Shown: positions 1-39,908, counted from the first letter of the stretch. The stretch is 39,908 bases of DNA from Deltaproteobacteria bacterium (GCA_013151915.1 JAADHJ010000025.1:1-39908), one strand, 5' to 3'. Translations and numbers: made by a program. The notes: a model not told the origin generated them from the letters alone.

Positions 1-33
1 GAAAGGCTCTTCGGCCACAGCAGGATCAATCTT

Positions 34-261
34 ATGGCCGGCGTATTGGAGGGAAAGGTTCACAGGATAGGTTTTTTCCATCCACGAACCGGTGGTCTAT
101 CAAAACTATTGGAGAAAATTCACGGGTATTACGGCACAACATCCGGGGAGCAGGAGGAATGGACGGTGTGGGAGGACGAGAGGACAAATCTGGAACTGTT
201 GTCAAGGGAGGACGGTGCCAACCTGACCCTTATGGACAAGGACGAAAATGAAGTTCTGTGA
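34..261 (+). CDS. Hypothetical protein, possibly 5'-partial
   Basis: A 75-residue soluble, charged protein that I do not recognise. The chosen ATG has an AGGA element about 9 bases upstream. However, the reading frame is open all the way to the window edge, so this may be the C-terminal end of a larger protein. There is no signal peptide, membrane segment or known motif. Its last codons overlap the ATG of the next gene (248) by 14 bases, which suggests co-translation of the two. I cannot assign a function. Confidence 0.5.
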   Translation: MAGVLEGKVHRIGFFHPRTGGLSKLLEKIHGYYGTTSGEQEEWTVWEDERTNLELLSREDGANLTLMDKDENEVL

Positions 262-439
262 TCTGAAATGCATTTACGCCTCCAGTGCAAAGGAGGAGAT
301 GGACGGGGCAAGATCATGCATGACCTTTACAGCCATTTACTGCGGGCTGCATGAAAGGCACGTGATGAAAGCTCAACCATGTCCGGACCGGATGGAGCAC
401 GGTGAAAAAAGGACAGGTAAGGGAACCGAAGGTCCTTGA
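248..439 (+). CDS. Small cysteine-rich protein, 63 aa
   Basis: The protein carries five cysteines at residues 4, 8, 24, 32 and 45, in a CxxxC, C, C, C pattern, with conserved-looking elements MKFCDLKC, DGARSC and AIYC. This spacing resembles small uncharacterised proteins of Deltaproteobacteria that I recall as starting CDxKCxYASxP and containing DGxxSCRTFxALYC; that similarity is from memory. The cysteines suggest a metal site, either zinc or iron-sulfur (inference). An AAGGA ribosome site lies 5 bases before the ATG, and the start overlaps the preceding gene. There is no signal peptide, so a cytoplasmic location is likely. The C-terminal tail after residue 46 is basic and probably disordered. 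Confidence 0.6.
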   Translation: MKFCDLKCIYASSAKEEMDGARSCMTFTAIYCGLHERHVMKAQPCPDRMEHGEKRTGKGTEGP

Positions 440-462
440 CAGAACCGGCGTTTAACTATATC
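436..462 (+). promoter_or_regulatory. Candidate sigma-70 promoter for the 496 gene
   Basis: A perfect TTGACA (436-441) is followed after 15 bases by TATATC (457-462). The spacing is shorter than the usual 17. The predicted start would leave a leader of about 25 bases that contains the strong AAGGAGG at 482-488. Confidence 0.4.
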
Positions 463-495
463 AGGGGGGATGTTTAGAGATAAGGAGGAAGCCCC

Positions 496-822
496 TTGAA
501 AGATAAATTTCAGGAAGAACTGGCGAACGAGATCTCAACCTATCTTGCCGAGGTAAAAACAGACCTGGACAAATATTTCAATTGGGCTATGGGGGAGGTG
601 AATGTCTCCGACAACGCAATCAGATCCGCCGAGATCGTTGAAGACGCTATCTATCGCCTGATGACCATTTCATTCTACCTGGCCACTTTTTTTGAAACCG
701 ATGAACCGGCACACGTTCTGTATGATCTTGCCAGCGAGATATCCGAAGGACAGAGCAAGGAACCTTCCCTTCAGCCCGGCAGGATCTTTTCCCTCGACAT
801 GGTAAACCGCACCCGCCATTAA
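496..822 (+). CDS. Hypothetical helical protein, 108 aa
   Basis: The start is a TTG preceded by a strong AAGGAGG at 482-488, 7 bases upstream. No ATG in this frame fits that ribosome site. The protein is acidic and predicted helical over its first 95 residues (many Glu, Asp, Ala, Leu), with no signal peptide or membrane span. I recognise no family. It lies between a possible promoter and the porin-cytochrome genes, but the 130-base gap before the porin makes co-transcription uncertain. A cytoplasmic location is likely. Confidence 0.6.
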   Translation: MKDKFQEELANEISTYLAEVKTDLDKYFNWAMGEVNVSDNAIRSAEIVEDAIYRLMTISFYLATFFETDEPAHVLYDLASEISEGQSKEPSLQPGRIFSLDMVNRTRH

Positions 823-827
823 ACCTT

Positions 828-856
828 TTGACAACCAATAAGCCCTGTTGTAAACC
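828..856 (+). promoter_or_regulatory. Candidate promoter of the porin-cytochrome operon
   Basis: A perfect TTGACA (828-833) is followed by a 17-base spacer and TAAACC (851-856), a weak -10. The site lies just after the preceding stop codon and about 97 bases before the porin start. The -35 area (TTTGACAACC) is also the reverse complement of the tail of the dispersed repeat described elsewhere, so it could be a repeat scrap. Confidence 0.3.
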
Positions 857-952
857 TTGATGAACCTGTTTGGGGGCGTAAGCCGTTTTCCGCCGGAATG
901 GGTTTGACCGGGACGTGAAGGAAACGGATGCTGCCAAAGTATCCCGAGGAGA

Positions 953-2176
953 ATGGGGCTTTATTTCTTGAACTTTCGACGTAAAAGTTCCCTGCTGGTT
1001 CTTTTACTTGCGGGTCTGGTCCTCCTGCTCCCGCAGTTAGCGGCGGCAGGTATCTCAGGTTCAGCGGTGACTTCCCTGGACGGTTGGGACGAAAGTGACG
1101 GAACCTTCAACTCGTCCGCCTCCCAGTATTTCAGGCTCAACACCCAGGGTCAATGGAACGGGCTGGACGTTAATATGGAAGGTTCAGGCCGGGTTACCGA
1201 CCTAAAGGATGAAGTGGAGCCCGGCGACGGCCAATTAAACAGGCTGTACTCCCTCGCCCTGACCCTCGCCAGGAAGGATGGCAGCGCGTCCCTGGTTCTC
1301 GGTCGCCAGATGGTGAGCGTTCCTACCAACCTCTACCTTATTGACGGCTTTTCCCTCAACCTTGATTCCGGCGATTTCACCTTCAATACACGTCTGGGAG
1401 CCATGTCGGACGTTGAAAGTCTCGACCCCGACAATGAAGCCACCTTCGGCCTGGGTGTGGACTACAGGATTACCGGCGGAATGGTCCTGGCTCTCGATTA
1501 CGCCAGGACCTTTGATGGGGGGGAGTTGCTCACTGAACAGGTGGCCCTGGACTGGGACTACTCATGGTTCAGGTTCACCAAGGCTTACGTCAACATGAAC
1601 TACGACCTGATGTCCGATGCCCTATATGAGACCGTCATAGGCACGCGGTTGTTTTTTCCGGACCTCGTCACGCTGACCCTCGAGTATTCCCAGAACCAGC
1701 CGTTGTTCGAGTCCGATTCGATCTACAGCGCTTTCGCCGTGGATGAGGCCGAGGCATTCTCATTTTCCATCCTCTTTACGCCTGCCCCGAAGGTGCGATA
1801 TATCTGGAAGTTGTCGGACGAGCATTACGAAAGCGGCAGCGGGAAGAGATATACCATCGGGGGGCGCTGGTCTCCGGGACGGTCCCATATCTCCACCGAC
1901 TATACACAGTATAGCGGTTCGGAGGGGGACCTGAAGGAACTGGGGTTCGATTATTCGGCGGCCGTCCTCCCGGGGTTTGATCTTGGATTGGGCGGGAACG
2001 CCAGCAGGACCATCCATCCGGGTGTGGAAGCCGTTGACAGCCATAACGCGTACATCGGCTGCAGATGGTCGCCGACCTCGGGTACCGATGTAAATGTCAG
2101 GCTGGAACAGACCGGCGATGATATTATGGATAAACCCGTCTGGTCGGGACACCTGTCCCTCTCTTTCGGGATTTAA
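953..2176 (+). CDS. Outer-membrane beta-barrel (porin) of a porin-cytochrome conduit
   Basis: 407 residues. A signal peptide with a long leucine-rich core ends near residue 32 (QLAAA). The mature part is a chain of alternating amphipathic beta strands rich in Asp, Ser, Gly, Tyr and Trp with turns, and the last strand ends SLSFGI, as expected for a barrel recognised by the BAM machinery. The next two genes on the same strand are multiheme cytochromes. That order (barrel, periplasmic cytochrome, lipoprotein cytochrome) matches the porin-cytochrome conduits of Geobacter such as OmbB-OmaB-OmcB, in which the barrel encloses hemes so that electrons cross the outer membrane. I infer that role from context and fold; the sequence does not resemble OmbB closely enough for me to name it. 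The ribosome site (GAGGAG) sits unusually close to the ATG. Confidence 0.75.
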   Translation: MGLYFLNFRRKSSLLVLLLAGLVLLLPQLAAAGISGSAVTSLDGWDESDGTFNSSASQYFRLNTQGQWNGLDVNMEGSGRVTDLKDEVEPGDGQLNRLYSLALTLARKDGSASLVLGRQMVSVPTNLYLIDGFSLNLDSGDFTFNTRLGAMSDVESLDPDNEATFGLGVDYRITGGMVLALDYARTFDGGELLTEQVALDWDYSWFRFTKAYVNMNYDLMSDALYETVIGTRLFFPDLVTLTLEYSQNQPLFESDSIYSAFAVDEAEAFSFSILFTPAPKVRYIWKLSDEHYESGSGKRYTIGGRWSPGRSHISTDYTQYSGSEGDLKELGFDYSAAVLPGFDLGLGGNASRTIHPGVEAVDSHNAYIGCRWSPTSGTDVNVRLEQTGDDIMDKPVWSGHLSLSFGI

Positions 2177-2177
2177 G

Positions 2178-2247
2178 GCGAAAATGACACTTTTCGCTTT
2201 CCGTGGAGTAAAAAGCCACGAATGGATTTTTTTACGAGATTGTCAAG
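2178..2247 (+). repeat. Dispersed structured repeat, copy a
   Basis: A 70-base copy of a family found also at 10940, 17401, 17150 (partial) and 9141 (partial, reverse). It contains GCGAAAA/TTTTCGC and CCGTGG/CCACG inverted repeats, a shared loop AGTAAAAAG, and the tail TTTTTACGAGATTGTCAA. It begins right after the porin stop codon and ends 12 bases before the decaheme cytochrome start, so it forms almost the whole spacer between the two genes. Confidence 0.85.
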
Positions 2248-2259
2248 GGGTAGTATCCC

Positions 2260-3126
2260 ATGAATTTTCCCAGGTTTAAGCCGGTAGTTGTAATTGGTGC
2301 CGTTGTCTTTCTGGTGGGACTCATCGTCTCAACGCCGCTTTGGGCCATGCGTTTTTCCCACAAGGTCCACGGGGATAACGGAATTACGGAGTGCACCCGA
2401 TGCCATGAAAAGGGCGCGTCGGATATCATACCAGCCGTATCGTCCTGTACTTCATGCCATGATGAGGACTACCTGGCCGACACCCCGCTTGGTCCGTCCA
2501 GGACACATACCCCGCTATGGGTAAAACAGCATGGTCCGGATTCCCAGGCATCTGGAGCGCAGTGCAGAAGCTGCCACGATTTATCTTTTTGCGTAGGGTG
2601 CCACCAGGGCGGGGATCTGAACACCGACCTGACCAAAAGAACGGTACGTTCCAACAGTGTGCCCCGAAGCCATACGTCCAATTTTCTCGTGGTCCATCCC
2701 CTGAAAGCCACGGCCGCGAGGATAAATGACTGTTATACCTGCCACGCAAAGGAATTTTGCAGCGATTGCCACAGCAGCTACCGTGCCCGGTTTCCCGGCC
2801 GTCAGATCATTTCCCACCAGAAGAGCTGGGAGCTGATGATTGCCGGCAGCGGCGTTCCCGATCACGCAGGGTTTACCCAGGACCAATGCCAGGACTGCCA
2901 TCCCGGGGGAGCCCTCTCATCGACGGAGTGGAGTGCCGGGCATGCACGTGAGGCCCGCAGGTCATTAAAGACCTGCCAGGCCTGCCACCCCAACGGGGAT
3001 GCCTGTACCGACTGCCATTCCGCGAAGAGCGGACTTGCGATCAGCCCTCATCCGAAGAACTGGCGGAGTATTCAGAACAAGTTTCGCAGGGAGTCACCCC
3101 AAACATGCAAAAAGTGTCACTGGTAA
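2260..3126 (+). CDS. Decaheme c-type cytochrome, periplasmic
   Basis: 288 residues with ten CxxCH heme-binding motifs: CTRCH, CTSCH, CRSCH, CVGCH, CYTCH, CSDCH, CQDCH, CQACH, CTDCH and CKKCH, the last one residue from the C-terminus. An N-terminal hydrophobic segment (residues 9-28) is either a cleaved signal peptide or a membrane anchor; no lipobox is present. The motif FSHKVHG before the first heme supplies likely distal histidines, as in cytochrome c7/c3-like modules. It probably carries electrons across the periplasm to, or within, the barrel encoded upstream. The gene overlaps the next cytochrome by 22 bases, so the two are translationally linked. The assignment to a conduit is inference; that it is a multiheme cytochrome is plain from the sequence. 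Confidence 0.92.
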   Translation: MNFPRFKPVVVIGAVVFLVGLIVSTPLWAMRFSHKVHGDNGITECTRCHEKGASDIIPAVSSCTSCHDEDYLADTPLGPSRTHTPLWVKQHGPDSQASGAQCRSCHDLSFCVGCHQGGDLNTDLTKRTVRSNSVPRSHTSNFLVVHPLKATAARINDCYTCHAKEFCSDCHSSYRARFPGRQIISHQKSWELMIAGSGVPDHAGFTQDQCQDCHPGGALSSTEWSAGHAREARRSLKTCQACHPNGDACTDCHSAKSGLAISPHPKNWRSIQNKFRRESPQTCKKCHW

Positions 3127-4745
3127 TACTGACCGCTTTAACAGGCCTGTTCTTTCTCTCCTCCTGCGGCTACAATCCGAAAGAGGGGGGAAACAAGGTC
3201 CCTGCCCTCCCGTTTGTCGGGACCGTTGAATGCCTCTATTCCGGGTGCCATGATTCGCAGGCGTATTCTGCGGGGGCCTTTCCCGGTTTTAATCCTGTGG
3301 CATCCTGGTCGGTGGGAGTCCATTCCAACACCAACAGCTCCCCCGTTGCTTCATCGGGGACGGCTGCCGGATGTGCTTCCTGTCACAATCCGGTCGGCCA
3401 GGATGACACGGACTCTGCCTATCTATTCTCGACAACATCGGTGCTCGGCACAACCGTAAGACCCATAGGGGGCTGCGAAAGCTGTCACGGGTCCGGCGCC
3501 GAACACTATGCGTACTGGGACACTACCAGCCACCCTGTGTATGCCGGAAGCCACAGGGTTCCTATGTCCAGCACGGTCTGGGGGCCCGCGTTTGAAGGCG
3601 CCCTTGGCCTGTCTTCATGCGGCCCATGTCACGCTGCGGATCAGCACGCCGGCGGATCGTCCAACGATAATATCCTGGCCAATCAGTATGCCGAGTGGTA
3701 TGGGCAGGACGGTCCGGGGACTTTTTTTGACGACGGCCATTCAGACACCATAGTGAGCGAGACATCACAGGGGAGGATGACCAGCGACCTTCGGGGTACA
3801 CCATGCGCGGCATGCCACACGGCGGAGGGATTCGTCCGGTTCTACGCCTGGGCGGACACGGCTTGGGCCGCCAGCCCAACGGAGGTTGGAAGAATCGTTT
3901 CGGATACCGAGACCTTGGCCATGCCACAGGTCTCCTGCGTCTCCTGCCACCCGTCACATGAGCCTGGTATGACCGTCCGTCAGATTCTTTATAGCGGCGG
4001 TGCACTCGGCGATACCCAGAGGAATGCCGCGCTCTGCGGTACATGCCACAACGTAAGGGGTCTTAATGCCTCGGCCGGCGCCGGGGTAACCGGGACCGCG
4101 GAGATCCCCCGGCATCCCCAGCAGGAGGTGTTCGAGGGCGTGAACAGCTCCCTCGGAGCCTTCACCTTCCCGGGCTTCACCTATTCCAACTCATCCCATG
4201 CGGGGACCGGGAATATACCGTCGGGCTGCGTGGGATGCCACTACGCGACGGTGACCAATGTCCGTCTGGATGACTTTCCCCAGAAGGCGACGACGGGCCA
4301 CGGTTTCAAACCAAGGCTGGAAGGATGTATGAACACAAGTGTGGACCCGTCTTTTAACGGATGCCATGCTGTCTCGGATTTTTCCGGGTTTTCCTATGCG
4401 GATACTACCATCGGCTCCTTCGATTTCTCATCTCTTGTCTATTCGGGTACCACATACGCGACTTTATTCTCGGACAACGACTATGACATGGACGGCTCGG
4501 TGGAGGGCTTCCAGGTGGAGGTTCAGGGCATGCTGGACGATCTGCAGTCGAGACTTGAAACCAATGGCGGGGTTTTCGATTCCGCGCAGGGACTGTTCGA
4601 CCTGCCCGCCATGACTTCGGTGAGCGATACGGTTAAGGGAGCCGCCTACAATTACGACTACGTGGTGGGGGACCGGAGCCTGGGGCTGCACAATCCCCTT
4701 TACGTGGTCAATATCCTGGCCGCGAGCCTGAGCGTACTGCCTTAA
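3105..4745 (+). CDS. Multiheme lipoprotein cytochrome c, probably extracellular
   Basis: 546 residues. The lipobox FLSSC places the lipidated Cys at residue 21. There are seven standard CxxCH sites (CASCH, CESCH, CGPCH, CAACH, CVSCH, CGTCH, CVGCH) and two unusual ones: CLYSGCH (CX4CH, residues 43-49) and a CX11CH running from Cys408 to His421. If both bind heme the total is nine. The acidic loop DNDYDMDG from residue 457 looks like a calcium site. The C-terminal YNYDYVVGDRSLGLHNP resembles the tail found in many Desulfuromonadales outer-surface cytochromes (from memory). With the barrel and decaheme protein it would form the outward-facing part of an electron conduit, reducing extracellular acceptors. 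The start overlaps the upstream gene. The facing direction and the acceptor are inferred. Confidence 0.88.
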   Translation: MQKVSLVILTALTGLFFLSSCGYNPKEGGNKVPALPFVGTVECLYSGCHDSQAYSAGAFPGFNPVASWSVGVHSNTNSSPVASSGTAAGCASCHNPVGQDDTDSAYLFSTTSVLGTTVRPIGGCESCHGSGAEHYAYWDTTSHPVYAGSHRVPMSSTVWGPAFEGALGLSSCGPCHAADQHAGGSSNDNILANQYAEWYGQDGPGTFFDDGHSDTIVSETSQGRMTSDLRGTPCAACHTAEGFVRFYAWADTAWAASPTEVGRIVSDTETLAMPQVSCVSCHPSHEPGMTVRQILYSGGALGDTQRNAALCGTCHNVRGLNASAGAGVTGTAEIPRHPQQEVFEGVNSSLGAFTFPGFTYSNSSHAGTGNIPSGCVGCHYATVTNVRLDDFPQKATTGHGFKPRLEGCMNTSVDPSFNGCHAVSDFSGFSYADTTIGSFDFSSLVYSGTTYATLFSDNDYDMDGSVEGFQVEVQGMLDDLQSRLETNGGVFDSAQGLFDLPAMTSVSDTVKGAAYNYDYVVGDRSLGLHNPLYVVNILAASLSVLP

Positions 4746-4772
4746 GGACAGAACCTTTCTCTCGCCCGCTCG

Positions 4773-6392
4773 TCACAGGACGATCTCCCGGGCGTCCAGG
4801 ATCTCTTCCAGACTACGGATCTCCTCTAAAACCACTTCCGGGATACGGCTGTCTAAAGAAACACACGCAAGGGCATTTCCCTGATACGATTCCCTTCCAA
4901 GGTAAAATCCGGCTACGTTGATACGGTTTTCCCCCAGGATGGTCCCGACCCTGCCGATGACACCGGGGCGGTCCATATTGGTGAAAAGGAGGAATGTTCC
5001 TTCCGCCACCATATCCACCAGGAACTGATCGATGCTGACAATCCTGCCCTTGAGATCGGCGAAGACGGTCCCGCCCACAGTGTTCGATCCTTTGTCCGTT
5101 GTAACCCTGATGGAGATAAGGTCGCTGTAGTTTTTTACCCGTTCCGCCTTGGCCTCAACGATGAGGATCTCGCGTTCCTTGGCATAATATGGGGCACTGA
5201 CAAAACTTACCCCCTCCTGCTGTTTATGCTCAAGAAGCCCCTTGAGAACGGCGAAGGTGAAGGGCTGGTAGCGGAAGGGGGAGTCGAATACCTTTTCCGT
5301 AATGTCCTCCGCGAACAGGGAGCCAACCAGAGTAATCTGGACCTCCTCTATCCGGCCCATCACGATCTGGGAGAGAAGGCGCCCCATCTTTTCCGAAAGA
5401 TCGAAATAGGCCTGAAGTTCGGATGACAGTCGCCCACGGACGTAGGGAAGGTTGACGGCGTTCTCGTAGGACCGTCCTTTAAGCACGTTGATGACCTGCT
5501 GGGCGATAATTACGGAGACGTTTTCCTGGGCTTCCTCCGTGTTGGCTCCCAAATGGGGCGTGACGATGAGGCGTTCCTGGTTATGAAGCGGGGAGTCCGG
5601 CGGCGGAGGCTCCTGGGAAAAAACATCCAGGGCGGCCATGAATATCTTTCCGCTTTTAAGGGTTGCCGCAAGATCCGTCTCGTCAATCACCCCGCCGCGG
5701 CAGCAGTTGATCAGGACCACCCTATCCTTCATGTGTGCGAACTGGGGGGCCTTGACCATTCCGCGGGTTTCGTCGGTCAAAGGAACATGAAAGGTAACAA
5801 TATCCGCCATGGCAAGCAGGTGGTGAAAATCGTCAAACAGTTCAACATTAAGCTTTTCCGCCTTATCCCGCTTGATGTAGGGATCGAATGCGATGACGCG
5901 CATGTCGAAGGCCTTCGCCCTTTTTGCAACCTCGGTACCGATGCGGCCCAGCCCGACGATCCCAAGTGTTTTTTTATAAAGCTGAATGCCCATGAAGCGC
6001 TTCCGGTCCCACTCCCCGCTTTCCAGGGAGTTATGGGCATAGGGAAGTTTTCTCACCGACGCGAGCATCATGGCCATTGTATGTTCGGTAGCGGCCAGGG
6101 TGTTACCGGTCGGGGCGTTCATGACGATGATACCTCTCTTCGAGGCGGCTTCGATGTCGACATTATCCACGCCGACACCCGCCCGGCCGATCACCTTGAG
6201 GTTTTTACCGTTCTTGATAATGGAAGATGTGACATTGGTTCCGCTCCTCGTTATGAGCGCATGGTATGGGCCAATGGCTTCCGCAAGGCGGTTCCCTTTG
6301 AGGGAGAAATCAACATCAACCTCTAACCCCTCTTCCGAATTGAGAAGATCGATCCCTTCCTTGTTAATTGCATCCGTTACGAGCACTTTCAT
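4773..6392 (-). CDS. serA: D-3-phosphoglycerate dehydrogenase (long form)
   Basis: Oxidises 3-phosphoglycerate to 3-phosphohydroxypyruvate with NAD, the first step of serine synthesis in the cytoplasm. The protein shows the substrate and nucleotide domains of the D-2-hydroxyacid dehydrogenase family: VIGRAGVGVDNVD, the Rossmann glycine motif GLGRIG, the Arg region INCCRGGVID, and the catalytic His in TPHLGANT. These are followed by the intervening ASB domain and a C-terminal ACT domain (about the last 70 residues, starting at FLLFTNMDRPGVIG). A length of 539 residues fits this long class, in which serine can bind the ACT domain as an inhibitor. I chose the second ATG (MKVLVTDAI). The AAAGGGG ribosome site touches the first ATG, four codons upstream, but is 12 bases from the second. 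The gene converges on the cytochrome operon with 27 bases between stops. Confidence 0.96.
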   Translation of the reverse strand: MKVLVTDAINKEGIDLLNSEEGLEVDVDFSLKGNRLAEAIGPYHALITRSGTNVTSSIIKNGKNLKVIGRAGVGVDNVDIEAASKRGIIVMNAPTGNTLAATEHTMAMMLASVRKLPYAHNSLESGEWDRKRFMGIQLYKKTLGIVGLGRIGTEVAKRAKAFDMRVIAFDPYIKRDKAEKLNVELFDDFHHLLAMADIVTFHVPLTDETRGMVKAPQFAHMKDRVVLINCCRGGVIDETDLAATLKSGKIFMAALDVFSQEPPPPDSPLHNQERLIVTPHLGANTEEAQENVSVIIAQQVINVLKGRSYENAVNLPYVRGRLSSELQAYFDLSEKMGRLLSQIVMGRIEEVQITLVGSLFAEDITEKVFDSPFRYQPFTFAVLKGLLEHKQQEGVSFVSAPYYAKEREILIVEAKAERVKNYSDLISIRVTTDKGSNTVGGTVFADLKGRIVSIDQFLVDMVAEGTFLLFTNMDRPGVIGRVGTILGENRINVAGFYLGRESYQGNALACVSLDSRIPEVVLEEIRSLEEILDAREIVL

Positions 6393-6444
6393 GGATATAA
6401 TCATCCCCTTTCATAAAAGAAAATCCGGAGCCAAACGGAACTCC

Positions 6445-6473
6445 CGTATAACATTTTAGGGTCATCCTGGAAA
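6445..6473 (-). promoter_or_regulatory. Candidate serA promoter
   Basis: On the minus strand, TTTCCA (6473-6468) is followed after 17 bases by TATACG (6450-6445), preceded by TG in an extended -10 arrangement (TGTTATACG). The -35 lies inside the small palindromic repeat at 6460-6493, so that repeat may supply part of the promoter. Confidence 0.35.
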
Positions 6474-6493
6474 TGAGTACCTGAAGAATGACC
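6460..6493. repeat. Small hairpin repeat, family 3, copy A
   Basis: A 34-base imperfect palindrome with arms GGTCATCCT and AGAATGACC. A near copy with shifted pairing lies at 36450-36484. Both sit just upstream of a minus-strand amino-acid biosynthesis gene (serA here, thrC there), and both are followed at a distance by the same 100-base repeat (family 2). Confidence 0.7.
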
Positions 6494-6544
6494 GGATTTT
6501 GTGAAAAACTAACTTAACACCGTTCGGCGCGCTTCGCTCGCTCA

Positions 6545-6610
6545 CGGCAGGCAGGGTTACACAGAGTTTCACCAGCCATCGCTGAAGCTATGGCCGGCAG
6601 GCAGGGTAAC
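6545..6610. repeat. Pair of 16-base direct repeats
   Basis: CGGCAGGCAGGGTTAC (6545-6560) recurs with one change at 6595-6610. The segment between them contains a CCATCGCTGAAGCTATGG imperfect palindrome. It belongs to about 500 bases of non-coding DNA between serA and the Nudix gene (6393-6920), which is filled with repeats and in which I see no believable gene. Confidence 0.6.
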
Positions 6611-6666
6611 ATAAGGGTTTATTCAAAACAGTTCTTTTGTGCAACATGGTTTTTAGATCTCCTCTT

Positions 6667-6772
6667 GACCTTTTCAGCTCCGCACGGGATTGCCGCGTCA
6701 CTCTCGTCTCCCTCGATGCTCCTCGCAATGACAGCAAAACAATAAAGGTACGCATTCCTACGATGAACCAAA
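6667..6772. repeat. Dispersed 100-base repeat, family 2, copy A
   Basis: Shares the beginning GACCTTTTCAGCT, the middle CTCGCAATGACAGCAAAA and the end AATAAAGGTACGCATT plus GATGAACCAAA with 36557-36656. A short scrap (GGTACGCATTTTTGTGATGAA) lies near 7752. The element contains a weak inverted repeat ATTGC...GCAAT. Confidence 0.75.
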
Positions 6773-6797
6773 GTTTGAGGTCGAGGTTGAGCTTTAG

Positions 6798-6876
6798 ACG
6801 TTAAACATTGGCCGTTCTCTTTCTCTATCACATTAAACGTTGAACATTGAACGTTCTTTATCCCGTTGAACGTTGG
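6798..6876. repeat. Short repeats of the word ACGTTGAACATTGAACGTTC
   Basis: A 20-base word occurs at 6798-6817 (three differences) and 6837-6856, and part of it again at 6864-6876. The second copy is itself nearly palindromic (AACGTT...AACGTT). No coding function is seen; the minus-strand open frame across this stretch has no protein-like composition. Confidence 0.55.
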
Positions 6877-6920
6877 GATAGGGTCTAGACACCATGGGAG
6901 GCAATGCCTAGAATAGGCCC

Positions 6921-7481
6921 ATGATAGATAAGATTCAAAATCTGCTTTCAAATTACAGGCCGGACTTTACCGGAGCACAAAAGCCCCCCTTGCACCGGGC
7001 GGCTGTGCTGATTCTACTTTACATGGTGGACAGGGAGATGGGGATTGTTCTCATCCGAAGATCTGACGATGTCGGACTCCACAGGGGCCAGATGGGATTT
7101 CCCGGCGGCATGGTGGAACCTGGGGACAACGGGGAGCTCCTTAGTACAGCGCTAAGAGAGGTTGAGGAGGAACTGCGTGTTGATCCCGCCCATATCAGGA
7201 TAATGGGGAGAATGAGCGACAGAAATACTATGGTATCCGGTATTCTGGTCACCCCCTTCGTGGGGCTCATCCCTTTCCCATACGCCTTCAGTCCCGACAC
7301 CAGGGAGATCCAGAGCGTTCACGCCACGGCCTTAAGGGAGTTAATCGGCACATCAGGGAAGGCAAAAGACACCTTTGAACTCCCAACTCCGATTTATATT
7401 CTTGATGGGCAGCCGGTCTGGGGCTTGACTGCCAGAATCCTGACGGAACTGATCGAAGTTCTGCGACCGGTGCTTAAATAG
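6921..7481 (+). CDS. Nudix hydrolase, NudL/CoA-diphosphatase-like
   Basis: 186 residues. The Nudix fold is shown by GFPGGMVEPGD followed by TALREVEEELRV, and by the upstream LIRRSDDVGLHRGQMGFPGG that matches the extra motif of coenzyme A diphosphatases. The stretch DRNTMVSGILVTPFVGLIP also fits NudL. Such enzymes cleave the diphosphate of CoA or related nucleotides using Mg or Mn held by the REVEEE glutamates. The Nudix glycine after EE is Arg here, a position that already varies in this subfamily. The ATG at 6921 has no ribosome site of its own. A good GGGAGG at 6896-6901 instead serves a six-codon frame (6904-6924) whose TGA overlaps this ATG, suggesting coupled initiation. The substrate is not certain. 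Confidence 0.88.
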   Translation: MIDKIQNLLSNYRPDFTGAQKPPLHRAAVLILLYMVDREMGIVLIRRSDDVGLHRGQMGFPGGMVEPGDNGELLSTALREVEEELRVDPAHIRIMGRMSDRNTMVSGILVTPFVGLIPFPYAFSPDTREIQSVHATALRELIGTSGKAKDTFELPTPIYILDGQPVWGLTARILTELIEVLRPVLK

Positions 7482-7778
7482 GGGGATCATCGTAAGAACG
7501 AGTACCTGGTGTTGAGTCCTGGTTTCTCAGGTCGGCTCGTCACACAGGTACATGACTCGCTTAAGGCGCCCCGCGACAGGCTTGGGACAGGCAAAGGACG
7601 CCAGGAAGTTCAAAAGCTTTAACACGGCGCAGCCCCTCGCAGGCTGCTCCACGGGGTTTTGAATGAGGGTTTCACATAAGAAGAATTGATTTGAATTAAC
7701 CCTGTGTCACCCTGCTTGACCCTGTGTCCTCTGTGTTAAATTAGCTTGTCAGGTACGCATTTTTGTGATGAATCACAC
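7482..7778. other. Intergenic region with inverted repeats between convergent genes
   Basis: No gene is visible in these 297 bases. GTACCTG (7502-7508) pairs with CAGGTAC (7545-7551). GCAGCC and GGCTGC near 7631-7650 can form a hairpin followed by CACGGGGTTTT, which might stop transcription but is not a convincing intrinsic terminator. A scrap of family 2 repeat lies at about 7752-7772. The rest is repetitive text containing CCTGTGTC words. Confidence 0.5.
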
Positions 7779-9047
7779 TTATTGGGTTGTTCCGGCCGGG
7801 GCGGGCTGGTTTCCCAGGGCGGTTCGGGCATCCTGAACATGCCGGTTTGTTGGAAAGTTCTCTATAAACTTCTCCAGGGCCTTCTTAGAACCATCCTTCT
7901 TAAATGGCGCGTATTCAATATCCTCGATAAGGAAAGTAGCATCCTCAACGTGGGAGTTTTCAGGGTAGGTTGCAATGAACTCTTCGTATCCCTCGATGGT
8001 GTTCATCTTATTGTATGGTTGATATTGAAGATCGTCCATCCGCGCTTTCGCGTCCCCGGCATTAAGGTTGTCAGGGTGTTTTTCCAGGAACTCGGCGTAT
8101 TGCGCCGCGGTGTTCTGTTCCCGATACGGCTGATATTGGAGATCATCGAGGTCCTTTTTGGCCTCCTTGAAAAAGGGGTTCTCGGGGTATTTGTTTATGA
8201 ATTCCTGGTACCCTTCGATGGAGTTCATCTCTTTGTAGGGCGCGAACTGAAGCTCCTCCATCCTGGCTCTGGCATCATCCGCGTTGGGATTCTCAGGGTA
8301 TTTGGATAAAAATTCAGCGTACCCTTCCGCTGTGTCCGTTTTCCTGTAAGGATTATACTGGAAGCTGACCAAAAGTACCTTCGCCTCAGCCGTATGGGTG
8401 CTGTCAGGATATTTAGCCAGGTATTCCTCCATGGCTTCAGGAGTCCCTTTATTCTTGCAGGATTCGAAGATGGCCCCACTCAATATTTTCTGAGCTTCCG
8501 GGACATGTGGGTTATCGGGGTATTTGGCAATAAACTCCTGAAGGCCTTCCGGGGTTCCGGACTTTTTGTAAGGCGCGAACTGCAGATCCATCATCCTGCT
8601 TTCGGCCTCACCGCCAAAAGGGCTATCCGGGTATTTTTTGATGAACTGTGAATAGGCCTTCACGGTGTCCTTCTCCTTATAGGGGAGGTACACCATGGTG
8701 GAACTGATCTCTTCCAGTGCGTTGTTGACCTTTGCCTGTTCCGCTCTGATGGCCTTTCTTTCGGAAAGAAGCTGATCGTTTTTCGCCTTGATCCTATGCA
8801 TCTCATCGTTGTTGTTAATCCGGTTCAGGGCGGAGATCTGTGCCTTCATGAGAGATGTGTTCTTTCGGAACCTGACATCCAATTTCGCTTTGGCGGCGGA
8901 TAAGATATTGTAGGCGGCCTGGTAACTCCCGGCATCCTGAAGCTGTTTCGCGTCTTCCACCGGACCGGCCAGAAGCTTCACTGGAGCAGCAACCGCAATA
9001 AAAGCGATCAGCACCATAGTAAAAACCATCGCTTTTCCATGCGCCAT
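7779..9047 (-). CDS. Secreted protein with eight 37-residue TPR-like repeats
   Basis: 422 residues. The start was chosen at MAHGKAM because GGAGG lies 8 bases upstream; longer in-frame starts run into repeat DNA. A signal peptide ends near residue 28. Residues 70-115 are a charged helical, possibly coiled-coil stretch. Residues 120-415 are eight consecutive 37-residue units of the form (F/Y)xPYKxxxTxEGxxEFIxKYPxNPxxxEAxxxLxxLQ. The periodicity and the AKYPDNP/EA pattern resemble the helix pairs of TPR and of YbgF/BamD-like repeats, so a periplasmic scaffold or binding role is likely (inference). It ends APAGTTQ. The gene follows a membrane protein and a lipoprotein on the same strand, suggesting an envelope operon. 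I know no named homolog. Confidence 0.82.
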   Translation of the reverse strand: MAHGKAMVFTMVLIAFIAVAAPVKLLAGPVEDAKQLQDAGSYQAAYNILSAAKAKLDVRFRKNTSLMKAQISALNRINNNDEMHRIKAKNDQLLSERKAIRAEQAKVNNALEEISSTMVYLPYKEKDTVKAYSQFIKKYPDSPFGGEAESRMMDLQFAPYKKSGTPEGLQEFIAKYPDNPHVPEAQKILSGAIFESCKNKGTPEAMEEYLAKYPDSTHTAEAKVLLVSFQYNPYRKTDTAEGYAEFLSKYPENPNADDARARMEELQFAPYKEMNSIEGYQEFINKYPENPFFKEAKKDLDDLQYQPYREQNTAAQYAEFLEKHPDNLNAGDAKARMDDLQYQPYNKMNTIEGYEEFIATYPENSHVEDATFLIEDIEYAPFKKDGSKKALEKFIENFPTNRHVQDARTALGNQPAPAGTTQ

Positions 9048-9140
9048 CTTGATATCCTCCATTACCCCGCCAACCCACCAGGGTTCACATGTATCAACTG
9101 GAATGGTTGAAACATTCCGCCTCCGGACCTCGGCCCAGCT

Positions 9141-9157
9141 TTGACAACCTCGTAAAA
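9141..9157 (-). repeat. Dispersed structured repeat, tail fragment e (reverse)
   Basis: Read on the minus strand this is TTTTACGAGGTTGTCAA, identical to the tail of copy b at 10991-11007. It lies 94 bases upstream of the minus-strand repeat-protein gene and points in that gene's direction, as do the other copies for their genes. Confidence 0.7.
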
Positions 9158-9165
9158 TGGTTTTA

Positions 9166-9429
9166 TTAATTCTCACCACTATCTTTGTGTTCCCGTGCCA
9201 TAATTCGATCCAGAATTCCGCCCATTATCACCACAATCACGATACAGACAATGGCCCCTAACCCCAGAAGCAGGGAGGTCCAGAAAGGAAGTCTGGTGTG
9301 GATCTCTCCTCCCATGAAGATGATGAGCCCATAAACGGACAGTCCGATAAAAACCGATGCCGCCAGGTACTGAATGAACTGATAGATGTGTCTTTTCAAT
9401 GCCTCGGTTCCCTTTGCGCCGCCTTTCAT
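9166..9429 (-). CDS. Small inner-membrane protein, two membrane spans
   Basis: 87 residues. A short basic N-terminus is followed by two hydrophobic segments, about residues 19-39 (FIQYLAASVFIGLSVYGLII) and 49-72, separated by a short polar loop. The C-terminus is charged (DRIMAREHKDSGEN). Both ends are probably cytoplasmic. I recognise no family. The ATG lacks a clear ribosome site; a TTG ten codons inside, preceded by AAAGGGA, is a possible alternative start. It lies 42 bases after a lipoprotein gene and before the 37-residue-repeat gene on the same strand, so the three may be one envelope operon. Confidence 0.6.
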   Translation of the reverse strand: MKGGAKGTEALKRHIYQFIQYLAASVFIGLSVYGLIIFMGGEIHTRLPFWTSLLLGLGAIVCIVIVVIMGGILDRIMAREHKDSGEN

Positions 9430-9471
9430 GGCAGTCTTTACGGCATCTCACCTATGGCGTGGTATTTATGC

Positions 9472-10740
9472 CTATTTCCCAAGATTAAAGACCCCGGCTT
9501 TGGTTCCAAGCCAGACGCCCCCGTCAGGGCCGCCAAAAGCCAGGGTGGTTGGAGAACCCGATATGCCAACATTATTTCCGTAAACTTCGTAGTATGGTTT
9601 TCTCCGCCCGGCGATATACTCGTCGATGTGGATATATCGTCGAATTGCTGTGATGGATCCAGCCCCTGTTTCAGCCCCGGTAGTGCCTCTGAAATTCAGC
9701 TTGGATATGATGGATGGGGGCGAGCCTGAAAAGGCGACCCAGAGTCCATCATCACTGTCCCGGATAAGCCCTTTTACCTCGGCGGCGTTATAGCCTACAA
9801 GATGCCACCTGTACTGGAATGGCCTCGTGTCGCGGGAGTTGAAAAGCGTGGCCCGGGCCGGCACGAAACCGATCCATGATGGATAAGGAACCCCGCGGGC
9901 AACCCCGTCGAGCCCCCCCCAGATCAGGCCCATTGATGTACCGCACCAGATCACCGATGGTTCGACAAGTATACTCTCGATCTGTACATTCTCGCCCGAA
10001 CGGTGAAAATAATCTCTGTCCAGAGCTACCGTGGCGAAGACACCGTCGGAAATAATGGCCAGCTTGAACTGTTTGCTCGCCAGAACTACCCGGTCCTTAC
10101 CCACGGCAATAGAGGTTATGGGGGGTCGAAATGACTTCTTCTCCTCACCGGGAAGCCCGAGACGAAATCCGGATGCGACATATATGTCCCCATTCCCCTT
10201 GAGCCTACGACCTGCAAGGTCCCCCAGCCAACGGTCTTTCGGTGAGTAAAGCTCCCAATTCCCGTTGCGTCTCAATGCGAGACCGCGGGAAGTGCCAACC
10301 CAGACATTTTCACCATCCAGACCCTCTCCGTCGTGGTCGATGCCAAGGCTCAGGACATCATCGTCTGGAAGGCCGCCGTACTTTGAGGTTTTCACTTCCC
10401 AAATGCCATTGGACAGTATGTGAAGGCCTTCTCCCCTGGTGCCCACAAAGATTTCACCGCCGTTCACGGCCAGGGATGAGACGCTTTTTTTGTTGCGAAT
10501 GCCTGGAACTGGAATAATATGCCAGGGTCCCCTGCCCTCCTTTTCGTAAAGCCCCTCCGCGGACGCTGCGACAACCCTGGATCCATCGGCTGCGAGGGCA
10601 AGGATCTTTCCGCTGGGCGCCTCTCCCGTAAAGCCTCTTAGCTGGTATGCCGGAGGCAGGGTCGCGGAACATCCTGCAGCCAGGAAAGCTCCTAAAACGG
10701 CGAGCCGTAAGATCCATGTTTCAAAACGCATTTTGGGCAT
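9472..10740 (-). CDS. Lipoprotein with beta-propeller-like repeats
   Basis: 422 residues from MPKMRF, chosen because AGGAGG lies 5 bases upstream; the longer frame has no such site. The signal peptide ends in LAAGC, so Cys24 would be lipidated. The body holds repeated units such as GKILALAADGSRVVAASAEGLY, SSLAVNGGEIFVGTRGEGLH and GGVWLGTKAGVFNLGK, in which (I/V)WVGT plus (S/G)GL recurs about every 45-50 residues. This is the signature of two-component-regulator-type propeller blades. Such lipoproteins usually bind partners at the cell surface or in the periplasm; no kinase is fused here. It is the first gene of a likely three-gene minus-strand operon. The partner is unknown. Confidence 0.78.
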   Translation of the reverse strand: MPKMRFETWILRLAVLGAFLAAGCSATLPPAYQLRGFTGEAPSGKILALAADGSRVVAASAEGLYEKEGRGPWHIIPVPGIRNKKSVSSLAVNGGEIFVGTRGEGLHILSNGIWEVKTSKYGGLPDDDVLSLGIDHDGEGLDGENVWVGTSRGLALRRNGNWELYSPKDRWLGDLAGRRLKGNGDIYVASGFRLGLPGEEKKSFRPPITSIAVGKDRVVLASKQFKLAIISDGVFATVALDRDYFHRSGENVQIESILVEPSVIWCGTSMGLIWGGLDGVARGVPYPSWIGFVPARATLFNSRDTRPFQYRWHLVGYNAAEVKGLIRDSDDGLWVAFSGSPPSIISKLNFRGTTGAETGAGSITAIRRYIHIDEYIAGRRKPYYEVYGNNVGISGSPTTLAFGGPDGGVWLGTKAGVFNLGK

Positions 10741-10827
10741 CCGGTCCTCCTGTCGGTAGTGTGTTGGAGCCATCATAATGTACGGACGGGAAAGTTTCAA
10801 CAAGTGTCAAAAGGCGTCATGGTAAAG

Positions 10828-10856
10828 TTGACACCTTCTCCCGGTGTTGTTAACCT
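10828..10856 (+). promoter_or_regulatory. Candidate promoter upstream of the 11070 gene
   Basis: TTGACA (10828-10833) is followed by 17 bases and TAACCT (10851-10856), a weak -10. Transcripts from it would carry the hairpin array and repeat b in their leader before the start at 11070. Confidence 0.3.
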
Positions 10857-10869
10857 TTTGGGATTCAAA

Positions 10870-10931
10870 GTTGATGACTTCGCGAGAAGTCATCAACGCG
10901 CCCATTAAGGGGCGCTCAAATCGAAGATTTG
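10870..10931. repeat. Three consecutive perfect hairpins
   Basis: In order: GTTGATGACTTC-gcga-GAAGTCATCAAC (10870-10897, 12-bp stem); GCGCCC-attaag-GGGCGC (10898-10915); CAAATC-gaa-GATTTG (10917-10931). They are nearly back to back and lead straight into repeat b, so they are probably the 5' part of a longer form of the same element. The 329-base space 10741-11069 holds these structures and no gene. Confidence 0.85.
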
Positions 10932-10939
10932 TGAGGAAA

Positions 10940-11007
10940 GCGGAAATGACATTTTTCGCTTTCCGTTGAGTAAAAAGCCACGGCTGGACTTTTTACGAGG
11001 TTGTCAA
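10940..11007 (+). repeat. Dispersed structured repeat, copy b
   Basis: The best-preserved copy: GCGGAAA/TTTTTCGC arms, then GTAAAAAG and CTTTTTAC arms around CCACGGCTGGA, then ACGAGGTTGTCAA. It is preceded by three hairpins, so the complete element may span 10870-11007. It ends 62 bases before the start of the next gene on the same strand. Confidence 0.85.
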
Positions 11008-11069
11008 ACAGTAGCCCGGGGCGGAGATCCCCCCCGGATCATGGTTCCAAGTCATAATGGAGGTTGGAA

Positions 11070-11561
11070 ATGGTGGATGAAGAGAAAAAGGAGAGCGACG
11101 AAACGGCGAAAGATACAAAAGGATCCCCGGGCAGTGAAGCCGAAGGCCTGTTGAAGGAGTTATGGGGAAAGGTGGTGGAGTATGCGAGCCTTGGGGCCGA
11201 AGAGGCGTCGAAGGTTTCATCCACCGCCAAAGTGAGGGTGGACATTGAAACACTGAAGTTCAAGCGAGGCAAACTTTCGAAGGTTCTGGGTGAACGATAC
11301 TTCGATGAATGGCTTAAAGATTCCTCTCTAGCGGTTAAAGAGACCAGGGATCTGCTGCGGCAGATAAAAGGGGTCGATCAGGAGCTGAAAAAACTGGAGA
11401 AAAAAGTTTCAGGGCCGGGCAGGAAACCCACCTCCAAAAAGAAGGCCAAATCAAAGTCTGTCCGGAAAAAGCCAACCGCCGCGAAAAAAACCGTAGATAA
11501 ACCCGCCGCGAAAAAATCTGCCTCCTCCGGGAAAAAGGAGCCTAAACCCCAGCAGTCTTGA
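11070..11561 (+). CDS. Hypothetical protein with lysine/alanine-rich tail
   Basis: 163 residues from MVDEEKK. This ATG is preferred to the TTG two codons earlier because GGAGG (11059-11063) is then 6 bases away. The N-terminal part is acidic. The middle (residues 25-105) is helical, with LLKELWGKVVEYASLGAEEASKV and later RQIKGVDQELKKLEKKV. The last 50 residues are a histone H1-like tail of Lys, Ala, Ser and Pro (KKKAKSKS, KKPTAAKK, KPAAKKS). Such tails bind nucleic acid or polyphosphate; that is inference. No signal peptide is seen, so it is cytoplasmic. The gene is directly followed by the tRNA-Ala promoter, whose -35 overlaps its stop codon. Confidence 0.72.
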   Translation: MVDEEKKESDETAKDTKGSPGSEAEGLLKELWGKVVEYASLGAEEASKVSSTAKVRVDIETLKFKRGKLSKVLGERYFDEWLKDSSLAVKETRDLLRQIKGVDQELKKLEKKVSGPGRKPTSKKKAKSKSVRKKPTAAKKTVDKPAAKKSASSGKKEPKPQQS

Positions 11562-11586
11562 CACCCAAATAGAGAGGGAGTATAAA
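11558..11586 (+). promoter_or_regulatory. Near-consensus sigma-70 promoter of tRNA-Ala
   Basis: TTGACA (11558-11563), a 17-base spacer, and TATAAA (11581-11586). The predicted start near 11593 is about 10 bases before the tRNA. The -35 overlaps the stop codon of the upstream gene. Confidence 0.85.
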
Positions 11587-11603
11587 AAACGTTCTTTTAG
11601 TGT

Positions 11604-11679
11604 GGGGCTGTAGCTCAGTTGGGAGAGCGCATGACTGGCAGTCATGAGGTCGTCGGTTCGATCCCGATCAGCTCCACCA
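11604..11679 (+). tRNA. tRNA-Ala (anticodon GGC), CCA encoded
   Basis: A complete cloverleaf. The acceptor GGGGCTG pairs with CAGCTCC (one G-U), the D arm is AGCTCAGTTGGGAGAGC, and the anticodon stem CATGA/TCATG carries loop CTGGCAG, giving GGC at positions 34-36. The T arm is GTCGGTTCGATCCCGAT. The 3' CCA is in the gene. It reads alanine codons GCC and GCU. Confidence 0.97.
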
Positions 11680-11682
11680 CAC

Positions 11683-11750
11683 CAGCCTTCGCTTCCTGAC
11701 GGAAGCTACGGCTGGCAGGCCATACTTTCCAGGTCAGGAAGCGAAGGCTG
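11683..11750. repeat. 18-bp perfect inverted repeat after tRNA-Ala
   Basis: CAGCCTTCGCTTCCTGAC (11683-11700) is exactly complementary to 11733-11750, with a 32-base loop. The loop holds CGGCTGGCAGGCCAT, which recurs at about 11800-11814, and related text lies near 6592 and 12350. There is no T-run, so it is not a standard terminator, although it could fold at the tRNA precursor's 3' end. Nothing coding is seen in 11680-11906. Confidence 0.75.
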
Positions 11751-11906
11751 CCCGCCATAGCTTTCGTTTTTCTTTGTACCAAAGCGAAGGCGGGCGTTCG
11801 GCTGGCAGGCCATCTTTACGTTTGTCATTCATCCCGATCCCAAACATAAATAGTGGCAGATTAATTGCAATCATCACTCAAAATCCCATACAGGAGAGAT
11901 TGAGTA

Positions 11907-12149
11907 ATGAAATATATCTATGTCATTCAGAGTATCAACCATGTCAAACAGTACTATGTCGGCCATACACGAAACTTGAATCGCCGCTTAAGTCAGCACA
12001 ACTTTGGTCAATCGCCACATACTTCAAGATTTAAGCCTTGGAACCTTTTGGTGGCCTTCAGAATTCCAGATGATGAGAGAGCGTTAACATTTGAGAAGTA
12101 TTTGAAATCTGGTTCTGGCCGTGCATTCGTTAATCGACACTTCAGATAG
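11907..12149 (+). CDS. GIY-YIG domain protein, 80 aa
   Basis: A stand-alone GIY-YIG nuclease-fold protein like the YhbQ/UPF0213 group. MKYIYVIQS corresponds to the first motif, and YYVGHTRNLNRRLSQHN gives the second motif, the catalytic Arg and the His after it. FEKYLKSGSGRAFVNRHF supplies the family's conserved Glu and C-terminal helix. The family cleaves or binds DNA; the cellular role of these short members is unclear. The ATG follows GAGAGATTGAGTA, a modest ribosome site. The base composition is more AT-rich than the neighbours, and a remnant of a second GIY-YIG gene follows at once, so the locus may have been acquired horizontally (inference). Confidence 0.85.
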   Translation: MKYIYVIQSINHVKQYYVGHTRNLNRRLSQHNFGQSPHTSRFKPWNLLVAFRIPDDERALTFEKYLKSGSGRAFVNRHFR

Positions 12150-12157
12150 TTTTCTCC

Positions 12158-12292
12158 AAACCCACCATCCGCGAACTACAACTCAAATCCTGGTCCCGCC
12201 TTAAGAAGAAAGGCCTGATCAATGGTGACATGGCTAGACTTAAAACCTTGAGCAAGAGCAGGGACAAAATTTATTCTGACCATGTCCCCTAA
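12158..12292 (+). pseudogene. C-terminal remnant of a second GIY-YIG gene
   Basis: A 44-codon frame without a start codon encodes KPTIRELQLKSWSRLKKK then GLINGDMARLKTLSKSR and stops at TAA (12290-12292). The pattern REkQLKxWxRxKKxxLIxGD is typical of the C-terminal helix of GIY-YIG proteins of about 90-100 residues (from memory), whereas the neighbour at 11907 ends with a different tail. The frame is closed by a stop 24 bases upstream, so the N-terminal half is gone. Confidence 0.6.
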
Positions 12293-12490
12293 CACTCTTT
12301 ACAATCCTGAGCGAGCGAAGCGTGGGGAGCGAAGGAGAGCGTAGCTTCGTGGCAGGCCACGTCCAGACAGGCGGACGATCGGCGGTAACCTTGTAATTTC
12401 CTCGATATTCATTGTCATAATATCGCAAGTCAGCCATAGTCGTTTCAAGCTATGTTCTCCCAAGTATCTTCCCTGAAAGGAGAAACAATT

Positions 12491-13264
12491 ATGAGCCGCC
12501 AAAAAGAGCAGGAACATCAAGCTGAAATTGTCGATCAATTCTCGCGGCAGGCCATATCTTTTACCCAGGTACCCGGACACTTCGATGCCATGCAGATCCT
12601 GATCGAACTATCTGAAGTCGGCCACCATGACAACGTTCTCGATGTTGCGTGTGGTCCCGGTATGGTTGCCTGCGAGTTTGCCCATCACGCCGGGCAGGTG
12701 ACGGGAATAGACATAACTCCAGCGATGATCGAACAAGCCAGGAAGCTTCAACAGGAACAAAATATTGAAAACATCACCTGGGACATCGGCGATGCGGTCC
12801 CGTTGCCTTACGCTGAGAACTCATTCTCGTTCGTGATAACCCGTTACAGCTTTCATCATTTGCTCTCACCGGAAAGAGCGCTGGCAGAAATGATCAGGGT
12901 ATGCCGGCCCGGTGGAAGGGTGATGGTGGCTGATGTTGCGGTGGAAGCATCAAAATCCGAAGATTATGACCGACTGGAGATCATGCGCGACCCTTCTCAT
13001 ACCCACGCACTTACGCACGAAGAGTTTGCGGATCTCTTTCAGCGTTCGGGCCTGATCGACTGTCGTCAGAGCGCCTATGGAGTGGATATTGAGCTCGAAA
13101 CGCAGCTGCGGGCATCTTTTCCAAAGTCTGGAGATGAGGCGAAATTAAGAACGATGATCACCAATGACATCGGGATAGACCGCTTTGGCATTAGTGCTCG
13201 AAGAGAGGATCAAAAGGTAATCTACATTGTACCGATCGCTGTTTACGTTGGTCGGCGGCGCTGA
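12491..13264 (+). CDS. SAM-dependent methyltransferase, class I
   Basis: 257 residues from MSRQKEQEH; AAAGGAG lies about 8 bases upstream and the 13-codon extension has no support. Motif I is VLDVACGPGMVA, the acidic end of strand 2 is GIDITPAMI, and motif II/III follow as GDAVPLPYAENSFSFV and RVCRPGGRVMVAD. This is the UbiE/COQ5-like branch of Rossmann methyltransferases, which transfers a methyl group from S-adenosylmethionine to small molecules. The substrate cannot be told from the sequence. It is cytoplasmic. The neighbours (GIY-YIG, PPOX protein) give no pathway. Its stop lies one base from the stop of the convergent PPOX gene. Confidence 0.9.
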   Translation: MSRQKEQEHQAEIVDQFSRQAISFTQVPGHFDAMQILIELSEVGHHDNVLDVACGPGMVACEFAHHAGQVTGIDITPAMIEQARKLQQEQNIENITWDIGDAVPLPYAENSFSFVITRYSFHHLLSPERALAEMIRVCRPGGRVMVADVAVEASKSEDYDRLEIMRDPSHTHALTHEEFADLFQRSGLIDCRQSAYGVDIELETQLRASFPKSGDEAKLRTMITNDIGIDRFGISARREDQKVIYIVPIAVYVGRRR

Positions 13265-13265
13265 A

Positions 13266-13727
13266 CTACAACACCAACTCCCCCTTGCCCTTCATCTCTT
13301 CTATTTTCACCCTGATGACGACCACGCCGGTCAGGTCCTCTCCGGAAAAATCGTACTCCTGATCCGAGTACTGCTTCATCAGAATCGATAGCCCCTTTTC
13401 CTTTTCGATCCGGTCGTCCAGGATAACGGCTCTCCCTGTACCGATGACGCTCCTGTATTTGGCGGACCAGGAGCACGCCCTTTCATTCTTTACAAGCCCA
13501 TGGTTTGAGACAATGCTGAAACACACGTCCGGGTTTTTCCTCAGGATATTGATCTTTCTCCCTGCGGGAGCCGAGTGAAAGTACAGCGCCCCGTTCGCAT
13601 ACCCGTAGTTTACGGGAACGACGTAGGGCCGTCCTTTATCGACCATGGCCAGGTGACAGATCTCGCCACTGCGGACGACGGCTTCGATTCCGGTAATATC
13701 TATAATCTGCTTATCGGAACGACGCAT
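13266..13727 (-). CDS. Pyridoxamine 5'-phosphate oxidase-fold flavin protein
   Basis: 153 residues. The split-barrel FMN-binding fold is indicated by CHLAMVDKGRPYVVPVNYGY, ALYFHSAPAGRKI and VCFSIVSNHGL. This pattern is typical of the NimA-like branch of the PPOX family (5-nitroimidazole resistance proteins and relatives). Such proteins bind FMN or another cofactor as homodimers and act as small redox enzymes. True PdxH activity is unlikely because the family's substrate loop is absent. The KYRSVIGTGRAVIL segment is the central beta strand pair. There is no signal peptide. The gene is convergent with the methyltransferase, with one base between stops. Confidence 0.88.
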   Translation of the reverse strand: MRRSDKQIIDITGIEAVVRSGEICHLAMVDKGRPYVVPVNYGYANGALYFHSAPAGRKINILRKNPDVCFSIVSNHGLVKNERACSWSAKYRSVIGTGRAVILDDRIEKEKGLSILMKQYSDQEYDFSGEDLTGVVVIRVKIEEMKGKGELVL

Positions 13728-13810
13728 GGGGGAATGTTATCAGAAGTCGGTAACCGGTAGCCAGCAGGAATCGAGATCAGCTCACCTCAGATACCAAAGC
13801 AGGTAAATTA

Positions 13811-14668
13811 TCAGCCAAGGTGTTTTTGCTGTTTCATGGCGAATGCGGTTGTGATCCGGTCGATGACAATGGCCAGAAAGACGATGCTGAGACCCGCCGT
13901 AAACCCGTGGCCGATCTCTATGCGATTGATGGCCTTGAGGACTTCCAGGCCCAGCCCCCTGGCGCCGATCATGGAGGCAATAACCACCATGGCCAGTGCC
14001 ATCATGGTCGTCTGGCTCACACCTACCATGATGCTGGGGAAGGCCAACGGCAGCTGGACATCGAAGAGAATCTGACGATCGCTGGCACCGAAAGACCTTG
14101 CCGCTTCCACAACGTTCTCCGGGACTCCCCGGATGCCCACGTTGGTAAGCCTGATGATGGGTGGAACGGCGTAGATCACGGTGGCGAACACGGCCGGCAC
14201 CTTTCCGAGTCCGAAAAGCATCATGGCCGGGATAAGGTAGACAAAGCTGGGCATGGTCTGCATTCCGTCAAGGATCGGGCGGAGAATCGCCTGAAAACGG
14301 TTGCTGCGGGCCATGATAATCCCGGAGGGGAAACCGATGACAAGAGACACCACCACCGAGGCGATGACCACGGCAAGGGTCCTCATGGAATCATCCCAAT
14401 AACCGAAGACTCCAATGCAGAAGATCAAGGCCGCCATTATCACGCCGTGCCACCATTTTCCCATGGTCCTCCAGGCCAATATGGCAACAAGGATGAGAAC
14501 CACCGGCCACGGCACCCAAAGGAGGAATTTTTCGATGATGATGAGGATCTTGAGAAGTGCGTTCCCGATGAGGTCGAAAAATCCGGCGGTGTGGGCCATG
14601 ATCCAGTCCATGAGGGTGTCGATCCACTTCTCCATGGGCACATAAAGCTGTTTTGGAAACTCAAACAT
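13811..14668 (-). CDS. proW: Glycine betaine/proline ABC transporter permease
   Basis: 285 residues, an inner-membrane permease of the ProW/OpuAB type. There are about seven hydrophobic spans, including VVLILVAILAWR, TLAVVIASVVVSLVIG and the C-terminal IVFLAIVIDRI. The coupling-loop motif for the ATPase is EAARSFGASDRQILFDVQLP (the EAA motif). It imports betaine, proline betaine or similar compatible solutes for osmotic protection. Its start overlaps the end of the ATPase gene by 8 bases. The operon order on the minus strand is binding protein, ATPase, permease, whereas E. coli has proV-proW-proX. Confidence 0.93.
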   Translation of the reverse strand: MFEFPKQLYVPMEKWIDTLMDWIMAHTAGFFDLIGNALLKILIIIEKFLLWVPWPVVLILVAILAWRTMGKWWHGVIMAALIFCIGVFGYWDDSMRTLAVVIASVVVSLVIGFPSGIIMARSNRFQAILRPILDGMQTMPSFVYLIPAMMLFGLGKVPAVFATVIYAVPPIIRLTNVGIRGVPENVVEAARSFGASDRQILFDVQLPLAFPSIMVGVSQTTMMALAMVVIASMIGARGLGLEVLKAINRIEIGHGFTAGLSIVFLAIVIDRITTAFAMKQQKHLG

Positions 14669-15917
14669 GCTGGTTCTCCGGGTCCCCCGATTGGTCCTCC
14701 TGAATCATGCTTTCGATGATGGTATGATTGCGGATATATCCAATAAGCCGGCCATTCTCGTCGAGAACAGCTATGGGAAACGGACTTGCGGTGGCCAGTG
14801 GAAAGAGCTCTTCCACAGTCATGTCGGGGGTGCAGGTCTCAAAATCGGTGATAAGGGATGAGGAAGTGGAATCACTACCCTCCTGAACCAGTTTTCTCGC
14901 GGTATCCTGTGTCAGGAGACCCACCGCCCTGTGAGCCTTGTCGAGAACGAAGGCAAAATCCCTTTTACTTCGACGGATAAGAGCGTAGACAGTCTTGGGC
15001 CCCTGCCAGACGCGAACTTCAGGTTCCGGGTCTTCCATGATGGTACCCGCGGTGAGGACAGTGGCCGGGAATGCGTCCCTTACGAATTCCTGCACATAAT
15101 CGGTGGCCGGCTTGGCGATGATCTCCTCGGGAGTGCCGATCTGAATGATCCGCCCGTCCTGCATGATGGCGATGCGATCGGCGATCTTGAGCGCCTCCTG
15201 GACGTCGTGGGTAACGAAAATCATGGTCTTGTGAAGTTCACTTTGCAATTGGATCAGCTCGTCCTGCATCTGCCGGCGGATGAGAGGATCGAGACCGCTG
15301 AAAGGCTCATCGAGAAGCATTATGTCGGGATCGGCGGCAAGCGCACGTGCGATGCCGACCCGCTGCTGCATTCCCCCGCTCAAGGAAGAGGGCAGGTAAT
15401 CCTCCCATCCCTTCAGACCCACCGTTTCCACTGCCCCCTGGGCAACCTTCGTCCGTTCTTCGAGGGACATCCCGCGGATTTTGAGACCGTAGGCGACGTT
15501 TTCGATGACCGTGTAGTGGGGCAGAAGGCCAAAGGCTTGAAAGACCATGGCCGTGGACCGTCGGCGAAACTTCATCAGGCTATTGGCGTCCAATGAGCAG
15601 ATCTCCCGGCCGGCGATGCGGATCTCACCGGCGGTGGGCTCGACAAGCCGGATCAGGCAGCGGATCAGAGTGGACTTGCCGCTCCCGGAAAGCCCCATAA
15701 TGACGAATATCTCACCTTTTTTGACCTCGAAAGAAATGTCACGAAGACCGACTACCAGCCCCAGCTTGTCCTGGATCTTCTGCTTTGGTTCATCTTTGAG
15801 CTTGGAGTCGAGGAAACGGCGGGGGTTCTCTCCGAAGACCTTCCACAGCCCACGGGTCTCCAGTATGGTTTCCCCGTCGTCCATGGACTCGGACGGCAAA
15901 GCGTCGGGCTCGATCAC
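14661..15917 (-). CDS. proV: Glycine betaine/proline ABC transporter ATPase with CBS pair
   Basis: 418 residues. Walker A is GLSGSGKST (75-83), the Q loop is Gln127, the signature is LSGGMQQR (179-186), Walker B is IMLLDE (199-204) and the switch His is in VTHD. The N-terminal insert before the core (residues 30-55) is typical of ProV/OpuAA. The C-terminal third (from about residue 285) is a CBS-domain pair, with VYALIRRSKRDFAFVLD and FPIAVLDENGRLIGYI, which in OpuA senses ionic strength and gates transport. It energises uptake through the permease encoded next. The gene follows proX after 122 bases that contain a hairpin. Confidence 0.94.
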   Translation of the reverse strand: MIEPDALPSESMDDGETILETRGLWKVFGENPRRFLDSKLKDEPKQKIQDKLGLVVGLRDISFEVKKGEIFVIMGLSGSGKSTLIRCLIRLVEPTAGEIRIAGREICSLDANSLMKFRRRSTAMVFQAFGLLPHYTVIENVAYGLKIRGMSLEERTKVAQGAVETVGLKGWEDYLPSSLSGGMQQRVGIARALAADPDIMLLDEPFSGLDPLIRRQMQDELIQLQSELHKTMIFVTHDVQEALKIADRIAIMQDGRIIQIGTPEEIIAKPATDYVQEFVRDAFPATVLTAGTIMEDPEPEVRVWQGPKTVYALIRRSKRDFAFVLDKAHRAVGLLTQDTARKLVQEGSDSTSSSLITDFETCTPDMTVEELFPLATASPFPIAVLDENGRLIGYIRNHTIIESMIQEDQSGDPENQHV

Positions 15918-15992
15918 GTAAACTCTCCTTCAAAGGGATTTGCTGTAAGGGATCGACGGTTTGAGGGCTGCATCAACATGACCGCAACACAG

Positions 15993-16019
15993 CCAGGAAG
16001 CCCATAAAGGGCCGCCTGG
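15993..16019 (-). promoter_or_regulatory. Hairpin between proX and proV
   Basis: On the minus strand, CCAGG-CG-GCCC-TTTAT-GGGC-TT-CCTGG forms a 9-pair stem 20 bases after the proX stop. No T-run follows. Such hairpins often protect the 3' end of a binding-protein message, so that more binding protein than membrane parts is made (known for ABC operons, inferred here). Confidence 0.55.
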
Positions 16020-16039
16020 CCATGCTGGAGGATTAACGA

Positions 16040-17053
16040 TCAGTCAAGGGCCTTCTTGACCCTGGCGGCGACGTCGACAGGGACCCACCCGGTCCACAGT
16101 TTCTCGTTCTTTTTCAGGAACCACTCAGCAGCTTCCTGGGTGTTGGCCCCCTTGTCCTGCATGAAAGCCAGGAATTTGTTGGCGATGGCCTGGGTGGTCT
16201 CGTACTTTTTCAGAAATTCAACCACGTCAGGGGCCTTTTTCAGCATGCTGGAGTTTACGGCTATATCGACCTTGACCGAGGGATAAGCGCATTTGCCCGT
16301 GGACTCGAAAATTTTGGGATCGTAGGCAGGCTCCTCAAGGGGAGTCATGTCGTAAGTTCCCAGGACCCAGGTGGGCGCCCAGTAGTACCCGAACCACGGT
16401 TCCCCCTTCTTGTAGGCTCCTGCAAGAGAAGCCACCAGGGCTGCCCCAGATCCCGGCAGAAAGATGTTGTATGTGTCGTTGAGCCCGTAAGCGTCGAATT
16501 TCTTCTCGTTGATCTTTTCGCATGCCCAACCCGCGATGCACGAGTAGAACACACCCTTGTCCGGATCCTCGCGATCCTTGAACAGGTTCTTGTACCTGGG
16601 AAGATCGCTCACCGATTTGAGGTCCGGGGCCATGGCCTTGATCCCCCGTGCGGGGTCACCCTTGATCACATAGGTAGGAACCAGCCAACCCTGCCAGCTG
16701 TCGGGAAAGTTGCTGCCCAGGTCAACGACCTTTCCCTTGGCGATGGCATTGTCGAAGGCCGGCTGCTGGTTGTCCACCCAGATCTCCATGGTGATGTCTA
16801 TGTCCCCCCGCACGAGTCCCGCGAACATAGGAACAGTTTCGCCGGGCATGTATTCGACATCGTAGCCGTAGCCGTGCTCAATAATGAAACCGGCGATGCG
16901 GTTGTGCACCTGGGCGCTGTCCCACCCCAGGTCCGAGAACACCAGCGTATCCTTGGCCAGGGCCGACGTGGTGCCCATGGCAGCGGTTACCACCAGGCAG
17001 AGCAACAGGAACAACGCGCCCTGCCCATACAGTTGAAAACGGCTCCTTTTCAT
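16040..17053 (-). CDS. proX: Glycine betaine-type substrate-binding protein
   Basis: 337 residues. A signal peptide ends near residue 33 (TSALA). The mature protein begins KDTLVFSDLGWDSAQVHN, and continues with GLVRGDIDITMEIWVDNQ, GYYWAPTWVLG and aromatic residues (Trp, Tyr) that in the OpuAC/ProX family form the cage around the quaternary amine. It is a periplasmic protein that delivers betaine-like ligands to the ProVW complex. The start has a good ribosome site (GGAGGGAG on the minus strand). It is the first gene of the operon. The exact ligand (betaine, choline, proline betaine) is not decided by the sequence. Confidence 0.93.
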   Translation of the reverse strand: MKRSRFQLYGQGALFLLLCLVVTAAMGTTSALAKDTLVFSDLGWDSAQVHNRIAGFIIEHGYGYDVEYMPGETVPMFAGLVRGDIDITMEIWVDNQQPAFDNAIAKGKVVDLGSNFPDSWQGWLVPTYVIKGDPARGIKAMAPDLKSVSDLPRYKNLFKDREDPDKGVFYSCIAGWACEKINEKKFDAYGLNDTYNIFLPGSGAALVASLAGAYKKGEPWFGYYWAPTWVLGTYDMTPLEEPAYDPKIFESTGKCAYPSVKVDIAVNSSMLKKAPDVVEFLKKYETTQAIANKFLAFMQDKGANTQEAAEWFLKKNEKLWTGWVPVDVAARVKKALD

Positions 17054-17149
17054 CTAAACTCCCTCCTTCCGACTATGATCCAACAAAAGCGTACACAAAA
17101 AGACTGACGGACACGGACCAGATGATCTGTCCCCGGCATTCACGGATAG

Positions 17150-17172
17150 ATGGACTTTTTACGACCCTACCA
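17150..17172 (+). repeat. Dispersed structured repeat, partial copy d
   Basis: GATGGACTTTTTACGACCC matches the right arm and tail of copy c (17441 onward), with CTACCAAA in place of CTATCAAA. Copies c and d are about 290 bases apart, within the 424-base non-coding stretch 17054-17477 between proX and the FMN reductase gene. I see no gene there. Confidence 0.7.
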
Positions 17173-17400
17173 AAAATTGTTGGCTACAAGGGGTTTTCTG
17201 ATGGGCGTTCCGGCTGAAGATGCGCCCCACATGGCCCACTGATGGGTTATCTTGCGATGGATAAACGGAACGTGGTGGAGGGTTGCCTGCCAAAAACTAT
17301 TTTACAAGTAACACAACCGGGCCAAAAAAACAAACCAGGCCGCCCCGGTATCTGTTATCGTAATCCGGCAGCATATCGAAACTGTACAAAACGATGCAGG

Positions 17401-17466
17401 AAAATGACATTTTTCGCTTTCCGTGGAGTAAAAAGCCATGGATGGACTTTTTACGACCCTATCAAA
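17401..17466 (+). repeat. Dispersed structured repeat, copy c
   Basis: Contains AAAATGACATTTTTCGC, CCGTGG...CCATGG around AGTAAAAAG, and TGGACTTTTTACGACCCTAT. It ends 12 bases before the ATG of the FMN reductase gene, and its last bases lead directly into that gene's ribosome site AAAGGAAG. An upstream in-frame start for that gene would translate the repeat, so I rejected it. Confidence 0.85.
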
Positions 17467-17477
17467 GGAAGAACAAA

Positions 17478-18062
17478 ATGCTGATTATTGGAGTATCGGG
17501 GAGTCCAAGACGGGGCGGCAACTCCGACCGGGTCCTGGACGCTATTCTCGCCGGCGCCTCTGAAAGAGGAGCTGATACCGAGGTCCTGTACCTTTCCAGC
17601 ATGGAAATATCGTCGTGCATCGGTTGTGAACGCTGCCGAAAGGACAAGGTCTGCACGCAGTTTGCCGATGACCTGACACCGTATTATCCAAAGATCCGCC
17701 GGGCCGGGGGGATCATCCTGGTGACGCCGGTCTACAACTACAATATGACGGCCTGGATGAAGGCTTTCATCGATCGCCTGTACTGTTTTTACGACTTCGA
17801 CAACGAGCATCCTCGCGGTTGGTCAAGCCGCCTTGCCGGCCAGGGAAAGACAGCGGCCCTCGCTATCGTGGCCGAGCAGGTGGACCCGAAGGACCTCGGA
17901 GTCACCATGGAGGCGATGCGTCTGCCCATGAAAGCCCTGGGATACCGCATCGCCGGCGAGCTGGCCGTGCCGGGGGTATTTGAGGCCGGAGTCGTCGGGC
18001 ACCATCCTGAAGTATTGGATCAGGCGGCTCGGCTGGGCAGGAACCTGGCCGCTCACCCTTGA
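17478..18062 (+). CDS. NAD(P)H-dependent FMN reductase / flavodoxin-fold protein
   Basis: 194 residues from MLIIGVSGSPR; AAAGGAAG lies just upstream. The flavodoxin-like P-loop for FMN phosphate is GSPRRGGNSD. Then come the motif SCIGCERCRKDKVC and the flavin loop TPVYNYNMTAWMKAFIDR. This combination marks the iron-sulfur flavoprotein/WrbA-related FMN reductase family. The four cysteines in the CIGCERCRKDKVC loop (CxxCxxxxxC) could be an iron-sulfur site, as in the Methanosarcina Isf protein, or redox cysteines; the family contains both. It would reduce FMN or quinones with NAD(P)H in the cytoplasm. The histidine kinase follows 42 bases later on the same strand. Confidence 0.87.
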   Translation: MLIIGVSGSPRRGGNSDRVLDAILAGASERGADTEVLYLSSMEISSCIGCERCRKDKVCTQFADDLTPYYPKIRRAGGIILVTPVYNYNMTAWMKAFIDRLYCFYDFDNEHPRGWSSRLAGQGKTAALAIVAEQVDPKDLGVTMEAMRLPMKALGYRIAGELAVPGVFEAGVVGHHPEVLDQAARLGRNLAAHP

Positions 18063-18104
18063 AACCCCTTCACAATTGCGGCCACAGAGGCGATACTTGC
18101 CGTC

Positions 18105-20300
18105 ATGGTGAGCCGCAACAGGGATAAACGTCACGATACGGGCGCCGACATCCGGGAATCCCCATACCTCATCCTGTCCGCCGCTGCCTTGCTGGCCATG
18201 GTCTGTGTGGCGCTTTCTGTCATGGTTGCGTCCAACCAGCCATGGCTCGGTCTGAGTCTGCAGGCGGACGGCACACATGCCGGTGTCTTTGTCGATGGCG
18301 TGAAGGCCAAAAGCCCGGCCAGGCTCATCCTTACCCCCGGGGATTTGATCCTGTCCATTCGGTCCCTTTCGGGCAGCCCATTTAATTTCGAGGATTCCGA
18401 CCTGGTGGAGGACCCCGACGTCTTCCCGACCTTTAAAAAGTATAATGCCTTCCTTGATCGTCAGAGGGTGCTGGCCGGGATCCTCAGCGGGCCGTTGGTG
18501 GAGTTGACTCTCGCGGACGGGCGAAAGGTGAGGGTACAACCGGCCCGCTCCCGACCGCTTTCCTCATTTCCGTTAGATTTCTGGCTGCTCAACGGCATGG
18601 GCGTCATAATATTCATGATCGGCGCGGCCGTCTGGTCCGTGCGCAGACAAAATATGGCGGCCAGGATGTTTTTCTTCTCGGGCATGGGACTTCTCGTCAC
18701 GACAACGGCAATGGCGGTCATCGCCTCGAGGGAGATCGCCCTTGACCCGGACCTTCTGGCTACGATCCGTGAATTGTACCACGTGGGAAACAACGTATTC
18801 TCGGTCTTCGGCGTCGGTCTGCTTTTCCATTACCCCGGCCTCCTGGGCTCATTCCCGATGACCAGGGCGGTCGCGGTTCTGGCCTCCTTTTTCATCCTGA
18901 ACGAACAGTTTCAATGGACGGATATTCCGGGGCATACCGTGTTAATCCAGCCAGTCCTCTATTTTATTATGGGGGTTACGATAGCCGGACTCCAGTGGCG
19001 GCGCTCAAAAGGTCGGCCTGTCGACCGTGCGGCCCTCAAATATTTCATCATAGCGTTCATGGGGTTTGTTGGTCTGGCATTTTTTACCTACTTCGCTCCG
19101 GCTGCGTTGATGGGTCGAACCGTGGTCCCTGTATCGGCCGGACTGGGGTCGGTCACCCTGATGTATGTCGGGCTTGCCCTGGGCATCCTTCGATACCGTC
19201 TTTTCGACATCGACCGCTGGTGGTTCGGATTCTGGCTGTGGTTCCTGGCGGGTGTCAGTGTTCTGGTGGTGGACGGCATTCTGGCGTTCACCGTCACCCA
19301 CAGGCCGTCCGTCGTCCTTGCCCTGTCTCTTATCCTGGTGGGGTGGCTGTACTTCCCGGTACGCCAGTGGGTATGGGGAAGGTTCTACCAGGGTCCGAGG
19401 GACCGGATAAAACAGCATCTCCCGGTTCTCCTGTCGGGGTTGGTGAACCCCGGCATCAGCGAGAAGGATGCATGGGTCGGCGTCCTCAGGGATGTGTATC
19501 TGCCCCTTTCGTACCAGACCCTGGAAGGCCGAAACGCCTCTCCCAGGCTTGATAAATACGGCGAGATAATGCTGATCCCCACCCTGGATCGCACGGGAAC
19601 GGTGGAACTTCGGTTCGCCGACAGAGGCAGCCGACTCTTTTCCAGGGACGATATTGAACTGGCTGAAACACTAATATACATTGCCAGGACCACGGAGGAT
19701 CGTCTTGCCGGATTTAAAAGGGGCGTTGAGGAGGAGCGGAGGCGGATCATGCGGGATCTGCACGACGAGATCGGCGGGCGTCTCCTTTCCCTGGTACACG
19801 CAAAGAACACTCCGAGAAATACGCTTCTGGCCCGAAATGCCCTCAAAGCCCTTAAAGATATCATATACAGCATCAAACCATCCGGGGAGGTAACCATTGA
19901 GGAGGCGCTGGCGACGTGGCGTTATGACTTTATTCAGCGTTGTGAGGATGCCGGGGTTGCGGCGCATTGGGAAGATAGTATTCAAAAGCCCCACCGGCTT
20001 ATATCACCGCGGCAGGTGATCGATCTGTCCCGGGTGCTGTTTGAGGCTACGACAAACGCCCTCGTCCACGCCTCCCCACGCAACATCTGGGTCACGTGGG
20101 ACGGGGGTAAAAATCGGCTCTCCTGCATCGTTCGCAACGACGGGACAATTCCCGGTCGCGGGGAGATAAGATTTGGCAAAGGGATCCGGAACATGGAGAT
20201 GAGGGCCGGCGAGCTTGGCGGGCAATGCAGGTGCGAAGCGCTTCCCGACGAGGGGGTTTTCGAGGTTCGTTTGTCAATACCTACCGGAGATGGTAAGTGA
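18105..20300 (+). CDS. Membrane histidine kinase with PDZ-like sensor and 7-8 spans
   Basis: 731 residues. Layout: membrane span 1 (about 22-42); an extracytoplasmic PDZ-like domain (about 45-155, with WLGLSLQ and SPARLILTPGDLILSI); then seven or eight spans (about 160-415); a cytoplasmic linker; and a HisKA_3-type dimerisation region RRRIMRDLHDEIGGRLLSL with phospho-acceptor His553. The HATPase_c domain follows, with FEATTNALVHA (N box) and NDG...GKGIRNMEMRA. This is the NarX/DesK-like class that pairs with LuxR-type regulators, and exactly such a regulator is encoded next. The PDZ-like sensor suggests detection of a peptide or envelope protein state (inference). The ribosome site is weak. 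The gene lies between an FMN reductase and the regulator, and the secreted-protein run follows. Confidence 0.9.
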   Translation: MVSRNRDKRHDTGADIRESPYLILSAAALLAMVCVALSVMVASNQPWLGLSLQADGTHAGVFVDGVKAKSPARLILTPGDLILSIRSLSGSPFNFEDSDLVEDPDVFPTFKKYNAFLDRQRVLAGILSGPLVELTLADGRKVRVQPARSRPLSSFPLDFWLLNGMGVIIFMIGAAVWSVRRQNMAARMFFFSGMGLLVTTTAMAVIASREIALDPDLLATIRELYHVGNNVFSVFGVGLLFHYPGLLGSFPMTRAVAVLASFFILNEQFQWTDIPGHTVLIQPVLYFIMGVTIAGLQWRRSKGRPVDRAALKYFIIAFMGFVGLAFFTYFAPAALMGRTVVPVSAGLGSVTLMYVGLALGILRYRLFDIDRWWFGFWLWFLAGVSVLVVDGILAFTVTHRPSVVLALSLILVGWLYFPVRQWVWGRFYQGPRDRIKQHLPVLLSGLVNPGISEKDAWVGVLRDVYLPLSYQTLEGRNASPRLDKYGEIMLIPTLDRTGTVELRFADRGSRLFSRDDIELAETLIYIARTTEDRLAGFKRGVEEERRRIMRDLHDEIGGRLLSLVHAKNTPRNTLLARNALKALKDIIYSIKPSGEVTIEEALATWRYDFIQRCEDAGVAAHWEDSIQKPHRLISPRQVIDLSRVLFEATTNALVHASPRNIWVTWDGGKNRLSCIVRNDGTIPGRGEIRFGKGIRNMEMRAGELGGQCRCEALPDEGVFEVRLSIPTGDGK

Positions 20301-20310
20301 GGGAGTGTTG

Positions 20311-20952
20311 ATGCAAAGGGTTCTTGTTGTAGAGGACCACGATGATACGAGGCTCTGGTGGGAAGACCACATTTCCGAGGCCTTTCCCGAAGCAAAGGCC
20401 ATGGGAGCCGCGACCCTTGCCGAAGCCCGCGCCCTTCTGGAGCAGCATAAGTTTTCATTGGCCCTCGTTGATATCAACCTTCCTGACGGGTCCGGGATCG
20501 ACCTGGTGAAGGAGATGGGCGAGACGCACCCGGACACATACTGCGTCATTACGACAATTTTTGATGATGATACGCATATTTTTTCCGCTCTTAAAGCCGG
20601 GGCCATGGGTTACCTCATTAAGGAGCAGCCCCGGGATCTTCAGATCCGACAGCTTAAAGCCGTTCTCCACGGTCAGCCACCGCTGTCCCCTGGTGTGGCC
20701 CGGCGGGTTCTGGCCCACTTCTCCCGCTCGAACGATGCGCCTGAAGACACCGAGCCGTTGACCGACAGGGAAAAGGATGTCCTGCAGCTTATCGCAAAAG
20801 GGTTCTCACGCCCGGAAGTCGCCAACCTGCTCGGGCTGACCCCGAACACCGTGGCCAGTTATACCAAGGTCATCTACCAGAAGCTGAACATTTCACGGCG
20901 TGCGGAAGCCGTCATCGAAGGGGTTCGCCTGGGCCTCATCGACCCGTATTGA
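20311..20952 (+). CDS. LuxR/NarL-type response regulator
   Basis: 213 residues from MQRVLVVEDHDD, preceded by GAGGGAG; longer in-frame starts lie inside the kinase gene. The receiver domain has the acidic pair Glu8/Asp9 and the phospho-accepting Asp54 (LVDINLPDGSG). The C-terminal HTH of the LuxR type is PLTDREKDVLQLIAKG followed by RPEVANLLGLTPNTVASYTK. The kinase ends 10 bases upstream, so the two form one operon and very probably one phosphorelay. It would control transcription. A 14-bp palindrome 158 bases downstream, in front of the secreted-protein genes, is a candidate site (inference). Confidence 0.95.
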   Translation: MQRVLVVEDHDDTRLWWEDHISEAFPEAKAMGAATLAEARALLEQHKFSLALVDINLPDGSGIDLVKEMGETHPDTYCVITTIFDDDTHIFSALKAGAMGYLIKEQPRDLQIRQLKAVLHGQPPLSPGVARRVLAHFSRSNDAPEDTEPLTDREKDVLQLIAKGFSRPEVANLLGLTPNTVASYTKVIYQKLNISRRAEAVIEGVRLGLIDPY

Positions 20953-21190
20953 GTAATAGTCCAACGTCCAGAGTCCAAAGTCCAATGTTCTAACCCCCAA
21001 ACTCTCAAACTCTCAAACTAACTTCCCCCTCCGGATCACCCTCACCTGACCTCTCCCCTCAAGGGAGAGGAATTTACACCCATACCCCCTTACTTCGATA
21101 CGTATAACCCCCCCGATCGGGGGTAGTGCCCCCCTTTAGCAGTCCGGTATCCTTCCGTCCAAGTAGGGTTAAAAAAGCAAGGGAGGAAAA
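20953..21190. other. Intergenic region before the secreted-protein run
   Basis: No gene is seen. It starts with repetitive text built of the word GTCCAA (GTCCAACGTCCAGAGTCCAA). A CCTCTCCC/GGGAGAGG hairpin follows near 21050-21070, then the palindrome at 21110-21123, then a leader with the ribosome site AAGGGAGG before 21191. Confidence 0.6.
21110..21123. promoter_or_regulatory. Candidate operator, palindrome CCCCCGATCGGGGG
   Basis: A perfect 14-bp palindrome flanked on the right by TAGTGCCCCCC and on the left by ATACCCCCTTAC, so C5/G5 tracts occur repeatedly within about 50 bases. It lies 67 bases before the first gene of the secreted run. The strict symmetry suits a dimeric regulator such as the one encoded just upstream; binding is inferred. 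Confidence 0.45.
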
Positions 21191-21982
21191 ATGAACCGAT
21201 CCGCACTCTCAATTGGACTACCGCTTCTCACGGTTTTCGCCCTGGTGTTCTCGCCGGCGGTGTCGCAGGCCGCATGTGTGAAAAGGGCCCTCACGGCCGG
21301 TGAGCAGGCCTACTACGAACAGGTCAAAACCGTAATGGACAAGGCTCTACCTGCCCCGAAGAACTGGCGAAGGATAGATTCCTGGATGCACGTTCCCGAG
21401 ACGGTGTGCGAGGGGTTCGAGAAAAACCCCATCAAGTTCTTCGGTCAGCTCAAGTTCACGGAGATCACCGAGGTTGACCGGATCAGGGAGGAGATGGCCA
21501 GAAAACAGAAGGAGCGGGAGGAAAAGGTCATGGAGGCAAACAGCCGGGGAAACGTCGCGGAGGTCAGCCGCATTCAGAAGGAAATGCAGCAGGACGTTTC
21601 CAAAGACCTTGAAAGGCTACGGAAAGCCCAGGAAAAAGCGAGGAACGAACCCAAGCCGCTTCAGATGATCGCCAAGTTCACGGTGAACGACAAGCGCAAG
21701 GCCATAGGTAAAAAATTCGACGTCCCTGCTCTTCCCCACACAATCCGGACTTTTGAAGTGCTCCACTCCAAAGGTACTGAACGGGAGACGGTCTCAAAAA
21801 TACTTCTGATCGGCGGGTGGCAGGTAGAGGATTTTATGAAGAACTGGAACCTGATTCGACCCGATGCACCCTACGACGCTATCGGCGGCATTCACCTGAA
21901 ACTGTCCGGGAAAAGGCAGCCGGTGGAGGCCTATCTGTCCGGCCGCGCGGATATCGGGCTGATTGAGAGTGCGGCCAGATAG
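21191..21982 (+). CDS. Secreted hypothetical protein with coiled-coil
   Basis: 263 residues. A signal peptide ends near residue 27 (VSQA/AC). There are only two cysteines in the mature part (CVKRAL and TVCEGF), possibly forming a disulfide. Residues 95-155 are strongly charged and helical (EEMARKQKEREEKVME and KDLERLRKAQEKARNE), a likely coiled coil. The C-terminal third ends in a beta-rich stretch with SKILLIGGWQ and GGIHLKLSGKRQPVEAYLSG. I recognise no family. It is the first gene of a long same-strand series of envelope proteins and has an AGGGAGG ribosome site. It probably acts in the periplasm or on the outer surface. Confidence 0.8.
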   Translation: MNRSALSIGLPLLTVFALVFSPAVSQAACVKRALTAGEQAYYEQVKTVMDKALPAPKNWRRIDSWMHVPETVCEGFEKNPIKFFGQLKFTEITEVDRIREEMARKQKEREEKVMEANSRGNVAEVSRIQKEMQQDVSKDLERLRKAQEKARNEPKPLQMIAKFTVNDKRKAIGKKFDVPALPHTIRTFEVLHSKGTERETVSKILLIGGWQVEDFMKNWNLIRPDAPYDAIGGIHLKLSGKRQPVEAYLSGRADIGLIESAAR

Positions 21983-22009
21983 ATCTGCCGCCAGACCTGA
22001 AAAGGATGC

Positions 22010-22444
22010 ATGAAATGTGGGTGGAAAATGAAGAACATTAAATCCATAACCGTCGCCTTGTTTAGCCTCGGTTGCGTGCTTACGATATTTTCATTCGCCT
22101 GGGGAGCCCCCCCAAGCTGGAACGGGACCGGCAGTAATCCCGGGCCAACCCCAAACATCCTGTCAGCGCCGGCTTCTCGGCCTAAGGACTTAACATGCCC
22201 TAATGCTTACTCCGGGATCAATGGAGACATGTTGCCAACCAACTGGGAGACCGCGAATAAGGGCCTGCCTGCCCTTTTCATCACATCCCAGGTGCAGGAT
22301 CGGTACCTTTACTGCGTATACCGGATACCCACAGAAGGCGGGATGATCAATGCCAGTGTACACCGCCTCATTCCCAAGGGGGTCAAATGCATATCCGACG
22401 GAGCCGGGAGGTTCGAATGCCGCTCCAACGGCAGGCAGAACTGA
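22010..22444 (+). CDS. Small secreted hypothetical protein
   Basis: 144 residues with an N-terminal signal peptide (SITVALFSLGCVLTIFSFAWG, cleavage after about residue 32) and a mature chain containing four cysteines (TCPNAY, YCVYRI, KCISDG, ECRSN), probably two disulfides. The ATG at 22010 has AAAGGA 3 bases before it. The ATG at 22028 has GGTGG 4 bases before it and gives a tidier signal peptide, so either may be used. No family is recognised. The gene lies 27 bases after the coiled-coil gene and is therefore likely co-transcribed with it. Confidence 0.72.
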   Translation: MKCGWKMKNIKSITVALFSLGCVLTIFSFAWGAPPSWNGTGSNPGPTPNILSAPASRPKDLTCPNAYSGINGDMLPTNWETANKGLPALFITSQVQDRYLYCVYRIPTEGGMINASVHRLIPKGVKCISDGAGRFECRSNGRQN

Positions 22445-22502
22445 TCCGGCAGACTGGAAAATCCGTCTGAGGGTACACGTAATTTCGAAAGAGGAGAGGA
22501 CG

Positions 22503-23225
22503 ATGAACCGGAAAATACCAAGTCCCGCGATTTATCTGTCTCTGTCAGCCTTTATCCTGCTGTTTTCAGCCGTCTCTGCCTGGGCGTGGGGAACCCCACC
22601 GGAAGACCTTCCTCCGAAGAAGACGGTCACTATCTTCCAGTTTGACAGCACCGTCCCGGAGGTATCCCCGGCGTCAGCTACGGACATGTTCACGACTGCG
22701 CTGATCAAGACCCACGCGTTTACCGTTCTGGAGAGACAGAGGCTGGATGAGAGCGTCTACCAGGAAAAACAGTTGAACCAGGGGGGGACGACCACCGGTG
22801 ACGTGGCCAAGTATCGCCTGACAGGAGCAGATTTCATCTTCGTAGGAGTGATCACCGAGGCCAACGCTCAGGCTTCCAAAACAGGAGTCGCAGGAGCCTA
22901 CAAGGGTGTTGGGGTCGAAACCAGCGGAGAACATGCTGAGATAGGCCTCGATGTAAGAGTCCTGGACGCCAGAACAGGTGGTGTCCTCGATTCTGTGGAT
23001 GTCCGCAGGAAGATCAAGGAGGGCGGCTATTCTGTCTCCGGCCTGGGAAAACTGTTTGGAAAGAAAAAGCTGAAAGGGGCGAACCTGGGGATCGCCCATG
23101 ATCATAAGGACAGCATTGACAAGGCTCTTCGCGATTGCATTGAAGAGGCGGTGAATATTCTGGTGAGCCGGTATGAAGAGGAAGGCAGCAAAGACAATAG
23201 AAAGGAAAATAAGGAGAAAAAATGA
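22503..23225 (+). CDS. CsgG-like envelope protein
   Basis: 240 residues from MNRKIPSP, chosen because GAGGAGAGG precedes this ATG; the longer frame overlaps the previous gene without a ribosome site. A signal peptide ends near residue 28 (VSAWA). The core matches the CsgG/HfaB-like fold: VTIFQFDSTVPEVS, ATDMFTTALIKTHAFTVLERQRLDE, TGADFIFVGVITEAN and AEIGLDVRVLDARTGGVL. CsgG itself is an outer-membrane lipoprotein pore for curli. Here no lipobox Cys is present and no other csg gene is seen, so this may be a soluble periplasmic relative. The tail is basic and low complexity (EGSKDNRKENKEKK). The next gene overlaps by 4 bases (ATGA). Confidence 0.85.
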   Translation: MNRKIPSPAIYLSLSAFILLFSAVSAWAWGTPPEDLPPKKTVTIFQFDSTVPEVSPASATDMFTTALIKTHAFTVLERQRLDESVYQEKQLNQGGTTTGDVAKYRLTGADFIFVGVITEANAQASKTGVAGAYKGVGVETSGEHAEIGLDVRVLDARTGGVLDSVDVRRKIKEGGYSVSGLGKLFGKKKLKGANLGIAHDHKDSIDKALRDCIEEAVNILVSRYEEEGSKDNRKENKEKK

Positions 23226-24418
23226 ACCGGGTTATCAGAATAACCATTGTGTTGGCGATGTCTCTCTTGGTCCTTCCGGGAGCAGGAAAGGCCGGGCCGC
23301 TGAGAAATACCGGTCAATGGCGGGTGATGGAACTCCCGACCACCGGAAACTGGTTCGAGGGCCGGGCAGGCTACCGTCCCGGCTTCGCCCTGGGCCGGGG
23401 AAGCGCCTTCGGAAAGGGCCGTTACTCAATCTACCTGCTTGAGCTCGCCCCCGGCTCCAGTTACACCCTCGGCCTTCGGTATTCGTCCGGTGTCAAAAAC
23501 AAGCCCTCGGTCCTCCTGTACGACCGTTGGCCCCTGGACCCCTCGGCCAGGCGCTACAAACTGCCCGTGGGTCCGGTGATGCGGACCGACCCCGGTAAGA
23601 TCGAATACCGCTGGCGTTTAAGTGTCTCCGGACGAAGCCGGGGCAACCTAGCCTTTGTCGTGGTTCAGGCCGGTGCGGGCATTGCCGGGGCGAAGGGACG
23701 TTTTCGGCATTTCATGTACCTGACAACACCGGCAGTCCAGCCAAAGAATCGGCTCGGAACGGGGATCACCTACCTGCGGGGACCGTCCGATCTCATGCTG
23801 GGCGAGCCCTCCCCCGACATTCAGTACTTGGTGGAGTATCCGTTCAGCCGGGCCGGAAACCGCGGGGACCGGGAACACAGGGTCGCAGGCGAACTGATTG
23901 ACAACGGAGACTTCAGCCGCGGCCTCCGCCACTGGGAACTTTTCTCAGGAAACGGCGAATCCGGAGACAGCGGCCGGGTTTCCGTGGGCAACGAGGGCCT
24001 GCGTCTGGGAAACGAGGACACCGGAGATATCGCCGGGGTAAGGCAGACCGTAAAATGGTACGTCGGGGACATCCATTCGCTTGTGCTGGCAGCCGGCCTG
24101 AGGATCGACCGCGGCAAATCAGGGCGCTTCCAACAGGTGGACGATCCGCCGGTGCTCCAGATTGCTGTCTGTTACGCGGACGAGGAGAAAAGGGAGCACT
24201 GCGCGGATGACGCCTACATCCGGGAGTTCACGACCGACGGCGGGGCCCAGAGCAATGCCCGATTTACCCGGGTAGAAAACGGACGGTGGCACAACTTTGA
24301 GGACGATCTCATGGGCCTTTCCCCGCGGCCCGACGTCATTGAATCCGTCAGCATAACGGGTCTCGGCCTGAAGAACAGCGAGGCCTGGGTACAGTCGATC
24401 AGCCTTGTTGCAAGGTGA
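23222..24418 (+). CDS. Secreted hypothetical protein, probably beta-sandwich
   Basis: 398 residues with a signal peptide (VIRITIVLAMSLLVLPGAGKA, cleaved near residue 24). The chain is rich in Gly, Arg and aromatic residues and looks all-beta. The segment ELIDNGDFSRGLRHWELFSG is the usual opening of a carbohydrate-binding-module-like jelly roll, and a C-terminal strand set (VESVSITGLGLKNSEAWVQS) closes the fold. The N-terminal 200 residues may be a second beta domain. Its start overlaps the CsgG-like gene by 4 bases, so the two are translationally coupled and their products probably work together. No named family; the binding role is inferred. Confidence 0.78.
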   Translation: MNRVIRITIVLAMSLLVLPGAGKAGPLRNTGQWRVMELPTTGNWFEGRAGYRPGFALGRGSAFGKGRYSIYLLELAPGSSYTLGLRYSSGVKNKPSVLLYDRWPLDPSARRYKLPVGPVMRTDPGKIEYRWRLSVSGRSRGNLAFVVVQAGAGIAGAKGRFRHFMYLTTPAVQPKNRLGTGITYLRGPSDLMLGEPSPDIQYLVEYPFSRAGNRGDREHRVAGELIDNGDFSRGLRHWELFSGNGESGDSGRVSVGNEGLRLGNEDTGDIAGVRQTVKWYVGDIHSLVLAAGLRIDRGKSGRFQQVDDPPVLQIAVCYADEEKREHCADDAYIREFTTDGGAQSNARFTRVENGRWHNFEDDLMGLSPRPDVIESVSITGLGLKNSEAWVQSISLVAR

Positions 24419-24474
24419 TTCGGAAAAGCTATCTGCTGTAGTAAAAACACGTTTCAAAGTGAAGGAGGGAAAGG

Positions 24475-25644
24475 ATGAAATCGGGTAAATGGATAAAATT
24501 GGTGTTAACCGGATTGACCGTGATGACACTGGCCTTCAGTTCGGCGGAGGATTCTTTCGCCGGCAAGGCGCAGTTCAAGGCCGGCATTACTCCGCCCACC
24601 CTTAGCCTCTCGGTCAATTCCCAGGGAGGAATCACCGGCACGAAAACGGTAAAAATGGATATTCACAGGATCCAGGTTGGGTCAAGTTACGCCTGCAACA
24701 AGATTCAGACAGTACAAGTACTCAGAGGAGGACAACCTGTACCTCTCGATACGCAAAAAGTCCTGCTAACATGGGCAGGATTTCCTAAAAATCGGGGCAG
24801 ATGTTATTTCGATATCAACTTGACGGTGCAGCCATTCAGCGATGACGAGATTCGTGGCGCGTGCCAGAATGCCTCGGGAGCCCAGAGCCTGGTAGCGGAG
24901 GGTATGGTAACAGCGTGGAACAAGGATCCCTCCTATATCGATTATATCAGACACTTAAGATCCACAGGGGGAACGGGAGGACTTGATCCAAAAAGCCGAG
25001 CTCCTGTAACATTCGCCGCCAACGTCACCTGTGGCACAGGCGGAGGAAGTCGTATCTATGTTCCGCCAATAACACCTCCGGGTGGTGTGACAACTACATC
25101 GGGAGGCGCTGCAGGCAACGTCGGCGGATCGACCCAGTGCGACCTTACCGGGACATGGAATGGATTTAACAACGGCACTCGGGGGGAAGGCTGGAAATTC
25201 AGCCAGATCTTCACGAGCGGCGGAGCTGTCACCTACCGCGCCACCCACCTGTCGCCGCAGGGATCTCTCACCAGTCTCGAGGGGACCATGGTCAGGGCGC
25301 AGTCGGGAAACTACCTTTTCTACACTCTCGCAACATCGATCCCGGGTGCGGGAGGAGCATACCAGGCGTCAACAATGAAGAGCTACGATGCCGACGCGAG
25401 CTGCAGCAAACTCACGCAGAGGCAACTTGCCAACTCAACATCAGGCATGTTCGTCCAACCGGGCAACTATTGGCTGCAACGGGTCGGTGCGCCTCTCAGC
25501 CCAGTTCGTTCCAAGGTTGGCAGGCCCATAGGCAGGACCAACACCTTCAGGCCCAGGAAAGCTCCCACCATGCCCGGCGATACCTATCAGCCTGGGCCGA
25601 ACACCCCCAGGCCTGGGACGATGCCGAAGTGGCCCGGTAAATAG
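24475..25644 (+). CDS. Secreted hypothetical protein with Pro/Gly-rich tail
   Basis: 389 residues. A signal peptide ends near residue 29 (AEDSFA). Residues 35-185 form a beta-rich region with cysteines (YACNK, RCYFD, GACQN, VTCGTG). Residues 190-215 are a Gly/Pro/Thr linker. Residues 220-320 make a second domain (CDLTGTWNGFNNGTRGEGWK and VTYRATHLSPQGSLTSLEG) that resembles small beta-barrel extracytoplasmic domains with a TGTWxG entry. The last 50 residues are a Pro/Arg-rich disordered tail (RPRKAPTMPGDTYQPGPN). No family is named. AAGGAGGGAAAGG precedes the ATG. It is part of the secreted-protein run. Confidence 0.78.
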   Translation: MKSGKWIKLVLTGLTVMTLAFSSAEDSFAGKAQFKAGITPPTLSLSVNSQGGITGTKTVKMDIHRIQVGSSYACNKIQTVQVLRGGQPVPLDTQKVLLTWAGFPKNRGRCYFDINLTVQPFSDDEIRGACQNASGAQSLVAEGMVTAWNKDPSYIDYIRHLRSTGGTGGLDPKSRAPVTFAANVTCGTGGGSRIYVPPITPPGGVTTTSGGAAGNVGGSTQCDLTGTWNGFNNGTRGEGWKFSQIFTSGGAVTYRATHLSPQGSLTSLEGTMVRAQSGNYLFYTLATSIPGAGGAYQASTMKSYDADASCSKLTQRQLANSTSGMFVQPGNYWLQRVGAPLSPVRSKVGRPIGRTNTFRPRKAPTMPGDTYQPGPNTPRPGTMPKWPGK

Positions 25645-25691
25645 AACAATTAAGCGTGATGATGAGAACCCGGATTGCTGGAGGACCGATC

Positions 25692-27203
25692 ATGAAACTG
25701 CGCAAGATGTTCATAGCTGCCCTTTTTGTATCGGCTATTCTGCTGCCGATGAGGGGTTTTACCGGCGCCCTCGACCGTGGACCCATGCAGCAGAGGTACA
25801 ACCAGGCGGCCGACGAGATGATACGGGTGCCGGGCGTTGTGGGGATGTACGAGCAGGACGCCATGGCGGTTCTCCAGCAGGCCGGGGTCGCCCCCAACGT
25901 CGAGTATGCGAAGGGATACAAAGCGGACCTGGTTGGCATGGAGGGCACAGTGATCGACCAGGAGCCGGGCGCGGCGGGGATAACCATGCTCGGGTCCACC
26001 GTGACGATCACCGTCTACTGGCCGCCGTCGGCTGGAGATCTGCCGAGCGACAGCGGACAGTATGGCAATACAGGCCAGGGCCAGTGGGAAGAGCCTGCAG
26101 TCAATGGGCCTCCCCCGAACAACCAGGAACCGGCCCCCCAGTGGGGCGGCGGCAGCCAAGCACCGGCCACCGGCGGCGGATGGACACCTCCGCCCGCATC
26201 GGCCCCACAACCTGTCTTGGCTCCACAGCCTGAACCGGCACAGGAGCCAGCAGCTCCAGCAACACCCAGGGGTCCGGCACCCGTTGCGGTCCCACGGATT
26301 CCTTCGGGTAACGTGGCCCCATCGCCGCAGCCCGCACGTGCAGTGCCCACGCCACGGACACCCATAAAGGCCACCCCGGTACTGCAGACTGTGACACCTG
26401 TTGCTCCCAGGTCGCCTGCCCCGGCCGCAACGCCCATACAGCAGCAGCTCGGCACAAAGGTGCACACCAGCGCGCGTGTGCCGGATAAGATCAAACGTGT
26501 CGACCTCAAGCCGAAACCCGTTAATCAGCAGCAATCGGTCCCGGCCACCATTGTAATGACCCCCGTACAGCAGACCGTCACGCCGATATTTCAAGGTAGT
26601 CCGGCGCCGCAATCCCAAAGCTACGGAGGCCAAACGCAGCAGGATGACGGGTCGTGTAGATCATGGTACGCGATTGCCCTTGATATTACCAAAGAAGCCA
26701 AAAGAATCGCCACTGAGCTGGGGTGCGCGGCGGTTGAACCTGAGCCCCTGTGGAAACAATGTATTAAACACATTGATGATATCGGCCAATGGGCTTATTT
26801 CAGCGTACATCTGAAAAAGCGTTGGAATCGTCTTGTCAAGAAAACCAGCTGGGCCGCAATCGGGCCGAGAGACCTGACATTTGGCAAAACTCATAACGGA
26901 AGAATTTTTGGCACAACTGGACGTATATTTATAACCCCTGTTCCCATTAAAGGAGGGCACGTTAACATCAGGCTGGAAAAGGAGGCCGGCAAGTCCAGAA
27001 CGTCTGTCACAGTCTGCAGTTACATGCCTGGAGGTGACCGGATCAAGGAATGGTACTTTGAAAGCCCCCGGGGAAATAAGAATAAAGGTCAGGTGTGGGT
27101 AAGGGACCTGTCCAATATGGACGGTAAATTATTGTCCATCCACCTTGATGGCAAGTCTACGGCAGACACATTCAAATATTCAATCTTTCTGGAGAATAAC
27201 TAG
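25692..27203 (+). CDS. Secreted protein: PASTA domain, proline-rich spacer, novel C-domain
   Basis: 503 residues from MKLRKMF (GGAGG 9 bases upstream). A signal peptide ends near residue 26. Residues 45-110 are one PASTA domain: VPGVVGMYEQDAMAVLQQAG, then GTVIDQEPGAG-like text and VTITVYW. PASTA domains bind muropeptides or other cell-wall parts, usually in Ser/Thr kinases and penicillin-binding proteins; here there is neither. Residues 111-330 are a long Pro/Ala/Gln/Thr spacer with degenerate repeats (LQTVTPVAPRSPAPAATP and VQQTVTPIFQGSPAP). Residues 335-503 are a globular domain with cysteines (CRSWYAIALD, GCAAVEPEP, QCIKHID) that I do not recognise. A role in binding the cell wall is inferred. 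Confidence 0.82.
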   Translation: MKLRKMFIAALFVSAILLPMRGFTGALDRGPMQQRYNQAADEMIRVPGVVGMYEQDAMAVLQQAGVAPNVEYAKGYKADLVGMEGTVIDQEPGAAGITMLGSTVTITVYWPPSAGDLPSDSGQYGNTGQGQWEEPAVNGPPPNNQEPAPQWGGGSQAPATGGGWTPPPASAPQPVLAPQPEPAQEPAAPATPRGPAPVAVPRIPSGNVAPSPQPARAVPTPRTPIKATPVLQTVTPVAPRSPAPAATPIQQQLGTKVHTSARVPDKIKRVDLKPKPVNQQQSVPATIVMTPVQQTVTPIFQGSPAPQSQSYGGQTQQDDGSCRSWYAIALDITKEAKRIATELGCAAVEPEPLWKQCIKHIDDIGQWAYFSVHLKKRWNRLVKKTSWAAIGPRDLTFGKTHNGRIFGTTGRIFITPVPIKGGHVNIRLEKEAGKSRTSVTVCSYMPGGDRIKEWYFESPRGNKNKGQVWVRDLSNMDGKLLSIHLDGKSTADTFKYSIFLENN

Positions 27204-27318
27204 TCAGATGAACGAATTTTCCTGGCCTATGAGAAAAAAAGCCAGAGAAACAACCACCTACAGTCAGTTCCACACTCTTTTGGCAAGGCACAGTTAACGC
27301 GCCTACAGGGAGTCTGAA

Positions 27319-27402
27319 ATGAAAACAAGGGTGAGTATGATATGTATCTCCGCTTTATCACCACTCCCGGCGGCAACTAGAAAACCAGGAGGAGGAAAAT
27401 GA
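27319..27402 (+). CDS. Possible 27-codon leader ORF
   Basis: ATG at 27319 follows AGGGAG by 6 bases and opens a frame (MKTRVSMICISALSPLPA...) of 27 codons whose TGA overlaps the next gene's ATG (ATGA at 27399). It looks like the start of a signal peptide. It may be a leader that couples translation, or the relic of a lost gene start. The remaining bases of 27204-27318 hold no gene. Confidence 0.35.
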   Translation: MKTRVSMICISALSPLPAATRKPGGGK

Positions 27403-28157
27403 ACACTTCGATTTCTAAATCTGTTTTAGCCGGCATAGCCGTCGCCATCGTTTTGCTGGGCGGCCAATGGGCATCGGCCGGCCCCGCCCCGCTTTATCCC
27501 GGGCCGGCAGTGGAAGGGGAACAGCGAGTAGTCGTTTTAGAAGGCGAAGGGGGGAACACCACACGGATCTTCAGGATCTTTTATACTCGCGATCCCCTCA
27601 AAAAGGTGGCGGCGTATTACGAAGGTAAAATGCCGCAAAAAACAGCATCTTCAGCCACTGAGGCGACTTTTGACGGTTCCCCTGGGACACCCCTCGAATA
27701 CGGTGCCGTCAAAGTATGGCGCCCGGCAGCCGTGCTGTCGGAGTTCGACCTGTTCGATCCGCTTAAGGAGGAGATGGGTAAGGAGCAGGCGGGTATGGGG
27801 AACGGTCATCACACGCAGCATGACCTGAAGGCGCTGCAGGCCAGATACGGATACCTGGCTGACGAGGCGTTTTTTCCAGGTTTTTCCCCCAGGGAAAGAT
27901 TGAAAGGGTGCCGGAAGAAAACGGGCAGTGGTATCGGCAAGGCGAAGCAGGACCAGGCATCGCTCCAGGCCAGGATCCAGGAATTGGCCAGCCAGGGCCG
28001 CTTTGGCGAGATGCAGCAGCTTTTATCACAGGCGCAGGGCGTGACATCGAATACGAACCAGGCCATGTCTGTCAGTCACTGGGACGAATGGACAGGATGC
28101 CTCGACGAACTTGATGCAGGAGCGTTCCGCACCCAGATAAATATACGCATAAAGTAG
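27399..28157 (+). CDS. Secreted hypothetical protein
   Basis: 252 residues with a signal peptide (LAGIAVAIVLLGGQWASAG). After a short Pro-rich stretch comes a domain with TRIFRIFYTRDPLKKVAAYYEGKMPQ. It shares the pattern of a short acidic opening, then a phrase like PxKxxxxYY, with the two following genes, so all three may carry one domain family. The C-terminal half has a charged helical region and two cysteines (GCRKK, GCLDELD). There is a strong ribosome site GGAGGAGG. Possibly periplasmic. No function is assigned. Confidence 0.75.
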   Translation: MNTSISKSVLAGIAVAIVLLGGQWASAGPAPLYPGPAVEGEQRVVVLEGEGGNTTRIFRIFYTRDPLKKVAAYYEGKMPQKTASSATEATFDGSPGTPLEYGAVKVWRPAAVLSEFDLFDPLKEEMGKEQAGMGNGHHTQHDLKALQARYGYLADEAFFPGFSPRERLKGCRKKTGSGIGKAKQDQASLQARIQELASQGRFGEMQQLLSQAQGVTSNTNQAMSVSHWDEWTGCLDELDAGAFRTQINIRIK

Positions 28158-28264
28158 GAACCCTTTTCCCCGGGCTGGCAGGTACGCAAGGGGGAAGGTG
28201 ACAGCCGTTTGTCGGGAACGAAAGGGAAAAATTCAACAACTTCAAACCTTTTTGGAGGACAAAG

Positions 28265-28693
28265 ATGAAAAAACTATTTGGTGTCCTGTTGGCATTGCTC
28301 ATTTTCCTTGTTTGCTCAGTACCTCCGGCAGCCCATGCTGAGGACCTCATCGCCGCCGCCCATGCTGAGGACTTCTCGGCCGCCCGGCAGGAAATCCTTA
28401 AAAACACCGGGATTCCTGTATACCCGGGTGCCAGCTACACAACCGGAGATGACGATGTCGCCACGATGATGTGGTTCAAATCCATGGATTCGCCGAAAAA
28501 GATAATGGACTGGTACAAGAGGAACCTCTCCGGCTGGCTGGAGATGACGGTGAACGGTTCCAGGGTTCTCTACAAGGGCCCCGGGAAGATCGAGGCGAAG
28601 GATCTCAACAACAGGCCTTATCTCTGGGCCAGGACCACCAGTGAGAACATTGCCTTGAAGGATTCTCAAATAACGATACGGATACCCAAATAA
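28265..28693 (+). CDS. Small secreted protein, paralog of the next gene
   Basis: 142 residues. The signal peptide (LFGVLLALLIFLVCSVPPAAHA) is followed by an imperfect tandem duplication, AHAEDLIAA then AHAEDFSAA, encoded by a 27-base repeat that straddles the likely cleavage site. The mature domain runs ILKNTGIPVYPGASYTTG, then VATMMWFKSMDSPKKIMDWYKRNL, and aligns with the next gene's ILKEAGIPVYKGAEFING and SFYRSKF. The pattern (pI-Y-PGA...fks.dsp..v..fY+..l..W) is one I associate with small uncharacterised periplasmic domains. GGAGG lies upstream. Its role is unknown. Confidence 0.8.
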   Translation: MKKLFGVLLALLIFLVCSVPPAAHAEDLIAAAHAEDFSAARQEILKNTGIPVYPGASYTTGDDDVATMMWFKSMDSPKKIMDWYKRNLSGWLEMTVNGSRVLYKGPGKIEAKDLNNRPYLWARTTSENIALKDSQITIRIPK

Positions 28694-28711
28694 GACAGAA
28701 AGGTGGATGAC

Positions 28712-29134
28712 ATGAAAAAGATAATGAGGTTGACTCTGGCAAGCTGTCTGCTGTTTGTTTTTGCGGCCGGGATCGCTTTGGCGGCTGATCTTCCGGCCAA
28801 GGACGTGAAGATCTTAAAGGAAGCGGGAATCCCCGTCTACAAGGGTGCGGAATTTATAAACGGCGGCCTTGGCGACGAGAATGTGGGCGCCCGTTTCGCC
28901 AGTTCGGCACCGGTGGAGGATGTGCGTTCATTTTACCGATCCAAGTTTCCATCCTGGGCCCTTAATGCAGAATACGGGGCCTGGATCCTCTATGTAGGCA
29001 AGCCCGGGAGCGGACCTGCCGCCTATATGGGCAAGCAGCAGGTGTCGGTGAAGAAAAACGGGAATCTCCCCTCATGGTTCGGCCTTGCCAAGAACATGAC
29101 GACCGAAATCATCATCGTGGTGCCTCCTGAATAG
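28712..29134 (+). CDS. Small secreted protein, paralog of the preceding gene
   Basis: 140 residues from MKKIMRL; AAAGGTGG lies 6 bases upstream, better than the GTG three codons earlier. A signal peptide (LTLASCLLFVFAAGIALA) is followed by ILKEAGIPVYKGAEFINGG, FASSAPVEDVRSFYRSKF and WILYVGKPG. This matches the preceding protein over most of its length. The pair is 18 bases apart, so they are a tandem duplication with divergence. It probably folds as a single periplasmic domain. Nothing suggests catalysis. Its role is unknown. Confidence 0.8.
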   Translation: MKKIMRLTLASCLLFVFAAGIALAADLPAKDVKILKEAGIPVYKGAEFINGGLGDENVGARFASSAPVEDVRSFYRSKFPSWALNAEYGAWILYVGKPGSGPAAYMGKQQVSVKKNGNLPSWFGLAKNMTTEIIIVVPPE

Positions 29135-29245
29135 TTGAGACCGTAAGACGCCAAAGCGATTGGTTTCTCGCAAAGGACGCGGAGAAAGAACTGGGGTTAC
29201 AGCCGTAGGGCGCCAGGGCTATGGGCCTCACGCGGAGACGCAGGG

Positions 29246-29318
29246 ACGCAGAGAATGGATTAAATTGAATAAGAGGGGATCAAAACCCTTTTTTGGTTTT
29301 CCTCTGTGACCTCTGCGT
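29246..29318. repeat. Nested hairpin, possible transcript end
   Basis: ACGCAGAG (29246-29253) pairs with CTCTGCGT (29311-29318). Inside, AGAGG (29272-29276) pairs with CCTCT (29301-29305) and AAAACC (29282-29287) pairs with GGTTTT (29295-29300). The surrounding 276-base space 29135-29410 is otherwise repetitive text (CGCAAAGGACGCGGAGAAAG, GTAGCGAACGAGCGAGAGG) with no gene. Confidence 0.5.
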
Positions 29319-29410
29319 ACTCTAGTGAGCGTAGCGAACGAGCGAGAGGAAATGATTTTAAGTTGCGAAGGTGCCGGCGGTTGCATGGGGGCACAAAGAG
29401 GAGGAGAAAA

Positions 29411-29722
29411 ATGTCAGACGTAATTGATTACAAGATCCACGGGAACGACATGCAGATAGTTGAGATCGAACTGGACCCGGGCGAGGGGGTCCAGGCAGAG
29501 GCCGGGGCCATGATGTTCATGGAGGGCGGCATCGAGATGGCGACGGCCGCCAGCGGCGAGGGCCTGTTCCTGGCCACCCTCACCGGCCCGGGCAAGGTAT
29601 ACCTCCAGGGGCTGCCCCTTTCGCGGTTGGCCGACCGCATCATGGCAGCCTCGGGCGGAGGCAGCGATAAGGGCGAAGAGCGCATGGGCGGCCTTATGGG
29701 CAAGCTGCTGGGCGGAGACTGA
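29411..29722 (+). CDS. Minimal AIM24/TIGR00266-like protein with missing middle
   Basis: 103 residues from [11 protein letters not shown], preceded by GAGGAGGAG. Residues 1-43 match the opening of the AIM24 (TIGR00266) family ([32 protein letters not shown]). Residues 49-80 match its far C-terminal part ([26 protein letters not shown]). Members I recall are about 230-270 residues, with a central block of roughly 140-150 residues between these pieces. Here the two ends are joined in frame at about MATAASGEG. The family forms a beta-sandwich of unknown biochemical role and is found in bacteria, archaea and mitochondria. No signal peptide is present, unlike all its neighbours. Whether the shortened form folds is uncertain. 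The tail is Gly-rich ([11 protein letters not shown]). Confidence 0.8.
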
Positions 29723-29742
29723 TCGATGACGGAGGGGAGATC

Positions 29743-30663
29743 ATGAGGATAAAAGGAATGAAGCGAATCGTCTTGATGCTAGCCATGGCCACAGCCGTAA
29801 TTCTCACCTGTGCCGGGACCGGCTGGGCCGATGAGGGTAAAGACCATCCCCTGATCAAGCGATATCCGGGCTCCGAAATAGGGAAATATTTCGTAAAGGA
29901 TTTTGACGAGGTCCAGATGCCCACAGGCAAGTCAGGGCGAAAAGGCTTTGCCGATACGATCACCGTCAAGGGCAAGGTCACGGGCATCATCTACCGCAAC
30001 CCTAAAAAGAGGTCGACCCTGGAGATATACGAAAACTACGAGCAGGCCATGAAAAGCGCCGGGTTCGAGTTTCTATTCACCTGCGCGGACAAGGCCTGCG
30101 GTGTGCCCGGGGTAGCAGACCCCCTCCTCAGCTACAGGTGGGCATGCTTCGAACAGCGCCACGCCACCGGCAAGCTTGCCAGGCCGGAGGGCGATATCTT
30201 CGTGAATCTCCACGTCTGCAAAGGTATCAACAAAACGTTCCTGGGAATCGTGGAGTCAAAGCCCATGGAAACGGGACTGGTCAAGGTTGATGCCAATGCG
30301 CTGGCAAACGAGATCGACCGCACAGGGCACGCTTCCATCTACGGGATCTACTTTGACACCGACAAGACGGACGTGAAACCCGAGTCCGAGCAGGCGTTAG
30401 GCGAGATCGCGCAACTCATGAAGAACAGGCCCGACCTGAAGCTTTTCGTGGTTGGCCACACCGACAGCGTGGGGAACCTTGACTACAACAAGGACCTTTC
30501 CATACGCCGCGCAAGAGCCGTGGTAGAGGTTCTTGCCGGTAAGTACGATATCCCCAGGAGCAGGCTGCGGGGCGAAGGGGTCGGCCCACTTGCGCCGGTC
30601 CTGGCAAACACCAGCGACGGCGGGCGGGCCAAGAACCGGCGGGTTGAGCTTGTGAAGCAATAG
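29743..30663 (+). CDS. OmpA-like protein with N-terminal DUF4892-like domain
   Basis: 306 residues. The start MRIKGMKR has GGAGGGGAG before it. A signal peptide ends near residue 29. Residues 32-190 carry HPLIKRYPGSEIGKYF, TLEIYENYEQAMKSAGFEF and paired cysteines (CADKACG), resembling the DUF4892 domain that often precedes OmpA in this arrangement. Residues 195-306 are an OmpA peptidoglycan-binding domain: GIYFDTDKTDVKPES, LFVVGHTDSVGN, DLSIRRARAVVEVL and KNRRVELV. The Asp and Arg in TDSVG...NRRVEL are those that hold diaminopimelate. It would link the outer membrane or periplasm to the cell wall. It follows the AIM24-like gene by 20 bases. Confidence 0.9.
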   Translation: MRIKGMKRIVLMLAMATAVILTCAGTGWADEGKDHPLIKRYPGSEIGKYFVKDFDEVQMPTGKSGRKGFADTITVKGKVTGIIYRNPKKRSTLEIYENYEQAMKSAGFEFLFTCADKACGVPGVADPLLSYRWACFEQRHATGKLARPEGDIFVNLHVCKGINKTFLGIVESKPMETGLVKVDANALANEIDRTGHASIYGIYFDTDKTDVKPESEQALGEIAQLMKNRPDLKLFVVGHTDSVGNLDYNKDLSIRRARAVVEVLAGKYDIPRSRLRGEGVGPLAPVLANTSDGGRAKNRRVELVKQ

Positions 30664-30675
30664 GAGGATTTTCCC

Positions 30676-30726
30676 ATGACGATAAAAAGATTCACTCTTT
30701 TTGCACTTCCTCCTGGTTTCCAGTAA
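30676..30726 (+). pseudogene. Broken signal-peptide start (possible remnant)
   Basis: TAGGAGG is followed by ATG at 30676 and a 16-codon frame (MTIKRFTLFALPPGFQ) that stops at once. A +1 shift after about codon 8 would continue with FLHFLLVSSNADQDQDQ, which reads like the rest of a signal peptide and a mature start, ending at TGA near 30772. This suggests a small secreted gene killed by a frameshift. The support is only composition and a strong ribosome site. Confidence 0.3.
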
Positions 30727-30806
30727 CGCCGACCAGGACCAAGATCAGACAGCCTGTGTGGGTAGGTGCACCTGATTTCGGAAACCCAAAGAAGGAGGAC
30801 TGATAC

Positions 30807-32030
30807 ATGAAAACACTAATTAAAAGAGGATGGGTTTCAATTACGGTCATTGTTTTGGGGTTTGCCCTGTTTGCTATAACAGCCTTAAGTGCTACTCGGG
30901 CTGTTGCGGACGTTGTTTATCAAGACAATCGCGAGACTATCTCGGTAACATTGTTGCCATACAATCAGGAATACTCGTATTGCGAAGATGGGTCGTTTTC
31001 GCCCAAAGACTTCGTTGTCCTGGGTTACGTGAGCCGGGATAAATCAGGTGTTTGCACCAAGAAAATCTATTCACTTGGCATGACAGGCAGCGAAGGTGTG
31101 AAATGGCTTAGCAAACCCGCCTGCCGATTTGACAATGAACAAGTGGACTTCCATCCTTATTCTAGTGGGACGCTTTACAATGTGTGTAAGAACAAGGGTC
31201 CGATTGACGTAACAATTGAACAACCGCTCAAAATAAGCATGTACGACAAGAAAAACCGTCTGGTCCGGGAGGTAAGTGCAGGTTCGGCCACCGCTCTGGT
31301 ACACTGCCCGGAAATAGTACCGGCCCATCCTCCAACTGGATCCGCGCCGCGAGTTCTCACGGGCAGCAGCTGTACCCGCGGTATTGACTGTCCTCCACGT
31401 AACAACTCCATGGCTCTTGGCGGAAATCGAGGCGGAGGAACTCAGGGAAACACTTCGTCGCAGCCAATTTGCACCCAAACGGCTTCCGAAGCCGGAACTG
31501 AGCAACCTGCGAATGCAATTGATCCGATTCCGCGGACATGGCAGAAACCGCGAGTCGTGAACAGGGTGCCGCTGGCCGGTGAACGTACCGTGAGTTCGCC
31601 ACGTATTAAGGCACTCCCACAACGTGCCAAGCCGGTAACGCCACAATGGCAGGCTCCACGCCCCGTGAACAGGGGGCCGGTGGCGGTGGCACGGACAGCG
31701 AGTTCCCCCGGGGTCAGGGCTCCAGCGCCGGGTGCCAGGTCTGTCACCACTTCAAGGCAAACACCCGGACAAAGGGGAATAATTGTTGGCACAGCACGGG
31801 AGTCTGGCACCAGAGGGATTGTGGTTGGCACATGTCGGGATCTTCAGAAACGGCCGATACGTAATCCCGTTGTTGGCAATGACGGGACTGGGAGACTTCT
31901 GTTTCCTTTGTCCGATGGACGCACGATGGTGCTTCCTGACGGAATATACAAGGATAACAGCGGTATCAGAATACATATGCTCGGTGGGCGCATCGTGATG
32001 GTCGACGGTATTCTCCCCCGCAGACGGTAG
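30807..32030 (+). CDS. Secreted hypothetical protein with two 36-residue repeats
   Basis: 407 residues. GAAGGAGGA precedes the ATG. A signal peptide ends near residue 35 (TRAVA). An N-terminal cysteine-containing domain (about 36-180) has YSYCEDGSFSPKDFVVLGYV, GVCTKKIYSLGM, PACRFDNE and YNVCKNKG. Residues 245-316 are two exact-length 36-residue repeats of the form WQxPRxVNRxPxAxxRTxSSP (31539-31646 and 31647-31754). Then comes a short doubled motif, RGIIVGTARESGT and RGIVVGTCRD. The C-terminal domain, SDGRTMVLPDGIYKDNSGIRI and GGRIVMVDG, is beta-rich. The middle is probably disordered, and its repeats suggest a spacer. Codon use is more AT-rich near the start than in neighbours. No function is assigned. 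Confidence 0.75.
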   Translation: MKTLIKRGWVSITVIVLGFALFAITALSATRAVADVVYQDNRETISVTLLPYNQEYSYCEDGSFSPKDFVVLGYVSRDKSGVCTKKIYSLGMTGSEGVKWLSKPACRFDNEQVDFHPYSSGTLYNVCKNKGPIDVTIEQPLKISMYDKKNRLVREVSAGSATALVHCPEIVPAHPPTGSAPRVLTGSSCTRGIDCPPRNNSMALGGNRGGGTQGNTSSQPICTQTASEAGTEQPANAIDPIPRTWQKPRVVNRVPLAGERTVSSPRIKALPQRAKPVTPQWQAPRPVNRGPVAVARTASSPGVRAPAPGARSVTTSRQTPGQRGIIVGTARESGTRGIVVGTCRDLQKRPIRNPVVGNDGTGRLLFPLSDGRTMVLPDGIYKDNSGIRIHMLGGRIVMVDGILPRRR

Positions 32031-32063
32031 TGGCGACAAAGTCTTGGGGTCGGACCCCACTAC
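32027..32063. repeat. Palindromic repeat after the 30807 gene
   Basis: GTAGTGG (32027-32033) pairs with CCACTAC (32057-32063), and inside lies GGGGTCGGACCCC (32046-32058), a 13-base palindrome with a central G. Such GGGGTCGGACCCC text is often seen at the edge of mobile elements (from memory). Confidence 0.6.
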
Positions 32064-32166
32064 TCAGGAACAATTTTGCGAAAGGATGCCCGCTGAAAAA
32101 GAAAAACCCCACCGCCGCATAGTCCGCTTGCGCTTCTCAAACAGCTTGAGGAACGAAAACAAAAAG

Positions 32167-32214
32167 CGGACAGTTCATTTGCTACAGAACCGGACAATTC
32201 TATTTGTTGCTAAC
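32167..32214 (+). mobile_element. Possible insertion-sequence end remnant
   Basis: Two imperfect direct repeats 24 bases apart, CGGACAGTTCATTTGCTAC (32167-32185) and CGGACAATTCTATTTG with TTGCTAAC (32191-32214). I recall similar end sequences from ISNCY-type elements. No transposase is recognisable; an open stretch just upstream (about 32099-32213) has a transposase-tail-like basic composition, but the evidence is thin. Confidence 0.3.
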
Positions 32215-32387
32215 ACAGGCTGGAGGGTTTAAGCTGGTTAACCGGGGACGGCATCCTGGTCAAGAACGACATGAAGACTACGAGCGGGGGCCGGTCAATG
32301 ACGGTGAAAACCGAGCTCTCCGACCTGAAGGTGGGGAGTCAGGACCCGTCCCTTTTCGAGGTGCCACAGGGATATAAAAAGTGGAAT
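32214..32387 (+). pseudogene. 3' fragment of a DUF4412-like gene
   Basis: The frame opens after a TAA at 32211 and encodes WLTGDGILVKNDMKTTSG, MTVKTELSDLKVGSQDPSLF and EVPQGYKKW. This matches the C-terminal end typical of DUF4412 proteins, and the intact neighbour at 32449 ends PASTFGVPKGYMKI in the same way. The first two thirds are missing, and the normal stop after GYKKx is lost, so the frame runs on out of phase into the next gene. The breakpoint coincides with the possible insertion-sequence end at 32167-32214. Confidence 0.7.
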
Positions 32388-32448
32388 GCCGGGTGGGTTC
32401 ACGGGCGGCATGACGCGGTCCGGGAGATAGTGACTCCGAAAGGAGATC

Positions 32449-33198
32449 ATGATGAAGATGAGGATTATGAAAACATTCAGCATGACCGTGGTCCTGCTGG
32501 CGCTGACTGCCCTTCCCGCCCATGCCGGGTGGGTCGCGACAACCCAGGAGGACGTGTCCTATTACGGCAATGGTCTCCTGAAGCAGGTCCCGTCTTCCCA
32601 GGAGGGAGGACCAGAATCGATCATGAACTTCGCGAAGGGCACCATGACCATGGTGGACCATGGCTCACGCACATATACCACCTTCAAGTTCGAGGAGTTC
32701 TGTGCATTTCTCACGAAGATGTACGCTGATGCCCCACCGAATGTGCTTGAAATGGTAAAACAGATGAACCAGTCCAGGCCGAAACCGAATGTGACAATAA
32801 AAAAGATCGGCAAAGGGGAGACCATCGCCGGGTACGCGACAACCAAATACCAGGTCGACAACAACGGTCAGCCTGAAAGAATAGTATGGATGGCCGAGAA
32901 TAGCCGTTTCAAGAGTTTTGCCGCCGCATTCTGGAAACAGGCGTCAGACGGCGTCAGGAAGATGAGACAGTGCGATGATATTGGGATAAGCGGCGAAGCG
33001 GTGGACACATCCGCGGCCTACCTTGACCTGATGAAAAAAGGCTGGCTCATGAAGGAAGAGCTCGTAAATGAGAACGAGATGGGCGCGGCATCAGGGCCCG
33101 TGGTGAAGCTGGTTGAGAAGAACCTTCCGGCCTCCACTTTCGGGGTCCCGAAAGGGTACATGAAAATCCCCCTCGCACAGTTCAACATAGGCAATTAG
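32449..33198 (+). CDS. DUF4412-like secreted protein
   Basis: 249 residues. The first ATG is used because GGAG is 5 bases away. A signal peptide ends near residue 26 (TALPAHA). The mature protein has the DUF4412 arrangement: an early strand with a colourless probe-like YYGNGLLKQV, GTMTMVDHGSRTYTTFKFEEF, the exposed linker MVKQMNQSRPKPNVTIKK, then GKGETIAGYATTKYQVDNNGQ, RIVWMAENSRF and the terminal FGVPKGYMKI. The family is periplasmic or outer-membrane linked and has an unsettled function; its fold resembles LolA/LolB-type lipid carriers (inference). A truncated relative lies directly upstream. Confidence 0.82.
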   Translation: MMKMRIMKTFSMTVVLLALTALPAHAGWVATTQEDVSYYGNGLLKQVPSSQEGGPESIMNFAKGTMTMVDHGSRTYTTFKFEEFCAFLTKMYADAPPNVLEMVKQMNQSRPKPNVTIKKIGKGETIAGYATTKYQVDNNGQPERIVWMAENSRFKSFAAAFWKQASDGVRKMRQCDDIGISGEAVDTSAAYLDLMKKGWLMKEELVNENEMGAASGPVVKLVEKNLPASTFGVPKGYMKIPLAQFNIGN

Positions 33199-33330
33199 TC
33201 GCCCGGACATAACGGGGTTGACGGTAACAGCTCTTTAAAAATGTTAAACAATCCTGGTTTCTTATTGGAAATCTTTCCGGTAAGATGCTAACAGAATATA
33301 GGGGTTAACCATATTGCAAGGAGGATTCGG

Positions 33331-33909
33331 ATGAAAAAAACAGGTGTAGTGTTTCTCAGTTGCCTTTTTTCGCTACTGTTCGCATCCTCGGTATTCGCCA
33401 GGGGGGGGACCTATGTAGCGCTTCGCGGCGGCGGATCATTCCTCAACAATGCGGATTATCTGGGGACACTGGATTTTGACACCGGTCTCGATGTCTCTGT
33501 TGCTGTCGGCTACAATTATATCCCCGGCCGGGTCGAGATCGAACTCGGGTCAAGGAACAACAGTTTCAGCTGCGGTGCTACCGACTGCCAGGATACAGCT
33601 TTAAGCCTTATGTTTAATACCTACGCCGAGTTCTACGACCAGCACATAGGTAGTATGAACATAAGCACGTTCATCGGCGGCGGATTGGGCATGTCCAGGG
33701 TCGCCTTAAATGTCTTCGGCGGAGACAATACCGATCTGGTTTTCTCCTACCAGATTACCTTCGGGGTTGGTCACGAACTGTCCGACACGATGACCCTCGA
33801 TATCGGATACCGGTATTTTGCGACTGAAGATCCCAAATTTCAGAATGGAACGGTGAGCATCGAGAACCGGGGGAGCACCCTTTTTCTCGGGTTACGGCTG
33901 GAGATCTAA
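33331..33909 (+). CDS. Small outer-membrane beta-barrel protein
   Basis: 192 residues with a strong AAGGAGG and a signal peptide ending near residue 23 (SSVFA). The mature chain has about eight alternating strands, opening with GGTYVALRGGGSFL and continuing with VSVAVGYNYIPGRVEIELGSR, FIGGGLGMSRVALNVFG, LDIGYRYFATED and the last strand TLFLGLRLEI. This suits an eight-strand OmpA/OmpW-type barrel in the outer membrane. One CxxxxxC pair (CGATDC) may form a disulfide in an outer loop. It is the last gene of the run and ends overlapping the convergent SGNH gene by 4 bases. Confidence 0.85.
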   Translation: MKKTGVVFLSCLFSLLFASSVFARGGTYVALRGGGSFLNNADYLGTLDFDTGLDVSVAVGYNYIPGRVEIELGSRNNSFSCGATDCQDTALSLMFNTYAEFYDQHIGSMNISTFIGGGLGMSRVALNVFGGDNTDLVFSYQITFGVGHELSDTMTLDIGYRYFATEDPKFQNGTVSIENRGSTLFLGLRLEI

Positions 33910-34502
33910 ACGGATCCTTCGATCAGACCACTTGCTGTCATAGCTTCGAACACCGTCTCGGCAATGAGGCGGTGCCCCGCCTCATTGGGGTGAAGGTCCC
34001 CCCGGAGGATAAGCTCCTCCTCCGGACGCCCCTTTTCCAACTCCTGCCTCCATCGCCCGTTTACGTCGGCATAGACGACGCCGCATTCCCCGGCCACCGC
34101 CCTCATCGCATCCCAATAGGGCCCAACCTGACGTTCAGCCCAGGGCTCCGGGATGACCTCCGAGGAGAGAAGGACTACCATGGGGCATCCAGCCTCCCGG
34201 ATGGGCAATATCATCCGTCCAAGGATATCCTTGAATGCCGCGGGAGATATGCCCGAAAAGGCGTCGTTGACCCCGAAATTAATAGTTACCAGGTCCGGTT
34301 TTTGGGCCAGCACGTCGGTCTCTAGACGGCAGAGGGCTTCCCGGGAGGTCTCTCCGCTCATGCCACGGTTGATGACCTTCCAGGTATGATGGGAATCGGC
34401 TTCCTTAAGGAACTGGGCGAGATACGAGACGAACCCACGGGCTACCCCGTAACCCTCCGTTATGGAATCACCGAAAGCGACATAGGTCGCATCGTTTATC
34501 AT
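33906..34502 (-). CDS. SGNH/GDSL hydrolase
   Basis: 198 residues from MINDATYVAFGDSITEGYG. This ATG overlaps the TGA of the upstream phosphoesterase gene (ATGA), so translation is coupled; the longer frame would run inside that gene. Block I is FGDSITEG with nucleophile Ser13, block II is NRGMSGETS (Gly), block III is NFGVND (Asn), and block V is DLHPN (Asp and His). It is an esterase or lipase of the TesA-like class. No signal peptide is seen, so it is cytoplasmic. The substrate is not predictable. It is the last gene of the thrC cluster. Confidence 0.9.
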   Translation of the reverse strand: MINDATYVAFGDSITEGYGVARGFVSYLAQFLKEADSHHTWKVINRGMSGETSREALCRLETDVLAQKPDLVTINFGVNDAFSGISPAAFKDILGRMILPIREAGCPMVVLLSSEVIPEPWAERQVGPYWDAMRAVAGECGVVYADVNGRWRQELEKGRPEEELILRGDLHPNEAGHRLIAETVFEAMTASGLIEGSV

Positions 34503-34993
34503 GACACAAAGAGTCTTCTGACCTCCATGGTCTCGGTATCGATGAGGCAGAAGGACATTTCCTCGCCAAAGCCCATGAGATCCCCGGGGTTCAGAAGGAG
34601 GGTGTCGCCGATACGGCGCTCGGAAAACTTGTGGGTGTGCCCGTAAAGGACGATCTGGAAATCTCCGCATACGGCAATGGACCGCGCAAAATCAGGGTGA
34701 TGGAAGGCGGCGACCCTCATATCGTCGATGTCAACCGTGATGCTCCCGGCATATTCACGGATCTGGGGACACTGCTGTGGTATCATGCGGGAGATCGTCA
34801 AGGGATCGCCGTCGTTGTTCCCGATGACCAGGTAGATCCTTCCTGGAAAATCCTTGAGAATGTCCAGCATAAAGGGTGAGATGAGATCGCCGAGATGGAA
34901 AAGGGCCTGCGCCCCCTCATTCATTGCTCTCTTGACAGCCGCCGCCAAGGGTCTGCGGTGGTCATGACTATCACCCATAACAGCCAGGATCAT
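34499..34993 (-). CDS. Metallophosphoesterase, YfcE/MJ0936-like
   Basis: 164 residues with all the metal-ligand blocks of the calcineurin-like family: GDSHDH, HLGDLI, IGNNDG, FHHPDF and GHTHK. The small size and the order of the blocks fit the YfcE/MJ0936 phosphodiesterase group, which hydrolyses phosphodiesters with Mn or Ni. AAGGAG lies 8 bases before the ATG, 13 bases after thrC. It is cytoplasmic. It may be co-transcribed with thrC and the SGNH hydrolase; no pathway link among the three is obvious. Confidence 0.92.
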   Translation of the reverse strand: MILAVMGDSHDHRRPLAAAVKRAMNEGAQALFHLGDLISPFMLDILKDFPGRIYLVIGNNDGDPLTISRMIPQQCPQIREYAGSITVDIDDMRVAAFHHPDFARSIAVCGDFQIVLYGHTHKFSERRIGDTLLLNPGDLMGFGEEMSFCLIDTETMEVRRLFVS

Positions 34994-35006
34994 TCTTGGG
35001 CTCCTT

Positions 35007-36419
35007 TTAGCGGACTACTTTTTTTTTCAGTTCCAGAAAGTCTGCTACCGCGGCCGCGTTGCCGTCGAGGGCAATTGGGGCGTTCTTCAGGGCATCCTTG
35101 GGGGCTACCTGGTATTCGGGCGCGAACGCATCTTCAAAGTACATTCTCTGGAACTCGGCGAACTTCAACTGGTGTGAGGTGGAATCCACCACAAAAGTAC
35201 GGCGCCCATTTGTAAGGCCTTGATCCAGAGCCTTTTTCAGCCCGGCGATAGATTCCCCCCCCTGGGTGCATACCACGTGACCATGCCTGTTGGCGGTGAG
35301 CATGGCATCCATGATCTCCTGTTCACAGACCCTGACAATGAAAACACGGTCGTCGAAATGTTCCTCTATCAACTGCCGGACCTTGGGGAAGGAAACGGGA
35401 TCACCGATCATGGCCGCCTGCGCTACGCTGGGGCTCACCGGCACAGGTTCATACTTTCCCGTTGTGCTCCAGCGGTAAACAGGGTCCGCATGTTCGCTCT
35501 GCACCCCGATAATGGTCGGAAGGGATGGAATGATCCCCAGACGGTGCAGGTCCAGAAACCCTTCCATGATCGCTGTAATATTTCCTGCATTGCCGATGGG
35601 CACCACGATAACCAGCCCTGATGTCTTCCAGTCGAGCTGCTGGGCTACTTCATAGGAATAACTCTTCTGGCCGTTAATGCGCACCGGGTTTTTGCTGTTC
35701 AGAAGAAAGACCTCATGTTTTTCCGCCAGTTCTTCCACGATCCTCATGCAGTCGTCAAATACCCCGGGCAGTTCGATTACGGTTGCGCCTGACCCAAGAG
35801 GCTGGGACAGCTGTTGAGGGGTCACTTTCCCCTTGGGGAGAAGAACCACCGACTTGACACGACCCTTTGGAAGGTAGGAAAGATATAAGGCTGCGGCCGC
35901 GCTCGTGTCTCCCGTACTGGCACAGATGCCCAACACCTGCGATATGCCACGTTTCCTGATGGAATAATTCAGGTAGCTGATGGCGCTGGCCATGCCCCTG
36001 TCCTTGAAACTGGCCGAGGGGTTGAGCCCGTCGTTCTTTACGAAGAAGGGTGCCCCAACCCATCGTGAAAGGTCATCGTTGGCCTGCACAAGCGGGGTAT
36101 GGCCTTCCCCCAGATAGATGACATCCTCCGGTTCAATGGTGGGCAGAATAAGCTCGTGGAAGAGAAAGATGCCCGAAAGAGAACGGACGTTTGACATCCT
36201 GCGTCGGTCAAAAATCCTGCGCCAATCCGCTCCGGATGTCTGTTTCAGCGTGTCAAAAGAAAGGTCTGCGAGCTTGAGCAGCGAACCGCAGGAGGGACAG
36301 GTGTACAGGAACTCGTCCAGGGAATATTGGGCACCGCATCCGATGCAGCAGTATACGACGTTCCCCCTGTAGGTTGGAAAACTGTCCCTTGAACCGGTGT
36401 CCTGTCCCGTTTTGCTCAT
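35007..36419 (-). CDS. thrC: Threonine synthase with N-terminal zinc ribbon
   Basis: 470 residues. The PLP-dependent enzyme converts O-phosphohomoserine to threonine. The PLP Lys lies in NPSASFKDRG, the phosphate loop is ASTGDTSAAA, and the C-terminal region with VVPIGNAGNITAIMEG fits fold type II. The first 45 residues hold CxxCG...CPSCG, with cysteines at 25, 28, 41 and 44 that likely bind zinc; this is seen in the longer class of threonine synthases. It is cytoplasmic and ends the aspartate-family pathway. The start MSKTGQ is the only one consistent with AGGGG. It heads a cluster with the phosphoesterase and SGNH genes. Confidence 0.94.
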   Translation of the reverse strand: MSKTGQDTGSRDSFPTYRGNVVYCCIGCGAQYSLDEFLYTCPSCGSLLKLADLSFDTLKQTSGADWRRIFDRRRMSNVRSLSGIFLFHELILPTIEPEDVIYLGEGHTPLVQANDDLSRWVGAPFFVKNDGLNPSASFKDRGMASAISYLNYSIRKRGISQVLGICASTGDTSAAAALYLSYLPKGRVKSVVLLPKGKVTPQQLSQPLGSGATVIELPGVFDDCMRIVEELAEKHEVFLLNSKNPVRINGQKSYSYEVAQQLDWKTSGLVIVVPIGNAGNITAIMEGFLDLHRLGIIPSLPTIIGVQSEHADPVYRWSTTGKYEPVPVSPSVAQAAMIGDPVSFPKVRQLIEEHFDDRVFIVRVCEQEIMDAMLTANRHGHVVCTQGGESIAGLKKALDQGLTNGRRTFVVDSTSHQLKFAEFQRMYFEDAFAPEYQVAPKDALKNAPIALDGNAAAVADFLELKKKVVR

Positions 36420-36449
36420 CCGTGATGTTCCCCTGAATTTTAAATATTT

Positions 36450-36484
36450 GGATCATCCGGGAAATAAGTACCTGGATGAGGACC
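36450..36484. repeat. Small hairpin repeat, family 3, copy B
   Basis: A 35-base imperfect palindrome with arms TCATCCGG and CCTGGATGA around AAATAAGTA. It is equivalent to copy A at 6460-6493, with AAAT(A/G)AGTACCTG shared and the arm changes compensated, which argues that the folding matters. It lies 30 bases before the thrC start. Confidence 0.7.
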
Positions 36485-36556
36485 ATACCCCACCATTTGT
36501 CATCGCGAACCGTGTCTGAGTGAAGCGATCCCGTGGCGACCGGAGGACGCCGCAAT

Positions 36557-36656
36557 GACCTTTTCAGCTTCGCATGAGATTGCCGCGCCTACGGTTTCAC
36601 TCGGGCTCGCAATGACAGCAAAATAATAAAGGTACGCATTATTGCGATGAACCAAA
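36557..36656. repeat. Dispersed 100-base repeat, family 2, copy B
   Basis: Same beginning, middle and end as 6667-6772 (GACCTTTTCAGCT, CTCGCAATGACAGCAAAA, GGTACGCATT, GATGAACCAAA). The 400-base stretch 36420-36820 between thrC and the kinase gene holds this repeat, family 3 copy B and the GCGATCCCGTGGCGACC text just before it; no gene is seen. Confidence 0.75.
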
Positions 36657-36820
36657 CAGTTTATCCGTTCTGGAAATCTTCGCGGATAATATCAGCCTTT
36701 TTAGGCCATCGCAACCGGCCATGCTGTAATCTGTTCCAGCTTCGCCGAAGGCTATGGTGGAGATAGTCATATTGCCGACATCCCTTGACAGGGGAGAAGC
36801 CCCGTTCTATTGGTGTGGGT

Positions 36821-38575
36821 ATGGCCTCGGATAAAAAAAGCCTGCCTGGGTCCTGGCTCCCACAAGCTGCCAAATCCCCACCCCGCTGGACATCCATGTT
36901 TGTCCTGGTTCTCCTCATCCCGGTGGCGATAATCGGGTTTCTCAGTTACAGAAGCATCCGTATCGAGAGGGGGCTCATGGAAGAAACCCTGTTCCGGCAG
37001 GCCGACGGCCTGGCAAGGGGCCTGGAGGCGAGCGCGAGAACAGGGATCATGCACTCCTTCTGGGAGGAGGGATCCCTGGAAGCCCTGTTGAGGGAGACGG
37101 CGGATGAGGCGGGCGTCCTGGCCCTTATGATTGTCGGACCGGATGGAAGCATTCTGGGGTCCGGAGGCAAGCTGCCTGGAAAGAACCTCCTGGAAGAACT
37201 CCTGGCCGCACCGCCGCCGCCCGGGGAACCGCCCCAAGGCCGTTTTATCTCCAAAGCCGGCCTTTATGTTTACAGGAAACCCTTCTTCAATGCGGTGCCC
37301 AAAGGAATGGGCCGGATGATGGGCCGGATGATGAGCCAAGGCTATCAGACCAGACCCATCCCCGACAATTCATGGATCATGGTCCTCATGGACGCCAGCG
37401 CCCCCCTGTCCATGAGGGCCCGGCAGTTGAGGGTAAGTGTCCTGCTGGCCCTGCTCCTCGCCGCCGCCGCCTCCGGGATTTTGGGCTGGGTTTTCTGGAG
37501 CCAGCGTGCAAAGGAGGTGACCGCGGCCCTTTCCAGGACCGAATCCTACGCCCAGGAACTTGTCCGGCGGATGCCGGTGGGAATGATAATGGGGGACGCA
37601 AAAGGGAAGATCATAATGGTGAACCCGGCCTCTTTATCCCTCCTGAAAATAGAGGATGAAAAAGAACTCCTTGGGACCAGGATCTCCTCCATATTTCCAC
37701 AGGAATTTCTTCCACCTGAGCCCATACTTCGCCGGAAAGGAACATATATTTCTGAGGGGCGCCTTCCCCTGGGGCAGGACAATGAAACGAGGATCAGCCT
37801 CACGGCGACCGCGCTGACCGGGGAGGAAAACGGCCCATCCGAAACGCTGATTCTCTTTCAGGACGTGAGCGAATTTTATTCCCTTCGGGAGAGGCTTGCG
37901 CACGCGGAAAGGCTGGCGGAGGTAGGTAAACTAGCCTCAACAGTAGCCCATGAGATCCGCAACCCGCTAAGCTCCATCCGAGGATTCGCCCAGCTTTTAA
38001 AGGACAAGGTTCCTGCAGAACATGCCCGCTACACCGAGGTGATGGTCGAGGAGGTTGACCGCCTCAACAGGGTCGTAAGCAGCCTGCTTTCCTACGCCAG
38101 GTTCGAGACCCCACATATGGAAAGCCAGCCGGTTGCCGAGGTTCTCGAACATGTCGGGGCCCTGTCTGAAAGCGACAGCCGATCCAGGGATGTTCCTTTG
38201 GAGATAGGCCGGGTATCCGGTGACCTTCACGGATATTTCGACAGAGACATGGTCATACAGGCGCTTCTCAACCTCGTGGTAAATGCCCTGGAGGCTTCGT
38301 CCCCGGGACAGCTGGTTCGACTGGAAGCCGGAACGGAAGGTGACAGGCTTGTTTTCAGTGTTACGGATGAGGGCTCAGGAATATCCGAGGAGGATGCCGA
38401 CAGGGTTTTTGCTCTCTTTTACACAACCAAGGATCAAGGTACCGGCCTGGGGCTCTCCCTGGTCCGGAAGACAGCTGAACTCCACGGCGGAAAGGCCCGC
38501 ATTACGACCACAAAATCCGGCAGGACAATCGCCCGCCTGGAGTTGCCGTGGATTAATGAAAAGGGGAGGACATGA
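36821..38575 (+). CDS. NtrB-type sensor histidine kinase
   Basis: 584 residues from MASDKKS; a TTG twelve codons earlier is the only alternative and has no better ribosome site. Layout: membrane span 1 (about 27-45, MFVLVLLIPVAIIGFLSY), an extracytoplasmic domain (about 46-200), span 2 (LLALLLAAAASGILGWVFW), a PAS-like domain (about 245-350), then HisKA with His377 in VAHEIRNPLSSIRGF, and HATPase_c with NLVVNALEASSPG, DEGSGI and GTGLGLSLVRK. It phosphorylates a sigma-54 activator. The product of the next gene, which overlaps by one base, is exactly that. The ligand is unknown. Confidence 0.93.
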   Translation: MASDKKSLPGSWLPQAAKSPPRWTSMFVLVLLIPVAIIGFLSYRSIRIERGLMEETLFRQADGLARGLEASARTGIMHSFWEEGSLEALLRETADEAGVLALMIVGPDGSILGSGGKLPGKNLLEELLAAPPPPGEPPQGRFISKAGLYVYRKPFFNAVPKGMGRMMGRMMSQGYQTRPIPDNSWIMVLMDASAPLSMRARQLRVSVLLALLLAAAASGILGWVFWSQRAKEVTAALSRTESYAQELVRRMPVGMIMGDAKGKIIMVNPASLSLLKIEDEKELLGTRISSIFPQEFLPPEPILRRKGTYISEGRLPLGQDNETRISLTATALTGEENGPSETLILFQDVSEFYSLRERLAHAERLAEVGKLASTVAHEIRNPLSSIRGFAQLLKDKVPAEHARYTEVMVEEVDRLNRVVSSLLSYARFETPHMESQPVAEVLEHVGALSESDSRSRDVPLEIGRVSGDLHGYFDRDMVIQALLNLVVNALEASSPGQLVRLEAGTEGDRLVFSVTDEGSGISEEDADRVFALFYTTKDQGTGLGLSLVRKTAELHGGKARITTTKSGRTIARLELPWINEKGRT

Positions 38576-39908
38576 TGGCGGGGAGGATCTGTGTCGTCGA
38601 TGACGACGCTGCCCACCGGCTGATGCTCAGCGAAGTCCTTGGGGAGGAGGGCTACGAGACCATGGAGACCCCTTCCGGTGAGGAGTGTCTGGAACTACTT
38701 TCCCAACAATCGTGCGATCTTGTCCTCTTGGACCTGAAGATGCCCGGCATCGGGGGGATGGAGACCTTGATACGGCTTAAAAGGTCCAATCCGCCCCTGC
38801 CGGTTCTCATTATGACAGCGTACGCCACCGTCCAGACGGCCATAGCAGCCCTCAAGGAAGGTGCCTACGACTATCTCATTAAACCCCTGGATATCCATGC
38901 GCTCAAGGAAGCGGTTGAGGCCGGCATTGAACCCCAAAACGGGTTGGATCAGGTGCCCTGCCTTCCTCCCGAACTCGAGGATATGAGAATTATCGCGGTC
39001 AGCGGTGTCATGCGGGACCTGCTTGCCGATGTGGCCAGGGTGGCTCCCACAGACGCTACCGTGCTTATCACCGGGGAAAGCGGGTCGGGGAAGGAGGTGC
39101 TGGCCGAGGTTGTTCACAGGTTAAGCCCCAGGTCCTCACTGGTAATGTTGCGCCTTAACTGCGCGGCCATTCCGGAGAACCTGTTGGAGAGTGAGCTTTT
39201 CGGGCATAAGAAGGGGGCCTTTACCGGTGCCGACAGCGACAAGGAGGGAAAGTTCATTACTGCTGAGGGAGGTACCTTTTTCCTGGACGAAGTGGGGGAG
39301 CTTCCCCTGGCTGCACAGGCGAAGCTTCTAAGGGTTCTCCAGGATGGACGGATTATGCCCGTAGGCGGAACCCGAGAGGAGGAAACGGACGTTCGTATCG
39401 TGGCGGCTACCAACCGTGAACTTGAACAGGAAGTGAAACATGGCCGGTTCCGGGAGGATCTGTACTACCGGCTTTCAGTGTTTCCCATCGTGGTTCCACC
39501 CCTCAGGGAGAGGAAGATGGACATTCCGCCGTTGGCGGATCTTTTCCTCAAGCGTTTTTCCAAACGGCACGGCAAGGCGCTGAAGGGGATTTCCCCCCGT
39601 GCGCTGGGTCGATTGATATCCTACGACTGGCCTGGCAATATCCGTGAGATGATGAATATCCTGGAGCGAGGTGTAATCCTTTCGAGGGGGGAATTCCTGG
39701 GTGAGGAAGACCTGCCTCAATCCGTCACCGGGGTGCCGGGGAATGTCGCCCCCCAACCTGCCGACGTGAGACAGGGCATCTCGCTCAAGGAGATGGAGAA
39801 GATGCTTATTGAAAGGACCCTGACCGAAAAAGACGGCAACAGAACCCATGCCTCCAGAACGTTGGGAATTACCAGAAAAACACTGCTTGCCAAGATAAAG
39901 GAATACGG
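38575..39908 (+). CDS. NtrC-type sigma-54 response regulator (3' end cut by window)
   Basis: At least 444 residues; the frame is open at the window end but nearly complete. The receiver domain has the acidic pocket Asp9-Asp11 and the phospho-Asp53 (LVLLDLKMPG). The AAA+ core has Walker A GESGSGKEVL, the sigma-54 contact GAFTGA, Walker B GGTFFLDEVGEL and sensor text ATNRELEQ. The C-terminal Fis-type HTH is RTHASRTLGITRKTLLAKI. The ATG overlaps the kinase TGA (TGATG) and has GGGGAGG upstream. It would activate sigma-54 promoters when phosphorylated by the kinase. The targets are not in the window as far as I can see. Confidence 0.95.
   Translation, partial: MAGRICVVDDDAAHRLMLSEVLGEEGYETMETPSGEECLELLSQQSCDLVLLDLKMPGIGGMETLIRLKRSNPPLPVLIMTAYATVQTAIAALKEGAYDYLIKPLDIHALKEAVEAGIEPQNGLDQVPCLPPELEDMRIIAVSGVMRDLLADVARVAPTDATVLITGESGSGKEVLAEVVHRLSPRSSLVMLRLNCAAIPENLLESELFGHKKGAFTGADSDKEGKFITAEGGTFFLDEVGELPLAAQAKLLRVLQDGRIMPVGGTREEETDVRIVAATNRELEQEVKHGRFREDLYYRLSVFPIVVPPLRERKMDIPPLADLFLKRFSKRHGKALKGISPRALGRLISYDWPGNIREMMNILERGVILSRGEFLGEEDLPQSVTGVPGNVAPQPADVRQGISLKEMEKMLIERTLTEKDGNRTHASRTLGITRKTLLAKIKEY

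Follow-up and report, generated by a model that had tools for sequence, protein, structure and literature searches.

The window, a stretch of 39,908 nucleotides, is contig C25 of a 2.27 Mb deltaproteobacterial genome in 60 contigs. Within it, genes for an FMN reductase (17394-18062), a sensor histidine kinase (18105-20300, + strand, 731 aa) and a LuxR/NarL-type response regulator (20308-20952, + strand, 214 aa) are followed by 14 open reading frames (ORFs), all on the + strand, that extend from 21191 to 33909; the next gene, for a GDSL hydrolase, lies on the opposite strand. About fourteen consecutive same-strand genes had been described here in an earlier note on this DNA, in agreement with our annotation.

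The kinase combines an N-terminal PDZ-like extracytoplasmic region and multiple transmembrane (TM) segments with DesK/NarX-type HisKA_3 and HATPase domains. Both of the latter matches fall below the Pfam cut-off (HisKA_3, E 0.005; HATPase_c, E 0.018); by PDB search, the catalytic region is of the DesK type, resembling DesK and NarX/UhpB. Of the kinase with a PDZ-like sensor proposed earlier, the kinase stands, whereas the PDZ match is weak (E 0.038) and was obtained with the orthologue from genome G011 only. The regulator, as had been proposed, is of the LuxR type (Response_reg and GerE domains), and it is 82-86% identical across genera. A possible likeness is to the ComP-ComA type, in which a HisKA kinase is likewise partnered with a LuxR-type regulator; in Bacillus ComP, which has many TM helices, a PDZ-like loop occupies the corresponding position, between TM1 and TM2 (PMC9620489). 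The likeness has limits: no ComQ or ComX was identified, and PDZ is detected weakly here.

A strict palindrome reported ahead of the gene run was confirmed at 21110-21123 (CCCCCGATCGGGGG), between the regulator and the first gene of the cluster. It is present once in the genome, and a single copy, CCCCCAATCGGGGG, occupies the same interval in each of two relatives, G001 and G004. The nine other class genomes searched contain no copy, the contigs of two of our genomes (G010 and G011) stopping short of the palindrome position. It is naturally read as a candidate site of the regulator; it could also be a hairpin or terminator at the 3' end of the kinase-regulator transcript. In G004, a tandem repeat of the heptamer CTTACCC (L051:14950-15030) separates the regulator gene from the palindrome, and the stretch leading up to the candidate operator may therefore vary in length.

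Signal peptides had been noted on nearly all genes of the run, and we found a Sec-type signal peptide (hydrophobic core and signal-peptidase motif) in 13 of the 14 ORFs, the AIM24-like one being the exception. None of the 14 has a convincing lipobox, both calls being crude and rule-based. Export of the cluster proteins by Sec is thus predicted with good support. Several starts had been said to overlap the preceding gene; only one clear overlap, the 4 bp shared by csgG and u3, survived inspection, the others being artefacts of over-long ORF starts. The run is interrupted by gaps of 130-420 bp, which points to more than one transcript. Internal promoter-like sites are little above the shuffled control, and internal terminator-like sites are fewer than in that control.

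Pfam profiles confirmed the earlier family assignments (CsgG, PASTA, OmpA/DUF4892, DUF4412 and a small barrel), and eight proteins, u1 to u8, matched no Pfam family, in line with the several unrecognised proteins reported before. The run opens with u1 (21191-21982), a new secreted family with a paralogue elsewhere in the locus in G001, G010 and G011, and u2 (22010-22444), a small secreted Cys protein and a core gene. The CsgG-like protein (22503-23225) matches Pfam CsgG with 98.1 bits (E 5e-28) and a CsgG structure in the PDB (E 2e-9), and is 91% identical to its G001 orthologue (dN/dS 0.08). Its sole Cys is residue 212 of 240, and it has no lipobox; the predicted structure was too poor to use (mean pLDDT 48). 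The adjoining u3 (23222-24418) ends in a jelly roll resembling carbohydrate-binding modules, closest to CBM16 (TM 0.65 across this domain, where pLDDT is about 70-88). Outside this domain the model is poor, and whole-model matches to Cry proteins and vicilins were disregarded (TM below 0.3). The csgG and u3 genes are also adjacent, with short gaps, in G001 and G010. Next come u4 (24475-25644), a two-part secreted protein whose N-terminal half has diverged strongly in G001, and the PASTA protein (25692-27203), in which PASTA (E 4.5e-8, N-terminal part only) is followed by a Pro/Thr/Gln-rich stalk and an exchangeable C-terminal domain.

The second half of the run contains u5 (27399-28157), whose first 36-38 residues are those of the leader described below, u6 (28265-28693) and u7 (28703-29134, with the true start probably at 28712). 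The last two are small secreted paralogues; a relationship of u5 to them is supported (probability 94%), and one of the DUF4892/OmpA N-terminus is not (probability 3%). Lone members of the u6/u7 family occur outside the locus at G011:C195, G008:C100 and G002:C1:308976; two of the three lie in kinase-negative genomes, and the family thus extends beyond the locus. An AIM24-like ORF (29411-29722) precedes a DUF4892-like protein with an OmpA peptidoglycan-binding domain (29743-30663; OmpA E 5e-17, DUF4892 E 7.7e-7), the secreted, Cys-rich u8 (30807-32030), a secreted DUF4412 protein (32449-33198, E 4.7e-8) and a small outer-membrane beta-barrel (33331-33909, OMP_b-brl E 3.9e-9).

Gene order proved conserved in relatives. 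The set is syntenic in G001, G010 and G011, and partly in G004, and so is not scattered in other species. In G001, from the same genus, contig C6 reads fmnR-HK-RR-(u6-like)-u1-u2-csgG-u3-u4-PASTA-u5; the last 127 bp of C6 are also the first 127 bp of contig C23, which goes on with a u1-like gene, u6, u7, a pentapeptide-repeat protein, more proteins carrying the leader described below, u8 and DUF4412. The G010 locus (MAG SZUA-178) lies on three contigs joined by identical 91-bp overlaps and reads u2-csgG-u3-u4-PASTA-494-aa protein-u1-like-u5-u6-like-u6 (interrupted)-u7-four leader proteins-DUF4412. Two contigs with a 141-bp overlap carry the G011 locus, PASTA-u1-like-...-u6-type genes-u7-leader proteins-u7/OmpA chimera-DUF4412, and G004 shows HK-RR-u2-csgG ahead of a masked stretch; the part of G004 that consists of N (C3, up to base 120000) was excluded. 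The recurring set, with exceptions, is HK-RR-u2-csgG-u3-u4-PASTA (N-terminus)-u5-u6-u7, and its core order is common to three genera. Kinase orthologues are found in five of the 12 class genomes sampled, all from one family; PASTA, u3, u4, u1 and the leader were detected in these five alone, and the locus is missing in the other seven. No match to u1 or u4 was found in about 105 genomes from other families, the genomes from outside the class being a sample and not a census.

The leader comprises about 80 residues, a signal peptide and a stalk of the NLPxWGGxTTTNQPQPIQ type, ahead of differing C-terminal regions. It is joined to pentapeptide repeats once in G001 and twice in G010, to a 245-274-aa "QDECVL" type in G001, G010 and G011, to a 478-aa type and a 329-aa type in G010, and to a u4-like type in G011; u5 and others share its first 30-38 residues only. 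The leader profile matches four of 386 genomes, all kinase-positive, and within this locus alone. The PASTA protein behaves similarly: N-terminus and stalk are common to the species and the C-termini differ, the window and G001 having the same domain there, G010 a different sequence and G011 none. Downstream of the gene in the window, a fossil tail (GEYDMYLRFITTP, 27318-27380, + strand), recognised by a translated match only, corresponds to the end of the G010 C-terminal module (GEYNMYLRFITSP), and a tail of the G010 type persists downstream of the G001 gene (DNA 85% identical over 151 bp). The stalk probably varies in length. In G011 it includes a tandem array whose units, each about 135 bp long, are 83-89% identical (L014:6706-7587). 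The 494-aa protein of G010 (L015:1648-3132) is secreted and has the motifs IISHGGSDG and HHTSCWGS, which by eye are reminiscent of the paired His-Gly and Cys motifs in clan CD (caspase-like) peptidases; it has no Pfam or PDB sequence match.

Synonymous divergence from G001 is uneven along the locus. Three flanking genes and the kinase gene have dS values of 0.45-0.58, similar to the PASTA C-terminus (0.57) and u8 (0.51), and the regulator gene is somewhat raised (0.94). From u1 to u7 values reach 1.1-2.3 (u2 1.85, u3 1.40, u4 2.33, u5 1.44), except in csgG (0.72) and the PASTA N-terminus (0.82); several cluster genes are thus two to four times as divergent as their neighbours, and the bootstrap intervals of u1, u2, u3, u4 and u5 do not overlap that of the kinase. 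Between G001 and G010 the difference is reversed for u5, with a dS of 0.37 (0.26-0.49) vs 2.27 for the kinase. The simplest reading is that alleles have been exchanged between lineages, and in the case of u5 between genera; some pairs of fast genes called orthologous may in truth be paralogous, an error that would likewise raise dS. Orthologous pairs have dN/dS ratios of 0.05-0.36, values of 0.5-0.6 appearing solely in paralogue comparisons. With no orthologous pair above 0.36, gene-level positive selection was rejected; purifying selection indicates that the surviving genes encode proteins that matter.

Debris of lost genes lies between them. What had been taken for an AIM24-like mini-protein does belong to that family (E 1.5e-15); it retains profile positions 1-39 of 205 and an extreme C-terminal scrap, and with the core deleted it is a remnant. 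No intact AIM24 was found in the 12 class genomes, and in G001 the first 24 AIM24 codons run into the final part of ompA. On its 5' side the window copy is homologous to the 5' region of the gene that encodes the pentapeptide-leader protein in G001 and G010. This homology ends at the ribosome site, so the probable event is deletion of a block flanked by two similar ribosome sites. An apparent gene at 32271-32729 (orfX) was rejected, being a DUF4412 C-terminal fossil (32234-32413, + strand) whose parent gene is open in G001 and G011. The G011 chimera joins the signal region of u7, in frame, to the C-terminal two thirds of the DUF4892-like/OmpA protein. Another decaying copy is u6 in G010 (C83, L091:6300-6732), broken by TGA with an apparent frameshift. 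Between ompA and u8, at 30676-30725 of the window, a ribosome site and ATG lead into a brief signal-like beginning (MTIKRFTLFALPPGF) with an immediate stop; a gene has probably been lost here.

We conclude that the locus is real and restricted to this lineage, that it is linked to its two-component pair, and that it is no fixed machine but a recombining mosaic. The earlier note had seen in it an assembled envelope structure, which does not fit parts that are swapped, fused, deleted and lost between species: in a modular set changing in this way, many members cannot be obligate subunits. Its remark that no known set fits was borne out, since no tested assembly system matched (Pfam, NCBIfam, PADLOC) beyond single domains. 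We give a probability of about 0.55 to the reading of a recombining locus of Sec-exported envelope or surface proteins under two-component control, with the CsgG-like protein as a candidate channel. In such a system, the kinase would sense an extracytoplasmic cue and the regulator would act at the CCCCCRATCGGGGG site. The cluster proteins would be exported by Sec; PASTA and OmpA domains belong to families that bind peptidoglycan, and these parts would hold the wall, while u3 may hold glycan. The u3 jelly roll, the csgG/u3 overlap and the precedent of HfaB lead us to infer that the CsgG-like protein may serve its secreted neighbours as outer-membrane exit or anchor, as proposed for HfaB. Variable C-termini would be displayed outside the cell, and new versions would be rewarded there as partners (surfaces, glycans, phages, predators) change. 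What the comparisons do show is the mosaic itself, in which signal-peptide/stalk leaders, coding regions and C-terminal domains are duplicated, swapped between genera, fused and deleted. A more specific version, possible though rather improbable in full, is a class-specific surface diversification system in which a ComP-like pair would turn on, via a unique operator, a CsgG-like exit and a set of leader-stalk proteins, their displayed C-termini being reshuffled as recombination acts on leader and ribosome-site sequences held in common.

Much of the gene content would also suit an envelope-maintenance regulon, in which the kinase senses damage and induces periplasmic proteins that bind peptidoglycan or membrane, with no external display. 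PASTA, OmpA, barrel and DUF4412 proteins are all present, and the CsgG-like protein, having no lipobox and a weak LpoB-like match, would act like LpoB or a periplasmic adaptor. Genes of this kind are expected to be vertically inherited and stable, however, whereas here C-termini are swapped, genes are lost between sister species and seven of 12 class genomes lack the locus, which makes this explanation unlikely. The fossils, fusions and patchy presence could instead mark a hot spot of insertion and decay, where exported genes, unrelated and sharing no function, come and go through recombination-prone intergenic regions. We consider this quite improbable: the genes that survive are under purifying selection, three genera have a like core order, the cluster was seen only alongside the kinase, and the leader is confined to the locus. 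Least probable of all is an antagonism locus, in which constant N-termini deliver exchangeable toxic C-termini and leave old tips orphaned. The exchange at the PASTA C-terminus with a displaced tail in two species, and the clan CD-like motifs of the G010 494-aa protein, speak for it; but Pfam and NCBIfam identified no toxin family, PADLOC matches were generic or due to chance, the exchanged tip is followed by u5 rather than a small immunity gene, and the proteins carry signal peptides with no known delivery system.

The polymorphic toxin loci (CDI, Rhs, MafB) nevertheless share a constant N-terminus, an exchangeable C-terminus and a displaced old tip with the locus, and both the PASTA protein and the leader family have the first two. 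They differ in that no toxin domain with an adjacent immunity gene, and no known delivery domain, was found here (Pfam/NCBIfam, PADLOC), and in the several leader proteins in one row. We class the locus as a variant among the modular, diversifying surface-protein loci. Such diversification has been described chiefly in pathogens and in toxin systems; the present uncultured lineage displays constant leaders, swapped C-termini, apparent cross-genus allele exchange and visible debris. Eight protein families without a Pfam match gain a common context, and the tie to a single kinase, with a single regulator and candidate operator, makes regulation and the mechanism of exchange testable.

Two systems with CsgG-like proteins invite comparison. 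Curli (csgBAC-DEFG) also have a CsgG-domain protein behind a LuxR-type regulator and adjoining secreted proteins; here, however, the regulator carries a receiver domain and is paired with a cognate kinase. Membership fails on the CsgA/CsgB amyloid repeats, on the CsgE/CsgF partners (no CsgA, B, C, E or F relatives among the cluster proteins by Pfam/NCBIfam) and on CsgG itself, an outer-membrane lipoprotein in curli. In the Caulobacter holdfast anchor HfaA-HfaB-HfaD, the CsgG-like HfaB is required to place HfaA and HfaD at the surface (PMC6707917). Its role is a working analogy for the u3, u4 and leader proteins; no HfaA, HfaD or holdfast genes were found, and identity with HfaB was rejected (20.9 bits vs an equivalog cut-off of 300, E 1.7e-4). 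A second CsgG-family protein encoded by the window's genome, at G000:C32:13109-13693, scores 144.7 bits against Pfam CsgG, above the cluster copy.
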